A DNA stretch of 64,000 bases from Geodermatophilus sabuli (lineage in GTDB: Bacteria; Actinomycetota; Actinomycetes; Mycobacteriales; Geodermatophilaceae). Positions 1 through 64,000 of the stretch are shown piece by piece. The DNA lies in the NCBI RefSeq assembly GCF_900215145.1, contig NZ_OBDO01000001.1, positions 496,001-560,000 on the forward strand, in the 5' to 3' direction. Each line of letters opens with the position of its first letter. The stretch's first letter is position 1. The notes under the pieces were generated by a model. The model was given only the letters and a program-made list of their open reading frames with translations, was not told the origin of the DNA and did not search any database. The position numbers and the translations under genes are program-made.

Positions 1-1
1 C

Positions 2-61
2 GGCCAGCGACCCGCCGGCCAACTGGTGATCTCCCCCGCCACCGTGTCCCGGCGGCGCTGA
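2..61 (+). CDS. C-terminal end of an upstream gene (partial)
   Basis: An open frame enters from the left edge and stops with TGA at 59-61, giving 19 residues that end in three arginines. A ribosome site and the next start follow about 35 bases later, which fits a real gene end. Nothing in the tail identifies a family, and the call rests only on frame and spacing. Confidence 0.3.
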   Translation, partial: GQRPAGQLVISPATVSRRR

Positions 62-107
62 CCGGCGCGACCGGACCCGCCGCCTCCTCTCTCGCGAAGG
101 AGTTCCC

Positions 108-293
108 GTGCCCACCCCGACGACGACCGTCGCCCGCCCCGACCAGGACGAGCATCCGCTGGAGTCCGGAGCCGACGCCGGCTGTGCCGTGTGCCCGCAC
201 CCGATCGCCGGTCACGACCCCATCGCGCTGCGGTACTGCCGGGCCACCCAGGACACCGCCGCCCAGCGCGGTTGCGTCTGTCGGAACACCTGA
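108..293 (+). CDS. small Cys/His-rich protein, probably metal-binding
   Basis: This 61-residue protein starts at GTG 108 behind a good ribosome site (GAAGGAG, 95-101). The first 25 residues are polar and probably disordered. The rest carries a CxxCPH element, a GHDP element, a lone Cys after RY, and an RGCVC ending: five cysteines and two to three histidines in about 35 residues. That spacing suggests a small zinc- or iron-binding fold. I recall similar RGC-V/I-C proteins as conserved hypotheticals in actinomycetes but know no function. It lies 36 bases before a GntR gene, and its stop overlaps a palindrome that may be that regulator's operator. Confidence 0.6.
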   Translation: MPTPTTTVARPDQDEHPLESGADAGCAVCPHPIAGHDPIALRYCRATQDTAAQRGCVCRNT

Positions 294-313
294 GACACGA
301 GCTTGCATCTCAG
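290..313 (+). promoter_or_regulatory. palindrome before the GntR gene, candidate operator
   Basis: Arms CTGAGA (290-295) and TCTCAG (308-313) are perfect inverted repeats around a 12-base centre that is partly symmetric (AGCT in the middle). The site ends 16 bases before GTG 330. FadR/FCD-type GntR regulators bind short palindromes at their own promoters, so autoregulation is plausible. No binding evidence exists. Confidence 0.35.
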
Positions 314-329
314 TCGCTAGGGTGCGCCG

Positions 330-980
330 GTGGCCGACACCTCACCGGCAGCCCCGGACCGTCCCGCAGCCGAGCGTGCCTACGCGCTGACCAAGGAGCT
401 GGTCCTCTCCGGGCAGCTGCCCGGGGGCCACCTGTTCAGCGAGGGCGACATCGCGGCCCGCCTCGGCGTGAGCCGCACCCCGGTGCGGGAGGCGTTCCTC
501 CGGCTGGAGGCCGAGCAGCTCCTGACGCTCGTCCCCAGGCGCGGGGCGATCGTGGTGCCGGTGCCGCCCGGAGAGGCCGAGGACGTCCTCGACGCCCGGG
601 AGGCGGTGGAGGGCGCGGCCGTCCGGCGGCTGCTGCGCGAGCCCGCGCGGCTGCCGGCAGCGCTGGGATCCCTGCGCGCGGCCCTGGAGGTGCAGCGGCG
701 CGCTGCGGACCGGGGTGACCTCGGCGCCTTCGCGCAGGCCGACGAGGGCTTCCACCGGGCGGTCGTGGCGGCCGCGGGCAACGCGCTCCTGACCCGCTTC
801 TACACCGGGCTGGCCGACCGCCAGCGGCGGATGAGCATGCACGCGCTCGGCCCGGTCCCGGAACAGCTGCCGGTCGTCCTCGGACAGCACGAGGAGCTCC
901 TCGCCACCATCGAGGCCCGCGACGAGGCGGGGTTCGCCGCCGCGCTGCGGGCCCACCTCGACGGGACCCACCGGCGGTGA
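330..980 (+). CDS. GntR-family transcriptional regulator, FCD (FadR-type) effector domain
   Basis: 216 residues, normal for the FCD subgroup. Residues about 12-75 form the winged helix: a GDIAARLGVSRTPVREA recognition region followed by a wing with the PRRGAIV motif. Residues about 85-210 are the all-helical FCD domain, with the DEGFHRAV and QHEELL segments that contribute Asp/His metal or ligand contacts. FCD regulators usually sense organic or hydroxy acids. The stop overlaps the GTG start of the next gene, an MFS transporter, so the pair is co-translated and the regulator probably controls that transporter. The ligand cannot be read from sequence. Confidence 0.88.
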   Translation: MADTSPAAPDRPAAERAYALTKELVLSGQLPGGHLFSEGDIAARLGVSRTPVREAFLRLEAEQLLTLVPRRGAIVVPVPPGEAEDVLDAREAVEGAAVRRLLREPARLPAALGSLRAALEVQRRAADRGDLGAFAQADEGFHRAVVAAAGNALLTRFYTGLADRQRRMSMHALGPVPEQLPVVLGQHEELLATIEARDEAGFAAALRAHLDGTHRR

Positions 981-2200
981 GCGCGGGTTCGTGGCGGGCG
1001 GCGGCCGCGGCCGTCTTCGCCTGCGGGTGGGGCGGCAACCAGTTCACGCCCCTGCTGGTCATGTACCGCGAGGCCGGCTGGTCGGCGCTGACGGTGAACG
1101 CGCTGCTGGGTGCCTACGTGGTCGGCCTCGTGCCGGGCCTGCTGGTCGCCGCGACTCTGGCCGAGCGCTGGGGACGGCGGCGGGTGGTGACCGCCGGGGT
1201 GCTGGCGTCGCTGGGAGCCAGCCTGCTGCTGGCGGCCGGCCCGCTGGGCGTCGCGTGGATCGCCGCCGGCCGGTTCGTCACCGGCACCGCCGTGGCGGTG
1301 GCGATGGCCGTCGGGACGACGTGGGTGCTGGAGCTGTCCCGGGCCGCGGGGACCGATCCCGGCACCGGGGCGCGCCGCGGGGCGATGTGGCTGACACTGG
1401 GCTTCGCGGCCGGCCCCGGGGTCGCCGGGCTGCTGGCGCAGTGGGGACCGCTGCCGATGGTCCTGCCGTACCTCGTGCACGCGGTGCTCGCGCTCGCCGT
1501 CCTCCCGTTCCTGCCGGGCGTCCCCGAGACCGGCCGCATCGGGACGCGGGGGAGAGGGGCACGGTTCGCGGGAGTCCGGCACCCGCGCTTCCTGCGGGTC
1601 GTGGTGCCGATGGCGCCGTGGATCTTCGGGTCGGCCGGCGTCGCGTACGCGATCATGCCGCAGCTCGTGGGCGACCGGCTCGGCTCCTGGGGGCTGGCCT
1701 ACTCCACCCTGCTCACCGTCGCCACCCTCGGCGCGGGTGCTCTCGTCCAGCCGGTGGCGAAGCGGCTGGACTCGACCACCAGCGCCCGCGCGGTGGCGGT
1801 GTCGATGGTCGTGATGTCGGCCGGGCTGGCGCTCAGCACGGTCGCGGCCGTCGTCCGCTCGCCCGTGGTGGCCCTCGTCGCCGCCGTCGCGCTGGGGGCG
1901 GCGTACGGCATCGCCGTGGTGTCCGGGTTGCTGGAGCTGCAGCGGCTGGCGCGGCCGGAGGAGCTGGCGGCGCTCACCGGCGTCTACTACGTCCTGGCCT
2001 ACATCGGCTTCCTGCTGCCCACCCTGCTGGCGCTGCTCAGCCGGGCCGCCCCCTACCCGGTGCTGCTGGCCGGCCTCGCGCTGGTGGCCCTCGCCGGGAC
2101 CGCCGTCGTCCTCCGCCACTCACGCTCGGACCTCCCCGGCGAGCACGGCCTCGACGCGAGCCGCCGCCGCGAGCAGCCGGCCGTCGTCGCCGGGCAGTGA
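977..2200 (+). CDS. major facilitator superfamily transporter
   Basis: 407 residues rich in hydrophobic helices (about 12 predicted by eye) with the MFS signature AERWGRRRVV between helices 2 and 3. GTG 977 overlaps the GntR stop (GTGA), so the two are translationally coupled and the regulator likely governs export or import of its own effector. The C-terminus runs 81 bases into the 3' end of the convergent amidase gene: the last ~27 codons (polar, Arg-rich tail) are antisense to amidase codons. Substrate unknown; the overall look is of a small-molecule or drug-type carrier. Confidence 0.82.
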   Translation: MSAGSWRAAAAAVFACGWGGNQFTPLLVMYREAGWSALTVNALLGAYVVGLVPGLLVAATLAERWGRRRVVTAGVLASLGASLLLAAGPLGVAWIAAGRFVTGTAVAVAMAVGTTWVLELSRAAGTDPGTGARRGAMWLTLGFAAGPGVAGLLAQWGPLPMVLPYLVHAVLALAVLPFLPGVPETGRIGTRGRGARFAGVRHPRFLRVVVPMAPWIFGSAGVAYAIMPQLVGDRLGSWGLAYSTLLTVATLGAGALVQPVAKRLDSTTSARAVAVSMVVMSAGLALSTVAAVVRSPVVALVAAVALGAAYGIAVVSGLLELQRLARPEELAALTGVYYVLAYIGFLLPTLLALLSRAAPYPVLLAGLALVALAGTAVVLRHSRSDLPGEHGLDASRRREQPAVVAGQ

Positions 2201-3469
2201 CTCCAGCGAGACGCCGATCGGCAGCCCGGCCGCGGTCGCGCCGGCCGGCAGCGAGATCGCCGGCATGCCGGCGGTGGAGCCCGGGCCGGTGTTGCGGATC
2301 GTGGTCAGGAAGACGGGGACCTGCCGCCCGTTGAGCTCGGTCGTGTCGTCGTCCCCGACCGGGGGCGCCGGCAGCGGCACCGTCGGGTAGACGAGCGCGT
2401 CGAGCCGCCCGCCGTCCGCAGGGCGCAGCGCGGCGGTGTAGGCGGCGCGCAGCCGCTCCCGGACGACGAGGTTTGCCCGGTAGACCGCCTCGGTGACCGA
2501 GCCGCTCGCGGCGAACTCCAGCGCGCCGCGGACGTCGGGGGAGGCGACCTGCTCCAGGACGTCGGCGAACGTCAGCCGGCCCTCGGGCCCCGGGAGGCCG
2601 GCGAGGTAGGCCGGCAGCTCCAGGGCGACCTCGAAGAAGACGATCGGGAAGCCGCACTCGGCATCGAGCTCGTGCGCGTCGGCGACGTCCACCTCGACCA
2701 GCTCGACGCCGGCGTCGGCCAGCAGGTCCAGCGCGTGCCGCGCGGTGGCCGCGACGTCGGGATGCAGGTCGTCGTAGAAGCCGGTCCGGGGGACGCCGAG
2801 CCGCAGCGGGCCCTCCCCAGCGGTGGGGGCGGGCTGCCCGGTGACCAGCTCGTCGACGGTGGCGGCGTCGGCGACGGTGGTGGCCAGGACGCCGGCGGTG
2901 TCCCGGGTGCGGGAGATCGGCACGGTGCGGCCGGTGCCCCAGCGGCCGACCGTGGGACGCCAGCCGACCAGACCGCAGTGCGCGGCCGGCACCCGCACCG
3001 ACCCGCCGGTGTCGGTGCCCAGGGCGACCGGCACCACGCCGGTGGCGACGGCGACCGCGGACCCGCCGGACGAGCCGCCGGCCGAGCGGCTGGGGTCGTG
3101 CGGGTTGCGGACCGGCCCGAACGCCGCGTTGTTGCTCGTGACGCCGAGCGCCAGCTCGTGCAGGTTGGTCTTGCCGACCACCGCGGCCCCGGCGGCGCGC
3201 AGCCGCTCGACCGCGTGCTGGTCGCGGCCGGGCCGGGAGTCCCGCAGCGCGGGGGTGCCGCCGGTGGTCGGCAGGTCGCGCGTGTCCAGGTTGTCCTTCA
3301 CCGCGACGGGGACGCCGGCCAACGACCCCGACCCGCCCACCGGGGCCTCGGCCACCGTGACGAACGCGCCCAGGGCCGCGATCTCGTGCGCCCGGGCGAG
3401 GCTCCCGGCCACCACCTCCGCCGCGGACGACGCCGCGATGCGCTGCCGGACCTGCTCGAGCGTGTGCAT
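2120..3469 (-). CDS. amidase (amidase-signature family)
   Basis: 449 residues with the full amidase-signature core. The Ser-cisSer-Lys triad is visible: Lys58 in AVKDN, Ser133 in the GGSSGGSA stretch (131-138), and Ser157 in GTDTGGS. The family hydrolyses amides (aryl or alkyl amides, allophanate, indoleacetamide) through an acyl-serine intermediate in the cytoplasm. The start ATG at 3469 has GGGAGG about nine bases upstream. It is a single-gene unit; its 3' end overlaps the convergent MFS gene. It differs from GatA by lacking gatB/gatC neighbours, so a catabolic amidase is more likely. Substrate not assignable. Confidence 0.85.
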   Translation of the reverse strand: MHTLEQVRQRIAASSAAEVVAGSLARAHEIAALGAFVTVAEAPVGGSGSLAGVPVAVKDNLDTRDLPTTGGTPALRDSRPGRDQHAVERLRAAGAAVVGKTNLHELALGVTSNNAAFGPVRNPHDPSRSAGGSSGGSAVAVATGVVPVALGTDTGGSVRVPAAHCGLVGWRPTVGRWGTGRTVPISRTRDTAGVLATTVADAATVDELVTGQPAPTAGEGPLRLGVPRTGFYDDLHPDVAATARHALDLLADAGVELVEVDVADAHELDAECGFPIVFFEVALELPAYLAGLPGPEGRLTFADVLEQVASPDVRGALEFAASGSVTEAVYRANLVVRERLRAAYTAALRPADGGRLDALVYPTVPLPAPPVGDDDTTELNGRQVPVFLTTIRNTGPGSTAGMPAISLPAGATAAGLPIGVSLESLPGDDGRLLAAAARVEAVLAGEVRA

Positions 3470-3550
3470 GTCGCCGCCTCCCGCCGGACCCGGGCCGGAG
3501 CGCCCCGGGGTGCGGCGTCATCCTGCCGGTGACGGAACTACCGTGGCGCC

Positions 3551-4420
3551 GTGCGGATCGCCTCCCTGCTGCCGGCCGCGACGGAGATGGTGACGGCGCT
3601 GGGGCTGGCCGACCGGCTGGTCGCGGTCACCTTCGAGTGCGCCGCCGAGGCGCGGGAGCGCTGCCCGGTCGTGGTGGACACCGCCATCCCGCCGGATCTC
3701 TCGCCGGGGCAGATCGACGCCTGGGTGCGGGACCGGGTGGGCGCGGGGCTGCCCCTGTACGAGCTCGACCGCGGGGCACTGGCCGCGGCCGGCCCCGAAC
3801 TCATCCTCACCCAGGACCTCTGCCGGGTGTGCGCGCTGCCGGCGGGCACGGTGGAGGAGGCCCGCCACGCCATCGGCACCGACGCGCAGGTGGTGTCGAT
3901 CGACCCGCACACCCTGGACGAGGTGCTCGACGCCCTCGCGACGGTGGGGCGCGCGGCCGGTGTCCCGGACGCCGCCGCGGCGCTCGTCGCGGGGCTCCGG
4001 GCGCGACTGGCCGCCGTCGAGCGCGCGGTCGCCGGCCGGCCGCGCCCCCGGGTGCTCCTCCTGGAGTGGACCGACCCGCCGTTCCTTCCCGGCCACTGGG
4101 TGCCCGAGCTCGTGCGCCGCGCGGGCGGCGAGCCCGTCGGCGCGGCCGAGGGGAGCCGGAGCGTGGCCGTGGACTGGGCGGAGCTGCCGGCCGCGGACCT
4201 CGTCGTCGTCGCGCCGTGCGGTCTGGACCTGGCGGCAGCGGTCGGGCAGTGCGCGGTCGTCGCCGAGCGCCTGCCCGGCGTCCCGCTGCTGGCGATCGAC
4301 TCGGCCCGCTACGTGGTGCAGGCCGGGCCCGCGCTCGTCGACGGCGTCGAGGCCCTGGCCTGGGCCCTGCACCCCGATGCCGTCCCCGAGCCACCGCCCG
4401 GTCGCGTCAGACGGCGCTGA
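3551..4420 (+). CDS. BtuF-like cobalamin/metal-chelate binding-fold protein, no signal peptide
   Basis: 289 residues. It begins directly with the RIASLLPAATE motif typical of the BtuF/FhuD periplasmic-binding fold, followed by an LILTQDLCRVCA segment of the cobalamin-binding-protein subgroup. No signal sequence or lipobox precedes the fold, so it is probably cytoplasmic, as many actinobacterial members are. No permease or ATPase genes are adjacent, so a role in vitamin import is unproven. Its end overlaps the convergent RibBA-like gene by 14 bases. GTG 3551 is the only sensible start because the fold begins there. Confidence 0.72.
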   Translation: MRIASLLPAATEMVTALGLADRLVAVTFECAAEARERCPVVVDTAIPPDLSPGQIDAWVRDRVGAGLPLYELDRGALAAAGPELILTQDLCRVCALPAGTVEEARHAIGTDAQVVSIDPHTLDEVLDALATVGRAAGVPDAAAALVAGLRARLAAVERAVAGRPRPRVLLLEWTDPPFLPGHWVPELVRRAGGEPVGAAEGSRSVAVDWAELPAADLVVVAPCGLDLAAAVGQCAVVAERLPGVPLLAIDSARYVVQAGPALVDGVEALAWALHPDAVPEPPPGRVRRR

Positions 4421-5495
4421 GCCCTCCGTCGGCGGCCGGTGACGCGCAGCCGACCACCGGGACCCCGAACCGTCCGAGGCCGATGGCGTCCCCGGGGTCG
4501 TCGGCGAGCACGACCGCCGAGCGGACGCCCAGGTCCAGCAGGACGTGCGCGGCCACCCGGTGGGTGGACCGCGACCCGCGACCGCCGGACGGCGCACCCG
4601 CGTGGCGCTCGCACGGCGACCGTCTCCCGCGCAGGTAGACGACGACGCCCTGCCCGGACGCCCGCACGGCGGCGAGCGCGGCGTCCAGGTCGCCGGCGCA
4701 GCGGCACTGCACGGAGCCCAGCAGGTCGCCGGCGAGGCACTCGACGTGGACGCGGACGGGCACCGCCTCCCCGCCGGCGACGTCCCCGGCGACCACCGCG
4801 AGGTGTTCCGTGCCGTCGACGTCGTCGACGTAGGCGTGGCTCCGGAACCGCCCGTGCCGGTTGGTCACGGAGGCGGTCCCGACCGGGCGCACCGGTGACT
4901 CGACCCGCTCCCGGTGCCGGACGACGTCCGCCACGCTCAACGCAGCCAGGACGTCCAGCGCGGGGGGCAGCGGCTCCGACGCCGGCTCCGGGACGGCCGC
5001 GAACACCGCCGCGGGGACCAGTCCCGCCAGCCGGCACAGGTCGGCCGCGGCCTCGGGCGGCGCGGGGCGCTCCAGCACGCCACCCGGACGCACCCGCACC
5101 GGCACGACGTGGCCCGGGCGGACGAGGTCCCCCGGCGTCGTCGACGGGTGCGCCAGCGCACGGGCGGTGCGGGCTCGCTCGAGGGCGGAGATCCCCGTCG
5201 TCAGCCCGGCGCAGGCGTCGACCGACACGGCGAAGGCCTCGCGGCCGGCGTCGTCGGCCTCCATCAGGGGGATGTCGAGCGCGGCGAGCCGTTCCCCCTC
5301 GAGGGCGACGCAGGCGAAGCCACTGCTGTAGCGCACCAGGAGCGCCATGGTCCGGCCGGTCACCCGCTCGGCGGCGATCACCAGGTGCCGCTCGCCGGCG
5401 GAGGTCAGGACCACCGGCTCGCCGCGGCGCAGCGCAGCCAGGGCGCCGGGCACGTCGTCGACCCGCTCCGGCCGCTCGGCCAGCACCGCGGTCAC
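4407..5495 (-). CDS. degenerate RibBA paralogue (DHBP synthase / GTP cyclohydrolase II-like)
   Basis: GTG 5495 overlaps the FMN-reductase stop, giving 362 residues. The N-terminal half follows the DHBP synthase fold (a GHVVPVR motif is present) but lacks the acidic EDEGD loop: residues about 28-37 read VVLTSAGERH. The His-Thr-Glu catalytic motif is replaced by PAPPEA. The C-terminal half keeps the three zinc cysteines of GTP cyclohydrolase II (Cys253, Cys264, Cys266). However, the EGRGIGL loop is replaced after residue 290, and about 35 residues including the RDY catalytic region are missing. Both activities look lost. It sits with LLM1 and FMN reductase, so a flavin-related non-catalytic or new role is possible; decay to a pseudogene is the alternative. 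A canonical copy lies at 59660-60937. Confidence 0.7.
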   Translation of the reverse strand: MTAVLAERPERVDDVPGALAALRRGEPVVLTSAGERHLVIAAERVTGRTMALLVRYSSGFACVALEGERLAALDIPLMEADDAGREAFAVSVDACAGLTTGISALERARTARALAHPSTTPGDLVRPGHVVPVRVRPGGVLERPAPPEAAADLCRLAGLVPAAVFAAVPEPASEPLPPALDVLAALSVADVVRHRERVESPVRPVGTASVTNRHGRFRSHAYVDDVDGTEHLAVVAGDVAGGEAVPVRVHVECLAGDLLGSVQCRCAGDLDAALAAVRASGQGVVVYLRGRRSPCERHAGAPSGGRGSRSTHRVAAHVLLDLGVRSAVVLADDPGDAIGLGRFGVPVVGCASPAADGGLSAV

Positions 5496-6145
5496 CTCGG
5501 GCCGCCCTGCGGACCGAGGAGCGCGGGCGCTCGCCGTGCCGACACCAGTTCGGCGAACCGGACGACCTCGTCGGCGACCGTGTGCAGCTGTTCCAGGACC
5601 CGCTGGTCGCTGCACGCCCCATCCGCGAAGCTGCACTGCGCCGAGTTGATGGCGGCTCCGTAGGGCGTGACCCACCCGCGCAGTGCGTGGACGATCGCCC
5701 GCAGCGCGGTCAGCGTCGTCACCGAGGCCTGCCAGCCGTAGGCCGTGACGATCAGCCCGACGGACCGGTCGGCGAGGTAGGGCAGCCGGTCCGCGCGCAT
5801 GTCCTCGGTGTAGTCGAGGGCGTTCTTCACCAGGCCCGAGAGCGAGCCGTGGTAGCCCGGCGAGGCGACGATCACCCCGTCGGCCCGGCGCAGCTCGGCG
5901 ACGAGCTCCTCGGCCACCGGGCCACCGCTCCCGGACTCCGGGGCGTACATCGGCAGCTGGGCCAGCTCCGCGCCGGTGAAGACGCGGGTGGTGGCGCCCA
6001 GCGCCTCGGCACGACGCATCGCGGTGCGCAGCGCCTGCTCGCTGGACGAGCCCGGCCGCACGGTCCCGCCGATGCCCACGACGTGCAGTGGCCGTACCAC
6101 GCCCTCTGCCCGGTCCGGTGGGGCGGCGGTCGCCGCCGCGTCCAC
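5492..6145 (-). CDS. NAD(P)H-dependent FMN reductase (SsuE/MsuE-like)
   Basis: 217 residues with the flavodoxin-like FMN reductase fold. An FMN-phosphate loop (GTVRPGSSSEQAL) lies near residue 27, and the SPGYHGSLSGLVKNALDY segment is diagnostic of the family. It reduces FMN with NAD(P)H and hands FMNH2 to a partner monooxygenase. GTG 6145 lies one base after the LLM1 stop and its own stop overlaps the RibBA-like start, so the three genes form one translationally coupled operon. This strongly suggests LLM1 is FMNH2-dependent rather than F420-dependent. A shorter start inside the first 20 residues is possible. Confidence 0.88.
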   Translation of the reverse strand: MDAAATAAPPDRAEGVVRPLHVVGIGGTVRPGSSSEQALRTAMRRAEALGATTRVFTGAELAQLPMYAPESGSGGPVAEELVAELRRADGVIVASPGYHGSLSGLVKNALDYTEDMRADRLPYLADRSVGLIVTAYGWQASVTTLTALRAIVHALRGWVTPYGAAINSAQCSFADGACSDQRVLEQLHTVADEVVRFAELVSARRAPALLGPQGGPR

Positions 6146-6146
6146 G

Positions 6147-7397
6147 TCAGGCCCCCGCCGGCACGGCCGGCCGGCTCGCCGCGGCCACCCGCTGCTGGCT
6201 GACCTGCGGCGTCCAGTGGTCGGGCTGGTCGGCCCACAGGTCGCGCAGCTGCGGGATGACCTGGGTGCCGAACAGGTGGGTGTTCTCCGCCGCGGTCTCC
6301 TCGGGGAGGTTGCCCATGTGCAGCGACGCGATGAGCTGGCCGACGCGCAGCTCGGTCGCCAGCTCGCGCAGCCGCTGGGCCACCCGGTCAGGGGTGCCGG
6401 CGACGATGTAGCCCTTCTCGTCGTACTCCCAGAAGCTCATCTCGCCCTTGACCGCGCGCTCGCGGTCCGCGGCCGCCGCCGGGTCGCTGGTGTTCTTGAG
6501 CGTCTCGGCGAGGGAGCGCGTCGAGTTGTAGCCGGGCGGGGTGGCGAATCGCATGGAGGGGTTGCGGACCCGCTGGAAGTACTTGACCGCCTCGTAGTAC
6601 TTCGCCTCGGCCTCGGCGTCGGTGTCGGCCACGCAGACCAGCTGGGTGAACGCCATCCGGTGCGGGTTCATGTCCCCGTCGTGGGCGGCGACGTAGTCCC
6701 AGTAGCCGTCCACCAGGGGCTTGGCGGCCTGCAGCCCGGAGAAGGACAGGTGGCCGTAGCAGTAGTTCTCCCGCGTCACCAGCTCCCAGGTCTCGACGCT
6801 GCTGGAGCCCGGGATCCAGATGGGGGGCCGCTGCTGGATCGGTCGCGGCCACAGGTTGACGTAGCGCAGCTGGGTGTACTTGCCGTTGAACGCGAACGGC
6901 TCCCGCTCCTCCCAGGCCCGCAGGACCAGCCGGCGCGCCTCGTGGAAGCGGTCGCGCAGCTCCACCGGCGTCCGGGCGTAGGCGAAGGCCGAGTCCATCG
7001 GCGTCCCGAAGACGAAGCCGGCGATGAGGCGGCCCTCGGACAGGCAGTCGAGGTAGGCCATCTCCTCCGCGACGCGGGTCGGCGGGTTGTACAGCGCCAG
7101 CGAGTCGCCGATCACCAGGATCGCCGCGTTCTGCGTGCTGCTCGCGAGGCTCGCGGCCAGCAGGTTGGGCGACGGCGTCATCGCGAACGGCGTCTGGTGG
7201 TGCTCGTTGACCGCGAGGCCGTCGAAGCCGTCCCGGTCCGCCTGCTGCATGAGGCGGATGAACATCCGGTAGTTCTCGCCCACCCGGCCGGAGTCGGCCA
7301 TGTCGATGGGGCTGTCCACCCACCCGCCCTGGCCGGGCGCCGGGAACCGGTCGGGGAGGTCGTCGTAGGTCACTTCCGCGAACCAGTGGAACTTCAT
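6147..7397 (-). CDS. luciferase-like flavin-dependent monooxygenase (LLM1)
   Basis: 416 residues from ATG 7397, which is preceded by GATGAGG; the open frame upstream is non-coding. It has a bacterial-luciferase TIM-barrel: the start MKFHWFAE, an NEHHQTPFAMTPSPN segment, RVAEEMAYLDCLSEGR, and FNGKYTQLRYVNLWPRP. LLM2 (29329-30570) matches it closely from end to end. The family inserts one oxygen atom using FMNH2 and O2, for example in type II Baeyer-Villiger, desulfonating or terpene monooxygenase reactions. First gene of the operon with FMN reductase, and divergent from two GAF-PucR regulators. Substrate unknown; the island context (SDRs, hydrolases, CoA ligase) favours ketone oxidation. Confidence 0.86.
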   Translation of the reverse strand: MKFHWFAEVTYDDLPDRFPAPGQGGWVDSPIDMADSGRVGENYRMFIRLMQQADRDGFDGLAVNEHHQTPFAMTPSPNLLAASLASSTQNAAILVIGDSLALYNPPTRVAEEMAYLDCLSEGRLIAGFVFGTPMDSAFAYARTPVELRDRFHEARRLVLRAWEEREPFAFNGKYTQLRYVNLWPRPIQQRPPIWIPGSSSVETWELVTRENYCYGHLSFSGLQAAKPLVDGYWDYVAAHDGDMNPHRMAFTQLVCVADTDAEAEAKYYEAVKYFQRVRNPSMRFATPPGYNSTRSLAETLKNTSDPAAAADRERAVKGEMSFWEYDEKGYIVAGTPDRVAQRLRELATELRVGQLIASLHMGNLPEETAAENTHLFGTQVIPQLRDLWADQPDHWTPQVSQQRVAAASRPAVPAGA

Positions 7398-7751
7398 CGC
7401 AGCCTCATCTCGGATTCCCGGCGTTCTCGCCGCCCGCCTCGGACACCGCCACTCTCGGCCGCCGTCGGTGACGCGGACAACAGACGTCCGCCCACTCGTG
7501 CCAGGGGACCGGTGGGCAGCCTCACACCGGGCGGGTGGTCCCGGCGCCACCTGTGGTGACGGCGTCCGGTGTGGAGGGATGTCCACCCCGGAGGGGTCCG
7601 GTGTGTGCCGGCACCCCTGTCGGAAAGCGGCGTACCCCTCGCACACTCGGGTCCAGTGAGATCGGTCACAGGGGGCATCCGTCCAGGTGGAGGCCCCCGG
7701 GCCCTCGGCGAGCTGCCGTACGGTGGCCGAGACGGAGGTGATCCGGGCCAC
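7398..7751. promoter_or_regulatory. divergent control region between LLM1 and GAF-PucR genes
   Basis: A 354-base non-coding stretch. The octamer CCGGTGTG occurs twice as part of a ten-base direct repeat GTCCGGTGTG (7564-7573 and 7596-7605), 32 bases apart or about three helical turns. It occurs once inverted as CACACCGG (7523-7530). The plus-strand gene has a near-perfect ribosome site GGAGGTGAT at 7734-7742. The repeats are candidate binding sites for the adjacent PucR-type regulators. No clear -35/-10 pair is visible. Confidence 0.4.
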
Positions 7752-9800
7752 ATGACGAGCGCACCAGTCGCGATGTCGAGTCGCCGCCTGCCGGGGGGCG
7801 ACATCCCCGCCGCCCGCAGCGGCGTCCCCCCGCGCAGCGGAGCCGCGGAGAGCGCGGCGCACCGGGCCATCGCCCACCTGCTGCACCTGCTCGCCGAGGA
7901 GGCGCCCACCGAGGCGTTCGACCGGCTGTCCCGCTGCATGCTGGACCCCGCGGTCTCCACCGACCGGGACCTCGCGCTGACCGCGCTGGCGCGGGCCGGG
8001 CGGGTCCGGGAGCTGCTGGCCCACCGCAAGCACCGGGAGAAGGAGACGCAGGCGCTGTACGAGAGCGCCCGCGACCTCGCCTCGCTGCGCGACGGCGAGC
8101 AGGTCCTGGAGGCCATCCTGCAGCGGACCCGTCAGCTCCTCGGGACCGACGCCGCCTACCTGGCCCTGGTCGACCCCGACACCGGCGAGGCCTACATGCG
8201 GCTGACCCTCGGCACGGTGACCACGCCGATCCAGTCGGTCCGTCAGCGGCCGGGCCAGGGCATCGGCGGCCGCATCATCCGGACCGGCCGGCCCTACGCG
8301 ACGGCCAACTACCAGCAGGACCGGAGCCTGGACCGGGATCCCTCCGTCACCGACGCCGTGGCCGAGGACGGGATCGTCGGCATCATCGGCGCGCCGCTGC
8401 GGCTCGGTCGGGACGTGGTCGGTGCCCTGTTCGGCGCCAACCGGTACGAGCGCGCGTTCGAGCCGTCGGAGGTCGCGCTGCTGTGCTCGCTGGCCGACCA
8501 CGCGGCGATCGTCATCGAGAACGTGCGGCTGTTCGAGCGCGCCGAGCGCACGGCGGCGGAGCTGCGGGCGGCCAACGCCCAGCTGCGCGTGCAGGGGCAG
8601 GCCCTGGAACGGGGCACGTCGGCGCACGGCCAGTTGATGCGGACGGTGCTGCGGCGGGGGGACCTCGCCGAGTTGATCGACGCGATCGGCGGCATCCTCG
8701 AGGGGGCCGTCGCGCTCGTCGACCCGAACGGCCAGGTGGTGGCCAGCACCGCGGCCGGCCCCGGCGCCGGCCTGCCCGCCGTGGGCACCGGCTGGGAGTC
8801 ACCGGCGACCACCGCCCGCCCGGGCGCGGCGCACCGGCTCGACGGGGCGGCCGACGACGCGACCGAGCGGTGGGCGGTGCCCGTCCAGGCGGGCCCGGAC
8901 TCCTTCGGGCACCTCGTGTTCGCCGCCGGCACGCCGCTGCTGGAGGCCGACGTGCGCATCCTCGAGCGCTCGGCGCAGACCGCGGCGCTCCTGCTCCTGA
9001 TGGAACGCCAGGCGGCCGTGGCCGAGCAGCACGTGCGCGGAGAGGTCATCGCCGACCTGCTCGCCGAGCGGGAGCCCCGCTGGGACTCCTTCTCCCGCAG
9101 GGCCAGGCGCGTCAGCGGCATCGACTTCGACGTGCCGCACTCGGTGCTGGTGCTCACCGCCGCCGGGGTGTCCCGGCGGCGCCTCCTCCGCGCCGCCGCC
9201 GACTACGCCGCCACGCGCCGCGGGCTGGCCAGCGAGCACGCCGGGAAGGTGGTCCTGCTGCTGCCCGAGGTCGACGGGGCCACCGCGGTCCGGGCGGTCA
9301 AGCCGCAGCTGGACCGCATGACCGGGGGGACGGTCACCTGCGGTGTCGCCGGGCCGGCCGCCTCGGCGGCCGCGGTGCGGCGGTTGCACCGGAGCGCGGA
9401 CCGCTGCCACCGCCTGTTGCTCGCCCTGGGGCGCGCGGGCCAGGCCGCCGGCGTCGAGGACCTCGGGGTCATCGGGCTGGTGCTCAGCGGCACCTCACGC
9501 GAGCAGCTGGAGCAGGTGCTCGCCGAGACCCTGGGCCCGATCGTCCGCTACGACGAGCAGCACGGGACGCCGCTGGTCGAGACGCTGTGGGTGTTCTTCG
9601 CGGCCGGGCAGAACCCGCGCGCCGCGGCCCGTTCCCTCCAGGTGCACCCCAACACCGTCTACCAGCGCCTCGAGCGGGTCGACGCCGTGCTCGGGCACCG
9701 GACGTGGCGCGAGCCGCAGGGGGCGCTGACCATGCAGATGGCCCTGCAGCTGCACCGGGTCGTCGAGCAGGTCCCGATCGAGGTGCTGGTCGGCTCGTGA
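7752..9800 (+). CDS. GAF domain / PucR-type helix-turn-helix regulator 1
   Basis: 682 residues from ATG 7752, chosen because GGAGGTGAT sits nine bases upstream; the frame is open further upstream without support. A helical N-terminus is followed by a GAF domain (about 98-266: YESARDLASLRDG to ADHAAIVIENVRLF). A central GGDEF-like/CdaR-type region follows, then a C-terminal PucR HTH (about 620-670: NPRAAARSLQVHPNTVYQRLERV). Such proteins activate catabolic operons on sensing small ligands in the GAF pocket. The stop overlaps the start of a second, clearly paralogous gene. Likely targets are the divergent LLM1 operon and possibly the downstream island. Confidence 0.82.
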   Translation: MTSAPVAMSSRRLPGGDIPAARSGVPPRSGAAESAAHRAIAHLLHLLAEEAPTEAFDRLSRCMLDPAVSTDRDLALTALARAGRVRELLAHRKHREKETQALYESARDLASLRDGEQVLEAILQRTRQLLGTDAAYLALVDPDTGEAYMRLTLGTVTTPIQSVRQRPGQGIGGRIIRTGRPYATANYQQDRSLDRDPSVTDAVAEDGIVGIIGAPLRLGRDVVGALFGANRYERAFEPSEVALLCSLADHAAIVIENVRLFERAERTAAELRAANAQLRVQGQALERGTSAHGQLMRTVLRRGDLAELIDAIGGILEGAVALVDPNGQVVASTAAGPGAGLPAVGTGWESPATTARPGAAHRLDGAADDATERWAVPVQAGPDSFGHLVFAAGTPLLEADVRILERSAQTAALLLLMERQAAVAEQHVRGEVIADLLAEREPRWDSFSRRARRVSGIDFDVPHSVLVLTAAGVSRRRLLRAAADYAATRRGLASEHAGKVVLLLPEVDGATAVRAVKPQLDRMTGGTVTCGVAGPAASAAAVRRLHRSADRCHRLLLALGRAGQAAGVEDLGVIGLVLSGTSREQLEQVLAETLGPIVRYDEQHGTPLVETLWVFFAAGQNPRAAARSLQVHPNTVYQRLERVDAVLGHRTWREPQGALTMQMALQLHRVVEQVPIEVLVGS

Positions 9801-11716
9801 CGGGCTCCGCAGCGCGCCCCGACCGGACCGGCCGGCCGGGCACCCCCGCCGACGTGCTGACCCGGCTGCTCGACGTGCTCGCCGACGAGCGGCCGGTCGC
9901 GGAGATCGACGCCCTCGCCACCCGGGTGCGCAATGCCCCGGACGTCCCCGACCGGCACGTGCTGCTGACCGCCGCCGAGGACGCCCGCCGCATCCGGCAC
10001 CTGCTGGCGCAGCGCGAGCGGCGCGAGGCGGAGATGCAGGCGCTGTACGAGACCGCGCGCGACCTCACCTCGCTGCGCGACGTCGACGGCACGCTGCACG
10101 CGATCGTGGACCGGGTGCGCCGGCTGCTGAGGGCAGACCTCACCTACATCGCGCTGGTCGACGAGGAGACCGGCGACGCGTACATGCGGGTCACCTCGGG
10201 GGCCAGGACGGCGCCGATCGAGACGGTGCGCCAGCGCCCGGGGATGGGCATCGGTGGCCGGGTCATCGAGACCGGGCAGGCCGTCGCCACGGCGGACTAC
10301 CTGGCCGACCCGCGCCTCACGCTCTCGCCCGCGGTCGCGGCCGCCGTCCGCGAGGAGGGCATCGTCGGCATCGTCGGCGTCCCGATGAGGCTCGGCTCCC
10401 GGGTCATCGGCGCACTGTTCGCGGCCGACCGGCGCCGGCGCACCTTCGACCAGGCCGAGATCGCGCTGCTGTCCTCCCTCGCCGACCACGCGTCCGTGGT
10501 CATGGAGAACGCCCGCCTGTTCGCCGGGATGCGGGCCTCCACCCGCGAGCTGCGCGAGGTCAACAGCCGGCTGTCCGAGCAGCGGCACGTGCTGGAGCGG
10601 GCCAGCGCCGCGCACGAACAGCTGATGCCCCTCGTGCTCACCCGCGCCGACCTCGTCCAGTTCGCCGAGACGGTCAGCCGGCTCCTGGGCGGCTCCGTCG
10701 AGCTGCTGGACACCGACGCGCGCGTGCTGGCCGCGGCGGCCGGGCCCCGGCCGGTTCCCGGGCCCGCCGACGGGGAGGACGGCGGCCCCGCGCCGCGGTC
10801 GGCCGTCGTCCGCGTCCGGGCGGGCAAGGAGACCTTCGGCAGCCTGCGCCTGACCCGCGCCACCCCGATCAGCGAGGCGGAGACGCGGACGCTGGAGCGG
10901 GCGGCGCAGACCGCGGCGCTCCTGGTGCTGATGGAGCGCCAGACCGCGCTCCTGGAGGAGGAGCTGCGCGCCGAGCTGCTCGACGACCTGCTGGCCGACG
11001 GGACGCCGGACCCGGACGTGGTGCACCGCCGGGCGGAGCGGCTGGGCGTGCTGCGTCCCGGTGAGCCGCAGGTGCTCGTCGTCTGCTCCGCGGGGACGGA
11101 GGTACCGCTGTCCTCCGTGCTGGCGGCCGCCGCCGGCCTCGCCGGCCGGTCCCGCGGCCTGGCCAGCGAGCACGGCGGGTCGGTCGTCCTGCTCCTGCCC
11201 GGCACCGACGGCGGGAGCACCGCCCGGACCGTCGCCGCCGAGCTGGGCCGGGCCGTGGGCGTGGCGGTGACCGCGGGCGCCTCGGGGTCCGCGGAGACCG
11301 GGACGGACCTGCACCCGTTGCACCGGGAGGCCGCGCGCAGCCACCGGCTGCTGCTCGCCCTCGGGCGGGAGGGCGACGGCGCGACCCTGCAGGAGCTGGG
11401 CATCGTCGGTCAGCTGCTCGAGGGGGCGAACCCCGGGCAGGTGCAGGGGGTCGTCGACCGCGTCCTCGGGCCGTTGCTCGCCTACGACGCCGAGAACTCC
11501 GCGGCCCTGTTCGGCACCGTGGAGGCCTACTTCGCCTCCGGGCAGAGCCCCCCGGAGGCCGCGCGCCGCCTGCGGGTGCACGTCAACACCGTCTACCAGC
11601 GCCTCGAGCGCGTCGACCGGGTCCTCGGTGGCACCGGCTGGCGCGAGCCGCAGGGGGCGCTGGAGGTGCAGATGGCGCTGCAGCTGTACCGCGCCACCGT
11701 CCGGTCCGACCGCTGA
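9797..11716 (+). CDS. GAF domain / PucR-type helix-turn-helix regulator 2 (tandem paralogue)
   Basis: 639 residues from GTG 9797 inside the GTGA overlap with regulator 1; the long frame upstream of this point is a shadow of regulator 1. The layout repeats regulator 1: helical start, GAF domain (about 80-245), middle domain, and C-terminal PucR HTH (SPPEAARRLRVHVNTVYQRLERV). The two proteins align along their whole length, with the HTH almost identical and the GAF more divergent. That suggests one DNA site and two different ligands, or a heteromeric regulator (inference). A strong hairpin at its stop codon ends the unit. Confidence 0.82.
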   Translation: MTGSAARPDRTGRPGTPADVLTRLLDVLADERPVAEIDALATRVRNAPDVPDRHVLLTAAEDARRIRHLLAQRERREAEMQALYETARDLTSLRDVDGTLHAIVDRVRRLLRADLTYIALVDEETGDAYMRVTSGARTAPIETVRQRPGMGIGGRVIETGQAVATADYLADPRLTLSPAVAAAVREEGIVGIVGVPMRLGSRVIGALFAADRRRRTFDQAEIALLSSLADHASVVMENARLFAGMRASTRELREVNSRLSEQRHVLERASAAHEQLMPLVLTRADLVQFAETVSRLLGGSVELLDTDARVLAAAAGPRPVPGPADGEDGGPAPRSAVVRVRAGKETFGSLRLTRATPISEAETRTLERAAQTAALLVLMERQTALLEEELRAELLDDLLADGTPDPDVVHRRAERLGVLRPGEPQVLVVCSAGTEVPLSSVLAAAAGLAGRSRGLASEHGGSVVLLLPGTDGGSTARTVAAELGRAVGVAVTAGASGSAETGTDLHPLHREAARSHRLLLALGREGDGATLQELGIVGQLLEGANPGQVQGVVDRVLGPLLAYDAENSAALFGTVEAYFASGQSPPEAARRLRVHVNTVYQRLERVDRVLGGTGWREPQGALEVQMALQLYRATVRSDR

Positions 11717-11729
11717 CCGGTCGGACCGG
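11701..11729 (+). terminator. 12-bp perfect hairpin over the stop codon of regulator 2
   Basis: CCGGTCCGACCG (11701-11712) pairs perfectly with CGGTCGGACCGG (11718-11729) around a five-base loop that contains the stop region. There is no T-tract, as is common in high-GC actinomycetes. It lies between convergent genes and can act in both directions. Confidence 0.55.
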
Positions 11730-11755
11730 TGACCGGTGACCGGTGACCGGTGACC
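11728..11755. repeat. four tandem copies of the heptamer GGTGACC
   Basis: Perfect head-to-tail units at 11728-11734, 11735-11741, 11742-11748 and 11749-11755, directly after the hairpin and followed by GGTCGGACC, which echoes the hairpin arm. It lies between convergent genes. Most likely a slippage-prone simple repeat in terminator DNA. Confidence 0.8.
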
Positions 11756-11776
11756 GGTCGGACCGGACGGTGGCGG

Positions 11777-13348
11777 TCACCGGACCGGCAGGTGTCCGCC
11801 CTCCCCGGTCTGGTCGCGGAGCCGGAACTTCTGGATCTTCCCGGTGGAGGTCTTCGGGAGGGGCCCGAACACCACGGCCTTGGGCGCCTTGAACCGGGCC
11901 AGCCGCTCGCGGACGTGCTCGATGATCTCCGCCTCGGTGGCCGAGGCGCCCGCGTGGAGGGTCACGTGGGCGACCGGCACCTCACCCCACCGCTCGTCCG
12001 GCGCGGCGATGACCGCGACCTCGAGGACGGCGGGGTGCTCGGCGATCGCCTGCTCCACCTCGACGCTGGCGATGTTCTCCCCGCCGGAGATGATCACGTC
12101 CTTGCTGCGGTCCCGGAGCTCGACGTAGCCGTCCGGGTGCACGACGCCGAGGTCGCCGGTGCGGAACCAGCCGTCCGGCACGGCCCGCCGCGTCGCCTCC
12201 TCGTCCTTGAGGTAGCCGAGCATCACGTTGTTGCCGCGCAGGGCGATCTCCCCGACCGCGACGCCGTCGGCGGGGACGTCCTGGCCGTCGGAACCGATCA
12301 CGCGGGCGGTGCAGGAGATCATGTTGCCCACGCCCTGGCGGGCGCGGAGCCGCGCCTTGGTCTGGTTGTCCAGGCCGTTCCACTCCGGGCGCCAGTCGCA
12401 GATCATCGCCGGGCCGAACGTCTCGGTCAGCCCGTAGAGGTGGGTCACCTCGAAGCCCAGCTCCTCCATGCGGCGGAGGATCGCCGGGCTGGGCGGTGCG
12501 CCCCCGGTCGCCACCCGCACCGGAATCGCGACCGGCGCCGCCTCCTCGGCGTAGGCGAGCATCGACAGGACCGTGGGGGCGCCCTCGAGGTGGGTGACCC
12601 TCTCGGCGCGGATGAGCCGCCACACCTCGGCCGGGTCCACCTTCGGCAGGCAGACGTGCGTGGCGGCGGCCGCGGTGACCGCCCACGGGAAGCACCAGCC
12701 GTTGCAGTGGAACATCGGCAGGGTCCACAGGTGCACCGCGGACGGCGACAGCTGCGTGTGCCCGACCATCGCCAGGGCCTGCAGGTAGGCGCCCCGGTGG
12801 TGGTACATGACGCCCTTGGGCCGGCCGGTGGTCCCCGAGGTGTAGTTGACCGACAGCAGCGACCGCTCGTCGTCCGGCCGCAGGGCCAGCGGGGTGGCGG
12901 CGGCGAGCAGCTCCTCGTACTCCGCGCCGGCCCGGATCCGGCGCGGCGGGTAGGCGACCTGCGCCAGCGCCGCGTCGACCACCGCGTCGAACGCGGGGTC
13001 GTGCACCAGGACGGCGGACTCGGAGTGCTCCAGGATGTAGGCGATCTCCCCGGCCGACAGGCGGGTGTTGATCGCGACGAGGGGGACCCCGGCCCACGGC
13101 ACACCGAAGCTCGCCTCGAGCAGGACGTGGGTGTTGGGCGCGAGGACGGCGACGGGCCGCCCCTGCGCCAGCGGGGCCAGAGCGCCGGCCAGCCGCTGCG
13201 ACCGGTCGTGCAGCTCGGTGTAGGTCCAGCGCTGGTCGCCGTCGACCACCGCGAGCCGGTCCCCGTGGGAGGCGGCGGCCCGGTCCAGGTAGGAGACGGG
13301 CGTCAGCGGCTCGAAGGAGAGGGCGTCGAGGTCCGCCGTCATGGTCAT
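11777..13348 (-). CDS. AMP-forming acyl-CoA ligase (fatty-acid CoA ligase-like)
   Basis: 523 residues from ATG 13348, with AGGAAGGGA upstream. All adenylate-forming motifs are present: YTSGTTGRPKG (P-loop), YGLTETFG, GWFRTGDLG with the hinge RDRSKDVIISGGENI, and the C-terminal catalytic lysine in KTSTGKIQK. It resembles the medium/long-chain or aryl-acid ligases that start catabolism by making acyl-CoA from acid, ATP and CoA. It is the downstream gene of a minus-strand set (hydrolase, MFS, ligase) and could activate hydroxy acids made by the neighbouring hydrolases (inference). Confidence 0.88.
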   Translation of the reverse strand: MTMTADLDALSFEPLTPVSYLDRAAASHGDRLAVVDGDQRWTYTELHDRSQRLAGALAPLAQGRPVAVLAPNTHVLLEASFGVPWAGVPLVAINTRLSAGEIAYILEHSESAVLVHDPAFDAVVDAALAQVAYPPRRIRAGAEYEELLAAATPLALRPDDERSLLSVNYTSGTTGRPKGVMYHHRGAYLQALAMVGHTQLSPSAVHLWTLPMFHCNGWCFPWAVTAAAATHVCLPKVDPAEVWRLIRAERVTHLEGAPTVLSMLAYAEEAAPVAIPVRVATGGAPPSPAILRRMEELGFEVTHLYGLTETFGPAMICDWRPEWNGLDNQTKARLRARQGVGNMISCTARVIGSDGQDVPADGVAVGEIALRGNNVMLGYLKDEEATRRAVPDGWFRTGDLGVVHPDGYVELRDRSKDVIISGGENIASVEVEQAIAEHPAVLEVAVIAAPDERWGEVPVAHVTLHAGASATEAEIIEHVRERLARFKAPKAVVFGPLPKTSTGKIQKFRLRDQTGEGGHLPVR

Positions 13349-13397
13349 CAGGTCCCTTCCTCGGTTCGGCCGTGCCGCCGGGCGGTGCGGCCGGCAG

Positions 13398-14894
13398 TCA
13401 CGGCAGGGGCGCGGCGGGCGGCCGGGCCAGGAGCACGTCCTCGTCGGCGGCCGCCGGTCGCGGCAGCCGGCGCGGCAGCACGATCGCGGCCAGCACGGCG
13501 CCGGTGAGGGCGACGCCGGCCACGACGAGCATCGCGAACCGCTGGCCCGCGAGCGTGCTCCCCACGAGGCTGCCACCGCCGTCGAGGGCCCGCTGGGTGG
13601 CGAGCGTCGTCAGCACGGCGACGACCGCGATCGACAGGGTGCTGCCCAGAGCCTGGGTGCTGTTGAGGGCGCCGGCGCCGACGCCGTGCCGGTGCCCGGG
13701 GATGCCGGACAGGGCCGTCACCGTGCAGGTCACGTTGATCGCCCCGCTGCCCAGGCCGAGGAGCAGGAAGGGGGCCAGCAGCCCGCCGGCGTAGCCGGTG
13801 GAGCTGTCGAGCCCGAGCGCCAGCAGGGCGGCACCCGTGGCGCACAGGACCAGGCCGAGCGGGACGACCAGGCGTGGGCCGACCCGGTGCGTGGTGCGGG
13901 AGACGACCCGCGCGGTGATCGCCACCGTGGCCGCCCACGGCACGAAGGCGAAGCCCGCACGCAGCGCCGACCAGCCGAGCGTCTCCTGCATGAACAGCGA
14001 GGCGGTGAAGTACGCGCCGATCCCGACGCCCGCGGTCAGCAGGACGAACAGGAACCCGAACGAGGTGCGGTGCCGGAAGATGCCCAGGGGGAGCAGCGGG
14101 TCGGCGCCCCGGGCCTGGGCGACGACGAACAGGCCGACCAGCACCGCGGCGGCCGCCAGGCTGGCCCAGGTCCGCGGTGCGGGCCCGTGCACCTGCAGCT
14201 CCGCCAGCCCGACGATGAGCGCCGCCACGCCCAGGGTGATGAGCAGCCCGCCGCGCGCGTCCAGGCGCTGCCGGTGCTCCGGCCGGATCGCCGGGACGAC
14301 GGAGAACGCGACGACGAACGCCACCAGGCACACCGGCACGTTGACCAGGAAGATCCAGCGCCACCCACCCATGTCGGTGAGGACGCCCCCGATCACGTTG
14401 CCCAGCGTGGCGCCGAACGCCCCGATCGCCGCCCACGCGCCCAGCGCGGAGCTGCGCTCGCGCGGGGTGACGAAGACGGTGGTGAGCAGGGACATCGCCG
14501 CCGGCGACGCCATGGCCGCGCCGATGCCGGCGAAGGCCCGGGCGGCGATCAGCAGGCCGGCGTCGGAGGCGACGGCGCACAGGAGCGAGCCGAGGGTGAA
14601 GACGAACAGGCCCGCGAGGAACAGCCGCCGCCGGCCGAAGACGTCGGCGCTACGGCCTCCGAGGAGGAGCAGGCAGCCGAAGGTCAGGCTGAACGCCGTC
14701 AGCACCCACTGGAGCTGGGCCGGCGCCAGGTCCAGGTCCGCCCGGATCGCCGGGAGCGAGACGACCACGACCGTGCCACCGACCAGCAGGATGAACTGGA
14801 CGCTGCACATCAGGGCGAGGAACGCGCCCCGGTGCCTGACCTCCGGCACGGCCGGTGTGGACTGCTCGGCCGCCACGGTCACCGGCCGCGCCAC
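13398..14894 (-). CDS. DHA2-type MFS transporter (EmrB/QacA-like, 14 helices)
   Basis: 498 residues starting at GTG 14894. The protein is highly hydrophobic, with about 14 membrane segments and DHA2 features: GGRSADVFGRRR in the loop after helix 2, and the GWRWIFLVNVPV motif. Members pump hydrophobic toxicants using the proton gradient. It lies between an alpha/beta hydrolase and a CoA ligase on the same strand, so it may export toxic pathway intermediates or import substrate. A hairpin at 14959-14987 separates it from the hydrolase, so it may have its own promoter. Confidence 0.84.
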   Translation of the reverse strand: MARPVTVAAEQSTPAVPEVRHRGAFLALMCSVQFILLVGGTVVVVSLPAIRADLDLAPAQLQWVLTAFSLTFGCLLLLGGRSADVFGRRRLFLAGLFVFTLGSLLCAVASDAGLLIAARAFAGIGAAMASPAAMSLLTTVFVTPRERSSALGAWAAIGAFGATLGNVIGGVLTDMGGWRWIFLVNVPVCLVAFVVAFSVVPAIRPEHRQRLDARGGLLITLGVAALIVGLAELQVHGPAPRTWASLAAAAVLVGLFVVAQARGADPLLPLGIFRHRTSFGFLFVLLTAGVGIGAYFTASLFMQETLGWSALRAGFAFVPWAATVAITARVVSRTTHRVGPRLVVPLGLVLCATGAALLALGLDSSTGYAGGLLAPFLLLGLGSGAINVTCTVTALSGIPGHRHGVGAGALNSTQALGSTLSIAVVAVLTTLATQRALDGGGSLVGSTLAGQRFAMLVVAGVALTGAVLAAIVLPRRLPRPAAADEDVLLARPPAAPLP

Positions 14895-14958
14895 GACTCA
14901 CGCCTCCCGGGGCGCGGCGGCCGGCGGCGAGGCGCTCACCGTGGTGCGCGCGGTCGGC

Positions 14959-14987
14959 CCGGTCCGGGGAGCGGAGCCCCGGACCGG
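14959..14987 (-). terminator. 11-bp hairpin downstream of the alpha/beta hydrolase
   Basis: CCGGTCCGGGG (14959-14969) and CCCCGGACCGG (14977-14987) pair perfectly over a seven-base loop, just past the hydrolase stop at 14990 on the minus strand. It probably ends that transcript before the MFS gene. Confidence 0.5.
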
Positions 14988-14989
14988 GG

Positions 14990-15793
14990 TCACGCGGTCT
15001 TCCCGGACAGGTACGCGGTGATCGCGGCGAGGGTGTCGTCGGGGTACTCCAGCAGCATCGCGTGGCCGCCGCGGGGCAGCACCTGCAGAATCGCGGTGGG
15101 GATGAGCTCGGCCATCTCGACCGACTGCGACACCGGCGTCAGCACGTCCTCGGCGCCGGCGAGCACCAGCGTGGGGGTCGACACCGTGGGCAACTGGGCC
15201 CGGGAGTCGTAGACGCGCAGCCCGGCCGCCTGGGCCTCGAAGCCCTCGAGGGTCGTCGGGTGCGGGTCCAGCCGGGACAGCTCGGCCTGCGCGGTCGCCG
15301 TGGCGTGGTCGCTGAGCAGCCGCGGTGTGAAGACCCACGGCATGCCGGTGATGCCGATCGACACCGGGTCCACGCCGCTGCGCCGCAGCACCAGCCCCGT
15401 GTCGAGCCAGGCGTGCTGGACGGCGGTGTAGGACGGGAACGCGTTGAGCAGCACTGCCTTCGACAGCACGTCGCCGTGGCGGATGAGCATCGACTGCAGC
15501 ACCGAGCCGCCGAGGGACCAGCCGACCGCCGACACCGGCCCGAGGCCGAGGGACTCCACCAGCGCGGCGGTGTCGTCGCCGAGGTCGTCGATCGCGTACG
15601 GGCCCGCAGGCACCTCGGTCTGCCCGGTGCCCCGGTTGTCGACCGTGATGACGGTGAAGTGCTCGCGCAGCCGGGGCGCCGCGACGGCCCAGGCGATCGA
15701 GCTGGAGCCCAGGCCGGAGATGAGCAGGAGGGGAGGGCCGTCGCCGCCGACCTCGTAGTGCATCGAGATCCCGTTGACCTGCGTGGTCGGCAT
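14990..15793 (-). CDS. alpha/beta hydrolase
   Basis: 267 residues with a complete triad: nucleophile Ser93 in GWSLGG, acid Asp216 in AGAEDVLTP, base His244 in RGGHAML. The oxyanion and strand-4 motifs ISGLGSSS and DNRGTGQT match the BphD/3-oxoadipate-enol-lactonase branch. That branch hydrolyses lactones, esters or C-C bonds of ring-cleavage products. ATG 15793 has AAGGGAG upstream. Cytoplasmic; no signal peptide. A lactone- or ester-opening role in the flavin monooxygenase pathway is plausible but not proven. Confidence 0.85.
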   Translation of the reverse strand: MPTTQVNGISMHYEVGGDGPPLLLISGLGSSSIAWAVAAPRLREHFTVITVDNRGTGQTEVPAGPYAIDDLGDDTAALVESLGLGPVSAVGWSLGGSVLQSMLIRHGDVLSKAVLLNAFPSYTAVQHAWLDTGLVLRRSGVDPVSIGITGMPWVFTPRLLSDHATATAQAELSRLDPHPTTLEGFEAQAAGLRVYDSRAQLPTVSTPTLVLAGAEDVLTPVSQSVEMAELIPTAILQVLPRGGHAMLLEYPDDTLAAITAYLSGKTA

Positions 15794-16288
15794 CGAGGTC
15801 GGCTCCCTTCACGGGGCCCCGGAGGGCCCGGTTGTCGAGGTGTGGTCGGGGCACGGGCGCCGCAGGCCGCCGGCGTGCAGCAGCGGGCGGTCGGGCCGTC
15901 CGAGGGGTTCCCCCCGCCCCGGTCGGCAGCGATCCCGCGCTGACCGCCCGAGGCGTCGGTGGTCCCACTGTCGAGCGGGCGCGCGGGGTGATCAATGGGG
16001 AGCCGTCCACATCCAGCCGGGTCGCCGGTGGGCATCGGTCCACTCCGCAGGGCGGTTTCCGGCGTTCTCGGCCGGATCTCCGGCCGACACGGAACTGACC
16101 GTTGCGACCCCCGTCACACAGCCCTTAACGTCCGTGGCCGTCGTCACACCCGCCGGGTCGTGACGGCACTTCCTGGCTGAGACGCCGGGGCAGGTCCGAT
16201 CCCGCGGACCCGGTCGGTGACGTGTGCCGTCCGAGGCCTCGCGAGGCGATCAGCCGCCCGTTACTTCCGATCAAGGGGTGGTGGATCT
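15794..16288. promoter_or_regulatory. divergent control region, hydrolase / ABC transporter operon
   Basis: 495 bases without a convincing gene. CGTCACAC occurs twice in direct orientation (16112-16119 and 16142-16149), 30 bases apart. The reverse complement GTGTGACG or a close variant recurs before both solute-binding-protein units (22459 and 24332), so this may be a shared operator. A perfect 12-base palindrome GCCTCGCGAGGC lies at 16236-16247. The ribosome site for GTG 16289 is AAGGGG at 16274-16278. TTGCGA (16102) with TTAAC (16125) is a weak promoter candidate. Confidence 0.4.
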
Positions 16289-17233
16289 GTGCTGAGATTC
16301 CTGCTGCTACGGGTGTTGACCACCATTCCGGTCCTGGTGCTGGTGACCTTCGTGGTGTTCGGCCTGGTACTGCTCATCCCGGGCGACCCGGCGGTCACGA
16401 TCGCCGGCCCGGACGCCACGGTGGAGCAGGTCGCGGCCATCCGCGAACGGCTCGGCCTGGACCGGCCGTTGCTGGTCCAGTACTGGGACTGGGTCACCAG
16501 TGCCATGGCCGGTGACCTGGGCACCTCCCTGTACACCAGCCGGGCGGTGGCCACCTCGATCGGTGACGCCCTGCCCGTCTCGATGGCGCTCGCCGGCGCG
16601 GCGCTGCTCATCTCCCTGGTGATCGCGGTGCCGATGGCGATCGTCTCCGCGCTGCGCCGCGGCACCTGGGTCGACCGGGTCGCCACGCTGGGGTCCTCCC
16701 TCGGCATCGCGTTGCCGTCGTTCTGGCTGGGACTGGTCTTCGTGCTCATCTTCAGCCTCACCCTGGGCTGGCTCCCGGCGACCGGGTACGTCCCGTTCGC
16801 GCAGGACCCGGTGGCGTGGCTGACCCATCTCGTCCTGCCCGCGCTGACCCTCGGCATCGCCGGCGCCGCGGAGAGCACGCGGCAGCTGCGCGGCTCGATC
16901 ATCGGCGTCCTGCAGCAGGACTACGTGCGCACCGCCCGGGCCAAGGGCCTGCGCGGCCGGATGGTCGTGGGCAAGCACGTGATGAAGAACGCGAGCGTCC
17001 CGCTGGTCACCGTCCTCGGCCTGCAGATCACCGCACTGCTCGGCGGGGCGGTCCTGGTCGAGCAGGTCTTCGGCGTCCCCGGCCTCGGTCAGGTCGCCAT
17101 CGCGGCGGTGACCACCCGCGACATCCCGGTCATCCAGGGCATCGTGCTGATCGCCGTCCTGGTGGCCGTGGTCTGCAACCTGCTCGTCGACCTCGTGTAC
17201 GGCTACCTCAACCCGAAGGTGCGGCCTCGATGA
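16289..17233 (+). CDS. ABC transporter permease, DppB/OppB-type
   Basis: 314 residues from GTG 16289, where the first membrane helix starts (LRFLLLRVLTTIPVLVLVTF); the frame upstream lacks support. It has six membrane helices, with the EAA-loop sequence RTARAKGLRGRMVVGKHVMKNA and the C-terminal VYGYLNPKVR ending typical of DppB. It forms the inner-membrane channel with the next gene for import of peptides or other medium-sized solutes. ATGA overlap with the second permease. It is the first gene of a transporter-dehydrogenase operon. In this island the substrate may be a carbon source rather than a peptide (inference). Confidence 0.92.
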   Translation: MLRFLLLRVLTTIPVLVLVTFVVFGLVLLIPGDPAVTIAGPDATVEQVAAIRERLGLDRPLLVQYWDWVTSAMAGDLGTSLYTSRAVATSIGDALPVSMALAGAALLISLVIAVPMAIVSALRRGTWVDRVATLGSSLGIALPSFWLGLVFVLIFSLTLGWLPATGYVPFAQDPVAWLTHLVLPALTLGIAGAAESTRQLRGSIIGVLQQDYVRTARAKGLRGRMVVGKHVMKNASVPLVTVLGLQITALLGGAVLVEQVFGVPGLGQVAIAAVTTRDIPVIQGIVLIAVLVAVVCNLLVDLVYGYLNPKVRPR

Positions 17234-18222
17234 CCCAGTCCCAGACCGACCCGACGACCCAGACCGGCCCGACGACCTCCGAGCTGTCCGTGGCCCCCGG
17301 CGCCCCGGCCGCCGCCGGCCTCCCCGCCGGCACCGACGTGGCTGCGGTCTCCCACCCACCGGTCCGCCACCGCGGCGGCGCCTGGTCCAACTTCCGACGG
17401 CGGGTGGCCAAGAACACCGGCGCGGTCATCGCGCTCGGCGTCCTGGGCGTGCTCGTGCTCATCGCCGTCGTCGCCCCGTGGATCACCCCCGCGGACCCCA
17501 ACCAGCAGGACCTGCGCAGCGTGCTGCTGCCGCCCTTCAGCGACGGCTACCCGCTGGGCAGCGACCAGCTGGGCCGCGACATCCTGAGCCGGCTGATCAT
17601 GGGCACGCGGGTGTCGCTGCTGGCGATCGTGCTGGCCCTGGCCGTCGCCATGGTGATCGGCGTCCCCGCCGGGTTCCTCTCCGGCTTCCTCGGTGGCCGC
17701 TTCGACATGATCGTCATGCGCCTCAACGACGCCGCGATGAGCTTCCCGCCGCTGCTGCTGGCGATCGCGCTGGTCGGGGTGCTCGGCCCCAGCCTGCGCA
17801 ACGCCATGATCGCCGTCGGCATCCTGCTGGCCCCCCGGTTCCTCCGGCTGGTCCGCGGGGTGGTCATCGGGCTGAAGGAGGAGACCTTCGTCGAGGCCTC
17901 CCGCAGCATCGGGACCCGCACCCGGACGATCATCGTGCGGCACATCCTGCCCAACACGCTGTCGCCGCTGACCGTGGCGATCGCGGTGACGGCCGGCTAC
18001 GCGATGCTCTCCGAGGCCGGTCTGAGCTTCCTCGGCCTCGGTGTCCAGCCCCCCGACGCCAGCTGGGGCTCGATGATCCGCGAGGGCTTCCTCTACTTCG
18101 GCCGCGCCCCCTGGCTCGGCATCTTCCCGGGCGTGCTCATCGCCCTGACGGTCTTCACGTTCGTGACCCTCGGCGACGGCCTCCGCGACGCCCTGGGCCG
18201 TGAAGAGCGCACCGAGTCCTGA
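17230..18222 (+). CDS. ABC transporter permease, DppC/OppC-type
   Basis: 330 residues starting at ATG 17230, which overlaps the preceding stop. A polar 50-residue N-terminus is followed by the OppC N-domain (FRRRVAKNTGAVIALG) and by the PLGSDQLGRDILSRLIMGTRVSL motif that marks DppC proteins. Five further helices and the EAA loop (EASRSIGTRTRTIIVRHILPN) follow. It pairs with the upstream permease. The 28-base gap to the ATPase gene holds its ribosome site. Confidence 0.92.
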   Translation: MTQSQTDPTTQTGPTTSELSVAPGAPAAAGLPAGTDVAAVSHPPVRHRGGAWSNFRRRVAKNTGAVIALGVLGVLVLIAVVAPWITPADPNQQDLRSVLLPPFSDGYPLGSDQLGRDILSRLIMGTRVSLLAIVLALAVAMVIGVPAGFLSGFLGGRFDMIVMRLNDAAMSFPPLLLAIALVGVLGPSLRNAMIAVGILLAPRFLRLVRGVVIGLKEETFVEASRSIGTRTRTIIVRHILPNTLSPLTVAIAVTAGYAMLSEAGLSFLGLGVQPPDASWGSMIREGFLYFGRAPWLGIFPGVLIALTVFTFVTLGDGLRDALGREERTES

Positions 18223-18250
18223 TCACCGGAGCACAGGAAGGACTGGGCAC

Positions 18251-19276
18251 ATGACCCGAACACTGCCGGTGGCCAGGACCGCGGCCACCACGACGCTCGA
18301 GGTGGAGGACCTCGTGGTCGAGGTCCTCACCGAGGACGGCTGGGCCACGGTCGTCGACGGCGTCTCCTTCAGCCTCGGCAGGGGCGAGACGCTCGGCATC
18401 GTGGGGGAGTCCGGCTCGGGCAAGAGCGTCACCTGCCTGTCGATCGCCGGCCTGATGCCCCCGCGTCAGACCCGCGTCCGCGCCGGCACGCTGCGGCTGC
18501 TGGGCCAGGACCTCACCGCGCTGGACCAGCGCCAGATGTCCGACATCCGGGGCCCGAAGATCGCGATGATCTTCCAGGAGCCGATGAGCAGCCTGAACCC
18601 GGCGTTCACCGTCGGCGACCAGATCGCCGAGGTCCTGCGCCGGCACGAGGGGCTGTCGCGGAAGGAGTCCAAGGCCCGGGCGATCGAGCTGCTGGACCGG
18701 GTGGGGGTGCCCAACCCGGCGCGGCGGTTCGGCCAGTACCCGTTCGAGTTCTCCGGCGGGATGCGCCAGCGGGTCATGATCGCCATCGCGCTGGCGTGCA
18801 CCCCGGACATCATCATCGCCGACGAGCCCACCACGGCCCTCGACGTGACCGTGCAGGCGCAGATCCTCGAGCTGCTGCGGGAGATCCAGCGCGAGCACGG
18901 GATGTCGGTCATCTTCATCACCCACGACCTCGGGGTGGTCGCCGACGTCTGCGACCGGGTGCTGGTCATGTACGCCGGGCAGATCGTCGAGGGCGCGCCG
19001 CTGGACGAGCTCTTCGAGGACCCGCAGCACCCGTACATGGAGGGCCTGCTCGCGGCGATGCCCCGCATGGACCAGCGCACCGACGCGCTGGTCAGCATCC
19101 CCGGGCACCCGCCGCAGGTGGGCGCGTTCCCGGCGGGCTGCCGCTTCCACCCGCGGTGCGCGTACGTGCGGCCGCAGTGCACCGACGGGGCCGCGCCGCC
19201 GCTGGAACAGGCCGGCCCCACGCACACGACCCGGTGCCTCCGGCACCTCGAGCTGACCCTGCGGGGGACGACGTGA
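18251..19276 (+). CDS. ABC transporter ATP-binding protein, DppD/OppD-type
   Basis: 341 residues from ATG 18251, with AGGAAGGA at 18234-18241. Walker A GESGSGKS (52-59), the Q-loop in FQEPMSSLNP, signature FSGGMRQR, Walker B IIIADEPTTALD and the switch His in FITHDLGVV are all intact. The C-terminal oligopeptide-transporter extension with clustered cysteines (CRFHPRCAY) is present. Its stop overlaps the GTG of the second ATPase, which fits a heterodimeric OppD/OppF-type motor. Confidence 0.93.
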   Translation: MTRTLPVARTAATTTLEVEDLVVEVLTEDGWATVVDGVSFSLGRGETLGIVGESGSGKSVTCLSIAGLMPPRQTRVRAGTLRLLGQDLTALDQRQMSDIRGPKIAMIFQEPMSSLNPAFTVGDQIAEVLRRHEGLSRKESKARAIELLDRVGVPNPARRFGQYPFEFSGGMRQRVMIAIALACTPDIIIADEPTTALDVTVQAQILELLREIQREHGMSVIFITHDLGVVADVCDRVLVMYAGQIVEGAPLDELFEDPQHPYMEGLLAAMPRMDQRTDALVSIPGHPPQVGAFPAGCRFHPRCAYVRPQCTDGAAPPLEQAGPTHTTRCLRHLELTLRGTT

Positions 19277-20394
19277 CGGAGCTGTTGAGGACGAGCGGGG
19301 ACACCACCGTGCCGGACACGGTGGGCCACGAGCGCAGGGGAGGCGCGGACGTGACCGGGGTCGAGCCGCTGTTGGACGTCAAGGACCTGCAGGTCACCTT
19401 CTCGCCGCGGAGGAAGATGTTCCGCGAGCGGGTGGAGCTGCGGGCCGTGGACGGCGTGAGCTTCCAGTTGTTCCCGGGAGAGACGGTGGGCCTGGTCGGC
19501 GAGTCCGGCTGCGGCAAGTCGACCACGGCGCGCGGGCTCATGCGCCTGGTGGAACCCAGCGGTGGCTCGGTGACGCTGGGCGGGCAGGAGCTGCTGGGCC
19601 TGCCGGCGGGCAAGATGCGCAAGGCGCGCAAGGACATCCAGATGGTGTTCCAGGACCCGTACTCGTCCCTGGACCCGTCCATGCTGGTACTCGACTCGAT
19701 CGCCGAGCCGATCGACGTGCACCTGGACCTGGACCGGGCGCAGACGGTGGAGCGGGTCGGGGAGCTGCTGCAGCGGGTGGGCCTGCCGCCGGAGTACATG
19801 TACCGCTACCCGCACGAGTTCTCCGGCGGGCAGCGGCAGCGCATCACCATCGCCCGGGCCATCGCCGCGGACCCCAGGATCCTCGTCCTCGACGAGGCGG
19901 TCAGCGCCCTGGACGTCTCCACCCAGAACCAGGTCATCGGCCTGCTCGAGGACCTGTCCCGGGACGCCGACCTGACCTACCTGTTCATCGCCCACGACCT
20001 GTCGGTGGTGCGCCACATCTCCGACCGGGTCGCGGTCATGTACCTGGGGCAGATCGTCGAGCACGGCGACGTGGACCGGGTCTTCGACGCCCCGGCGCAC
20101 CCGTACACCGAGGCGCTGCTGTCGGCGGTCCCGCTGCCCTCGCCGAAGCTGCAGCGCAGCCGGGAGCGGATCGTGCTCGCCGGCGACCCTCCGGACCCCT
20201 CCCGGGTGCCGCCGGGCTGCCGCTTCCACACCCGGTGCAAGTACGTGATGGACGTCTGCCGGACCGTCGTCCCGCTGCCCACGCCGACCGTGGGCTCCGG
20301 CGAGGTCGCCTGTCACCTGCACACCAGCGGTCCGCAGCTGGCCGGGCGGTCGGTGCGGGAGCTCGCCACGCCGCACGCCGTGGTCGCGGGCTGA
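19273..20394 (+). CDS. ABC transporter ATP-binding protein, DppF/OppF-type
   Basis: 373 residues if started at GTG 19273 in the GTGA overlap. A second start at GTG 19351 has a stronger ribosome site (AGGGGAGG, 19336-19343) and fits the family length better, since homology begins at PLLDVKDLQVTF; either or both may be used. Walker A GESGCGKS, signature FSGGQRQR, Walker B ILVLDEAVSALD and H-loop IAHDLSVV are intact, with the Cys-rich oligopeptide C-domain. It completes the transporter, whose binding proteins lie downstream at 22584 and 24662. Confidence 0.9.
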   Translation: MTELLRTSGDTTVPDTVGHERRGGADVTGVEPLLDVKDLQVTFSPRRKMFRERVELRAVDGVSFQLFPGETVGLVGESGCGKSTTARGLMRLVEPSGGSVTLGGQELLGLPAGKMRKARKDIQMVFQDPYSSLDPSMLVLDSIAEPIDVHLDLDRAQTVERVGELLQRVGLPPEYMYRYPHEFSGGQRQRITIARAIAADPRILVLDEAVSALDVSTQNQVIGLLEDLSRDADLTYLFIAHDLSVVRHISDRVAVMYLGQIVEHGDVDRVFDAPAHPYTEALLSAVPLPSPKLQRSRERIVLAGDPPDPSRVPPGCRFHTRCKYVMDVCRTVVPLPTPTVGSGEVACHLHTSGPQLAGRSVRELATPHAVVAG

Positions 20395-20406
20395 GAGGGG
20401 GCGGAC

Positions 20407-21447
20407 ATGCGATCAGCTCGCTGGAAGGGCATCCGCACGATCTCCCTCGACGAGGTCGACGACCCCCGCCCCGGCCCCGCCGACGTCGTCCTCGATGTGC
20501 AGGCCTGCGGGATCTGCGGGTCCGACGTGCACGCCTACGCCGAGGGCGCGTGGATCACCGAGGGCGCCCCGATGGGCCACGAGTTCGCCGGGACGGCGAG
20601 CGAGGTCGGCGCCGAGGTGGCCGGCATAGCGGTCGGCGACCGGGTGGCGGTCATCCCGATGGGGCCGTGCGGGACGTGCCCGCAGTGCTCCGTCGGGCAC
20701 GTCAACCTCTGCGCCGACCTGAGCAACAGCGCCCGGGGTGGGCTCAGCGACCGGGTATTGGTGCCACGGGCGGCGCTCGGCCGGCAGCTGTACCGGATGC
20801 CGGACTCCCTCGCCTTCGAGGAGGGGGCGTTCCTGGAGCCGCTGTCGGTGGCCACCCGGGCGATCCGCTCGGCCGCGCCGGACCTGCAGGGGCCGATCCT
20901 CGTCACGGGGTTGGGCTCGATCGGCCAGTGCGTCCTGCGGGTGCTGCAGGCGTACGGCGCAACCGACGTCCTGGGGGTGGACGTCTCGCCGCCCCGGCTG
21001 GCCGTCGCCGCCGCCACGGGTGCCGCGGTGCTCGACGCCCGCTCCGAGGACCTGCGCCAGCACGTCCTCGACCGCTGGGGGACCACGGTCTCCCCGTACC
21101 AGCGCGGCGGCAACGTCGGCACCGTGTTCGAGTGCTCGGGCGCGCTCTCGGTGCTCGACGTGCTCCCCGAGCTCACCGCCCCGGCCGGCACCATCTCGAT
21201 CGCCGGCCTGACCAGCGAGACGCCGCGGTTGGACCTCAACACGGTCGCCCAGAAGGAGCTGCGGCTGCTGGGCAGTTTCGCCTACACCCCGCCGGACTCG
21301 GCCGAGGCCTTCCGGCTGCTCGCCGAGGGCGAGGTGCAGGTGGCGCCGCTGGTGTCCCACCGGGTGCCGCTGAGCCGGGTGGACGAGGCCTTCGAGGCCC
21401 AGCACGCCGTGGACGGCTCGGTCAAGGTCGTCGTCGTCGCCGGCTGA
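20407..21447 (+). CDS. zinc-dependent alcohol dehydrogenase (MDR family)
   Basis: 346 residues. The catalytic zinc ligands are recognisable in CGICGSD and GHEFAG, the structural zinc site has all four cysteines (CGTCPQCSVGHVNLC), and the Rossmann motif is GLGSIGQ. It resembles threonine/sorbitol/2,3-butanediol-type dehydrogenases that oxidise secondary alcohols with NAD(P)+. It starts 12 bases after the transporter ATPase with GAGAGGGGG upstream, so it belongs to the same operon. In this setting it may make the ketone used by the LLM enzymes (inference). Confidence 0.87.
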   Translation: MRSARWKGIRTISLDEVDDPRPGPADVVLDVQACGICGSDVHAYAEGAWITEGAPMGHEFAGTASEVGAEVAGIAVGDRVAVIPMGPCGTCPQCSVGHVNLCADLSNSARGGLSDRVLVPRAALGRQLYRMPDSLAFEEGAFLEPLSVATRAIRSAAPDLQGPILVTGLGSIGQCVLRVLQAYGATDVLGVDVSPPRLAVAAATGAAVLDARSEDLRQHVLDRWGTTVSPYQRGGNVGTVFECSGALSVLDVLPELTAPAGTISIAGLTSETPRLDLNTVAQKELRLLGSFAYTPPDSAEAFRLLAEGEVQVAPLVSHRVPLSRVDEAFEAQHAVDGSVKVVVVAG

Positions 21448-21466
21448 GCACACCACGCCGCACCAC

Positions 21467-21491
21467 CGGTCGCCGGACCCTCCGGTGACCG
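21467..21491 (+). terminator. 11-bp hairpin after the alcohol dehydrogenase gene
   Basis: CGGTCGCCGGA (21467-21477) pairs with TCCGGTGACCG (21481-21491) through one G-T wobble over a three-base loop. It lies 20 bases past the stop and may attenuate read-through into the SDR gene. Confidence 0.4.
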
Positions 21492-21564
21492 CGCACCCGC
21501 ACGCCCGGCACGGGACCCCGTGCCTGGGCGGCGGCCACACCCGCACCACGGGAGAGGAGTCCAG

Positions 21565-22362
21565 ATGGGCACAGCACTGGCAGGCAAGGTCGCGGTCATC
21601 ACCGGCGGGGCCAGCGGCATCGGGCAGGCCACCGCCGAGCGGTTCGCCGAGGAGGGCGCCGACGTCGTCGTCGGCGACATCGGCCCGGCGGACGACACCC
21701 TCCGCCTGGTGGAGAAGGCCGGCCGGCGGGCGCTGTACGTGCGCACCGACACCACGGTGGAGGCCGACTGCGACGGCCTGGTCGCCGCCGCGGTCGCCGA
21801 GTTCGGCCGGGTCGACGTCGGCGTCGCGTCGGCGGGCATCGCGACCGCCGCCGGTCCCAGCAACGTGCAGACCCGAGCGGCGGGCAAGGACGCCACGCAC
21901 GTGGTGAACCTCGACGTCGCGGCGTTCCAGCGGGTCCTGGACGTCAACGTCACCGGCCTGATGATGACCGGCCGGGCGCTGGCCCGGCAGATGCTGGCCC
22001 AGGGCACCGGCGGCTCGATCGTCAACATCGCCTCCAGCGCGGCGAAGATCCCGCTCGCCGGCGCCTCGCCCTACTGCGTGTCCAAGGCCGGCGCGTGGAT
22101 GCTCACCAAGGTCATGGCGCTGGAACTGGCGACCACCGGCATCCGGGTGAACGCCGTCGGCCCGGGCTACACCGCCACGCCGATGATCGGCGGCATCGAG
22201 CAGAACCAGGCCGCCTACGACCTGGCCATGAGCATCACCCCGATGAACCGGCTGGGCACCCCCGCGGAGATCGCGTCGGCCTGCCTGTTCCTGGCGTCGT
22301 CGGAGTCCTCCTTCGTGACCGGCCAGATGCTGCACCCCGCCGGGGGGCAGTTCACCGGCTGA
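21565..22362 (+). CDS. short-chain dehydrogenase/reductase (SDR)
   Basis: 265 residues from ATG 21565, with GGAGAGGAG at 21551-21559. Classical SDR: cofactor loop TGGASGIG, catalytic Ser in NIASSA, Tyr-x3-Lys in YCVSKAG, and the C-terminal FVTGQMLHPAGGQFTG. An acid (VVGDIG) after strand 2 favours NAD. It has an unusual 10-residue insertion (QTRAAGKDATHVV) before the NVTG helix. It probably oxidises a secondary alcohol to a ketone. A collapsed copy of this gene is found at 24461-24631, showing that the SDR-binding-protein unit was duplicated. Confidence 0.9.
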   Translation: MGTALAGKVAVITGGASGIGQATAERFAEEGADVVVGDIGPADDTLRLVEKAGRRALYVRTDTTVEADCDGLVAAAVAEFGRVDVGVASAGIATAAGPSNVQTRAAGKDATHVVNLDVAAFQRVLDVNVTGLMMTGRALARQMLAQGTGGSIVNIASSAAKIPLAGASPYCVSKAGAWMLTKVMALELATTGIRVNAVGPGYTATPMIGGIEQNQAAYDLAMSITPMNRLGTPAEIASACLFLASSESSFVTGQMLHPAGGQFTG

Positions 22363-22388
22363 CCGACCGCACCAGCACGCACCCGGAA

Positions 22389-22423
22389 GCGCCGGGCGGG
22401 AGCCGAGGGCTCCCGCCCGGCGC
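22389..22423 (+). terminator. 16-bp perfect hairpin after the SDR gene
   Basis: GCGCCGGGCGGGAGCC (22389-22404) and its exact complement (22408-22423) flank the loop GAG. It lies 26 bases past the stop, with no T-tract. It probably ends the transporter-ADH-SDR operon. Confidence 0.75.
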
Positions 22424-22458
22424 GTCGTCGTCCGGCCTGGTCGGCGCCGCGTCGGGCC

Positions 22459-22510
22459 ATGTGACGCGCACCACGTCGCGGCCCCCCGGGGTGGTCTCCC
22501 TCCCGTTGTC
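22459..22510 (+). promoter_or_regulatory. conserved element upstream of solute-binding protein 1
   Basis: Bases 22460-22510 align without gaps to 24333-24383 with 38 of 51 identical by hand count. The match includes TGTGACG at one end and TCCCGTTGTC at the other. Both elements end 74-78 bases before the first start codon of their unit. TGTGACG also resembles the inverted CGTCACAC repeats before the ABC operon. It is likely a retained promoter/operator of the duplicated unit. Confidence 0.45.
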
Positions 22511-22583
22511 GCGGTCGCCCCGGGCCGACAGGTTCCTTGCCAACGAACCGGCTGCGGCCCGACTTTCTCTCTTGGAGGCTCAC

Positions 22584-24158
22584 GTGCGCGGTACGACGAC
22601 GTCCGCCCGCAGGACAGCACGACCACGCCGATGGTGGCTCGGGCTCCTGTCGGGGCTGGTCCTGGTGGTGTCCGCCTGCGGGGGTGGCGCGACGGCGGGG
22701 ACCTCGGCGCAGGGGGAGATCGACCCGGAGGGGACGTTCCGCTACGTGTTCGTGCAGAACCCCTCGACGTTCGACCCGCACCGGTCGGCGAACCCGTGGG
22801 ACATGGTCTTCTTCCGGCTGGTCTACGACCAGCTGATCATGCTGGACGAGAACGACGAGCTGGCGCCGCAGCTGGCCACCTCGTGGGAGTTCGTCGACGA
22901 CGAGACGGCGCTGGTGCTGGAGCTGCGCGACGACGTCACCTTCATCGACGGGACGCCCTTCGACGCCGAGGCGGTGAAGGCGAACCTGGAGCGGGCCAAG
23001 ACGCTGGAGACCAGCGCGCTCAAGGGCCAGCTGGCCCGGATCGAGTCGGTGGAGCCGACGGGGGAGTTCACCGTGCGGATCAACCTGAACGGCCCCGGCG
23101 GCGACCTGCCGGCGCTGTTCTCCTCGACCGCCGGCAGCATGATCAGCCCGGCGGCGTTCGACAACGCCGACCTGGACCAGAACCCGGTCGGCTCCGGAAT
23201 GGCGACGCTGGTGGAGTACGTGCCGGGTCAGCTGACCCGCTACGACCGCAACGAGGAGTACTGGGACCCCGACGCCGCGAAGGCCGCGCACTACGAGATC
23301 CTGGTGCAGACCTCGGCGACCACCCGGTTCAACATGCTGCAGACCGGCCAGGCCGAGCTGACCTACCTCGACCCCTCGCAGGCCGAGCAGGCGGAGGCCG
23401 CGGGGTTGAACTCCGCGCCGTCGAAGAGCATGTCGATCATGTCGATGTACATGAACACCGGGAAGGCCCCGTTCGACGACATCCGGGTGCGCCAGGCGGT
23501 GCAGCACGCGGTGGACCGGCAGGTCATCGTCGACGGGGTGTTCTTCGGCCTGGGTGAGCCGGTGGCGCAGTACATGCCGCCGGACCACTGGGCGTACAAC
23601 CCCGACGTCACCCCCGAGGGCGAGTACGGCTACGACCCGGAGCGGGCCCGGGAGCTGCTGGCCGAGGCCGGCTACCCCGACGGCGTGGACTTCGAGTTCC
23701 TGGTGCCGAGCCTGGACGACCACCGCGCGGTGGCCGAGGCGCTGGTGCCGATGCTCGCCGAGGTGGGCCTGCGCGCGACCACCCGGGTCATCGAGTCCCC
23801 GACGACGCCGGTGACCTTCTACAGCCGGCAGGAGGGCAACGCGTTCCCGGGCATGGGGGCGCCGTTCGCCGACCCGACGATCCCCTACCAGGGGAGCCTG
23901 CCCGGCCAGTTCGCCAACCCGTGGAACACCACCACCGACGAGTTCCAGCAGGCGTGGACGGACTCCCTCAGCGGCGCCACGCGGGAGGACCGGGTCGAGG
24001 CGCTCCACCGGATGGTCGAGGCGGAGAAGGGCGTCCGGAAGAGTTTCCCGCTGCACGCGCACTTCCCGCCCAGCGCCTGGACCGACCGCGCCGTGTTCCC
24101 CGAGGGCTACCAGCCGGCCTACGCGCCGACCTTCCGCGGGGTGGGCGTGACCGCCTGA
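22584..24158 (+). CDS. ABC transporter solute-binding lipoprotein 1 (SBP family 5)
   Basis: 524 residues from GTG 22584, with GGAGG at 22574-22578. An Arg-rich n-region and hydrophobic helix end in the lipobox VVSAC (about residues 29-33), so it is secreted and lipid-anchored. The mature part is a DppA/OppA-type protein: the STFDPHRS start, the domain with LAPQLATSWEF, and PFDDIRVRQAVQHAVDRQ. It delivers the substrate to the permeases encoded at 16289-20394, which lack an adjacent binding protein. It is roughly 85 percent identical by eye to the copy at 24662-26239. Flanked by terminators on both sides, so probably transcribed alone. Confidence 0.92.
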   Translation: MRGTTTSARRTARPRRWWLGLLSGLVLVVSACGGGATAGTSAQGEIDPEGTFRYVFVQNPSTFDPHRSANPWDMVFFRLVYDQLIMLDENDELAPQLATSWEFVDDETALVLELRDDVTFIDGTPFDAEAVKANLERAKTLETSALKGQLARIESVEPTGEFTVRINLNGPGGDLPALFSSTAGSMISPAAFDNADLDQNPVGSGMATLVEYVPGQLTRYDRNEEYWDPDAAKAAHYEILVQTSATTRFNMLQTGQAELTYLDPSQAEQAEAAGLNSAPSKSMSIMSMYMNTGKAPFDDIRVRQAVQHAVDRQVIVDGVFFGLGEPVAQYMPPDHWAYNPDVTPEGEYGYDPERARELLAEAGYPDGVDFEFLVPSLDDHRAVAEALVPMLAEVGLRATTRVIESPTTPVTFYSRQEGNAFPGMGAPFADPTIPYQGSLPGQFANPWNTTTDEFQQAWTDSLSGATREDRVEALHRMVEAEKGVRKSFPLHAHFPPSAWTDRAVFPEGYQPAYAPTFRGVGVTA

Positions 24159-24210
24159 CGCGGGTGGAGGCGGGCTCCAGCGGGCCCGCGTCCACCTGAC
24201 GGTCGCACCG

Positions 24211-24246
24211 GACGGCCGGGCGGGGAGCACTCCTCGCCCGGCCGTC
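24211..24246 (+). terminator. 17-bp near-perfect hairpin after solute-binding protein 1
   Basis: Bases 24211-24227 pair with 24230-24246 with a single G-T wobble. The stem is long and GC-rich, 52 bases past the stop. The rest of the 24159-24460 gap holds the conserved upstream element at 24332-24383 and no gene. Confidence 0.7.
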
Positions 24247-24331
24247 GTCGTGCCTGCTCCCGGCAGGACGAGTGCGCTGCTCAAGCCCCCGGAACGGCTC
24301 TCGCGGACCGCTGCGGACCCGGTCGCCGGCA

Positions 24332-24383
24332 GTGTGACGTGGACCATGAAACGGCCTCCGAAGGTGGTCATCGTCCCGTTGTC
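24332..24383 (+). promoter_or_regulatory. conserved element upstream of the SDR remnant / solute-binding protein 2
   Basis: Second copy of the element at 22459-22510, in ungapped register. It contains GTGTGACG (24332-24339) and CCCGTTGTC. It precedes the vestigial SDR mini-gene, which is followed by solute-binding protein 2, and probably drives both. Confidence 0.45.
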
Positions 24384-24460
24384 CGGGCCCTCCGCAGCCA
24401 GCAGATTCAGGGGCACGGAAGCGAGGCGGTCGACGGTGACCGGGGCGCGAGGAGGACGGC

Positions 24461-24631
24461 ATGGGGCACGCATTGCAGGACCGTGTCGCGGTCATCACCG
24501 GTGGCGCGAGCGGCATCGGCACGGCCACCGACGTCCGGTCCGCCGCGGCCTGCCTCGTCCTCGCCAGTGACGCGTCCTCGTCCGTCACCGGCCAGATCCT
24601 GCACCCGGCCGGCGGCCAGTTCACCGACTGA
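24461..24631 (+). pseudogene. internally deleted SDR, 56-codon in-frame remnant
   Basis: ATG 24461 has GGAGGACGGC in front and the frame closes with TGA at 24629-24631. Residues 1-23 match the SDR start, including VAVITGGASGIG. Residues 28-56 match the SDR end (ACLVLASDAS to TGQILHPAGGQFTD). Everything between, about 210 residues with the Ser-Tyr-Lys site, is gone. Its closest relative is the SDR at 21565-22362, which stands in the same place before solute-binding protein 1. This is a deletion derivative in a tandem duplication. Start signal and frame are kept, so a 56-residue peptide is still likely made; it cannot be a dehydrogenase. Confidence 0.85.
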
Positions 24632-24661
24632 CCGTCCCGGTCACCCCTCTGGAGGTTCGCA

Positions 24662-26239
24662 GTGAGTCGTACGACCACGTCCGCCCGCAGGCCGGCCCGA
24701 CCCCTGCGGTGGTGGACCGGCCTGCTGTCAGTGTTGGTGCTGCTGCTGAGCGCGTGCGGCGGCGGGTCGTCGGCCGGCGCCGGCACCGCCCAGGGGGAGA
24801 TCGACCCGGAGGGCACGTTCCGCTACGTGTTCGTGCAGAACCCCTCGACGTTCGACCCGCACCGCTCGGGCAACGCCTGGGACATGATCTTCTTCCGGCT
24901 GGTCTACGACCAGCTGATCATGCTGGACGAGAACGACGAGCTGGCGCCGCAGCTGGCCACCTCGTGGGAGTTCGTCGACGGCGACACCGCGCTGGTGCTG
25001 GAGCTGCGCGACGACGTCACCTTCATCGACGGGACGCCGTTCAACGCCGAGGCGGTCAAGGCCAACCTGGAGCGGGCCAAGACGCTGGAGACCAGCGCGC
25101 TGAAGGGGCAGCTGGCCCGGGTGGAGTCCATCGACGTCGTCGACGAGTTCACCGTGCGGCTGAACCTGAACGGGCCCGGCGGTGACCTGCCCAACCTGTT
25201 CACCGACCGGCTCGGCAGCATGATCAGCCCGGCGGCGTTCGACAACCCGGACCTGGACCAGAACCCGGTCGGCTCCGGCATGGCCACGCTGGTGGAGTAC
25301 GTGCCGGGTCAGGTGTCGCGGTACGACCGCAACGAGGAGTACTGGGACCCGGAGGCGGCCAAGGCGGCGCACTACGAGATCCTGGTGCAGACCTCGGCGA
25401 CCACCCGGTTCAACATGCTGCAGACCGGCCAGGCCGAGCTGACCTACCTCGACCCCTCGCAGGCCGAGCAGGCCGCGACCGCGGGGCTGAACTCCGCGCC
25501 CTCGAAGAGCCTGTCGATCATGTCGATCAACATGAACGTCGGGAAGCCGCCGTTCGACGACATCCGGGTGCGCCAGGCGCTGGAGCACGCGATCGACCGG
25601 CAGGCGATCGTCGACGGCGTGTTCTTCGGCCTGGGTGAGCCGGTGGCGCAGTACATGCCGCCGGAGCACTGGGCGTACAACCCCGACGTCACCCCCGAGG
25701 GCGACCACGGCTACGACCCGGAGCGGGCCCGGGAGCTGCTGGCCGAGGCCGGCTACCCCGACGGCGTCGAGTTCGAGTGGCTGGTGCCGAGCCTGGACGA
25801 CCACCGCGCGGTGGCCGAGGCACTGGTCCCGATGCTCGCCGAGGCCGGGATGACCGCCAACACGCGGGTCATCGAGTCACCCACGACCCCGGTCACCTTC
25901 TACGGCCGCCAGGAGGGCAACGTCTACAACGGCATGGGCGCGCCGTTCGCCGACCCGACGGTGCAGTACCAGAACTACCTGCCCGGGGCCTTCCGCAACC
26001 CGTGGAACGTCTCCAGCCCGGAGTTCGAGCAGGCCTGGCTGGACGCGCTGCGCGGCACGACGCAGGAGGAGCGCGCCCCGGCCATCCACCGGATGGTCGA
26101 GGAGGAGAAGCGGACCATGATCTCCTTCCCGCTGCACGCGCACTTCCCGCCCAGCGCCTGGACCGACCGCGCCGTGTTCCCCGAGGGCTACCAGCCGGCC
26201 TACGCGCCCACCTTCCGCGGCGTCGGCGTCACCGCCTGA
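24662..26239 (+). CDS. ABC transporter solute-binding lipoprotein 2 (SBP family 5)
   Basis: 525 residues from GTG 24662, with GGAGG at 24651-24655. Signal peptide and lipobox LLSAC as in copy 1. The mature protein aligns with copy 1 over its full length with scattered changes, for example VFSSTAG-type versus LFTDRLG near residue 185, and YSRQEGNAFPG versus YGRQEGNVYNG near residue 425. Differences cluster in the loops that line the cleft in this family, so ligand preference may have shifted (inference). It shares the single permease/ATPase set with copy 1. Preceded by the SDR remnant and followed by a strong terminator. Confidence 0.92.
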   Translation: MSRTTTSARRPARPLRWWTGLLSVLVLLLSACGGGSSAGAGTAQGEIDPEGTFRYVFVQNPSTFDPHRSGNAWDMIFFRLVYDQLIMLDENDELAPQLATSWEFVDGDTALVLELRDDVTFIDGTPFNAEAVKANLERAKTLETSALKGQLARVESIDVVDEFTVRLNLNGPGGDLPNLFTDRLGSMISPAAFDNPDLDQNPVGSGMATLVEYVPGQVSRYDRNEEYWDPEAAKAAHYEILVQTSATTRFNMLQTGQAELTYLDPSQAEQAATAGLNSAPSKSLSIMSINMNVGKPPFDDIRVRQALEHAIDRQAIVDGVFFGLGEPVAQYMPPEHWAYNPDVTPEGDHGYDPERARELLAEAGYPDGVEFEWLVPSLDDHRAVAEALVPMLAEAGMTANTRVIESPTTPVTFYGRQEGNVYNGMGAPFADPTVQYQNYLPGAFRNPWNVSSPEFEQAWLDALRGTTQEERAPAIHRMVEEEKRTMISFPLHAHFPPSAWTDRAVFPEGYQPAYAPTFRGVGVTA

Positions 26240-26242
26240 CCT

Positions 26243-26283
26243 CCGGGCGCGGGCGGCGGGGAACGCGACCCGCCCGCGCCCGG
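26243..26283 (+). terminator. 14-bp perfect hairpin after solute-binding protein 2
   Basis: CCGGGCGCGGGCGG (26243-26256) pairs exactly with 26270-26283 across a 13-base loop, four bases past the stop codon. Confidence 0.7.
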
Positions 26284-26380
26284 TGCACGACCGCTGGACC
26301 CGAGGGGCCCGGCCGCACCTCCGCCCCATCCCAGCCCGGTGGCGCACCGCTGCGCCGCCGTACCGAGAGGAAGCCAGCGC

Positions 26381-27172
26381 ATGCGTCTCGACGGCAAGGT
26401 CGCGGTCATCACCGGCGGCGGTTCCGGCATCGGCGCCGCCACGGCGGAGGCGTTCACCCGCGAGGGCGCCCGCGTGGTGATCGCCGACATCGACGGCGCC
26501 GCGGGGGAGTCCGTGGCCAAGGAGCTGCGGGCGGCCGGGGCCACGATCGACTTCCTCGAGGCCGACGCCTCCCGGCAGGCCGACCTCGAGCGGGTCATCG
26601 GGTTCGCGACCAGCACCCACGGCCGGCTCGACGTCCTCCACAACAACCACGTCTCCTTCGAGGCGGGGCGGATCGGCGACCTCACCTGGGACGGGCTCCG
26701 CCGCTCACTGGACGTCGGGCTGGTCTCGTACTGGTACGCGATCAAGCTGGCCCTGGAGCCGATGCTGGCCCAGGGGCGCGGCTCGATCGTGAACACCGCC
26801 TCGGTCTCCGGCCTGGCCGGTGACTTCGGGCTGGGTGCCTACAACATGCTCAAGGCCGGCGTCGTCAACCTCTCGCGGGTCACCGGCATCGAGTACGCCC
26901 GCAAGGGCGTGCGGTGCAATGCCGTCTGCCCCGGCCCCATCGGCACCCCGCCGATCGACCGGCTGCACGACGCCGCCCCGGCGACGTGGGAGGCCATCCG
27001 CGAGGCGATCCCGATGGGCCGCTACGGGCGCGCCGAGGAGATCGCCAACGCGGTCCTCTTCCTCGCCTCCGACGAGTCCAGCTTCGTCACCGGCACCCAC
27101 CTGGTCGCCGACGGCGGGCTGTGGGCGCACTCCGGGATGCCGCCGATCGGCGGCCTGGGCCCGGACTTCTGA
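26381..27172 (+). CDS. short-chain dehydrogenase/reductase (SDR)
   Basis: 263 residues from ATG 26381 (RLDGKVAVITGGGSGIG), with GAGAGGAAG eight bases upstream; an earlier start in the same frame lacks a ribosome site. Catalytic Ser in NTASVSG and Tyr-x3-Lys in YNMLKAG are present. The NNHVSFEAG segment replaces the usual NNAG motif, which is unusual but keeps the Asn. VIADID after strand 2 favours NAD. It starts a plus-strand operon with a mini-ORF, hydrolase, another SDR, EthD protein and LLM2, consistent with alcohol/ketone conversion. Confidence 0.88.
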   Translation: MRLDGKVAVITGGGSGIGAATAEAFTREGARVVIADIDGAAGESVAKELRAAGATIDFLEADASRQADLERVIGFATSTHGRLDVLHNNHVSFEAGRIGDLTWDGLRRSLDVGLVSYWYAIKLALEPMLAQGRGSIVNTASVSGLAGDFGLGAYNMLKAGVVNLSRVTGIEYARKGVRCNAVCPGPIGTPPIDRLHDAAPATWEAIREAIPMGRYGRAEEIANAVLFLASDESSFVTGTHLVADGGLWAHSGMPPIGGLGPDF

Positions 27173-27203
27173 ACACAGGACATCCAGGGAGGCAGTCGCT
27201 GCC

Positions 27204-27350
27204 ATGACCACCGAGCCGTGCGGCGTCCGGGTGACGCCGCACCTGCGAGATCCGTCGGCCGACCACTGGACCCCCGTGGTCAGTCAGCACCGGGTCGCGG
27301 CCAACGCGCCCCGGATCCCCGTTCCGACCCGTCAGGAGAGCACGCGATGA
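27204..27350 (+). pseudogene. 48-codon remnant of an LLM monooxygenase C-terminus
   Basis: ATG 27204 follows an AGGGAGG-type ribosome site, and the TGA overlaps the hydrolase ATG (ATGA at 27347). Residues 8-35 match the extreme C-termini of LLM1 and LLM2: TPHLRD, then DHWTPVVSQHRVAAN, against PQLRD and DHWTPQVSQQRVAAA in LLM1. No barrel part remains. It is best read as the 3' scrap of a third LLM copy that lost about 370 codons. Because start, frame and coupling to the next gene are intact, it may still be translated and serve as a coupling leader for the hydrolase (inference). Confidence 0.7.
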
Positions 27351-28120
27351 CCACGCTGGAGATCCCGAACATCGGGACGTTCGACGTCGAGCTGTGGGAG
27401 GAGGGCAGCGGGGCACCGCTGCTGTACCTGCACGGCTACGAGCGCCACCCCGGCGCCGCCGGCTTCCTCAAGCGGCTGGCGGAGAGCCGCCGCGTGCTCG
27501 CCCCGGAGCTGCCGGGCTACGGGCGGTCCACCGGCTTCCAGAACTTCACCGACGTCATCGACGTCGCCCTCTACCACCGCGAGCTGGTGGAGTCCCTGGG
27601 GGTCGGGCAGGTCGACGTCGTCGGCCACTCCCTCGGCGGGATGTTCGCCGCCGAGCTGGCGGCCATCGCCCCCCAGCTGGTCCGCCGGCTCGTGCTGGTC
27701 AACGCCTTCGGCGTCTGGCTGGACGACGAGCCGGCGCTGGACCCCTTCGGCGCGGCGGCCGAGGTCAAGGCGGCCAAGTGGCACGGCGAGGCGCCCAAGC
27801 AGGAGCCGACGAACTTCGTGCCCGACCCGGACGACCCCCACGGGGCCATCCTGTTCAGCGCGCAGAACCTCGGCACGGCCACCAAGTTCATGTGGCCGAT
27901 CGCCGACCGCGGCCTGCGGCGGCGGCTGCCGCTGATCGACGCCCCGACGCTCGTCGTCCACGGCACCTCCGACGGGCTGCTCCCGGTGTCCTACGCCGAC
28001 GAGTTCGTCCGGCTGGTCCCGAACGCCGAGCTGGCCCTCATCGACGCCGCGGGCCACTACCCGATGGTCGAGCAGGAGGACGAGTTCGTGTCGGTGGTCG
28101 GCAAGTTCCTGGACGCCTGA
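27347..28120 (+). CDS. alpha/beta hydrolase
   Basis: 257 residues from ATG 27347, which overlaps the stop of the preceding mini-ORF. Nucleophile Ser95 in VVGHSLGG, acid Asp in HGTSDGLLPV, and base His in DAAGHYPM give a full triad; the oxyanion motif is LHGYERHPG. It resembles enol-lactone/ester hydrolases of catabolic gene sets. It sits between two SDRs and upstream of EthD and LLM2, where a lactone or ester made by Baeyer-Villiger oxidation would need hydrolysis (inference). Cytoplasmic. Confidence 0.87.
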   Translation: MTTLEIPNIGTFDVELWEEGSGAPLLYLHGYERHPGAAGFLKRLAESRRVLAPELPGYGRSTGFQNFTDVIDVALYHRELVESLGVGQVDVVGHSLGGMFAAELAAIAPQLVRRLVLVNAFGVWLDDEPALDPFGAAAEVKAAKWHGEAPKQEPTNFVPDPDDPHGAILFSAQNLGTATKFMWPIADRGLRRRLPLIDAPTLVVHGTSDGLLPVSYADEFVRLVPNAELALIDAAGHYPMVEQEDEFVSVVGKFLDA

Positions 28121-28145
28121 CCGGATCGACGGAGGAGGAGACGAC

Positions 28146-28916
28146 ATGGGCAGGGTCGAGGGCAAGGTCGCGCTGGTCACCGGTGGCGCGGCGGGTATCG
28201 GCCGGGAGACGGCGGTCACCCTGGCACGAGAGGGCGCGAGGGTGGTCATCGCGGACCTGAACCTGGACGGCGCCAAGGAGACCGCCGCGATGATCGGGGA
28301 CGCCGCGACCCCGGTGTACTTCAACGCGACGGAGCAGCAGTCGATCCAGGAGCTGGTCGAGGCGGTCCTGGCCGAGCACGGCCGGGTGGACGTCATCCAC
28401 AACAACGCCGCGCTGGTCGGGCCCGACGCCTGGTTCACCGACTCCACGGTGGTCGACACGTCGATCGAGATGTGGGACCGCGCGTTCGCGACCAACGTGC
28501 GCAGCATCTTCCTGATGTGCAAGTACGCGCTGCCGCACATGGTCGAGAACGGCGGCGGGTCGATCATCAACATGGCCTCCGTCGGCGGCCTGCGGGGCAG
28601 CACGGCGCTGACCGCCTACGGGACGACGAAGGCCGCCGTCATCGGGCTGACCCGGTACATCGCCGCCCAGCACGGCAAGCAGGGGGTGCGCTGCAACGCG
28701 ATCGCCCCCGGGGTCATCCAGACCCAGCAGCTGCTCGACGCCGTGCCCGACCTGCCGACCGCGGCCCTGGCCACGGTCGCCTCACCGCGGGTGGGGCTGC
28801 CCAGCGACATCGCAAACATGGTGCTGTTCCTCGCCTCGGACGAGTCGGCCTTCGTCAACGGCGAGACCTACCGCGTCGACGGCGGCGCGATGGAGGCCGG
28901 CTCCAGCGGCCGCTGA
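28146..28916 (+). CDS. short-chain dehydrogenase/reductase (SDR)
   Basis: 256 residues with TGGAAGIG, NNAA, catalytic Ser in NMASVGG and Tyr-x3-Lys in YGTTKAA. The C-terminus has the NGETYRVDGG motif of classical SDRs. An Asp after strand 2 (IADLN) favours NAD. The start has CGGAGGAGGAG upstream, 25 bases after the hydrolase. Third complete SDR of the island; the three differ enough to act on different alcohols or steps. Confidence 0.9.
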   Translation: MGRVEGKVALVTGGAAGIGRETAVTLAREGARVVIADLNLDGAKETAAMIGDAATPVYFNATEQQSIQELVEAVLAEHGRVDVIHNNAALVGPDAWFTDSTVVDTSIEMWDRAFATNVRSIFLMCKYALPHMVENGGGSIINMASVGGLRGSTALTAYGTTKAAVIGLTRYIAAQHGKQGVRCNAIAPGVIQTQQLLDAVPDLPTAALATVASPRVGLPSDIANMVLFLASDESAFVNGETYRVDGGAMEAGSSGR

Positions 28917-28930
28917 GCTGCCGCCGCCTC

Positions 28931-28953
28931 CGGCCCGGCGACCGGCCGGGCCG
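28931..28953 (+). terminator. 8-bp hairpin between the SDR and EthD genes
   Basis: CGGCCCGG (28931-28938) pairs with CCGGGCCG (28946-28953) over seven bases. It is short, and read-through to the EthD gene is likely. Confidence 0.3.
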
Positions 28954-28997
28954 ACCCCTTCCCGTTCCACCCACACCACCTGCCCTGGAGGGCTCCC

Positions 28998-29303
28998 GTG
29001 ATCAAGCTGACCGTCCTGTACGACCGCCCCTCCGACGTCGAGGCGTTCGAGGCCTACTACATGGCCAACCACGTTCCGCTGGCCCGCAAGGTGCCGGGCC
29101 TCAACGACATCGAGGTCACGCTGTTCCAGCCGGGTCCCGACGGCTCGCTGCCGAAGTACCACCTCATGGCCGAGCTGACGTTCGACGACCCGGCGACCAT
29201 GCAGGCCGGTCTGGCCTCGGAGGAGGGCAAGGCGCTCGGCGCCGACGTCGCCAACTTCCCCGGCACGACCTCGGCCACCCACCTCGTCGGCATCGTCGCC
29301 TGA
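28998..29303 (+). CDS. EthD-family protein (dimeric alpha/beta barrel)
   Basis: 101 residues from GTG 28998, with CTGGAGGGC upstream. The YDRPSDVEAFEAYYMANHVPLARKVPG start and the central LMAELTFDD strand are typical of EthD. The His in NHVPLA is the conserved one. EthD proteins are small ferredoxin-like-fold dimers found in ether, aromatic and polyketide pathways. Some relatives are lactone isomerases or decarboxylases; EthD itself is needed for fuel-ether oxidation with unknown chemistry. It sits 25 bases before LLM2, so a helper or product-handling role for the monooxygenase is likely (inference). Confidence 0.82.
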   Translation: MIKLTVLYDRPSDVEAFEAYYMANHVPLARKVPGLNDIEVTLFQPGPDGSLPKYHLMAELTFDDPATMQAGLASEEGKALGADVANFPGTTSATHLVGIVA

Positions 29304-29312
29304 CCCGGCCGG

Positions 29313-29327
29313 GAAGAGGACCTCTTC
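29313..29327 (+). promoter_or_regulatory. palindrome covering the ribosome site of LLM2
   Basis: GAAGAGG (29313-29319) and CCTCTTC (29321-29327) are perfect inverted repeats around one base, ending just before ATG 29329. The left arm is the Shine-Dalgarno sequence. In RNA, five pairs could form around a GGACC loop and hide it. It could instead be an operator. Confidence 0.35.
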
Positions 29328-29328
29328 G

Positions 29329-30570
29329 ATGAAGTTCCACTGGTTCGCCCAGCAGTACTACACCAAGCTGCCCCCGGACTACGGCGACGTGAACCGCAGC
29401 TCGTGGGTGACGGCGCCCATCAACGTCACCGACCCCGCCCAGGTGGGCGAGGACTACCACATGTACATCCGGCTGATGCAGCAGGCCGACGGGCTGGGCT
29501 GGGACTCGTTGCTGCTCAACGAGCACCACCAGACGTCGCTGGCGATGACGCCGTCGCCGAACCTGATCGCCAGCATCCTCGCGGCGACGACGGAGAACGC
29601 GGCGATCGCGCTGTGCGGCAACTCCCTGGCGCTGTACAAGCCGCCGATCCGGGTGGCCGAGGAGATCGCGATGCTGGACTGCCTCTCCGGCGGCCGCATC
29701 ATCGCCGGCATCGTGTTCGGGACCCCCATGGACACCGCGTTCTCCTACGGGGTCCCGCCGATCGAGCTGCGCGAGCGCTTCCACGAGGCCCGGGACCTGA
29801 TCACCCGCGCCTGGAAGGCCGAGGAGCCCTTCGCCTTCAACGGCAAGTACACGCAGCTGCGCTACGTCAACCCGTGGCCGCGGCCCATCCAGGAGGAGCT
29901 CCCGGTCTGGATCCCCGGCAGCGGGAGCCCGGAGACCTGGGACGTCGTCAACGCGCTGGACTACTGCTACGGCTATCTCTCCTTCTCGGGGAAGCAGAGC
30001 GCCGAGCCCATCGTGAAGGGGTTCTGGGACTACACCGAGAGCCAGGGCGGCAACATGAACCCCAACCGCATGGCCTTCACCCAGGTGATCTGCTGCGCCG
30101 ACACCGACGAGGAGGCCGAGCGGCAGTACGCCGATGCGGTCAAGTACTTCTACCGGCAGAACCCCACGGCCATCGAGTTCGCGACCCCGCCGGGGTACAA
30201 CACCCCCGCGTCGATCCGGAGCACCCTCGACCGGGCCAAGGTGATCAGCAACGAGGAGCGGCTCAAGGCCGCCCGCGGCGAGCTCAGCTTCTGGGAGTAC
30301 GACGAGCTGGGCTACATCATCGCCGGCACCCCGGAGCGGGTGGCGCAGCGCGTGCGGGAGCTGGCGACCGACCTGCGGATCGGCCAGCTGATCACCTGCA
30401 TGCACGTCGGCAACCTCCCCGAGGAGGTCGCGGCGGAGAACAACCGGCTGTTCGGCACCGAGGTCATGCCCCAGCTGCGTGACCTGTGGTCGGACCAGGA
30501 GGACCGCTGGACGCCGAAGGTCTCCCAGGAGCGGGTGGCCGCGAAGTTCGGCAGCGGGCTGCCCCGGTAG
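29329..30570 (+). CDS. luciferase-like flavin-dependent monooxygenase (LLM2)
   Basis: 413 residues, co-linear with LLM1 (6147-7397): same MKFHWFA start, NEHHQTSLAMTPSPN, IPGSGSPETW and FWEYDE segments, and the same tail. The N-terminal 30 residues differ most. It uses reduced flavin and O2; the only FMN reductase seen is in the LLM1 operon and may serve both. It lies at the end of the SDR-hydrolase-SDR-EthD operon, with a strong terminator behind it. A type II Baeyer-Villiger role fits its neighbours, but other LLM reactions (hydroxylation, desulfurisation) cannot be excluded. Confidence 0.87.
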   Translation: MKFHWFAQQYYTKLPPDYGDVNRSSWVTAPINVTDPAQVGEDYHMYIRLMQQADGLGWDSLLLNEHHQTSLAMTPSPNLIASILAATTENAAIALCGNSLALYKPPIRVAEEIAMLDCLSGGRIIAGIVFGTPMDTAFSYGVPPIELRERFHEARDLITRAWKAEEPFAFNGKYTQLRYVNPWPRPIQEELPVWIPGSGSPETWDVVNALDYCYGYLSFSGKQSAEPIVKGFWDYTESQGGNMNPNRMAFTQVICCADTDEEAERQYADAVKYFYRQNPTAIEFATPPGYNTPASIRSTLDRAKVISNEERLKAARGELSFWEYDELGYIIAGTPERVAQRVRELATDLRIGQLITCMHVGNLPEEVAAENNRLFGTEVMPQLRDLWSDQEDRWTPKVSQERVAAKFGSGLPR

Positions 30571-30581
30571 TCCCGCGTCCG

Positions 30582-30610
30582 GGGCCGGACGGCGCCGCGC
30601 CGTCCGGCCC
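30582..30610 (+). terminator. 12-bp perfect hairpin after LLM2
   Basis: GGGCCGGACGGC (30582-30593) pairs exactly with 30599-30610 over a five-base loop, 12 bases past the stop. The remaining spacer to 30854 has no gene; it presumably carries the thiolase promoter, though none stands out. Confidence 0.7.
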
Positions 30611-30854
30611 ACTGGGGCCGGCTCCGGGCGTCCCGCGGCGGGTCGTTCGGCCCGAGGACGCCGCGCGCGTGGTGTCCTTCCGGGTGAGCGACACCACGGC
30701 TCGGTGTCCGGCAAGGCGGTCCGCGCCGCCGGCCGCCGGCGCCACCGGGCACCCCGTGTCCGGCCGGCACGGGGCGGCCGGACCCGGTACGGACCGGGTC
30801 GGGGCGGTCCCGTGGACGCCGCGTGTACCCGCAGTGAGGAAGAGAGAAGAGAGC

Positions 30855-32039
30855 ATGTCGCAGAACAGTCGGATCGTCGTGCTGGGCGGCGCCCGGACCC
30901 CGGTGGGCAGCTTCGGCGGCGCCCTGAAGGACGTGCCGGCGCACGAGCTCGGCGCCACGGCCGCCCGGGCCGCGCTGGAGCGCACCTCGGTCGCGCCGGA
31001 GGACGTCGACGAGGTCGTCATGGGCTGCATCGGCCAGGTCGGCCCGGATGCCTACAACGCCCGGCGGGTGGCCCTGGCCGCGGGGCTGCCCGCCCGGACC
31101 CCGGCGCACACGGTCAACCGGCTGTGCGGCTCCGGGCTGCAGGCGGTGTGGTCGGCGGCGATGCAGATCCGCTGGGGGGCGGCCCGGGTCGCGCTCGCCG
31201 GTGGCGACGAGTCGATGTCGCGGATGCCGTTCTACGACTTCGGGGCGCGCAACGGCTACCGGCTGGGCGACCGCACGCTGGTCGACGGCACGGTCATGAT
31301 GCTCACCGACCCCTTCCACGACATCCACATGGGCGTGACCGCCGAGCGGGTCGCCGAGAAGTACGACATCAGCCGCGAGGCGCAGGACGAGTTCGCGCTG
31401 GAGTCCCAGCGCCGCGCCGCCACGCCCGAGGCGAAGGCGGTCTTCGACGAGGAGATCACGCCGGTGTCCACCGGTGGGCGCCGGCCGACCACGGTCGCCG
31501 TTGACGAGCACCCCAAGCCCGGCACCACGGCGGAGGCGCTGGCCGCGCTCCGGCCTGCGTTCGCCGCCGGCGGCACGGTCACGGCGGGCAACGCCTCGGG
31601 GATCAACGACGGCGGGGCCGCGCTGGTGCTCACCACCGAGGAGGCCGCCCGCGACCGCGGCGCCACCGGGCTGGTCGCGCTGGAGGCGGTGACCACCGCG
31701 GCGCTGGAGCCCGAACTCATGGGCTACGCCCCGGTGCTGGCGCTGCGGGCGCTGTTCGAGCAGACCGGGACCACGCCGGCCGACATCGGCACCGTCGAGC
31801 TGAACGAGGCCTTCGCCGCGCAGGCCGTGGCCTGCGTCCGCGACGCCGGCCTGGACCCGGAGCGCACCAACCCCTACGGCGGGGCGATCGCGCTGGGGCA
31901 CCCCGTCGGCGCGACCGGCGCGATCCTGACCCTGCGCGTGGTGCAGGACCTGATCCGGCGCGACCTGGAGCTCGGCGTCGTGTCGATGTGCATCGGCGGC
32001 GGCCAGGCACTGGCCGCCCTCTTCCGCCGCATCGACTGA
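30855..32039 (+). CDS. thiolase (acetyl-CoA acyltransferase)
   Basis: 394 residues from ATG 30855, with GAGGAAGAG upstream; the open frame further upstream is unsupported. The nucleophilic Cys is in NRLCGSGLQAV, the His in ALGHPVGATGA and the second Cys in SMCIGGGQA. The family length is normal. It cleaves 3-oxoacyl-CoA with CoA, the last step of beta-oxidation, or runs the reverse condensation. A terminator follows before the acyl-CoA dehydrogenase gene, so it may have its own promoter, but the function belongs with the CoA-dependent end of this pathway. Confidence 0.93.
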   Translation: MSQNSRIVVLGGARTPVGSFGGALKDVPAHELGATAARAALERTSVAPEDVDEVVMGCIGQVGPDAYNARRVALAAGLPARTPAHTVNRLCGSGLQAVWSAAMQIRWGAARVALAGGDESMSRMPFYDFGARNGYRLGDRTLVDGTVMMLTDPFHDIHMGVTAERVAEKYDISREAQDEFALESQRRAATPEAKAVFDEEITPVSTGGRRPTTVAVDEHPKPGTTAEALAALRPAFAAGGTVTAGNASGINDGGAALVLTTEEAARDRGATGLVALEAVTTAALEPELMGYAPVLALRALFEQTGTTPADIGTVELNEAFAAQAVACVRDAGLDPERTNPYGGAIALGHPVGATGAILTLRVVQDLIRRDLELGVVSMCIGGGQALAALFRRID

Positions 32040-32045
32040 CCCCAC

Positions 32046-32083
32046 CCGCCGGCCGCCCCGCAGCGTCCCGGGGCGGCCGGCGG
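32046..32083 (+). terminator. 15-bp perfect hairpin after the thiolase gene
   Basis: Bases 32046-32060 pair exactly with 32069-32083 over an eight-base loop, seven bases past the stop codon. Confidence 0.7.
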
Positions 32084-32142
32084 AGGGATCCGGGCGCCGT
32101 CGCCCCCACCCCGACCGACCCCGACGTGAGGAGAACGACGCG

Positions 32143-33369
32143 GTGAGCACCCTCCAGGCCACCACCGGCGCCGGCGACCGGCCCGGTGCGCCCGACGTGC
32201 CCGACCTCGTCGCGCGGACACGGGAGTTCGTCCGGGAGGTCGTCCTGCCGGTGGACGACCGGTTCGACGGGGACGTGACCGCCGCAGGCGGGGACGGCCT
32301 GCGCCGGGAGCTGCAGGCGGCCGCGCGCGAGCGGGGCCTGCTGGCACCGCACGCACCGGTCGAGTTCGGCGGGCTCGGGCTGTCGATGACGCAGCGGGCC
32401 CGGGTGTTCGAGGCGGCCGGCTACTCGGTGTTCGGCGGGCTGGCGATCAACGTCGCGGCGCCGGACGAGGGCAACGTGCACCTGCTGGCGCACGTCGCCA
32501 CCCCGGCACAGCAGCAGGAGTACCTGGCCCCGCTGGTGGCGGGGGAGGTGCGCTCGGCGTTCGCGATGACCGAGCCGGCGCCCGGGGCGGGGTCGGACCC
32601 GTCGGCACTGGCGACGACGGCGTCCCGGGTGCCCGGGGGGTGGCGGATCGACGGGCGCAAGACGTTCATCACCGGCGCCGACGGGGCGGGCTTCTTCATC
32701 GTGATGGCCCGCACCAGCGGGGAGCCGGGCGCGCGCGGCGGCGGCACGATGTTCCTCGCCCCGGCCGGTGCACCCGGCATCGAGGTGGGCCGGCACGTGC
32801 CGACGATGGACCGCTCGATGGTCGGCGGGCACTGCGAGGTGGTCTTCGACGGGCTCGTCGTCCCCGACGACGCGGTGCTGGGAGAGGTCGACCAGGGCTT
32901 CGCCAACGCCCAGGTGCGGCTGGGGCCGGCGCGGATGACCCACGTCATGCGCTGGCTGGGCGCCGCCGTGCGGGCGCACGAGGTCGCGGTGGAGCACGCG
33001 ACGGCGCGCCGTGGCTTCGGCAGCGCGATCGCCGACCTGGGGTTGGCGCAGCAGTTGATCGCGGACAACGAGATCGACCTCGCCGCGACCCGGGCCCTGC
33101 TCGACGTGGCGTGCGCGGCGCTGGACGCCGGGTCGTCGGCCGGCCAGGAGACCTCGATCGCCAAGACCTTCGGCGGCGAGGCGATCGGCCGGGTCGTGGA
33201 CCGGGCGATGCAGCTGTGCGGGGGGCTGGGGGTGTCGGCGGACCTGCCGATCGCCCGCATCGCCCGCGAGGTGCGCCCGTTCCGGGTCTACGACGGGCCC
33301 TCGGAGGTGCACCGGTTCGCCATCGCCAAGCGGGCGGTCCGGGCCGCCCGGTCGCGGACGGCGTCGTGA
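32143..33369 (+). CDS. acyl-CoA dehydrogenase family protein, ACAD10/11-like
   Basis: 408 residues from GTG 32143, with GTGAGGAGAAC upstream. FAD-binding acyl-CoA dehydrogenase fold: AFAMTEPAPGAGSD, the KTFITGADGAG loop, and a C-terminal helical domain. Instead of the usual YEGT catalytic region it has YDGPSEVHRF (Asp384 in DGP). This is the pattern of the ACAD10/11 and LvaC group, which act on 4-phosphorylated hydroxyacyl-CoAs rather than performing a plain alpha-beta dehydrogenation. The stop overlaps the start of an APH-type kinase, the same two activities that are fused in human ACAD10/11 and adjacent in the Pseudomonas levulinate operon. Confidence 0.87.
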   Translation: MSTLQATTGAGDRPGAPDVPDLVARTREFVREVVLPVDDRFDGDVTAAGGDGLRRELQAAARERGLLAPHAPVEFGGLGLSMTQRARVFEAAGYSVFGGLAINVAAPDEGNVHLLAHVATPAQQQEYLAPLVAGEVRSAFAMTEPAPGAGSDPSALATTASRVPGGWRIDGRKTFITGADGAGFFIVMARTSGEPGARGGGTMFLAPAGAPGIEVGRHVPTMDRSMVGGHCEVVFDGLVVPDDAVLGEVDQGFANAQVRLGPARMTHVMRWLGAAVRAHEVAVEHATARRGFGSAIADLGLAQQLIADNEIDLAATRALLDVACAALDAGSSAGQETSIAKTFGGEAIGRVVDRAMQLCGGLGVSADLPIARIAREVRPFRVYDGPSEVHRFAIAKRAVRAARSRTAS

Positions 33370-34385
33370 CCGGCCTGCCGGGTCTGGACCTGGACGCGCT
33401 GCACGCGCACCTGGCCGCCCGCGGGGTCGACCTCGCCGGCCCCCTACGCGGGGAGCTGATCGCCGGCGGCCGGTCCAACCTGACCTTCGCGGTGACCGAC
33501 GGGTCGTCCCGGTGGGTGGTGCGCCGTCCGCCGCTGGCCGGCCTCACCGCCTCGGCACACGACATGGCCCGGGAGCACCGGGTCACCAGTGCGCTGCAGG
33601 GGACCGAGGTGCCCGTCGCCCGGCCGATCAGCCTGTGCGAGGACGACACGGTGCTGGGCGCGCCCTTCACCGTCGTGGAGTGGGTGGACGGCGTGGTCGT
33701 CCGCGACCAGGACGAGCTGGCCGCCCTCTCCGACGACGCGGTGCGGCGCACCACCGCCGGGCTGGTCGAGGTGCTCGTGGCGCTGCACGCGGTCGACGTC
33801 GACGCCGTGGGGCTGCGCGGCTTCGGCCGGCCGGAGGGCTTCCTCACCCGGCAGGTGGCGCTGTGGCGGCGGCAGTGGGACTCCGTCCGCACGCGGGAGT
33901 CCGCCGACCTCGAACGGCTGCACGCCCTGCTCGTCGACCGGGTGCCGGCCGCGGGGGAGGTCGCCGTCGTGCACGGGGACTACCGCATCGACAACGCCAT
34001 CCTCGACCGGACCGACCCGGGGACGGTCCGTGCCGTCGTCGACTGGGAGCTGTCCACTCTCGGTGACCCGCTGACCGACGTCGCGCTGATGTGCGTCTAC
34101 CGGCACCCGGCCCTCGACGTGGTCCTCGGCATCCCCGCGGCGTGGACCAGCCCCCGGCTGCCCGCACCCGACGCCCTCGCCGAGGCCTACACCCGCGAGT
34201 CCGACCGCGACCTCGGCGACTGGCCGTTCTACCTGGGGCTGGCCCACCTGAAGCTCGCCGTCATCGCCGCGGGCATCGCCCACCGGGCGCACGCGGGCGC
34301 CGACGCCGGCCGGGACGCCCGCCGCGCGGCCGAGGCCGTGCCCGACCTCGTCGCCGACGGCCTGTCGGCTCTCGCACGCCGATGA
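33366..34385 (+). CDS. APH-type kinase, probable hydroxyacyl-CoA kinase (LvaA / ACAD10-11 N-domain-like)
   Basis: 339 residues from GTG 33366 in a GTGA overlap with the dehydrogenase gene; the longer upstream frame is its shadow. Protein-kinase-like fold: the GGRSNLTF nucleotide loop near residue 36, Arg-Arg-Pro after it, the catalytic loop HGDYRIDN (His203, Asp205, Asn210) and the metal site DWE (Asp226). It belongs to the phosphotransferase group paired with acyl-CoA dehydrogenases. Established relatives phosphorylate the hydroxyl of 4-hydroxyacyl-CoA so that phosphate can be eliminated. Co-translation with the dehydrogenase supports that reaction here; chain length and position of the hydroxyl are unknown. 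Confidence 0.86.
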   Translation: MTGLPGLDLDALHAHLAARGVDLAGPLRGELIAGGRSNLTFAVTDGSSRWVVRRPPLAGLTASAHDMAREHRVTSALQGTEVPVARPISLCEDDTVLGAPFTVVEWVDGVVVRDQDELAALSDDAVRRTTAGLVEVLVALHAVDVDAVGLRGFGRPEGFLTRQVALWRRQWDSVRTRESADLERLHALLVDRVPAAGEVAVVHGDYRIDNAILDRTDPGTVRAVVDWELSTLGDPLTDVALMCVYRHPALDVVLGIPAAWTSPRLPAPDALAEAYTRESDRDLGDWPFYLGLAHLKLAVIAAGIAHRAHAGADAGRDARRAAEAVPDLVADGLSALARR

Positions 34386-34526
34386 CCGGCACGCCGGCGG
34401 CGCCCCCACGTACCCGGCGGCCGGGCCGACCGCTGAGCACCTGGCGCGGGCCCTGCTGGTGAGCCGGCCGACCGGCACCAGGACCACCCGCCGGACGACC
34501 CGGCGGGCCGATGAGAGGAGTGGGCA

Positions 34527-34613
34527 GTGCAGCCGACCCCCTGCGACCACGGCAACCACACGTTCTGCACCAGCGAGTGCGGGTGCACCTGTCACGACGA
34601 GGAGCACGGCTGA
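34527..34613 (+). CDS. 28-residue Cys/His-rich microprotein
   Basis: GTG 34527 is preceded by the strong ribosome site GAGAGGAG (34513-34520) at ideal spacing, and the frame ends at TGA 34611. In 28 residues there are five cysteines (6, 14, 18, 20, 22) and four histidines (8, 11, 23, 27), including the core CGCTCH. The density of thiol and imidazole ligands suggests metal binding, like a tiny metallothionein or zinc knuckle. It follows the kinase gene by 141 bases and ends just before a bidirectional terminator, so it would be the last gene of the operon. It does not look like MftA, which ends in a Val-Tyr core. Function unknown. Confidence 0.55.
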   Translation: MQPTPCDHGNHTFCTSECGCTCHDEEHG

Positions 34614-34634
34614 CGCCTCGGGGACCGGAGGTCC

Positions 34635-34681
34635 CAGCGGAGTCGCTCGGGTGCGGGGACCGCGCCCGGACGACTCCGCTG
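34635..34681. terminator. long hairpin between convergent genes
   Basis: An 11-bp perfect outer stem (34635-34645 with 34671-34681) is extended by an inner stem of about nine pairs, including wobbles, after one mismatch. The loop is near 34656. It lies between the microprotein (+) and the acetyltransferase-like gene (-) and likely works for both. Confidence 0.7.
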
Positions 34682-34688
34682 CGGGCGG

Positions 34689-35723
34689 TCACGCCGGGCG
34701 GGCGAGCAGCTCCCGCAGGGTGGCGTCGACGAACTCGTTGTCGGCGGCGTTGAGGCCCAGGCCGCCGAAGTGCCCCCAGATGGTGTCGATGACCCGCACC
34801 TCACCGTGCTCGATGAACTGCGAGGCCCACTGCTCGTCCTCGGGCGGGAAGTACAGGTCGGTCCGGGCCGGCATCGCGATCAGCGGGCACCGGATCGACC
34901 GCAGCGCCGCCTCGGTGTCGCCGTCGAAGCCCGGCGTCTTCCCCACGTCGCCGTTCTCCCAGGTCCACAGCATCGCCAGCAGGTTGTTGGGGTCGCGGTC
35001 GTCGAGCCAGAAGCCCTCCCAGAAGCCGACCAGGAAGTCCTCCAGCGAGGAGTAGCCCATCTCGCGGTAGGTGCGCTGCCAGTAGAACGCCTGGGACAGC
35101 CCCCAGCCGGCGTAGATGCGGGCGAAGGCGCGCAGCCCGGCGGTGGGCAGGGCGTCGGGGGAGTAGTGCCCGCCCTTGAACGCGGGGTCGAGCGTGAGCG
35201 CCGCGCGGAGGCTCTTGAGGAAGACCTGGTTGTGCTCGCTGGTGCGGCTGGAGCCGACGATGGGCGCCGCGCGCCTGACCATCTCCGGGTGGCTGACCGC
35301 CCACTGGTAGGTCTGCCCGGCACCCATCGAGGAGCCCACCACCAGCTCGATCGACTCGATGCCCCACTTCCGCGTGAGCAGGCGGTGCTGGGCCTCGATC
35401 TGGTCGTGGAAGGTGATCGCCGGGAAGTGCGGCCCGTCGAAGGGCGGCGGGGTGTTGCTGGGAGAGCTGGACAGGCCGTTGTTCAGCTGGTTCGGCATCA
35501 CGATGAAGTACTGCGCGGGGTCGCACGCGGTGCTGGGGCCCAGCGACCACTCGTTGGCGTCGTGCCAGGCGCTGAACCAGGTGGGGTGGACGATGACGTT
35601 GGACCGGTCCTCGTTCAGCGTCCCGTACGTCTTGTAGGCCAGCGTGGCGTTCCGCAGCGTCGCGCCGCTCTGCAGCGGCAGGTCCCCGAGGTCGAACAGC
35701 TCGTGGTCGGTGGGTGCGGGCAC
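34689..35723 (-). CDS. homoserine O-acetyltransferase-like alpha/beta hydrolase
   Basis: 344 residues in the MetX superfamily: LAYKTYGTLN, DPAQYFIVMPNQLNNG, the nucleophile Ser132 in VVGSSMGAGQ, acid Asp in ARTDLYF, and base His in IWGHFGG. True MetX has the NVLGGCxGTTGP and GGSMGG motifs; here these are NQLNNGLSSSPSN and GSSMGA. It is therefore probably a hydrolase or acyltransferase on another substrate. ATG 35723 is followed upstream by a GTGAAAGGGAG ribosome region. It is transcribed alone, between two strong terminators. Confidence 0.75.
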   Translation of the reverse strand: MPAPTDHELFDLGDLPLQSGATLRNATLAYKTYGTLNEDRSNVIVHPTWFSAWHDANEWSLGPSTACDPAQYFIVMPNQLNNGLSSSPSNTPPPFDGPHFPAITFHDQIEAQHRLLTRKWGIESIELVVGSSMGAGQTYQWAVSHPEMVRRAAPIVGSSRTSEHNQVFLKSLRAALTLDPAFKGGHYSPDALPTAGLRAFARIYAGWGLSQAFYWQRTYREMGYSSLEDFLVGFWEGFWLDDRDPNNLLAMLWTWENGDVGKTPGFDGDTEAALRSIRCPLIAMPARTDLYFPPEDEQWASQFIEHGEVRVIDTIWGHFGGLGLNAADNEFVDATLRELLARPA

Positions 35724-35795
35724 GGCGACTCCCTTTCACGTGAAAGCGTCGCGCCAGCCTGTCGTCCTCCCGGGTCCCACCGCAAGGCCGTGCTC

Positions 35796-35841
35796 CGCGG
35801 TCGCCGGCCGGGCGGGTGCCCGCCCGGCCGGCGACCGCGGG
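35796..35841 (-). terminator. 22-nt perfect inverted repeat after mftD
   Basis: Bases 35796-35817 and 35820-35841 are exact reverse complements separated by two bases, so the RNA would form a stem of about 20 pairs. It starts four bases past the mftD stop and is the strongest terminator in the window. Confidence 0.8.
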
Positions 35842-35844
35842 AGG

Positions 35845-37074
35845 TCACGCCCCGTCGCCCTTGCCGGAGGCGCGGGCGCCGGCCGGGGCGTCGGCGCCGG
35901 GGGTCCCGAGGTGCCGCTCGAAGAACGGGGGGATGACCAGGTCGCCGGGGCCGAGGTCGGCGATCGAGGTGTGGCCGAGGCCGATCAGCGCCGAGCCGAG
36001 CCCGTCGCGCAGCAGGTCCAGGACGTTCTCGACGCCGGCCTGCCCGTTGGCGGCCAGGCCCCACAGGTAGGCGCGGCCGATCATCACCGCCCGGGCGCCG
36101 AGCGCGAGGGCCTTGGCGACGTCGCTGCCGCGGCGGATGCCGCCGTCCATGAGGACCTCGACCTGGTCACCGACGGCCTCGGCGATCGCCGGCAGGGCCC
36201 GGATCGCCGCCGGGGTGCCGTCGAGGTTGTTGCCGCCGTGGTTGGACACCGAGATCGCGGTGACACCGGCGTCGACGGCGCGCTTGGCGTCGTCGACCCG
36301 CATGACGCCCTTGAGCATGAACTGGCCGCCCCACTGCTCGCGCAGCCACGTCACGTCGTCCCACGACGGCATCGGCGAGGCGGTCCACATGCCGTAGGCG
36401 CCGAAGAACGTCGGCGCCGGCTCGCCCGGGGTCGCCACCATGTTGGGCACGGTGAGGTCGGGGATCTTCCCGGTCCTCGCGAAGTCCAGCAGCCAGCGGG
36501 GCTTGGCCAGCACCTGCGGCGCGTAGCGGCGGGCCGCCTCGACGTCGATCTTCTCCGGGATGAACGGGCTGCCCCAGTCGCGGCCGTAGGCGAAGGACCA
36601 GTCCAGGGTGGCGATGAGGCCGACCGCCCCGGCCCGGCGGGCCCGCTCCATGCGGGCGGCCATCGCGTCGCGGTCGCCGACCCAGTACATCTGGAAGAAC
36701 GTCTGCGGGTTGGCCTCGACGACGTCCTCGATCGGCTTGCTGGCGAACGACGACAGGCCCATCGGCACGCCGCGGGCCGCCGCGGCCCGGGCGACGGCGA
36801 CCTCGCCGTCGGGGTGCACGGCCTGCACGCCGGTCGGGCTGATCATCACCGGCATCGACGTCGGCTGGCCCATGATCGTCGTCGCCAGCTGCCGGTCGTT
36901 GCTCAGGCCGGCCACGTGCGGCGCGAACCCGAGCTCGCCGAAGGCCGCCGTGTTGTCGTCCACCGTCAGCCCCCGGTCGGACCCGGCCACCAGTGCTCCG
37001 TACACGCCTTTAGGCAACCTGCGCTTCGCCCGCCGCTGGGCCTCGGCCACCGACTCGAACCAGGCGTTCGCCAT
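35845..37074 (-). CDS. mftD: MftD-like FMN enzyme (pre-mycofactocin synthase family)
   Basis: 409 residues from ATG 37074; the upstream frame overlaps the divergent TetR gene. It belongs to the FMN-dependent alpha-hydroxyacid oxidase fold. The MANAWFE start, FAPHV, SPTGVQAVHPDGEVAVARAAAARG, FASKPIE and GVMRVDDAKRAVDAG segments match mycobacterial MftD (formerly LldD1) closely. The active-site His279 lies in SNHGGNNLDG, where lactate oxidases have Arg; Asn282 instead is typical of MftD. MftD oxidatively deaminates the peptide-derived AHDP to pre-mycofactocin. No mftA, B, C, E or F is visible here. The divergent TetR and the next SDR (mycofactocin-coupled type) support the link. Confidence 0.82.
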   Translation of the reverse strand: MANAWFESVAEAQRRAKRRLPKGVYGALVAGSDRGLTVDDNTAAFGELGFAPHVAGLSNDRQLATTIMGQPTSMPVMISPTGVQAVHPDGEVAVARAAAARGVPMGLSSFASKPIEDVVEANPQTFFQMYWVGDRDAMAARMERARRAGAVGLIATLDWSFAYGRDWGSPFIPEKIDVEAARRYAPQVLAKPRWLLDFARTGKIPDLTVPNMVATPGEPAPTFFGAYGMWTASPMPSWDDVTWLREQWGGQFMLKGVMRVDDAKRAVDAGVTAISVSNHGGNNLDGTPAAIRALPAIAEAVGDQVEVLMDGGIRRGSDVAKALALGARAVMIGRAYLWGLAANGQAGVENVLDLLRDGLGSALIGLGHTSIADLGPGDLVIPPFFERHLGTPGADAPAGARASGKGDGA

Positions 37075-37163
37075 CTCCGCACTCTCCTCGTCCTCGTTGC
37101 CGCCCGCCCCGCGCGCCGTCGCCGGGGTGCAGGCCAGCGCCTCGTCCCGGTCCACGCAGAAAC

Positions 37164-37194
37164 GGGGATCCATCCCCACTAAAGGTGTACCGTT
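37164..37194. promoter_or_regulatory. palindromes between mftD and the TetR gene, candidate operator
   Basis: GGGGAT-CC-ATCCCC is a perfect palindrome at 37164-37177. Next to it AAAGGT-GT-ACCGTT (37181-37194) is a five-of-six inverted repeat. Both lie within 40 bases of the TetR ATG (37201) in the divergent promoter region and are likely targets of that regulator. Confidence 0.4.
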
Positions 37195-37200
37195 CGAGAC

Positions 37201-37764
37201 ATGCCCGTCCACCCTCGCCCCCTGCGCGCCGACGCGCAGCGCAACCGGGACGCGATCGTCGCCGCGGCGCGCGAGGTCATGGGCCGGCGCGGGCTGGACG
37301 CGCCCCTCGACGAGATCGCCCAGGCCGCCGGCGTCGGCAACGCGACCCTCTACCGGCGCTTCCCCTCGCGCCGGGAGCTGGTGCAGGCGGTCTTCGCCGA
37401 CGGGATGAGCCGGTACGCCTCCGCGGGGGAGCGGGCGCTCCAGGTCGACGACCCGTGGGCGGCCGTGTGCGGCTACCTGACCGACATCTGCGCGCTGCAG
37501 GCGGAGCACCGGGCGCTGGCGGACCTGGTCACCTCGACGGAGTATGTCGACGACAACCGCGCGCTCGCCGTCGCCTCCCTACAGCGACTGCTCGACCGCG
37601 CCCGGGCGGCCGGCGTGCTGCGCCGCGACCTCACCCTCGAGGACGTCGCGCTGATGCTGACCGCGAACGCCGGCGTGGTCCGGCAGGCCGGTGACCGCGC
37701 CGTCGAGGCGTCGCGGCGGTTCGTCGCGCTGCTGCTCGACGGGCTGCACGCCGCACCCCACTGA
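37201..37764 (+). CDS. TetR-family transcriptional regulator
   Basis: 187 residues from ATG 37201. N-terminal HTH (about 12-60): RDAIVAAAREVMGRRGLDAPLDEIAQAAGVGNATLYRRFPSRREL in several overlapping motifs, with the ATLYRRF recognition helix. The C-terminal ligand domain is helical and unassigned. Divergent from mftD, with palindromes between, and 62 bases upstream of a mycofactocin-type SDR, so it may repress both directions and respond to an acyl-CoA or alcohol as MftR does. The name MftR is not justified by sequence alone. Confidence 0.87.
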   Translation: MPVHPRPLRADAQRNRDAIVAAAREVMGRRGLDAPLDEIAQAAGVGNATLYRRFPSRRELVQAVFADGMSRYASAGERALQVDDPWAAVCGYLTDICALQAEHRALADLVTSTEYVDDNRALAVASLQRLLDRARAAGVLRRDLTLEDVALMLTANAGVVRQAGDRAVEASRRFVALLLDGLHAAPH

Positions 37765-37826
37765 TCCCGGCGCCCGGCCACCCGGCGGGGCTGCCGATCC
37801 CCACCCACCGAACGAGGAGCAACCGC

Positions 37827-38651
37827 ATGAGCACCGTTCCGCAGCGTCAGCAGGGCAAGGTCGTCTTCATCACCGGCGCCGCCCGTGGCCAGGGCCGGGC
37901 GCACGCACTCCGGCTGGCCGCCGAGGGCGCCGACGTCCTGGCCCTCGACCTGGCCGGGCCGCTGCCCGGCGTCCCCTACGAGTCGGCCACCCCCGACGAC
38001 CTCGCCGAGACCGCCCGGCAGGTGGAGGCGCTGGGCCGGCGAGTCCTCACGCACCGAGGCGACGTCCGGGACCTCGAGGACATGAAGGGCTTCCTCGCCA
38101 AGGGCATGGCCGAGTTCGGCCGGCTCGACGGCGTGGTCGCCAACGCCGGCATCTGCATCCCGGCGACCTGGGAGGAGACCACCCCGGAGATCTTCAAGGA
38201 CACGCTGGACATCAACGTCACCGGCGTGTGGAACACCGTCATGGCGGCCGCGCCGCACCTGGTCGCCGGTGGTGGCGGGTCGATCGTGCTGACGAGCTCC
38301 TACGCGGGCAAGAAGATGCAGCCGTTCATGATCCACTACACGACCAGCAAGCACGCGGTGACCGGCATGACGCGTGCCTTCGCCGCAGAGCTGGGCAAGC
38401 ACTCCATCCGGGTCAACTCCGTGCACCCCGGCGCCATCGCCACCCCCATGGGCGGTGGCGACATGGTGGCCGCGATCGAGCGCACCAACGCGAGCAACCC
38501 GCCGCTGGCCCAGATGGGCACCGCCTTCCTCCCCCAGGGCTGGATGGAGGCCGACGAGATCGCCAGCGCGGTGGCGTTCCTGCTCTCCGACGACGCCCGG
38601 TTCATCACCGCCGAGCACCTGTCGATCGACGCCGGCATGCAGTACTTCTGA
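37827..38651 (+). CDS. mycofactocin-coupled SDR oxidoreductase
   Basis: 274 residues from ATG 37827, with GAGGAG upstream. The cofactor loop is TGAARGQGRAHA (GxRGQGR is typical of this subgroup), followed by an inserted segment (YESATPDDLAETARQVEALGRR as adjacent motifs) before strand 4. That insertion marks the mycofactocin-coupled SDR family, in which NAD is bound tightly and electrons pass to mycofactocin. Catalytic Ser is in LTSSYAG and Tyr-x3-Lys in YTTSKHA. It oxidises an alcohol, possibly the substrate alcohol of the neighbouring pathways. Downstream of TetR and close to mftD. Confidence 0.87.
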   Translation: MSTVPQRQQGKVVFITGAARGQGRAHALRLAAEGADVLALDLAGPLPGVPYESATPDDLAETARQVEALGRRVLTHRGDVRDLEDMKGFLAKGMAEFGRLDGVVANAGICIPATWEETTPEIFKDTLDINVTGVWNTVMAAAPHLVAGGGGSIVLTSSYAGKKMQPFMIHYTTSKHAVTGMTRAFAAELGKHSIRVNSVHPGAIATPMGGGDMVAAIERTNASNPPLAQMGTAFLPQGWMEADEIASAVAFLLSDDARFITAEHLSIDAGMQYF

Positions 38652-38676
38652 TCGGCCGCATCCCGGATCGGGGCGA

Positions 38677-38704
38677 GCCGCCCCGGGCACCGGCCCGGGG
38701 CGGC
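38677..38704 (+). terminator. 12-bp perfect hairpin after the mycofactocin-type SDR
   Basis: GCCGCCCCGGGC (38677-38688) pairs exactly with 38693-38704 over loop ACCG. It separates the TetR-SDR unit from the LysR gene. Confidence 0.7.
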
Positions 38705-38769
38705 ACCGCCGGCCCGTGGACGGCGGGCGAGCGACGGTCGGCCACCGCTCGCGGCAGTAGCGTTCCGGG

Positions 38770-39720
38770 GTGGCCAAGGCCGACGGCGCCCCCGCCTTCA
38801 CGATGAACCAGCTGGCCGCGTTCGTCGCCGTCGCGGAGGCGGGCACCATCACCGCGGCCGCCGAGAAGCTGCACGTGTCCCCGTCCGCCCTGTCGGCGGC
38901 GGTCACCGAGCTGGAGCGCGCCCTGCAGACCGAGCTGCTGCGACGGCGCAAGGCCAAGGGCGTCAGTCTCACCCCGACCGGAGAGGCGGTCCTCCCGCGC
39001 GCCCGGCTGCTGCTGCACCAGGCCTCCGAGCTGGAGGCCGACGCCCGCGGTGAGGAACGAGGCGTCTCCGGGCTGGTCCGGATCGGCTGCTACCCGTCGC
39101 TGGCCCCCACGGCGCTGCCGGCGCTGATCAGCGGCTTCACGACCGCCCACCCCGACGCGCGGCTCGAGGTCCACGAGAACACCCAGGACCGGCTGAGCGG
39201 GGGGCTCGACAGCGGCGAACTGGACCTCGCCATCGTCTACGACCTCGACCTGGACCCCGCGTGGCGGTCGGCGGTACTGGCGCACCTGTCGCCGCGGGTC
39301 GTCCTCCCCGCCGGGCACCGGCTGGCCGGGGGCACCGAGCCGGTCGACCTCGGCCGGCTGCGCGAGGACCCCATGGTCCTCCTGGACGCCCCGCCCAGCG
39401 CGCGGCACGCCGTCGCCTGCTGCGCGCTCGCCGGTTTCACCCCGGACGTCGTCTACCGGGCCCGCACGTACGAGACCGCCCGCGCCTTCGTCGGACGCGG
39501 GCTGGGCTGGACCCTGCTCCTGCAGCGCCCGAGCGCCAACGTCACCTACGAGGGACGGCCCGTGGTGGTCAAGGACGTCGGCACACCGGTGCTGCCCGAC
39601 GTCGCGGTCGTCGTGGTGTGGTCCCCGGACTCCCTGCTCAGCCGGGCCTCGCGCACCTTCATCACCCACGCGCTCGCCATGGCGCGGGACGGCAGCCTCG
39701 GGCTACCTCGGAGAACCTGA
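38770..39720 (+). CDS. LysR-family transcriptional regulator
   Basis: 316 residues from GTG 38770. The N-terminal winged HTH (about 12-70) contains FVAVAEAGTITAAAEKLHVSPSALSAAVTELE in consecutive motifs. A linker helix and a substrate-binding domain (about 100-300, LVRIGCYPSLAPTALPALI) follow. LysR proteins with aromatic-acid effectors often sit upstream of catabolic genes in this way. It is followed by an MHS transporter and the homogentisate operon on the same strand, so it is the likely activator of that operon. The stop codon lies within a palindrome (39713-39725). Confidence 0.88.
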   Translation: MAKADGAPAFTMNQLAAFVAVAEAGTITAAAEKLHVSPSALSAAVTELERALQTELLRRRKAKGVSLTPTGEAVLPRARLLLHQASELEADARGEERGVSGLVRIGCYPSLAPTALPALISGFTTAHPDARLEVHENTQDRLSGGLDSGELDLAIVYDLDLDPAWRSAVLAHLSPRVVLPAGHRLAGGTEPVDLGRLREDPMVLLDAPPSARHAVACCALAGFTPDVVYRARTYETARAFVGRGLGWTLLLQRPSANVTYEGRPVVVKDVGTPVLPDVAVVVVWSPDSLLSRASRTFITHALAMARDGSLGLPRRT

Positions 39721-39725
39721 GGTTC
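39713..39725. promoter_or_regulatory. palindrome GAACCT-G-AGGTTC before the homogentisate operon
   Basis: Perfect six-base arms around one base, overlapping the LysR stop. A second small palindrome TCCA-N4-TGGA follows at about 39724-39735. LysR sites are usually imperfect T-N11-A palindromes upstream of target promoters; this region is about 95 bases before the transporter start and fits that position. Confidence 0.35.
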
Positions 39726-39819
39726 CACGTCTGGATCCTCTGCTTTTCGGCGGAGGTGATCGGCCCCACCCTGGAGCGCGCGGCGAGGTCGCCGCACCCC
39801 CCGAGCGGAAGGTCACCCG

Positions 39820-41181
39820 ATGGCGACAGTGGTCTCCCCGGACCAACGGAGCGTGCGACGGGCGGTCGCCGGCAGCTTCATCGGCACGGCGATCGAGTGG
39901 TACGACTTCTTCATCTACGGCACGGCGGCCGCGCTCGTCCTCGGCCCGCAGTTCTTCCCCAGCGGGTCCGACCTCGCCGGCACGCTGGCGGCCTTCGCGA
40001 CCCTGGCCGTCGGCTTCGTGGCCCGGCCGTTCGGCGGCGTGGTCATGGGGCACTTCGGCGACCGGTCCGGCCGCAAGTCGATGCTCGTCGTCTCCATGCT
40101 GCTCATGGGCGCCGCGACGGTCGGCATCGGCCTGCTGCCGACCTACGCGACGATCGGCGTCTGGGCGCCGGTCCTCCTCGTCGTGCTGCGGTTCGTGCAG
40201 GGCATCGGGGTGGGCGGTGAGTGGGGTGGCGCCGTCCTGATGGCCACCGAGCACGCGCCCCGGGGCAAGGCCGGCCTCTACGGCTCGGCGCCCCAGATGG
40301 GCGTGCCCGCCGGTGTGGTCCTGGCCAACGTCGTCTTCCTCGTCTGCACCCAGTCGATGACCGAGGCGCAGTTCCTCGCCTGGGGGTGGCGGATCCCGTT
40401 CCTCCTCAGCGTCACGCTCGTCCTCCTGGCCCTGTGGATCCGGCTCGGCGTGATGGAGAGCCCGGCGTTCAAGGCCGCCGCGGCCGAGGACCGCATCGCC
40501 CGGGTGCCGATCGTCGAGGTGGTCACGAACAGCTGGCGGACCGTGCTGCTGGCCGGCGGGACGTTCATCGCCACCAACGGCATCGCCTACGTCTTCATGG
40601 TCTACGTGCTGAACTACGGGACGACGGAGCTCGGCTTCTCCCGCAGCACGATGCTCACCCTGCTGATCGCCTCCTGCCCCGTCTGGATGCTGGGCATGGG
40701 CCTGTCGGCGTACCTGTCCGACCTGGTCGGGCGGCGGCGGGTCTACGTCACCTCCACCGTCGCACTGCTCGTCGTCTCCGCCGTCTTCTTCTCCCTCGTC
40801 GACACCGGCTCGCTGCCGGTGCTGCTGGGCGCGATGCTGGTCCTGGCCTTCGTCCTGGGCTGCACGGTGGGCCCGCAGTCGGCCCTGTTCGCCGAGCTGT
40901 TCCCGGCGCACCTGCGCTACAGCGGTGCCTCCCTCGGTTACCAGGTCGGTGCGATCCTCGGCGGCGGCATCGCCCCGTTCATGGCGACCTGGCTGTACGC
41001 CCGGTTCGGGAGCACGCTGGCCATCTCCGCCTACTTCGTGGTGGTCAGCCTGGTGAGCCTGCTCTGCACCGTCGTCCTCCTCCGCCGGCCCCACGAGGCC
41101 GAACCGGCCGAGCCCGAGCCGGTCGAGCCCGAGCCGACGGCCGTCCCCCGACCCTCCCTGCTCGCCGAGGCGGTGCGCTGA
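39820..41181 (+). CDS. MHS-family MFS transporter (metabolite:H+ symporter)
   Basis: 453 residues from ATG 39820. Typical MHS features: GTAIEWYDFFIYGTAAAL in helix 1, FGDRSGRKSML after helix 2, RFVQGIGVGGEWGGAVL in helix 4, twelve helices, and a Pro/Glu-rich cytoplasmic tail. Related proteins import shikimate, proline betaine, citrate and aromatic acids with protons. Its stop lies one base before the flavoprotein hydroxylase start. It therefore probably imports the aromatic acid that is converted to homogentisate (inference: a hydroxyphenylacetate or related acid). Confidence 0.9.
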   Translation: MATVVSPDQRSVRRAVAGSFIGTAIEWYDFFIYGTAAALVLGPQFFPSGSDLAGTLAAFATLAVGFVARPFGGVVMGHFGDRSGRKSMLVVSMLLMGAATVGIGLLPTYATIGVWAPVLLVVLRFVQGIGVGGEWGGAVLMATEHAPRGKAGLYGSAPQMGVPAGVVLANVVFLVCTQSMTEAQFLAWGWRIPFLLSVTLVLLALWIRLGVMESPAFKAAAAEDRIARVPIVEVVTNSWRTVLLAGGTFIATNGIAYVFMVYVLNYGTTELGFSRSTMLTLLIASCPVWMLGMGLSAYLSDLVGRRRVYVTSTVALLVVSAVFFSLVDTGSLPVLLGAMLVLAFVLGCTVGPQSALFAELFPAHLRYSGASLGYQVGAILGGGIAPFMATWLYARFGSTLAISAYFVVVSLVSLLCTVVLLRRPHEAEPAEPEPVEPEPTAVPRPSLLAEAVR

Positions 41182-41182
41182 C

Positions 41183-43072
41183 ATGACGACCTCCCCCTAC
41201 TACCGCCCCCGCACCCACGAGCCCGCGCGCTTCCCCTCGATGGACGCCACCGAGCCGGCCCTGCCGGTGGTGGTCGTCGGCGCCGGCCCGGTCGGGATGG
41301 CCGTGGCGCTGGGCCTGGCCCGGCGTGGCCTCCCCGTGACCGTCCTGGAGGCCGCCACGCAGGTCTCCTTCGGCAGCCGCGCGATCTGCATCTCCCGGCA
41401 CAGCCTGGAGGTCGCCGACCGGCTCGGCTTCGGCGAGGAGCTCGCCCAGCTGGCCCTGGCCTGGGAGGGCGGCCGCAGCTTCTACCGGGACGTCGAGGTG
41501 CTGCGGTTCCGGATGCCGAACGAGCCGCACGCCGTCCGGCCGCCCATGGTCAACGTCTCCCAGTCGGAGTTCGAGGAGGTGATGGCCGACGCCCTCGCCG
41601 CCCACCCGCTGGTCACCCTGCACTGGGGCGCGGGCGTCGTGGGCTCGACTCCCCGCGGGGACGAGGTCGAGCTCGAGGTGGCCACGGCCGACGGCCCCCG
41701 GCAGCTGCGGGCCCGCTGGGTCGTGGCCGCGGACGGCGGCCGCAGCCGGATGCGCGAGCTCACCGGTCTGCGGCTGCAGGGCACCAGCTACGAGGGCCGC
41801 TACGTCATCGCCGACATCCACTGGCAGGCCGAGCTGCCGACCGAGCGGATGGTGTGGTTCGACCCGCCCAGCAACCCCGGCTCGACGGTGATCATGCACC
41901 GCCAGCCGGGTGACATCTGGCGCATCGACTACCAGCTCGACCCGGCCGAGGACGCCGAGGTGGAGACCGGTGAGGACCGCATCCGGGCCCGGATCGCCAG
42001 CCACCTGGCGTGGCTGCAGAACGACCGGCCCTGGACGCTGGAGTGGCACGGCTTCTACAAGGCCCACGCCCTGGCCCTGGACAGCTTCGTCCACGACCGT
42101 GTCCTGTTCGCCGGCGACGCGGCGCACCTGGTGCCGATCTTCGGCGTCCGCGGGCTGAACTCGGGCATGGAGGACGCCGACACCCTGGCCTGGATGCTCG
42201 CCGCGGTGGTCGACGGCACGGCGGACCCCGCGCTGCTGGGGGCCTACTCGGCCGAACGGCACCACGCCTGGGAGCAGAACGTGGCCAATGCCGGCAAGTC
42301 GACGCTGATCATGACCCCGGGCACCGCCGGGCACCGCACCACCCGTGACGCGCTGCTGGCCCTGGCCACGGTGCGGCCGGAGTACAGCCACCTCATCAAC
42401 CCCCGGCAGAGCAGCGCCACGCACGCCCGGCGCTCGCCGCTGACGGTGACCGCGGCCCCCGGCAGCCGGGGACTGCTGCCCGGCGACCCGGTCGAGGACC
42501 GTCGGGTGGAGCTCGCCGACGGCAAGCAGACCTCCCTCGACGAGGTCCGGGGGTCCGGCTTCGCCGTCGTCGCCACCGGCCTCGACCCCGGCGTGGGAGC
42601 GACGGCGGCCCGGCTGCGCGACGAGCTGGCCGCGGCGCTGCCCCGCGAGCACGTGACGCTGGTGCTGGCCGGCCCCGACACCGGCCGGCCCGCGTCGGTC
42701 GCCCTCTCCGAGGAGTCCGCCGAGGCCCTGGCCGGTGCCTGGGGCGTGCGGCCGGAGGAGGTGCTGGTCGTCCGCCCCGACGGGTTGCTGCTGGCCCGCG
42801 GGTCTGCCGCCGACCTGACCGGCCTGTCGGCGCAGCTACTCGCGGGCGGTGGCGGCGCGGTCCACGCCACCGGTGCGGTGGCGCCGGTCGTGCCCCAGGC
42901 GCCCGCGGAGGCGCGGCGAGAGGCGGCCTGGCTGGCGCTGTCGGCCGGCATCGACGCCGTGCCCGTCGACGACCGCGAGGGGTTCCTGGCCCGGCTGGCC
43001 CTGCTGCTCGCCGACCGGATCGACACCGACGACTTCGCGGCGGCCGTCTCGACCGCGGCCGCCGTCCGCTGA
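41183..43072 (+). CDS. FAD-dependent aromatic hydroxylase (MhpA-like)
   Basis: 629 residues. FAD site GAGPVGMAVALGLARRG near residue 33, an Arg after SFGSRAICISRHSLE, the NAD(P)H/FAD DG motif AADGGRSRMRE, and the GDAAHLVPIFGVRGLNSGMEDA ribityl site. The C-terminal ~170 residues have the thioredoxin-like extension of phenol-hydroxylase-type proteins. These enzymes hydroxylate phenolic acids with NAD(P)H and O2. Placed directly before hmgA and fahA, it likely makes homogentisate, as a 3-hydroxyphenylacetate 6-hydroxylase would. A salicylate- or 3-hydroxyphenylpropionate-type substrate cannot be excluded. A start at ATG 41240 is an alternative. Confidence 0.82.
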   Translation: MTTSPYYRPRTHEPARFPSMDATEPALPVVVVGAGPVGMAVALGLARRGLPVTVLEAATQVSFGSRAICISRHSLEVADRLGFGEELAQLALAWEGGRSFYRDVEVLRFRMPNEPHAVRPPMVNVSQSEFEEVMADALAAHPLVTLHWGAGVVGSTPRGDEVELEVATADGPRQLRARWVVAADGGRSRMRELTGLRLQGTSYEGRYVIADIHWQAELPTERMVWFDPPSNPGSTVIMHRQPGDIWRIDYQLDPAEDAEVETGEDRIRARIASHLAWLQNDRPWTLEWHGFYKAHALALDSFVHDRVLFAGDAAHLVPIFGVRGLNSGMEDADTLAWMLAAVVDGTADPALLGAYSAERHHAWEQNVANAGKSTLIMTPGTAGHRTTRDALLALATVRPEYSHLINPRQSSATHARRSPLTVTAAPGSRGLLPGDPVEDRRVELADGKQTSLDEVRGSGFAVVATGLDPGVGATAARLRDELAAALPREHVTLVLAGPDTGRPASVALSEESAEALAGAWGVRPEEVLVVRPDGLLLARGSAADLTGLSAQLLAGGGGAVHATGAVAPVVPQAPAEARREAAWLALSAGIDAVPVDDREGFLARLALLLADRIDTDDFAAAVSTAAAVR

Positions 43073-43090
43073 CCCGCAAGGAGACCCGAC

Positions 43091-44323
43091 ATGCCGTACT
43101 ACCGGTCCGCCGGCTGCGTGCCCCGCAAGCGGCACACCCAGCACCGCACCCCTGAGGGCGGGCTCTACTCCGAGGAGCTCATGGGGGAGGAGGGCTTCTC
43201 CTCCGACTCCTCGCTGCTCTACCACGTGGGCATCCCGTCGGCCGTCGTCGACGTGCGCGTCTGGGACCTGCCCGACCAGACGCTCACCCCGAACCACCCG
43301 CTGACGCCGCGCCACTTCGCCACGCACGCGCTCAGCGTCGGGGACGCCGCGGGGGTGGACGCGGTGACCGGCCGCCGGCTGCTGCTGGGCAACGCCGACG
43401 TGCGGCTGTCCTACGTGGTCGCCGGCGCCCCGAGCCCGCTCTACCGCAACGCCATCGGCGACGAGTGCCTCTACGTCGAGTCGGGCCGGGCGGAGGTGGA
43501 GACGCTGTTCGGCGACCTCTCCGTCGGCGAGGGCGACTACGTGATCGTGCCCCGCGCCACCACCCACCGGATCGTGCCCACGGGCGGACCGGTGCGGATC
43601 TACGCGATCGAGGCCAACTCGCACATCGGCCCGCCCAAGCGCTACCTCTCCCGGTACGGGCAGCTGCTGGAGCACGCGCCCTACTGCGAGCGGGACCTGC
43701 GCGGACCGGCGGCGCCCCGGGTGGTGGACGGCGAGGACGTCGACGTGTACATCAAGCACCGCGGCCCGGGCCCGGGCGGCATCGCGGGCACCGTGCACAC
43801 CCTCCCGCAGCACCCGTTCGACGTCGTCGGATGGGACGGCTGCCTCTACCCGTACGCCTTCAACATCGCCGACTACGAGCCGATCACCGGCCGGGTCCAC
43901 CAGCCGCCGCCGGCCCACCAGGTGTTCGAGGCGGCCAACTTCGTGATCTGCAACTTCGTGCCCCGCAAGGTCGACTACCACCCGCAGGCGGTGCCGGTGC
44001 CCTACTACCACTCCAACGTCGACTCCGACGAGGTGATGTTCTACTGCGGCGGGGACTACGAGGCGCGCAAGGGCTCGGGCATCGGGCAGGGCTCGATCAG
44101 CTTGCACCCGGGCGGCCACCCGCACGGGCCGCAACCGGGCGCGGTCGAGCGGTCCCTCGGGGCGGAGTTCTTCGACGAACTCGCCGTCATGGTCGACACC
44201 TTCCGGCCGCTGGACCTGGGTGAGGCCGCGCTGGCCACGGACGACGGCCGGTACGCCTGGTCCTGGTCCGGGGGCCGTCGTCCGGCCGGCGCGACCACCG
44301 ACGTCTCAGGAGGGACCCGATGA
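43091..44323 (+). CDS. hmgA: homogentisate 1,2-dioxygenase
   Basis: 410 residues from ATG 43091, with AAGGAGA upstream. A cupin-type N-domain is followed by the iron-binding C-domain: first His in PYYHSN (about residue 307), Glu in DSDEVMFY (about 314), and last His in the GGHPHG segment (about 343-345). The GGDYEARKGSGIGQGS signature of bacterial HmgA is present. It opens the homogentisate ring to maleylacetoacetate using Fe(II) and O2. The stop overlaps the fahA start (ATGA). Confidence 0.93.
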   Translation: MPYYRSAGCVPRKRHTQHRTPEGGLYSEELMGEEGFSSDSSLLYHVGIPSAVVDVRVWDLPDQTLTPNHPLTPRHFATHALSVGDAAGVDAVTGRRLLLGNADVRLSYVVAGAPSPLYRNAIGDECLYVESGRAEVETLFGDLSVGEGDYVIVPRATTHRIVPTGGPVRIYAIEANSHIGPPKRYLSRYGQLLEHAPYCERDLRGPAAPRVVDGEDVDVYIKHRGPGPGGIAGTVHTLPQHPFDVVGWDGCLYPYAFNIADYEPITGRVHQPPPAHQVFEAANFVICNFVPRKVDYHPQAVPVPYYHSNVDSDEVMFYCGGDYEARKGSGIGQGSISLHPGGHPHGPQPGAVERSLGAEFFDELAVMVDTFRPLDLGEAALATDDGRYAWSWSGGRRPAGATTDVSGGTR

Positions 44324-45516
44324 CCACCGTGACGGTGCCCGCCGGCTCGCTGTTCGGCCCGGACAACCTGCCCTACGGCGTGTTCTCCGTCGACGGCTCC
44401 CCGCCCCGGGTCGCCACCCGGCTCGGTGACACCGTCATCGACCTCGCCGTCCTGCTCGGGGACGAGGTGTTCGCCCGGCCGACGCTCAACGCCTTCATGG
44501 CCGAGGGGTACGACCGCTGGGTGGCCGTGCGGGCGGAGCTCGCCGAGCGGGTGACCGGGGAGATCCCCGACGAGGCGGTGCACCCCGCCGGCGACGTCAC
44601 CCTGCACCTGCCGATCGAGGTCGCCGACTACGTCGACTTCTACGCGTCGGAGCACCACGCGGCGAACCTCGGCCGGCTGTTCCGGCCCGACAACCCCGAC
44701 CCGCTGATGCCGAACTGGAAACACCTCCCGGTCGGGTACCACGGCCGGGCGTCCTCGATCGTCGTCTCGGGGACGGACATCATCCGCCCCTGCGGCCAGC
44801 GCAAGGGCAAGGACGACCCCGCCCCGGTGTTCGGCCCCTCGGTGCGGCTCGACATCGAGGCCGAGCTCGGCTTCGTCGTCGGCACGGGGACGGCGATGGG
44901 GACGAGCGTCCCCGTCGAGGAGGCCGACCGGCACATCTTCGGGGTGGTGCTGTTCAACGACTGGTCGGCCCGCGACATCCAGGCCTGGGAGTACGTGCCG
45001 CTCGGCCCGAACCTCGGGAAGTCCTTCGCCTCGACGATCTCGCCGTGGGTGGTGCCGCTGCTCGCGCTCCAGCCGGCGCGGGTGCCCACGCCGACCCAGG
45101 AACCGCGGCCGCTGCCCTACCTGGCGATGGAGCAGCCGTGGGGGCTGGACGTCGACCTCTCGGTCCGGTGGAACGGGGTGGAGGTCAGCCGCCCGCCGTA
45201 CCGGGAGATGTACTGGTCACCGGCGCAGATGCTGGCGCACCTGACCGTCAACGGTGCCCCGTCGCGCACCGGCGACGTCTTCGCCTCCGGGACGATCTCC
45301 GGCCCGGCCAAGGACACCCGCGGCGCCTTCATCGAGCTCACCTGGGGCGGGGCCGAGCCGGTGGACGTGGGCGGGGAGCAGCGCACCTTCCTCGAGGACG
45401 GCGACGAGGTCGTGATCACCGGATCGGCTCCAGGACCCGGCGGCGCGCGTCTCGGCTTCGGCGAGGCGGCGGGGCGGATCCGGCCAGCGGTGCTCCCGGC
45501 CACACGGACGGGTTGA
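44320..45516 (+). CDS. fahA: fumarylacetoacetase (fumarylacetoacetate hydrolase)
   Basis: 398 residues, co-translated with hmgA. N-terminal SH3-like domain with LPYGVFS, then the FAH fold: VDFYASEHHAAN (metal Asp and catalytic His), WKHLPVGYHGRASS, Glu-x-Glu in DIEAELGFVVG, FNDWSARDIQAWEY, and GKSFASTISPWVV. These motifs identify true fumarylacetoacetase rather than the shorter FAH-like hydrolases. It yields fumarate and acetoacetate. No maleylacetoacetate isomerase gene is next to it, so that step is encoded elsewhere or bypassed. Confidence 0.93.
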   Translation: MTTVTVPAGSLFGPDNLPYGVFSVDGSPPRVATRLGDTVIDLAVLLGDEVFARPTLNAFMAEGYDRWVAVRAELAERVTGEIPDEAVHPAGDVTLHLPIEVADYVDFYASEHHAANLGRLFRPDNPDPLMPNWKHLPVGYHGRASSIVVSGTDIIRPCGQRKGKDDPAPVFGPSVRLDIEAELGFVVGTGTAMGTSVPVEEADRHIFGVVLFNDWSARDIQAWEYVPLGPNLGKSFASTISPWVVPLLALQPARVPTPTQEPRPLPYLAMEQPWGLDVDLSVRWNGVEVSRPPYREMYWSPAQMLAHLTVNGAPSRTGDVFASGTISGPAKDTRGAFIELTWGGAEPVDVGGEQRTFLEDGDEVVITGSAPGPGGARLGFGEAAGRIRPAVLPATRTG

Positions 45517-45535
45517 CCGGCGCGGGAACCGGTCA
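45514..45535. terminator. weak 7-bp hairpin between convergent genes
   Basis: TGACCGG (45514-45520) pairs with CCGGTCA (45529-45535) over eight bases in the 16-base gap between fahA (+) and the kinase gene (-). Modest stem; may be bidirectional. Confidence 0.3.
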
Positions 45536-46327
45536 GAGCAGTACCGCCTGCAGCCGGTCGGCCTGCTCGTCGTACCACTGGCGGGTCCGCTCGGCCCGCT
45601 GCAGCGCCCCGCCGGACAGGTACTCCGAGAAGCCGGCGTGGCCGTTGGCGGCCGCCGTCCCGACGATGTCGTAGCACCACTCGTGGTTGTGCCGGACGGC
45701 CGTGACCAGCCGGGTCCGGTCGGCGTCGGGCAGCCCGTAGGCGTCGACGAAGCGCCGGAGGCGGAACAGCCCGCGCCCGCGCCGGTGGTCGTCGACGTAC
45801 CGGTCCGGGCGCAGCGGCGCCCACAGCCGGACGGCGCAGGCGACGTCCCAGACGCCGGAGCCGGGGGCGGCGAGGTCGAAGTCGATGAGGGCGACCGCCC
45901 GCCCGTCCCGGAAGACGACGTTGTCCAGGTTGACGTCGTTGTGGCTGACCAGCTCGCCGGCGAACGGGGCGGGCGGCGATGCCGACCACGTGTAGGGCGC
46001 CGGGTCGAAGGTGCGCACCGCCCGGTGGTAGTCGCGCAGCAGGACGGCCAGGCTGTCCAGCGCCTCGTCGGTGAGCGCCCACGGCGGGTAGGGCGGCGTG
46101 ATCGCGGTGCCGGGGACGAAGGAGAGCACCTCCCGGTCCTGGTCGTCCACGCCCAGGAACCGCGGTGCGCCGGCGAACCCGGCGTCGGCGAGGTGGCGCA
46201 GCAGCGCGTGGGTGGCCGGGCTGGCGGGGCGCAGCGGGCGCCGGACGGTGTCCGCCACCCGGACGACGCGGCCGCGGTTGGCGGTGCCGCCGACCAGCGG
46301 GACCTCGGTGTCGCTCTCGTCGAGCAC
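45533..46327 (-). CDS. APH-family small-molecule phosphotransferase
   Basis: 264 residues from ATG 46327. Kinase-like fold with the nucleotide loop VGGTANRGRVVRV, catalytic loop HNDVNLDNVV (HND instead of HGD), and metal site IDFDLA. The length fits aminoglycoside-phosphotransferase-like proteins of unknown substrate. It lies 40 bases downstream of a SorC-type sugar regulator and is probably co-transcribed with it. SorC regulators usually bind phosphorylated sugars, so this kinase could make the inducer or phosphorylate the imported polyol or its keto product (inference). Antibiotic modification is less likely in this place. Confidence 0.78.
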   Translation of the reverse strand: MLDESDTEVPLVGGTANRGRVVRVADTVRRPLRPASPATHALLRHLADAGFAGAPRFLGVDDQDREVLSFVPGTAITPPYPPWALTDEALDSLAVLLRDYHRAVRTFDPAPYTWSASPPAPFAGELVSHNDVNLDNVVFRDGRAVALIDFDLAAPGSGVWDVACAVRLWAPLRPDRYVDDHRRGRGLFRLRRFVDAYGLPDADRTRLVTAVRHNHEWCYDIVGTAAANGHAGFSEYLSGGALQRAERTRQWYDEQADRLQAVLL

Positions 46328-46367
46328 CGGTCCTCCAGGTCCTCGTGTGTGCGTCGGCCCGGGCTCC

Positions 46368-47315
46368 TCAGGTGTCGAGGACGGCCCGCGCGAGTGCCGT
46401 GTGGGTCACGATGCCCCCGACGAGGCCGCTGCGGAGCGCGGCGCGCGCGGCCGGGGCCTTCCGGATGCCGTAGGGCAGGACGACGACCTCCGGGATGGAC
46501 CGCATCTCCTCGACGCTGATGGTGATCATGCGCTCGGCCAGTTCCGTCGGCACCGGCTCGCCGTCGGCGGAGAGGAAGACGCCGGAGATGTCGGCGCACA
46601 CCCCCAGCTCGCGCAGCGCCCGGCGGTCGGCCTCCGACGCGGCGTCGTGGATGGTCGACTGACCCGGTTCCCACAGCCCCACCCCGGCGACGGCCCGGGT
46701 GACCGAGGGGACCTGGCCGAAGGCCCGGGCGACCTCGGGCTGCTGCCGCAGGGCGCGCGCGGTCGCGGCGTCGGAGACGGTGAGCGGCGCGTAGAAGCAG
46801 TGGGCGACCCCGCCGGAGGCGGCGGCCACGTCGCGCACGACGTCCACGGAGGTGTCGGGCCCGTCCGGCAGGGACAGCGCCCCGGTGAGCTGGACGACGG
46901 GGGTGCCGGGCAGCGGGCGGAGCGCCCGGGCCATCGCGCTCACCGCGCGTGCCCACGCCAGGCCGAGCACGTCCTGCGGGGTGATGATCTCGGCGAGCAG
47001 CCCCGCCGCGGCCCGGCCGACGTGCTCGCGGAGCGACACGAGGTCGTCGTCCGGGGTGTCGACGACGATCGCGTGCTGCAGCCCGAACGCGTCCCGCAGC
47101 CGCGCGGACAGGTCGACGTCGATCCCGCCGTCGTGGCGGATCTCGATGCGCACCAGGCCGCTGGCCCGCGCCGCGTCCAGCAGGCGCGCCACCTTGAACC
47201 GGCTGAGACCGAACTCGTCGGCGATCTCGACCTTGGACCTGCCGTCGAGGTAGTACCGGCGCGCGACGGACGCGGTGAGGACCACCTGGGCGGGGCCGGT
47301 GTCCTGCGGGGCCAT
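46368..47315 (-). CDS. SorC/DeoR-type sugar-binding transcriptional regulator
   Basis: 315 residues from ATG 47315, with AGGAG upstream; the frame beyond is antisense to the binding-protein gene. N-terminal HTH (about 12-55: RRYYLDGRSKVEIADEFGLSRFKVARLLDAAR in parts), then the SugarBP phosphosugar-isomerase-like domain (VVDTPDDD, GLAWARAVSAMARAL, TGALSLPDGPD). Divergent from the polyol ABC transporter gene set across 150 bases and so its likely regulator. The effector is probably a phosphorylated polyol or ketose. Confidence 0.88.
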   Translation of the reverse strand: MAPQDTGPAQVVLTASVARRYYLDGRSKVEIADEFGLSRFKVARLLDAARASGLVRIEIRHDGGIDVDLSARLRDAFGLQHAIVVDTPDDDLVSLREHVGRAAAGLLAEIITPQDVLGLAWARAVSAMARALRPLPGTPVVQLTGALSLPDGPDTSVDVVRDVAAASGGVAHCFYAPLTVSDAATARALRQQPEVARAFGQVPSVTRAVAGVGLWEPGQSTIHDAASEADRRALRELGVCADISGVFLSADGEPVPTELAERMITISVEEMRSIPEVVVLPYGIRKAPAARAALRSGLVGGIVTHTALARAVLDT

Positions 47316-47465
47316 GGGGGCTCCTGCTCGTCTGAGCGGATGGGTCCTCACCATTGCACCGCATCTTGACGCCGCCCGGTTGACTGACGAGACTCCTGTC
47401 ACACAGATGAGGGATGCGGTGCTCAGATGAGCGCCGCGCTCCTGGTGCCTGTCCGGGGAGAGACC
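47316..47465. promoter_or_regulatory. divergent promoter region, SorC regulator / polyol operon
   Basis: TTGACG (47366) and TTGACT (47380-47385) are both good -35 hexamers on the plus strand; ACAGAT (47403-47408) lies 17 bases after the second one as a weak -10. CTGTCACACAG (47396-47406) is a partly symmetric site. The ribosome site GGGGAGAG precedes ATG 47466. Confidence 0.35.
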
Positions 47466-48866
47466 ATGTCCGAACCCGTCCGCCGAGCACGCCGGTCCTC
47501 CCGGGCCGGACGCCGCCCCCGTCTCGCCGTCGCCGCGGCCACCGCCCTGGCGCTGGGCGCCAGTGGGTGTGCCGGCTGGGGCGGCGGGCCCGGCGGCGGG
47601 GGACCGGACAGCATCAACGTGCTGATGGTCAACAACCCGCAGATGGTCGACCTGCAACAGCTCACCGCGGCCCACTTCACCGCGGAGACCGGCATCTCGG
47701 TCAACTTCACGGTGCTGCCGGAGAACGACGTCCGCGACAAGATCAGCCAGGAGTTCTCCAGCCAGGCCGGCCAGTACGACGTCGCCACGCTGAGCAACTT
47801 CGAGATCCCCATCTACGCCCGCAGCGGGTGGGTGGCTCCGCTGGACGAGTACATCGCGGCCGACTCCGCGTTCGACCAGGCCGACGTCCTGGGCCCGATG
47901 ACCCAGTCCCTCTCCGGGGACGACGGCCAGGTCTACGGCGAGCCCTTCTACGGCGAGTCCTCGTTCCTCATGTACCGCACGGACGTCCTCGAGGCCGCCG
48001 GTCTCACGATGCCGGAGAACCCGACCTGGCAGGAGGTCGCCGACATCGCCGCGGCCGTCGACGGCGTCCAGCCGGGGATGGCCGGCATCTGCCTGCGCGG
48101 CCAGCCCGGCTGGGGACAGGTGTTCGCGCCGCTGACCACCGTGGTCAACACCTTCGGCGGCACCTGGTTCACCGAGGACTGGGAGGCCCAGGTCGACGAC
48201 GCCGGGTTCGTCGAGGCGACCGAGTTCTACGTCGACCTGGTGCGGGAACACGGCGAGACCGGCGCCCCGCAGGCCGGCTTCACCGAGTGCCTCAACAACC
48301 TGATCCAGGGCAACGTCGCGATGTGGTACGACGCGACCTCGGCCGCGGGGTCGCTCGAGGCCGAGGGCTCCCCGGTGAAGGGCAAGATCGGCTACGTCGC
48401 CGCGCCGGTGGTGGAGACCAGGAGCTCGGGCTGGCTGTACGCCTGGGCCTGGAGCATCCAGCAGGCCAGCCAGAAGAAGGACAACGCCTGGCGGTTCATC
48501 TCCTGGGCCTCCAGCCGCGAGTACGAGGAGCTGGTCGGCGAGGAGCTCGGCTGGTCACGCGTCCCGGCCGGCAAGCGGGCGTCGACCTACGAGAACCCCG
48601 ACTACCTCGCGGAGGCTGCCGCCTTCGCGGAGCCGACCGTCGAGGCGATCCGGTCGGCCGATCCGGAGAACCCCGGGGTGCAGCCGCGCCCGGCGCCCGG
48701 CATCCAGTTCGTGGGCATCCCCGAGTTCCCGGACCTCGGCACGCGGGTGTCCCAGGACGTCAGCTCGGCCATCGCCGGCCGGATGACGGTCCAGGAGGCC
48801 CTCGACCGCGGGCAGCAGCTGGCCGAGGACGTCGGCGAGCGCTACCGCGAGCGGGGGACCGGATGA
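47466..48866 (+). CDS. ABC sugar/polyol-binding lipoprotein (SBP family 1)
   Basis: 466 residues from ATG 47466, chosen over the in-frame ATG 47427 because GGGGAGAG lies just upstream and the signal peptide then starts normally. Arg-rich n-region, hydrophobic core, lipobox GASGC. The mature protein is of the SmoE/MalE type: NNPQMVDLQQLTAAHF, YDVATLSNFEIPIYARSGWV, GEPFYGESSFLMYRTD. It captures polyols or sugars outside the cell for the two permeases that follow. The stop overlaps a 26-codon ORF (ATGA). Confidence 0.9.
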   Translation: MSEPVRRARRSSRAGRRPRLAVAAATALALGASGCAGWGGGPGGGGPDSINVLMVNNPQMVDLQQLTAAHFTAETGISVNFTVLPENDVRDKISQEFSSQAGQYDVATLSNFEIPIYARSGWVAPLDEYIAADSAFDQADVLGPMTQSLSGDDGQVYGEPFYGESSFLMYRTDVLEAAGLTMPENPTWQEVADIAAAVDGVQPGMAGICLRGQPGWGQVFAPLTTVVNTFGGTWFTEDWEAQVDDAGFVEATEFYVDLVREHGETGAPQAGFTECLNNLIQGNVAMWYDATSAAGSLEAEGSPVKGKIGYVAAPVVETRSSGWLYAWAWSIQQASQKKDNAWRFISWASSREYEELVGEELGWSRVPAGKRASTYENPDYLAEAAAFAEPTVEAIRSADPENPGVQPRPAPGIQFVGIPEFPDLGTRVSQDVSSAIAGRMTVQEALDRGQQLAEDVGERYRERGTG

Positions 48867-48943
48867 CCGCCACCGTCACCTCGTCGCGCGGCGTGGACCC
48901 CGCGCTGCCTGGACATCCCCCCGACCCGGAGGAGCGGCCATGA
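48863..48943 (+). CDS. 26-codon linker ORF between binding-protein and permease genes
   Basis: ATG 48863 overlaps the binding-protein stop, and TGA 48941 overlaps the permease ATG at 48940, so ATGA junctions stand at both ends. The peptide (polar, Pro-rich, ending PDPEERP) resembles nothing I know. The permease ribosome site GGAGGAG lies inside it. It may exist only to carry ribosomes from one gene to the next and keep stoichiometry, or it may be chance. Confidence 0.4.
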   Translation: MTATVTSSRGVDPALPGHPPDPEERP

Positions 48944-49902
48944 GCACCACCCTGGAACGCAGCCGCGAGGACGTCCAGCCGCCCGGCCCCCCAGCCGGAG
49001 GGGCCCTCCGGCGGTCGGCCGACTGGGCACGGCGGGCGCCGCTGCTCCCGGCGCTGGTCTTCATGATCGTCGTGACCCAGCTGCCCTTCGTGATCACGCT
49101 GGTCATCTCGTTCATGAACTGGAACGCCTACTACCCGGACGAGCGCGGCTTCGCGGGCTTCGACAACTACGTGAACGTGCTGACCGACGTCGCCACGCGG
49201 GACGCGATCATCGTCACCATCGAGCTCACCGTGGTGGTCGTCCTGGTGAGCCTGGTGCTCGGCATGCTCATCGCGCTGCTGCTGGACCGCAAGTTCCTCG
49301 GACGTGGCGCGGTCCGGACGATGATGATCACGCCGTTCCTCGTCGTCCCGGTCGCCGCCGCGCTGCTGTGGAAGCACGCGCTGTTCAACCCGGAGTACGG
49401 CCTGCTCAACGGTGGGCTGACCTGGATCTGGGGACTCTTCGGCTCCGACGACCCGCCGCAGCCGGACTGGATCACGATGGCGCCGCTGGCGTCGATCGAG
49501 ATCGCCCTCATCTGGCAGTGGACGCCGTTCATGATGCTGATCCTGCTGGCGGGCCTGCAGAGCCGGCCGCTGGACGTGATCGAGGCGGCGCGGATCGACG
49601 GGGCCAGCGCCTGGCAGATCTTCCGCTACATGACCTTCCCGCACCTGCGGCGTTACCTGGAGCTGGGCGCGCTGCTCGGGGCGATCTACATCGTGCAGAC
49701 CTTCGACGCGGTCTTCGTCATCACCTCGGGCGGCCTGGGCACCGCCAACCTGCCGTACACCATCTACCAGACCTTCTACACGGCCCACGACTACGGCCTG
49801 GCGTCGGCGGCCGGGGTCATCACCGTGATCGGCACGATCCTGATCGCCACCCTGGCCCTGCGGACGGTGTCGACGCTGTTCGAGGAGGAGAACGCGCGAT
49901 GA
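48940..49902 (+). CDS. ABC sugar/polyol transporter permease (MalF/SmoF-type)
   Basis: 320 residues with six membrane helices. A cytoplasmic N-terminus of about 25 residues precedes RRAPLLPALVFMIVV. The EAA loop reads EAARIDGASAWQIFRYMTFPHLR, diagnostic of MalF-like permeases, and the NWNAYYP segment is typical of polyol/sugar systems. The stop overlaps the next permease start (ATGA). Confidence 0.92.
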   Translation: MSTTLERSREDVQPPGPPAGGALRRSADWARRAPLLPALVFMIVVTQLPFVITLVISFMNWNAYYPDERGFAGFDNYVNVLTDVATRDAIIVTIELTVVVVLVSLVLGMLIALLLDRKFLGRGAVRTMMITPFLVVPVAAALLWKHALFNPEYGLLNGGLTWIWGLFGSDDPPQPDWITMAPLASIEIALIWQWTPFMMLILLAGLQSRPLDVIEAARIDGASAWQIFRYMTFPHLRRYLELGALLGAIYIVQTFDAVFVITSGGLGTANLPYTIYQTFYTAHDYGLASAAGVITVIGTILIATLALRTVSTLFEEENAR

Positions 49903-50792
49903 GCTCGGTCACCGACGTCGCCCCGGTCCCCGCCACCCGCACGCCCGAGGGAGCGCCCCGCCGTCCGCGCAAGCCACGTGGTGGGCTGGTCCTCGGCCTG
50001 GTCGCCTGGGTCATCGGGATCCTGTTCGTGCTCCCCGTGGTGTGGATGGTGCTCACGTCGTTCCACAGCGAGGAGGCCGCGGCCACCAACCCGCCGTCGC
50101 TGCTCGCGCCGCTGACCCTGGAGGGCTACCGGACCTTCTTCGGCGTCGGCACCGGGACCAACCCCTGGCCGTCCCTGCTCAACTCGCTCACCGCCAGCCT
50201 GGTGTCCACGCTCCTCGTGCTCGTACTGGCGATCCCGGCGGCGTACGCGCTGTCCATCCGGCCGGTGCGCAAGTGGACCGACGTGATGTTCTTCTTCCTG
50301 TCCACCCGCATGCTGCCCGTGGTGGCCGGCATCCTGCCGATCTACCTGTTCGCCCAGTGGAGCGGGCTGCTCGACAACATCTGGCTGCTCATCGTGCTCT
50401 ACACCTCGATGAACCTGCCGATCGCGGTCTGGATGATGCGGTCGTTCCTCGCCGAGGTCCCCGTCGAGATCCTCGAGGCGGCCGCGATGGACGGCGCGGG
50501 GCTGCTCCGGACGCTGCGCCAGGTCGTGGCGCCCATCGTCCTCCCCGGGATCGCGGCCACCTCGCTGATCTGCTTCATCTTCAGCTGGAACGAGCTGCTG
50601 CTGGCCCGGACCCTCACCGGGACCAGGGCCCTCACCTCGCCGGTGTACCTGACCGGTTTCGTGACCAGCCAGGGGCTGTTCCTCGCCCAGATGTGTGCGG
50701 CGGCCTTCGTGGTGTCCCTCCCGGTCCTCGTGGCCGGCTTCGCCGCCCAGGACAAGCTGGTCCAGGGCCTGTCGCTGGGCGCGGTCAAGTGA
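49899..50792 (+). CDS. ABC sugar/polyol transporter permease (MalG/SmoG-type)
   Basis: 297 residues from ATG 49899. A polar 28-residue start is followed by six helices, with SFHSEEAAATNPPS after helix 1 and the EAA loop EAAAMDGAGLLRTLRQVVAPI. It forms the second half of the channel. The stop overlaps the GTG of a polyol dehydrogenase, so import and first oxidation are co-translated. Confidence 0.92.
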   Translation: MSSVTDVAPVPATRTPEGAPRRPRKPRGGLVLGLVAWVIGILFVLPVVWMVLTSFHSEEAAATNPPSLLAPLTLEGYRTFFGVGTGTNPWPSLLNSLTASLVSTLLVLVLAIPAAYALSIRPVRKWTDVMFFFLSTRMLPVVAGILPIYLFAQWSGLLDNIWLLIVLYTSMNLPIAVWMMRSFLAEVPVEILEAAAMDGAGLLRTLRQVVAPIVLPGIAATSLICFIFSWNELLLARTLTGTRALTSPVYLTGFVTSQGLFLAQMCAAAFVVSLPVLVAGFAAQDKLVQGLSLGAVK

Positions 50793-51802
50793 GGGCTGCG
50801 GTCCTCCGCGGGCCGGGCGACGTCGTCGTCGAGGAGCGCCCCGCCCCGGAGCCGGGCCCGGGGCAGGTCGTCGTCCGGGTCGCGTCGGTCGGCGTCTGCG
50901 GGTCGGACACGCACTACTACGACCACGGACGCATCGGCCGGTTCGTCGTCGAGTCGCCGCTGGTGCTCGGCCACGAGGCGGCGGGGGAGGTGACCGCCCT
51001 CGGCCCGGGGGTGACCTCGGTCCAGGTCGGTCAGCGGGTGTCGATCGAGCCCGGCGTCCCGGACCTGACCTGCGAGCAGTGCCTGGCCGGCCGGTACAAC
51101 CTCTGCCCCGACATGCAGTTCTTCGCGACCCCGCCCATCGACGGCGCCTTCGCCGAGTACGTCGTGGTCCACTCCGCCTTCGCCCACCCGGTGCCCGAGT
51201 CGATCAGCGACGACGCCGCCGCCCTCCTCGAACCCCTGTCGGTCGGCATCTGGGCGTGCCGCAAGGGCGGGGTCAGCGCCGGCTCCCGGGTCCTGGTCAC
51301 CGGCGCCGGACCGATCGGGCTGGTCAGCGTGCAGGCCGCCCGGGCCTTCGGCGCGACCGAGGTGGTGGTGTCCGACGTCAACCCGGAGCGCCTGGCCCTG
51401 GCGCGGGACCTCGGGGCCACCGACGTCGTCGACGCGCGCACGGCACGGGTCACCGACCTGCCCCGGCCACCGGAGGTCCTGCTGGAGTGCTCGGGCCACC
51501 CCGCGGCGACCGGAGAGGGCATCCGGGCCCTCGACCGGGCCGGGCGGGCCGTGCTCGTCGGCATGGGTGGCGACGAGCTGCCGCTGCCGTTGTCGGTGGT
51601 CCAGGAACGTGAGCTCCAGGTGACCGGCACCTTCCGGTACGCCGGCACCTGGCCGACGGCGATCGCCCTGGTCGCGGCCGGACGCATCGACCTGGACCGC
51701 CTCGTCACCGGCACCTACGGCCTGGACCGGGCGGAGGAGGCGCTGACGGCCGGCCGACGCGACCCGCAGTCGGTGAAGGTCGTCGTCCACCCCCAGTCCT
51801 GA
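50789..51802 (+). CDS. zinc-dependent polyol dehydrogenase (sorbitol/xylitol DH-like)
   Basis: 337 residues from GTG 50789. VCGSDTHYYDHGRIG and LGHEAAGEV carry the catalytic zinc ligands, and the cofactor motif is GAGPIGLV followed by Asp in VVSDVN (NAD preference). It is very close to sorbitol/xylitol dehydrogenases. The structural zinc site is incomplete: GVPDLTCEQCLAGRYNLC has three cysteines where the first of four is Asp, as in some family members that lack the second zinc. Role: oxidation of an imported polyol to a ketose in the cytoplasm. Confidence 0.88.
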   Translation: MRAAVLRGPGDVVVEERPAPEPGPGQVVVRVASVGVCGSDTHYYDHGRIGRFVVESPLVLGHEAAGEVTALGPGVTSVQVGQRVSIEPGVPDLTCEQCLAGRYNLCPDMQFFATPPIDGAFAEYVVVHSAFAHPVPESISDDAAALLEPLSVGIWACRKGGVSAGSRVLVTGAGPIGLVSVQAARAFGATEVVVSDVNPERLALARDLGATDVVDARTARVTDLPRPPEVLLECSGHPAATGEGIRALDRAGRAVLVGMGGDELPLPLSVVQERELQVTGTFRYAGTWPTAIALVAAGRIDLDRLVTGTYGLDRAEEALTAGRRDPQSVKVVVHPQS

Positions 51803-51833
51803 CGTCCCACTGAACCCCGCGAGGAGAGGACCC

Positions 51834-52946
<1,113 letters not shown>

Positions 52947-52973
52947 CCGCGTCCGGCTCCCGGAGGGATCCCC

Positions 52974-54461
52974 ATGCCGCCGCTCAACGCCACGTCACTG
53001 CCGTCGCTCGCGGGCACGGTCTCCGTGCCGACCTACGACCGGTCCCGGCTGCGGACCGGCATCGTGCACCTGGGCGTCGGCGCGTTCCACCGGTCGCACC
53101 AGGCCATGTACCTCGACCGCCTCCTGGAACGGGGCGGGGCGGAGGAGTGGGCCATCTGCGGTGTCGGCGTCCTGCCGTCGGACCGCCGCATGGCCGAGGT
53201 GATGGCGGCCCAGGACGGGCTGTACACGCTGGTCGTCAAGCACGCCGACGGCAGCCTCGACGCCCGGGTGGTGGGGTCGGTCGTCGAGTACCTGCTGGCG
53301 CCGGACGACCCCGACGCGGTGGTCGAGAAGATGGCGGCCGAGACCACGCGGATCGTGTCCCTGACGGTCACCGAGGGCGGTTACAACACCGACCCGGTGA
53401 CGGGGGAGTTCGACGCGGGCGACCCCGGCGTCGTGCACGACCTGCAGCTGGGTGCGGCGCCCGCGACGTCCTTCGGGCTGGTGGTCGAGGCGCTGGTCCG
53501 CCGGCGCGAGCGCGGGCTGCCCCCGTTCACCGTGGTGTCCTGCGACAACATCCAGCACAACGGCGACGTCGCCCGCCACAGCTTCGCCGCCTTCGCCGCC
53601 CTGCGGGACCCGGACCTGGGCGCGTGGGTGGACCGCGAGGTGCCGTTCCCGAACTCGATGGTCGACCGGATCACCCCGGCGACCACCGACGACGACCGTG
53701 CCGAGACCGCCCGCCGCTTCGGCGTCGAGGACGCCTGGCCGGTGGTCTGCGAGCCGTTCACCCAGTGGGTCGTCGAGGACCGGTTCGGCCTCGGCCGCCC
53801 GCCCCTGGAGGACGCCGGGGTCCAGGTCGTCGAGGACGTCGACCCCTACGAGCGGATGAAGCTGCGGCTGCTCAACGCCGGCCACCAGGGGCTGGCCTAC
53901 CTCGGCCGCCTGGCCGGCTACCGGCTGGTCCACGACGCGGCGCAGGACCCGCTGTTCCGTCGGTTCCTGCTCGGCTACATGGAGGAGGAGGCGACACCGA
54001 CCCTCCGGCCGGTCCCCGGGATCGACCTCGACGAGTACCGCAGGAGCCTGATCGACCGCTTCTCCAACCCGCACATCCGCGACACCCTGGCGCGGCTGGC
54101 CTTCGACGGCTCCGAGCGGCTGCCCAAGTGGCTGCTGCCCGTGGTCCGGGACAACCTCGCCGCCGGCGGGGAGGTGCGCCGGTCGGCCGCGGTGGTCGCC
54201 GGCTGGGCGCGGTACTCCGAGGGCGTGGACGAGGACGGGCAGCCGATCGAGGTCGCCGACCGCCGGCGGGACACCCTCGCCGCCTCCGCCCGCCGCCAGC
54301 GGCAGGACCCCCTGGCCTTCATCGCCGACCGCGAGCTGTTCGGGGACCTGGTGGACGACGAGCGGTTCACCACCCCGTACCTCGAAGCGCTGACGTCGCT
54401 GCACGAGCGGGGGGCCCGGGCCACCCTGGACACGCTGGTGGCCCAGCTCGCCGGCGCCTGA
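52974..54461 (+). CDS. mannitol 2-dehydrogenase family protein
   Basis: 495 residues, the usual length of long-chain polyol dehydrogenases. N-terminal Rossmann part with IVHLGVGAFHRSHQA and TVTEGGYN. The catalytic region KLRLLNAGHQ places Lys296, Asn301 and His304 as in Pseudomonas mannitol 2-dehydrogenase (Lys-Asn-His). FCEPF-type contacts appear as VCEPFTQWVVED. It oxidises mannitol, arabitol or a related polyol to the ketose with NAD. Last gene of the transporter operon; two different polyol dehydrogenases suggest a mixed polyol diet. Confidence 0.91.
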   Translation: MPPLNATSLPSLAGTVSVPTYDRSRLRTGIVHLGVGAFHRSHQAMYLDRLLERGGAEEWAICGVGVLPSDRRMAEVMAAQDGLYTLVVKHADGSLDARVVGSVVEYLLAPDDPDAVVEKMAAETTRIVSLTVTEGGYNTDPVTGEFDAGDPGVVHDLQLGAAPATSFGLVVEALVRRRERGLPPFTVVSCDNIQHNGDVARHSFAAFAALRDPDLGAWVDREVPFPNSMVDRITPATTDDDRAETARRFGVEDAWPVVCEPFTQWVVEDRFGLGRPPLEDAGVQVVEDVDPYERMKLRLLNAGHQGLAYLGRLAGYRLVHDAAQDPLFRRFLLGYMEEEATPTLRPVPGIDLDEYRRSLIDRFSNPHIRDTLARLAFDGSERLPKWLLPVVRDNLAAGGEVRRSAAVVAGWARYSEGVDEDGQPIEVADRRRDTLAASARRQRQDPLAFIADRELFGDLVDDERFTTPYLEALTSLHERGARATLDTLVAQLAGA

Positions 54462-54479
54462 GCCGCCGGCGACGCCGGA

Positions 54480-55220
54480 TCAGGCGCCGGGGGTCCCCGG
54501 CTCCCGGTGCAGGCCCAGGCCGGCGGTCCACAGGTCGAGCAGGACGTCGAGCACGACCTGCCGGTCGGTCTGCCAGTACCCGATCACCCAGTCGGTGACG
54601 AAGTCGGTCAGCTGGATGATCAGCAGGCTCAGCCGCAGCCGGGCCTCCTCGCGGTGGTCCTCGCCCCACCGCGCCAGGTAGCCGGACATCGCGTCCGCGC
54701 ACCGGCCCAGGAACTGCGGGGTGAGCGCGGCGAGCTCCGGCTCGAGCCCGACGGCCTGGCGGTTGACGACGACGTCGTCGCGGTGCCGCTCGTAGAAGCC
54801 CAGGGCGTCGTCGAGCCAGGCGCGCAGCTGCTCGCGGGTGGGGACGCCGAGGGCGTCGAGGCGCTGGTAGTACTCGATCGTCTCCGGCATCAGCCGGCGC
54901 TCGGCCAGCGCCGCGGCCGCCTGCCACTTGCCGTCGAAGTGCAGGTAGAAGGTGGCGCGGCTGGCGCCGGCCCGGGAGGCGATCTGCTCGATCGTGGTGG
55001 CGGCGTACCCGCGCTCGACGAACAGCTCCGCGGCCGCCTGGAGCAGCACCTCGAAGGTCGAGGCCTTCTGTGCCTCGCGGATGCTGGGACGCGACGCCCG
55101 CCCCCGTGCTGCGGCGGCTCCCTCGGACACCGGCTGAGTGTAGGGACGGAACGGCGCCGTCCGCTCCGCCGCCGGGGGTCCCGGGGTGGAGTGGCCTCGG
55201 GACCCCGGAGCGGAGCTCAC
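54480..55220 (-). CDS. TetR-family transcriptional regulator
   Basis: 246 residues from GTG 55220, whose start overlaps the stop of the serine hydrolase gene. An alternative start at GTG 55130 would remove a Pro-rich, unconserved 30-residue lead and give 216 residues, closer to the family length. HTH: LLQAAAELFVERGYAATTIEQIASRAGASRATFYLHF. The C-terminal domain has the LRAWLDDALGFYERHRDD helices. It forms a unit with the serine hydrolase, divergent from LLM3, and may control both. Confidence 0.83.
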   Translation of the reverse strand: MSSAPGSRGHSTPGPPAAERTAPFRPYTQPVSEGAAAARGRASRPSIREAQKASTFEVLLQAAAELFVERGYAATTIEQIASRAGASRATFYLHFDGKWQAAAALAERRLMPETIEYYQRLDALGVPTREQLRAWLDDALGFYERHRDDVVVNRQAVGLEPELAALTPQFLGRCADAMSGYLARWGEDHREEARLRLSLLIIQLTDFVTDWVIGYWQTDRQVVLDVLLDLWTAGLGLHREPGTPGA

Positions 55221-56416
55221 CCCAGGCTGGCCCGGAGCGCGTCGATGAGGGCGGCGGTGCGCGGCTCACCCACCAGCGAGGCGCCGAGCTGGTTCTGCGC
55301 GTAGCCGAAGCCCACCCGGTGCTCGACGTCGGCGAAGCCGAGCGCCCCGCCGGCGCCCTGGTGGCCGAACGAGGCCGGGCTCAGCAGCGGCATCCCGGCG
55401 TGGTCGAGCATGAAGCCGCTGCCGAACCGGCTGGGGCTCATCAAGACCCGGTCGGGCCCGAAGACCTGTTCGGCGCGGGCGGCCTCGACGGTGGCCTCGG
55501 ACAGCAGCCGGACGCCGTCGACGTCGTTGACGGTGGCCGCGTACATGCGGGCCAGCGAGCGGGCGTTGGTGACGCCGTTGGCCGCGGGCTGTTCCATGTG
55601 CCGCGCGCGGGGGTCGTTCCAGGTCTCGGCGTGCGGGGTGGGCAGCGCGCCGTTGGTCGACAGGACGCGGGCGAACAGCGAGGTCGGGTCCATCATCGCC
55701 CCGACGATCTGCATGATCGCCGCCTTGACCGTGGGGTCCTCGATCGCGTCGAGGGCCGCGGGGTCGGGGACGCCGTCGAGCAGGGGGGCGTAGTCGACGT
55801 CGGCGTCCTGGGGGACGCCGATCCACAGGTCCAGCTTCAGCGGCGCGGCGACCCGCTCGGCGAACTCCGCGCCCAGGGACCGGCCGGTGACGCGCCGGAC
55901 CAGCTCGCCGAGCAGCCAGCCGTAGGTCAGTGCGTGGTAGCCGTGCGCGGTGCCCGGCTCCCACAGCGGCTCCTGCGCGGCCAGGGCCGCGGCGACGGGA
56001 GAGCCGGCGAAGAGGTCCTCCCGGGTGAGCTCCGCGGTCGGGACCGGCAGGCCCGCCTGGTGGCTGAGCAGCATGCGCACCGTCACCGCCGCCTTGCCGC
56101 CCTCGGCGAACTCCGGCCAGTACGTGGCCACCGGGGCGTCGAGGTCCAGCGCGCCGGCCTCGGCCAGCGCGTGCACCAGGATCGCCGTCGCGCCCTTGGT
56201 GGCCGAGTAGACGAGCGTGGTGGTGTCCGGCCCCCAGGCCCGGCCGGTGGTGGGGTCGGCGACCCCACCCCACAGGTCCACCACGGGGGCTCCGTCGACG
56301 TAGACCGCCACCGAGGCGCCGACGTCCCCGCGCACCCGGAAGTTGTCCTCGAACGCCTGCCGGACGCCCTCGAAGCCGGGGGCGACGTGCCCGTTCACCG
56401 ACACCTCTGCGGTCAT
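55217..56416 (-). CDS. serine hydrolase of the beta-lactamase/EstB esterase family
   Basis: 399 residues from ATG 56416. Class-C-like fold: SxxK motif with Ser71 and Lys74 in YSATKG, Tyr160 in HGYHALTYG, and the third motif HQGAGG near residue 350. No signal peptide, so it is cytoplasmic and most likely an esterase (EstB/LipL-type) rather than a resistance enzyme. It is divergent from LLM3, so it may cleave an ester formed or used in that pathway (inference). Confidence 0.86.
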   Translation of the reverse strand: MTAEVSVNGHVAPGFEGVRQAFEDNFRVRGDVGASVAVYVDGAPVVDLWGGVADPTTGRAWGPDTTTLVYSATKGATAILVHALAEAGALDLDAPVATYWPEFAEGGKAAVTVRMLLSHQAGLPVPTAELTREDLFAGSPVAAALAAQEPLWEPGTAHGYHALTYGWLLGELVRRVTGRSLGAEFAERVAAPLKLDLWIGVPQDADVDYAPLLDGVPDPAALDAIEDPTVKAAIMQIVGAMMDPTSLFARVLSTNGALPTPHAETWNDPRARHMEQPAANGVTNARSLARMYAATVNDVDGVRLLSEATVEAARAEQVFGPDRVLMSPSRFGSGFMLDHAGMPLLSPASFGHQGAGGALGFADVEHRVGFGYAQNQLGASLVGEPRTAALIDALRASLG

Positions 56417-56518
56417 GGAGCTCTCCTCTGGTGCGTGCTGAGGCGACGTCCGCCGGACCCCGGCCGACCCACCTGACGGGTGTGAGGCGGGTCACGGTAG
56501 GGGTTCCGGGCGTGGGCG

Positions 56519-56556
56519 GTCAACGAGTCACTGGACCGCTGTCGAGTCAGTTGACG
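56519..56556. promoter_or_regulatory. composite repeat in the hydrolase / LLM3 divergent region
   Basis: GTCAAC (56519-56524) and GTTGAC (56550-56555) are inverted. Between them GAGTCA occurs twice (56525-56530 and 56544-56549) in direct orientation. TTGAC at 56551 is also a possible -35. It is the likely binding site of the TetR protein encoded at 54480-55220. Confidence 0.35.
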
Positions 56557-56645
56557 TGAGCCAGGTCACCCTGCCACTGTGGCCCACCTCACTGCCGCGT
56601 CGGCAGTGGTCACTCACTCCGCACCGATCGCCAGGAGGCACGGAC

Positions 56646-57815
56646 ATGCGCTGTGGCATCACGCTCTTCATCCAGGGCTACCAGGACTGGGACCGCTTCG
56701 AGGCGGTCGAGAACGGGGAGTCGACGACCCCGCTGGACCCGCAGGAGGACATCAAGCGCTTCGACCAGGAGATCGAGTCGGCGCTGAAGCTGGAGGACCT
56801 CGGCTTCGACTCGCTGTGGACCGTCGAGCACCACGTCAGCCCGTACACGATGATCACCAACCCGATCCAGCTGCTGAGCTACTTCGCGGGTGCCACCAGC
56901 AAGATCGACGTCGGCACGATGATCGTGGTCCTGCCCTGGCACCACCCGCTGCGGGTGGCCGAGGACATGACGATGCTGCAGTACGTCCTGCGCGGCCGGA
57001 CGCCGTACATCGGGGTCGGGCGGGGCGCCGGCCGGCGTGAGTTCCGCCAGCTCGGCTTCGACATGAACGAGTCCAAGGAGCGCTTCGCCGAGAGCATCCA
57101 GGTCATCCAGAAGGCGCTGACCGAGGAGCGGTTCAGCTTCAAGGGCGAGCACTACCAGTTCGAGGACGTGTCGATGCGGCCCCGCCCGCGCGACCCGCAG
57201 CAGCTGCTGGACGCGATGCACTTCTCCTGGGGGTCGCCGGCGTCGGCGCCGATCGGCGCCCGCTTCGGCCTCAAGCCGCTGATCATCCCGCAGAAGCCGT
57301 GGGCGGACTACCACACCGACCTCACCGAGTTCAGCCGCGCCCGCGCCGAGGTGGGCCTGCCGCCGGTGCGCCCGCGCATCCACATGAACGTCTTCTGCGC
57401 CGAGACCGAAGCCGAGGCGGAGGCCGGTGCCCGCCAGTACGTGCCCCAGTACGCCGACAGCGCCGTCCGCAACTACGAGCTGTTCAGCAACCACTTCGCG
57501 ACGACCAAGGGCTACGAGCACTACGCGCAGATGGCCAACGCCGTCCCGTCGAAGGAGGTCGCCGCGGCCGGCATGGCGCAGACCTACCTGGACAACCACG
57601 TCTGGGGCACGCCGGAGCAGTGCATCACGAAGCTGCGGGCGATCGCCGACGAGTTCCACCCCGAGGAGTTCATGCTCGTCATGCGCTTCGGCAACATGCC
57701 GCAGGACGTCGCCGAGAAGAGCACCGCACTCTTCGCCCGCGAGGTGCTCCCGGCGGTGCACGAGTTTCCGACGATGGAGCCGATCGCCTACGAGGCGGAG
57801 CCCGCCGCCGTCTGA
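56646..57815 (+). CDS. luciferase-like flavin-dependent monooxygenase (LLM3)
   Basis: 389 residues from ATG 56646, with AGGAGG about eight bases upstream; the in-frame start at 56556 has no ribosome site. Luciferase-like barrel: CGITLFIQGYQDW, the SLWTVEHHVSPYTM segment, LRVAEDMTMLQYVLRGR, GVGRGAGRREF. It is a different branch from LLM1 and LLM2. It heads a set with a CoA ligase and a canonical RibBA, and no reductase gene is adjacent. Reduced FMN must then come from elsewhere, for example the reductase at 5492-6145. Substrate unknown. Confidence 0.86.
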   Translation: MRCGITLFIQGYQDWDRFEAVENGESTTPLDPQEDIKRFDQEIESALKLEDLGFDSLWTVEHHVSPYTMITNPIQLLSYFAGATSKIDVGTMIVVLPWHHPLRVAEDMTMLQYVLRGRTPYIGVGRGAGRREFRQLGFDMNESKERFAESIQVIQKALTEERFSFKGEHYQFEDVSMRPRPRDPQQLLDAMHFSWGSPASAPIGARFGLKPLIIPQKPWADYHTDLTEFSRARAEVGLPPVRPRIHMNVFCAETEAEAEAGARQYVPQYADSAVRNYELFSNHFATTKGYEHYAQMANAVPSKEVAAAGMAQTYLDNHVWGTPEQCITKLRAIADEFHPEEFMLVMRFGNMPQDVAEKSTALFAREVLPAVHEFPTMEPIAYEAEPAAV

Positions 57816-57832
57816 CGGCCGCTCCCGCGGGG

Positions 57833-57867
57833 GCGGGGGTGCCGGCCTGCTGCGCCGGCACCCCCGC
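57833..57867 (+). terminator. 14-bp perfect hairpin after LLM3
   Basis: GCGGGGGTGCCGGC (57833-57846) pairs exactly with 57854-57867 over seven bases, 18 bases past the stop. It could lower transcription of the ligase and RibBA genes relative to LLM3. Confidence 0.65.
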
Positions 57868-57935
57868 CGCCCGCCGCCCGCCGGCCTGCCCCTGCCCTCC
57901 GGTCCGAACCCGCCGAGCGCCCCGAGGAGAGCGTC

Positions 57936-59663
57936 ATGCCCACCACTGCGACCGAGACCTACCTGCGTGCGCGGGACCTCCTGCTCCGCCACCGCACCGA
58001 CCACGCCCGCGCGGTGGCGGAGTTCGAGTGGCCCGCCTTCCCCGGACCCTTCACCTGGGCGATCGACTGGTTCGACGCCCGTGCCCGCGGCAACCCGGCG
58101 CCGGCGCTGTGGATCGTCGAGGAGGACGGCAGCGAGGCCGTCTACAGCTTCGACGAGATGGCGGCCCGCTCCGACCGGCTGGCCGACCTCCTCGCCGCCG
58201 ACGGTGTCGGCCGCGGGGACCGCGTGCTGCTCATGCTCGGCAACCAGGTGGAGCTGTGGGACGCCGTGCTGGCCATCGCCAAGCTCGGCGCGGTGATCAT
58301 GCCGACCACCACGGCCCTGCAGACGGCGGACCTGGCCGACCGCATCGAGCGCGGGCGGGCCCGCTACGTGATCGCCAACGCGGCCGACACCGCCAAGTTC
58401 ACGCCGCTGACCGCCGAGCTGGGGAAGCTCGTCGTCGGCGGGCCGGTGGACGGCTGGCGCCCCTACACCGACGTCGCGTCCATGCCGGGCACCGTGCGGA
58501 CGGCGGTCACCCTTCCTGAGGACCCGCTGCTCGTGTACTTCACCTCCGGCACCACCAGCCGGCCCAAGCTCGTCGAGCACAGCCAGGTCAGCTACCCGGT
58601 GGGGCACCTGTCGACGATGTACTGGATCGGGCTGCAGCCCGGCGACGTGCACCTCAACATCAGCTCGCCCGGCTGGGCCAAGCACGCGTGGAGCAACGTG
58701 TTCGCCCCGTGGATCGCCGAGGCCACGGTCTTCGTCCACAACTACCGCCGCTTCGACGCCGCGGCACTGCTGGGCCACATCCGGCGCTGCGGGGTCACCT
58801 CCTTCTGCGCTCCGCCGACGGTCTGGCGGATGCTCATCCAGGCCGACCTGTCCGGCGGGCCGGGCGACCTGCGGGAGGTGGTGGCCGCCGGCGAGCCGCT
58901 CAACCCCGAGGTGATCGAGCAGGTCCGCGAGCAGTGGGGCCTCACCATCCGCGACGGCTTCGGGCAGACCGAGACCTCGGTCCAGATCGCCAACACCCCC
59001 GGGCAGGACGTCGTCCCCGGCTCGATGGGCCGGCCGCTGCCCGGCGTCCCCGCGGTGCTCGTCGACCCCCTCACCGGCGAGCCGGCCGACGAGGGGGAGA
59101 TCTGCCTGGACCTCTCGGCGCGACCGGTCGGGCTGATGACCGGCTACACCGACGACGCGCAGCGCCACGCGGAGGCGATGGCCGGCGGCTACTACCACAC
59201 CGGGGACGTCGCCCGGCGGGACTCCGCGGGGCACATCACCTACATCGGCCGCATGGACGACGTCTTCAAGAGCAGCGACTACAAGATCAGCCCGTTCGAG
59301 CTGGAGAGCGTCCTCATCGAGCACCCGGCGGTCGCCGAGGCGGCCGTGGTGCCGGCACCCGACCCGGTGCGGCTGGCGGTGCCGAAGGCGTTCGTGGTGC
59401 TGGCCGAGGGCTGGTCGCCGGACGAGGAGACCGCGCGGTCGATCCTCGCGCACGCCCGCGAGCGGCTGGCCCCGTTCCAGCGGGTCCGCCGGATCGAGTT
59501 CGCCGAGCTGCCCAAGACGATCTCCGGGAAGATCCGCCGGGTCGACCTGCGCACGCTGGAGGCCCAGCGCTCCGAGGGCGCCGCCCCGCCGGCCACCGAG
59601 TGGCGTGACGACGACCTGCGCGACCGGACCCCGTCCGCGGTCCCGACGGGGGCCCCGTCGTGA
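57936..59663 (+). CDS. AMP-forming acyl-CoA ligase (medium-chain acyl-CoA synthetase-like)
   Basis: 575 residues from ATG 57936, with CCGAGGAGAG upstream. The FTWAIDWFDARARGNPAPALWI start is typical of the medium-chain/benzoate ligase branch. Motifs: YFTSGTTSRPK (P-loop, Ser in place of the usual Gly), DGFGQTE, YYHTGD, hinge GRMDDVFKSSDYKISP, and catalytic Lys in KTISGKIRR. It activates an aliphatic or aromatic acid to its CoA ester. It overlaps the RibBA start by four bases (GTGA). Confidence 0.88.
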   Translation: MPTTATETYLRARDLLLRHRTDHARAVAEFEWPAFPGPFTWAIDWFDARARGNPAPALWIVEEDGSEAVYSFDEMAARSDRLADLLAADGVGRGDRVLLMLGNQVELWDAVLAIAKLGAVIMPTTTALQTADLADRIERGRARYVIANAADTAKFTPLTAELGKLVVGGPVDGWRPYTDVASMPGTVRTAVTLPEDPLLVYFTSGTTSRPKLVEHSQVSYPVGHLSTMYWIGLQPGDVHLNISSPGWAKHAWSNVFAPWIAEATVFVHNYRRFDAAALLGHIRRCGVTSFCAPPTVWRMLIQADLSGGPGDLREVVAAGEPLNPEVIEQVREQWGLTIRDGFGQTETSVQIANTPGQDVVPGSMGRPLPGVPAVLVDPLTGEPADEGEICLDLSARPVGLMTGYTDDAQRHAEAMAGGYYHTGDVARRDSAGHITYIGRMDDVFKSSDYKISPFELESVLIEHPAVAEAAVVPAPDPVRLAVPKAFVVLAEGWSPDEETARSILAHARERLAPFQRVRRIEFAELPKTISGKIRRVDLRTLEAQRSEGAAPPATEWRDDDLRDRTPSAVPTGAPS

Positions 59664-60937
59664 GCGCCCCCTCGGGGCCGACCTCCGGCGGAGCCCGCCG
59701 GACACCGGCGCAGGCCGTGCAGCAGGCGGTCGCGGCCCTGGCTGCCGGGGGGATGGTCGTCGTCGTCGACGACCCCGACCGGGAGGACGAGGGCGACCTG
59801 GTGATGGCCGCCGAGGCGGTCACCGAGGAGCACATGGCCTTCCTGGTCCGGCACACCACCGGCATCATCTGCGCGCCGATGACCGCCGAGCGGGCCGGGC
59901 GGCTGCGCCTGCCGCAGATGGTCGCCGACAACACCGACGACCGCGGCACGGCCTTCACGGTGTCGGTGGACTCCGTCACGACCGGCACCGGCGTCTCGGC
60001 CGCCGACCGCGCGGCGACCGTCCGCGCCCTCACCGACCCGGCGCTGTCCGCCGAGGACCTGCGCCGCCCCGGGCACGTCTTCCCCCTGCGGGCCCGCGCC
60101 GGGGGTGTGCTGACCCGCGCGGGGCACACCGAGGCCGCCGTCGACCTCACGACCATGGCCGGCTTCTCCGGCGTCGGGGTGATCGGCGAGATCGTCGACA
60201 GCGACGGGTCGATGCGCCGGGGCGCCTCCCTCGTCGCCTTCGCCGCCGAGCACTCCCTGCCGGTCCTGGCCATCGCGGACCTCGTCCGGTACCGCAGCCA
60301 GACCGAGGAGCTGGTCGAGCTGGTGGCGGCGGCCCAGCTGCCCAGCGAGTTCGGCACCTTCCGGGCCCTGGCCTACCGCAACCGCCTCGACGGCACCGAG
60401 CACCTGGCCCTCGTGATGGGCGACGTCGCCGCGGCCGGGCAGACCGAGCGGGGGGTGCTGGTACGGGTGCACTCCGAGTGCCTGACCGGCGACATCCTCG
60501 GCTCGCTGCGGTGTGACTGCGGCGGCCAGCTGGAGCAGGCCCTCGCCGCGATCTCCGAGGAGGGCTGCGGCGCCGTCGTCTACCTGCGCGGCCAGGAGGG
60601 CCGGGGGATCGGGCTCGCCCACAAGATCCGGGCCTACGCGCTGCAGGACCAGGGGCTGGACACCGTCGACGCGAACACCGCCCAGGGCCTGCCCGCCGAC
60701 GCCCGCGACTACGGCGTCGGCGCCCAGGTGCTCGCCGACCTCGGCGCCCACCGCATCCGACTGATCACCAACAACCCGGCGAAGTACGGCGGGCTGGCCG
60801 GCCACGGACTCACCCTCGTCGGCCGGGTGGTGCTGCCGGTGGTCGAGACCCCGCACAACGTCCGCTACCTGCGTACCAAGCGGGAGCGGATGGGGCACGA
60901 CCTGCCGGCCGCGGCGGGAGCCGGGCCGGCGGGCTGA
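59660..60937 (+). CDS. ribBA: bifunctional RibBA: DHBP synthase / GTP cyclohydrolase II
   Basis: 425 residues, both halves complete. DHBP synthase: acidic loop REDEGD (41-46), RPGHVFPLRA, and GHTEAAVDL. GTP cyclohydrolase II: zinc cysteines 274, 285 and 287 in ECLTGD and LRCDCG, then QEGRGIGL, IRAYALQDQG, RDYGVGAQ and LITNNP. It starts flavin synthesis from ribulose 5-phosphate and GTP. Its GTG overlaps the CoA ligase stop, so it is co-translated with catabolic genes and not with ribE/ribH. It probably boosts flavin for LLM3. Compare the decayed paralogue at 4407-5495. Confidence 0.92.
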   Translation: MSAPSGPTSGGARRTPAQAVQQAVAALAAGGMVVVVDDPDREDEGDLVMAAEAVTEEHMAFLVRHTTGIICAPMTAERAGRLRLPQMVADNTDDRGTAFTVSVDSVTTGTGVSAADRAATVRALTDPALSAEDLRRPGHVFPLRARAGGVLTRAGHTEAAVDLTTMAGFSGVGVIGEIVDSDGSMRRGASLVAFAAEHSLPVLAIADLVRYRSQTEELVELVAAAQLPSEFGTFRALAYRNRLDGTEHLALVMGDVAAAGQTERGVLVRVHSECLTGDILGSLRCDCGGQLEQALAAISEEGCGAVVYLRGQEGRGIGLAHKIRAYALQDQGLDTVDANTAQGLPADARDYGVGAQVLADLGAHRIRLITNNPAKYGGLAGHGLTLVGRVVLPVVETPHNVRYLRTKRERMGHDLPAAAGAGPAG

Positions 60938-61039
60938 GCCGCCGGCGCGCACAGGCCGGTCCCAGCCCACGCCCAGTCCGCACCCCGACGACGTCCCCAG
61001 CGTCCTCCCGACAGCCGACCGGGCGACGGAGGACGGATA

Positions 61040-61265
61040 GTGCAGCACCAGCAGGACGACCACGCGACGAGGTACCAGGGGCGCCTCCTGCCGCGACCCG
61101 GTGAGGAGGTCGTCGACCAGGGGCTCGGCTTCGACGTCGGCACCCTGCTTACCCGCCGGCGTCGACACCGCCACGACACCGACCGGCGGCGGCCCCGATG
61201 GGCAGCCGCCCGGTGGCTCCGGCGGTGGCCCGGCCGGCCCGCCCCCCGGCGGTGCCGGAGCCTGA
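61040..61265 (+). pseudogene. N-terminal remnant of a secreted intradiol-dioxygenase-like protein
   Basis: GTG 61040 has GGAGGACGGATA upstream. About 40 residues (YQGRLLPRPGEEVVDQGLGFDVGTLLTRRR) look like the leader of actinobacterial secreted intradiol dioxygenase-like proteins, ending at a twin-Arg region. The hydrophobic helix and lipobox are missing. In another frame a TATTPTGGGPDGQPPGG linker runs to TGA 61263, and no catalytic domain follows. Frameshift plus deletion is the simplest reading. The family assignment is from memory of the leader pattern. This fills the 60938-61315 gap, where nothing else was found. Confidence 0.4.
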
Positions 61266-61315
61266 CGCGGCCGCTCCGCGCAGCGGGGCCGCGGCCGGGC
61301 TGGGACCGTGGGGGC

Positions 61316-62242
61316 GTGCCCGCCGTGACCGCCCTGCCGGAGGCCGTGCGGTCCCGGTTCCGTGCCCGCGTGTCCGGCGACCCGGAGGGCGCGCCGGACT
61401 GGGTGCGGGAGATCGGGACGGTGGGCAGCGGGCCGGGCTGGTTCGAGCCGGACGGTGTCGTGTGGTGGGTGCACGGCGACCTCTCCACGCTGGTCGGCGG
61501 GGTCGCCGCGCTGCTCGGCCAGGCCGCGCACCCGCTGGCGCTGGCCGGGGTGCAGCGGCACTCCACCTACCTGGCCGACCCCTGGGGCCGGCTGGCCGGG
61601 ACGGCACGCTGGCTGGTGGTGACGACGTTCGGGTCGGCGGAGCTGGCCGGGCGGGAGGCGGCGCGGGTGCGGCGCATGCACACCCGGGTCCGCGGCACCG
61701 ACGCGGCCGGCCGCCCTTACTCCGCCGGCGACCCGCAGCTGCTGCGCTGGGTGCACCTCGCGTTCACCGACGCCTTCCTGGCCGCGCAGCAGGCCGTGGG
61801 CCGCCCGGCGCCCGCGCGCTTCGGCCGCCGCTGGCCCGACCGCTACGTGGCGGAGTGGGCACGCAGTGCCCGCGCACTCGGGGCCGACGACCTGCCCGCC
61901 AGCGCGGCGGAGCTGGGCGAGGCACTGGCCGGCTACCGGTCGGTGCTCGAGCCCGTCCCCGGTGACGTGCGTGCCTTCCTGACCGCGCCGCCCGGGCTCG
62001 GCCCGGCCGAGCAGGTGTTCTACCGCGGGCTGGCCGACGCCGCGGGCTCGCTGGTGTCCCCGGTCCTCGCCGCAGCGGCCGGGGTGCCGGGCCGGGGTCG
62101 CGGGGTCGTCCGGCTGCCCGTGACGCGGGCGCAGCTGCGGGTGCTGCAGCTCCTGCTGGGGCCGCGCAGCCCGTCGGAGGAGGCGGCGCGCTGGCGCCTG
62201 GGTGCCGGGCCCGCGCCGGCGTGGGCCCGGCACCGGTCGTGA
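61316..62242 (+). CDS. DUF2236 / MpaB-type oxygenase-like protein
   Basis: 308 residues from GTG 61316, where the family homology begins (the in-frame sequence upstream is Arg-rich and unsupported). Diagnostic segments: WWVHGDLSTLVGGVAALLGQAAHPLALAGVQRHS, DPWGRLAGTARWLVVTTFGS, RRMHTRVRG, and PYSAGDPQLLRWVHLAFTDAF. The family includes latex-clearing protein and MpaB', with a b-type heme held by a conserved His. Many actinobacterial members are uncharacterised. No signal peptide seen. Function unknown beyond a likely heme-dependent oxygenase or related redox role. Confidence 0.8.
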   Translation: MPAVTALPEAVRSRFRARVSGDPEGAPDWVREIGTVGSGPGWFEPDGVVWWVHGDLSTLVGGVAALLGQAAHPLALAGVQRHSTYLADPWGRLAGTARWLVVTTFGSAELAGREAARVRRMHTRVRGTDAAGRPYSAGDPQLLRWVHLAFTDAFLAAQQAVGRPAPARFGRRWPDRYVAEWARSARALGADDLPASAAELGEALAGYRSVLEPVPGDVRAFLTAPPGLGPAEQVFYRGLADAAGSLVSPVLAAAAGVPGRGRGVVRLPVTRAQLRVLQLLLGPRSPSEEAARWRLGAGPAPAWARHRS

Positions 62243-62292
62243 GGCACCATCCTGGGCAGGTGTGCCGGACCCCCGTGGGAGGGGAGCGCAGC

Positions 62293-62649
62293 ATGAGCAC
62301 CGTCCGTCTCTCGGCGGGGGACTTCGCCGACACGGTGGCGGCCGCCGGCATCGTGCTCGTCGACTTCCGGGCCTCCTGGTACGGCCCGAGCCGGGGGTTC
62401 GCGCCGGTCTTCGAGGCGGCCGCCGAGCGGCACCCGGACCTGGTGTTCGCCACCGTCGACGCCGAGGCCGAGCGGGGGCTCGCGGCGGCCGTCGGGGTCC
62501 GCGCGGTCCCGACGCTGATGGTCTTCCGGGACGGGGTGCCCGTGTTCGCCGAGCCCGGCGCGCTGCCCGCCGACTCCGTGGAGCTGCTGATCGCCACCGT
62601 CCGGGAGCTGGACATGGGGGCGGTGCGGGAGACGTTCCCCCACCGCTGA
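62293..62649 (+). CDS. thioredoxin-fold protein lacking the redox cysteines
   Basis: 118 residues from ATG 62293, with GGGAGGGGAG upstream. The thioredoxin order is intact: VLVDFRASWYGPSRGFAPVFE, then VDAEAERGLAAAVGVRAVPTLMVFRDG with the cis-Pro. The CGPC site, however, reads YGPS (Tyr30, Ser33), so both active cysteines are gone and there is no other Cys. It cannot do thiol exchange and may be a chaperone-like or scaffold thioredoxin. It lies 50 bases after the DUF2236 gene and may be co-transcribed with it. Confidence 0.85.
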   Translation: MSTVRLSAGDFADTVAAAGIVLVDFRASWYGPSRGFAPVFEAAAERHPDLVFATVDAEAERGLAAAVGVRAVPTLMVFRDGVPVFAEPGALPADSVELLIATVRELDMGAVRETFPHR

Positions 62650-62659
62650 CCCGCGCGGC

Positions 62660-63337
62660 TCAGCCGGCCTGGGCCGACCGGGCCCGCTCCAGCGCGTCGA
62701 GCAGCAGGTCGAGGCCCAACTCGAACTCCGCGCCGTAGTCGTAGCCCGGCTGCATCACGTGGCTGGTCGTGAACTCGAACAGGTGCGGGTAGGTGTCCAC
62801 GGGGAACGCCGCCAGCATCACCTGCGCCAGCTCGGTGGTCTGCTCGGGGGTGTCGAACGGCAGACCCCGCTCCTGCAGCGCGAACCCGTAGACGTAGCTG
62901 TCGATCGCGGAGAACGCGTGCCCGGCCAGCGCGACGGAGAATCCAGCGCCCCGAAGGCATCCGAGGACGGCGTCGTGCTGGCGCAGCGTGGCCGGACCGG
63001 GGGAGGTCCGCGACTCCATCAGCCCGATCGCCCAGCGGTGCCGGGACAGCGCCGCACGGGCGGAGACGGCCCGGCGGCGCATCGCCGTCCGCCAGTCGTC
63101 GCCCGTGGGCAGCTCGATCTCGGCGAAGACGACGTCGATCATGCCGTCGAGCAGGTCGTCCTTGTTGGCGACGTGGTGGTAGAGCGACATCGCCTCCACC
63201 CCGAGCGCCTCGCCGAGTCGCCGCATGCTCAGCCCCTCCACCCCGCCGGCGTCGGCGAGGGGAACGGCCGCGGCGAGCACCCGCTCCCGGCTCAGCGGAG
63301 GGCGGGCTCCGTGGGAGCCGGGGGATGGCGGGCTCAT
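62660..63337 (-). CDS. TetR-family regulator with TetR_C-type ligand domain
   Basis: 225 residues from ATG 63337; longer upstream frames would cross the operator. [55 protein letters not shown], the typical pattern of the tetracycline-repressor-like group (SLYHHV). The C-domain keeps the [30 protein letters not shown] helices. Divergent from an alcohol dehydrogenase across a twin palindrome and very likely its repressor, released by the enzyme's substrate or a related toxicant. Confidence 0.9.
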
Positions 63338-63378
63338 CGGCGCACTCCGGGCGGACGTGGCGGGTGGGGGCTTGACGA

Positions 63379-63412
63379 GCTTACGGCGTAAGTCCAATCT
63401 TACGCCGTAAGC
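63379..63412. promoter_or_regulatory. twin palindromic TetR operator
   Basis: GCTTACGGCGTAAG (63379-63392) and CTTACGCCGTAAGC (63399-63412) form a perfect 14-base inverted repeat around TCCAAT. Each half is itself a palindrome, CTTACG-N-CGTAAG. Two dimer sites with centres 19-20 bases apart allow cooperative binding on one DNA face. TTGACG (63372-63377) is a possible -35 for the plus-strand gene, with the operator lying over spacer and -10. Confidence 0.85.
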
Positions 63413-63434
63413 CAACGAGACGACGGAGGACGCC

Positions 63435-64000
63435 GTGCAGGACGAGCGAGTCGAGGAGCCGGCCACGCCGGTCGCCGGGGGAGCGGCCATGACGGCCGTG
63501 CTGCAGGAGCGCTACGGCCCCGAGCCGGAGCGGGTGCTGCGGGTGGCGCAGCTGCCCCGGCCGGTGGCCGGGGACGGCGAGGTGCTGGTCCGCGTGTCGG
63601 CGACCAGCGTGGACCGCGGCACCTGGCACGTCATGGCCGGGCTGCCCTACCCCGTCCGTTTGGCCGGCTTCGGCCTGCGGCGGCCGACGGGGCCCAACCC
63701 GGGCCGCAACCTCGCGGGGACGGTGGTCGCCGTCGGCGCCGGGGTGGACGAGTTCGCCCCCGGCGACGAGGTCTTCGGCGTCGGCCGGGGCACGTTCGCC
63801 GAGTACGCGCTGGCCCGGCCCGGGAAGCTCGCGCCGGCGCCGGCCCGGCTCTCGCCCGCCGAGGCCGCCGCCACCCCCGTCTCCGGGCTCACGGCCCTGC
63901 AGGCCGTCCGCGACCACGGGCGTGTGCAGGCCGGCGAGCGGGTGCTCGTCATCGGCGCCTCGGGTGGGGTCGGCACCTTCGCCGTCCAGCTCGCGAAGGC
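63435..64000 (+). CDS. NAD(P)-dependent alcohol dehydrogenase / quinone oxidoreductase (MDR), truncated by window end
   Basis: The frame runs from GTG 63435 (GGAGGA at 63425-63430), or from ATG 63489 if the polar 18-residue lead is dropped, to the window edge. Visible parts: [52 protein letters not shown], the [15 protein letters not shown] barrel, and the nucleotide motif [16 protein letters not shown]. No catalytic zinc ligands are seen, so it is a zinc-free quinone-oxidoreductase-type MDR. Regulated by the divergent TetR through the twin operator. Confidence 0.88.

Follow-up and report, generated by a model that had tools for sequence, protein, structure and literature searches.

Type II Baeyer-Villiger monooxygenases (BVMOs), such as 3,6-diketocamphane monooxygenase (DKCMO) and the pdc progesterone luciferase-like monooxygenase (LLM) of PMC12239570, are luciferase-fold FMNH2 oxygenases that need a separate flavin reductase, and the genomic island described here encodes LLMs with the same predicted fold. 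LvaA/LvaC of the lva operon, as well as ACAD10/ACAD11, share with it an APH-type kinase and an acyl-CoA dehydrogenase (ACAD) carrying a catalytic Asp and an Arg, His, Arg set. The FMNO paralogues of SAR202 belong to the same family as the island LLMs (~44% identity in the SAR202 record, L088), and the available part of PMC5395668 predicts for SAR202 an SDR step followed by a type II BVMO and lactone opening. Finally, RibBX (6mnz) and plain RibBA (4i14) share their fold and domain order with a RibBA-like protein of the island, hereafter RibBA*.

Gene content and recurrence of the island

The window analysed is a 64,000-nucleotide stretch of the Geodermatophilus sabuli genome, in which positions 4407-34385 form a 30-kb island. 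Gene calls from our own script (start codons being uncertain), named with Pfam and NCBIfam profiles, recovered all genes listed in the original prediction: one Zn-dependent alcohol dehydrogenase (Zn-ADH), three complete SDRs, two LLMs, an FMN reductase, two alpha/beta hydrolases (ABH1 and ABH2), an EthD family protein, an AMP-dependent CoA ligase, a thiolase, an ACAD, an APH-type kinase and OppBCDF with two family-5 binding proteins. In addition, the calls yielded genes missing from that list, namely the RibBA-like gene (4407-5495, minus strand), two PucR-type regulators spanning 7773-11716 on the plus strand, a DHA2 efflux-like MFS transporter (13398-14894, minus strand; TIGR00711 202 bits, under the cut-off of 230) and what remains of a fourth SDR (56 residues; 24461-24631, plus strand), which sequence comparison finds whole in G. 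ruber. Regulator 1 (7773-9800; GAF, GGDEF_2 and HTH_30 in Pfam) has its counterpart beside LLM2 in Pseudonocardia, and regulator 2 (9797-11716) was assigned with Pfam and the Pseudonocardia neighbourhood comparison. An amidase lies just outside the island (2120-3469).

The plus strand also carries, as named by Pfam and NCBIfam, OppB, OppC, OppD and OppF (16289-20394), the Zn-ADH (20407-21447), SDR1 (21565-22362), SDR2 (26381-27172) and SDR3 (28146-28916), together with two family-5 solute-binding lipoproteins (22665-24158 and 24731-26239; Pfam) that are 85% identical and have SACGG lipobox-like starts, the EthD family protein (28998-29303; PF07110, TIGR02118 over cut-off) and the thiolase, an acetyl-CoA C-acyltransferase (30855-32039; TIGR01930 over cut-off). 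The acyl-CoA ligase (11777-13348; PF00501) is on the minus strand and reaches 654 bits against NF006020, slightly under the cut-off of 677. A mycofactocin-coupled SDR was rejected, since SDR1 scores only 165 bits against TIGR03971 (cut-off 300), and the neighbouring MftD is therefore probably unrelated.

Recurrence of the gene set in other genomes, which the original prediction had proposed as a check, was found: in G. ruber DSM 45317, genes 6 to 30 stand in identical order with some extra genes interspersed, while the flanks of the G. ruber island match none of the window's flank genes, and Pseudonocardia, Streptomyces and Nakamurella hold clusters related to it. Between the two Geodermatophilus islands, 22 gene pairs, all those compared apart from RibBA*, have dN/dS values from 0.05 to 0.30. 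The recurrence goes beyond chance: at E <= 1e-60, the LLM family was restricted to the window's genome and G. ruber among 98 genomes (that of the window and 97 relatives). Note that the presence of an LLM alone would mean little, because the same genome holds 34 PF00296 matches. LLM-hydrolase pairs in a looser arrangement are found as far as Proteobacteria and Chloroflexi, and LLM1 matched 28 PLSDB plasmid records, all below 60% identity. As an example of the related clusters, Pseudonocardia sp. MH-G8 and CNS-004 share the run LLM1, ABH1, FMN reductase, RibBA*, one gene, CoA ligase, one gene, ACAD and APH, and in P. kunmingensis LLM1 to ACAD covers ~13 kb. The gene caller was trained on the GC-rich window, and lower-GC loci lost genes (none called in L092; the LLM uncalled in L055).

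Oxygenases, hydrolases and the kinase-dehydrogenase pair

LLM1 (6147-7397, minus strand; NEHH motif) and LLM2 (29329-30570, plus strand), both PF00296 proteins, are 62% identical and each falls in its own clade (100/100), three LLM paralogue clades being found in these clusters. The predicted model of LLM1 (pLDDT 87.6) has the luciferase-like TIM-barrel oxygenase fold, in line with PF00296 and Foldseek. LLM1 is directly adjoined by the gene of an NAD(P)H-dependent FMN reductase (5492-6145, minus strand; FMN_red, PF03358). Two flavin-reductase families, FMN_red and Flavin_Reduct, occur in these gene runs, with Flavin_Reduct directly 3' of LLM2 in Streptomyces carpinensis and a nitroreductase-family protein farther down the run in P. 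kunmingensis.

ABH1 (14990-15793, minus strand), a putative lactonase, has Ser, Asp and His motifs and is closest to PcaD-type enol-lactonases in NCBIfam, with all scores under their cut-offs, while ABH2 (27347-28120, plus strand) was assigned with Pfam, NCBIfam and motifs. By BLASTP to the window's own hydrolases, an ABH-like gene lies within three genes of 59 of the 76 LLM genes and is lacking there for the other 17, and only 10 of the 655 genes farther off are ABH-like (near-duplicates L024 of L022 and L056 of L054 were left out of these counts and of the LLM tree). The flavin reductases and hydrolases near LLM genes agree with a two-component oxygenase whose lactone or ester products would then be hydrolysed. 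This part of the predicted FMN-dependent Baeyer-Villiger step found support, whereas Baeyer-Villiger chemistry itself is not proven by sequence and fold: the solved structures nearest the LLMs are a mix of RslO1, an uncharacterised Agrobacterium protein, a type II BVMO and luciferases, and the LLM of plasmid pNL2, a presumed homologue of the progesterone-oxidising LLM, is 25% identical to LLM1. Likeness to RslO1 was dropped as proof, since PMC12903851 (JACS 2026) concerns, in its available part, RslO9 instead, and it cautions that BVMO labels may be wrong. A progesterone pdc-type cluster was rejected on the same 25% identity, this LLM (presumably the Saro_3594 homologue of PMC12239570) being the sole one of pNL2; none of the pdc features (type I BVMO, LuxR and TetR regulators beside the LLM) is named in the island. 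Sulfur scavenging was rejected as well, no sulfonate or sulfone gene being named there.

The ACAD (32143-33369, plus strand), of ACAD10/11-LvaC type, overlaps by 4 bases the start of the APH-type kinase (33366-34385, plus strand), of ACAD11/LvaA type. In the alignment to ACAD11, with correspondence judged by eye, the ACAD has the catalytic Asp and the Arg, His and Arg at the positions named in PMC12440821, and its motifs RLGPARMTHVMR and YDGPSE lie at residues 259 and 383. The kinase, aligned to ACAD11 relatives, has the catalytic Asp and Asn in HGDYRIDN, and ACAD11 is among the solved structures nearest the pair. These ACAD11-type residues make phospho-elimination of a 4-hydroxyacyl-CoA by the pair likely, and the module foreseen in the original prediction is backed to that extent. 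The claim of a continuous chain from alcohol to enoyl-CoA fared worse, since ACAD10 in mammalian cells, according to the available part of PMC11342911, formed the phospho-intermediate from 4-hydroxyhexanoate and not from the 5- or 6-hydroxy acid; the hydroxy acids of usual ring lactones would therefore need prior shortening. A levulinate operon as such was discarded, with nothing in its favour besides the kinase/ACAD pair.

A RibBA homologue without active-site motifs

RibBA* has DHBP synthase and GTP cyclohydrolase II domains (PF00926/PF00925) but scores 274 bits where the RibBA cut-off is 569, and its predicted model (pLDDT 85) has the RibBA fold. The metal loop (DxxRENEGD) and the GHTEA and CEI motifs of DHBP synthase are lost in all 10 aligned cluster copies, and the GTP cyclohydrolase II motif GHEGRGIGL is absent from the same ten (alignment without L056 and L072). 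The six comparison rows retain the DxxRENEGD loop and GHTEA, two of them with GEI for CEI. In 6 of the 10 aligned cluster copies RibBA* comes after the flavin reductase. Across the genus Geodermatophilus, 11 of the 21 extra RibBA copies are near LLM genes (detected with our own eight-sequence LLM profile), compared with none of the 17 housekeeping copies. This survey started from 47 PF00926 matches in 26 genomes, of which 38 were examined (33 of other genomes and 5 of the window's genome) and 9 single-copy ones left out; one extra copy (L151) is a fragment uncalled by the gene caller, and several stretches end at contig ends. The search cut-off for RibBA* (E <= 1e-75) would miss shortened copies.

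A decaying, functionless surplus riboflavin gene comes close to an even chance in our judgement: the dN/dS of RibBA* against G. ruber (0.37) is the highest among 23 gene pairs, and the cyclohydrolase domain is shortened or gone in 4 of the 10 copies. However, this dN/dS stays below 1, the ten copies have lost identical residues while the TGIS and PGH stretches persist, and all four copies examined (window, G. ruber, L040 and L046) retain a stop-start overlap with the reductase gene, which measures 4 bases in the window. The split RibBA* of CNS-004 was dropped as a sign of decay, because the adjoining hydrolase and CoA ligase are split too. RibBA* may serve the oxygenase operon as an accessory related to flavin but without catalytic activity. 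The fuller version of this idea is doubtful: a conserved pseudoenzyme, that is, a dead riboflavin-synthesis protein that would bind FMN or pass it on, or act as a sensor of flavin or of phosphorylated intermediates, in the service of a two-component LLM in a pathway joining oxygenative ring opening and phospho-elimination.

Proposed route, alternatives and relation to known systems

The sequence shows gene identities, synteny and signature residues, and gives predicted folds. On the reading that we favour, which has about even chances, the island would serve to break down a single class of secondary alcohol or ketone, either alicyclic or branched. In the presumed order of steps, the Opp importer would take up the compound, the Zn-ADH and SDRs would convert alcohols to ketones, and LLM1 and LLM2, supplied with FMNH2 by the FMN reductase, would put oxygen beside the carbonyl in a type II Baeyer-Villiger-like reaction, giving lactones or esters. 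ABH1 and ABH2 would open these, the CoA ligase would activate the hydroxy acid, and the thiolase, with general beta-oxidation, would shorten the chain; once the hydroxyl is on carbon 4, the APH kinase would phosphorylate it and the ACAD would eliminate the phosphate to yield an enoyl-CoA. The importer is exchangeable among clusters (P. dioxanivorans has an MFS gene instead, Gemmobacter a TRAP system and Sphingobium a TonB receptor), which counts against this explanation, as does the fact that it gives no role to the EthD protein or the MFS transporter.

It is somewhat unlikely that the LLMs perform other class C flavin chemistry (epoxidation, hydroxylation, or C-N/C-S cleavage of a heterocycle), with hydrolases acting on amides, carbamates or ring-cleavage products like RutD/MhpC-type enzymes. 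Indeed, no NCBIfam model over cut-off names LLM1 or LLM2, ABH1 also matches RutD (100 bits, under cut-off), and the Foldseek list includes luciferase-fold enzymes of other activities; nevertheless, DKCMO is among the top Foldseek matches of LLM1 and ranks over sulfonate monooxygenases, SsuD and MsuD are absent from the 18 phmmer matches (the last being the sulfone enzyme SfnG), and no amidase or ammonia-releasing gene is named within the island. The other alternative concerns its unity, namely that it consists of two or three modules independent of each other, with a general 4-hydroxyacyl-CoA module (thiolase, ACAD and APH) adjoining the LLM/importer module by chance. Such independence would agree with the 284-base gap between LLM2 and the thiolase and with a second ACAD-APH pair (84% and 78%) found ~60 kb before the window in another gene setting, without an LLM of this family (one of another kind lies ~17 kb from it). 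The pair is, moreover, optional in these clusters: in a survey of 19 loci of the 76 (18 genomes), chosen by us, an ACAD orthologue of at least 58% was found in 9 genomes, near LLMs in 6 and away from them in 3, and no match at this level in the other 9. Chance adjacency nonetheless appears improbable, as the same neighbours recur in differing orders in Geodermatophilus, Pseudonocardia and Streptomyces, and in Sphingobium and Gemmobacter the distance between the LLM and ACADs with LvaC-type residues is about 10 kb or less.

If true, the catabolic reading would join two steps that we found described only apart, oxygen insertion by an LLM and the phosphorylation and elimination that take away a hydroxyl, and would provide a route for oxygenated alicyclic carbon into bacterial beta-oxidation. 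The available part of PMC5395668 poses the same question for Chloroflexi of the ocean, in which no substrate is proven for the related oxygenases. If the dead RibBA has a function, it would represent a novel type of partner for flavin monooxygenases, and extra RibBA copies could mark operons of this sort. Among the matches listed in our search of the open-access literature, no title or abstract opening mentions the combined pathway or a RibBA-LLM pairing.

Compared with the type II BVMOs, the LLM run of the island comprises a reductase, a hydrolase and RibBA*. Unlike lva and ACAD10/ACAD11, its kinase-dehydrogenase pair stands beside LLM monooxygenases, hydrolases and a CoA ligase, and nothing suggests levulinate. 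RibBA* differs from RibBX and RibBA in that the RibB active-site motifs are gone too and its gene lies within an oxygenase run. Relative to the SAR202 scheme, as given in the available part of PMC5395668, the island adds a probable kinase/ACAD elimination step.

Extent and relatives of the island

Gene calls, together with Pfam and NCBIfam matches, recovered every gene named in the original prediction between positions 4407 and 34385 of the window (C14:496001-560000; the genome is GC-rich and 5.5 Mb long), and added a RibBA-like gene, two PucR-type regulators, an MFS transporter and an SDR remnant. At E <= 1e-60, the family of luciferase-like monooxygenases (LLMs) of this island was found in 2 of 98 genomes, i.e., the window's own and Geodermatophilus ruber DSM 45317. 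Genes 6 to 30 are collinear in G. ruber with 75–98% identity (23 pairs compared), the genes outside 4407 and 34385 differ between the two genomes, and the island is real with defined edges. Its patchy occurrence within the genus suggests a horizontal gain. Since SDR2 and the second hydrolase are separated by a third LLM in G. ruber, which also carries one more SDR 3′ of LLM2 and a whole SDR where the window has 56 residues, the window copy looks, from its gene content, like a trimmed version. The 56-residue remnant (24461–24631) is flanked by two binding proteins 85% identical to each other, and because G. ruber keeps the whole SDR at this site, an SDR and binding-protein unit was probably duplicated and later deleted in part.

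Scanning genome contigs yielded 76 loci from the best 80 of 139 relatives, among which the search proposed earlier for the same gene set found recognisable versions in Pseudonocardia, Streptomyces and Nakamurella; in Proteobacteria and Chloroflexi, a hydrolase often comes after a lone LLM. No part of the island is exchanged more readily than the importer, whose place is taken by an MFS gene in P. dioxanivorans, by a TRAP system in Gemmobacter and by a TonB receptor in Sphingobium; in P. alaniniphila, an MFS gene adjoins the Opp genes.

Just beyond the island, 35845–37155 (−) encodes a second MftD-type protein (TIGR03966, 690 bits), another copy on contig C13 scoring 716 bits. Further on, an MFS transporter, an FAD-dependent monooxygenase, a homogentisate-dioxygenase-like protein and a fumarylacetoacetase-like hydrolase follow each other (39853–45516) in what resembles a common operon for aromatic ring cleavage, and a sugar-binding-domain regulator, sugar-type ABC importer genes, a Zn-dehydrogenase and a mannitol dehydrogenase (46368–54461) look like an ordinary polyol cluster.

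LLM oxygenases and their neighbouring genes

In a tree of 68 LLMs, LLM1 (6147–7397, −; 10 rows), LLM2 (29329–30570, +; 21 rows) and the third LLM (7 rows) form separate clades with support of 99–100, and the window LLM1 and LLM2 cluster with G. ruber, adjoining Pseudonocardia. Both keep the NEHH motif, invariant across 57 aligned rows. Sequence searches ranked Agrobacterium 2i7g, a luciferase and PuwE first, followed by RslO1, MsnO8 and 3,6-diketocamphane monooxygenase, while the top Foldseek matches of the confident predicted LLM1 model were RslO1, 2i7g, the type II Baeyer-Villiger monooxygenase 4uwm and PuwE. The predicted Baeyer-Villiger role is thus compatible with the neighbours in sequence and modelled structure, which do not amount to proof, and the pNL2 LLM is 25% identical to LLM1.

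A predicted FMNH2 dependence of the LLMs is supported by the reductase genes in their runs: an FMN reductase gene (5492–6145, −) directly adjoins LLM1, a Flavin_Reduct protein follows LLM2 in Streptomyces carpinensis, and a nitroreductase-family protein lies within the LLM run of P. kunmingensis. The 74 loci examined (from the best 80 of 139 relatives) contain 76 called LLM genes. An alpha/beta hydrolase (ABH)-like gene is the immediate same-strand neighbour of 40 of these and lies no more than three genes away from 59, whereas the other 17 have none in that range; of the 655 genes further out, 10 are ABH-like.

RibBA-like genes beside LLMs

The RibBA-like gene (4407–5495, −) overlaps the FMN reductase gene by 4 bases and scores 274 bits, the RibBA cut-off being 569. 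All 10 aligned cluster copies have lost the active-site motifs of RibBA, namely the metal loop, the GHTEA histidine and the CEI stretch of DHBP synthase and GHEGRGIGL of the cyclohydrolase; the metal loop is kept in 6/6 comparison rows. Across 397 genomes of the order, 24 matches were obtained at E <= 1e-75, one being the window gene and the other 23 having the loop intact. The RibBA fold is retained in the predicted model, and dN/dS against G. ruber (0.37) is the highest of 23 gene pairs, yet below 1. Six of the 10 aligned copies come after the FMN reductase, two come directly after the hydrolase at loci of other genomes (L047 and L054), and two adjoin the hydrolase without a reductase (L025 and L029). 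Since loop-intact RibB or RibBA genes near LLMs occur in Nakamurella and Gemmobacter, the recruitment may have begun with a functional enzyme.

The window's own genome has five PF00926 genes, with an LLM near four of them (two inside the window) and none near the housekeeping copy. A survey of the genus gave 47 matches in 26 genomes, of which 38 were inspected: an LLM was present in the stretch for 0/17 housekeeping-setting copies vs 11/21 extra copies, some stretches being cut by contig ends and the housekeeping label being based on neighbour lengths. The chance of this split is ~3 in 10,000 (by hand), taking copies as independent, though related genomes are not; the 11 LLM-linked copies are spread over 5 of the 9 genomes having extra copies. 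A third LLM, an AMP-dependent ligase and a motif-intact RibBA are consecutive at 56646–60937, and a motif scan did not find the exact metal loop in five genes with a RibB domain from other Geodermatophilus genomes (L137, L140, L150, L155 and L158), an LLM lying near L155 alone.

Probable phospho-elimination and the proposed pathway

The predicted phospho-elimination module is supported by the residues of the ACAD10/11-type dehydrogenase (ACAD; 32143–33369, +) and by the best matches of this enzyme (4hr3 and ACAD11) and of its kinase (33366–34385, +; 3dxp, 9o56 and ACAD11). In mouse ACAD11, R626, H634, R637 and the catalytic D753 are described in PMC12440821, and these correspond in the alignment to residues in RLGPARMTHVMR and YDGPSE of the window ACAD. 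The set is identical in ACADs of Pseudonocardia, Streptomyces and Nakamurella, and slightly altered in those of Sphingobium and Gemmobacter. An orthologue search in 18 genomes (from 19 of the 76 loci) found an ACAD match of at least 58% in 9, close to the LLMs in 6 and elsewhere in 3. The genome has a second ACAD and kinase pair ~60 kb ahead of the window (L167, G000:C14:426000-445999), 84% and 78% identical to the first and surrounded by a different set of CoA genes.

According to PMC11342911, ACAD10 in mammalian cells gave a phospho-intermediate from 4-hydroxyhexanoate and none from 5- or 6-hydroxyhexanoate. In the continuous path proposed originally, the phospho-elimination step is likely from its residues, and the direct entry of a 6-hydroxy acid would fail if the bacterial pair is as strict as ACAD10. 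In that case, the 6-hydroxy acid from a six-ring ketone would have to lose two carbons beforehand, a shortening that the thiolase would fit.

In our reading, the island is a catabolic unit in which an oxygenase-hydrolase core is joined by a CoA ligase and, optionally, by a 4-hydroxyacyl-CoA module; the two PucR-type regulators may control it. No account of the combined pathway was present among the matches listed in our literature search; its separate parts are described in PMC12239570, PMC5395668, PMC12440821 and PMC11342911.
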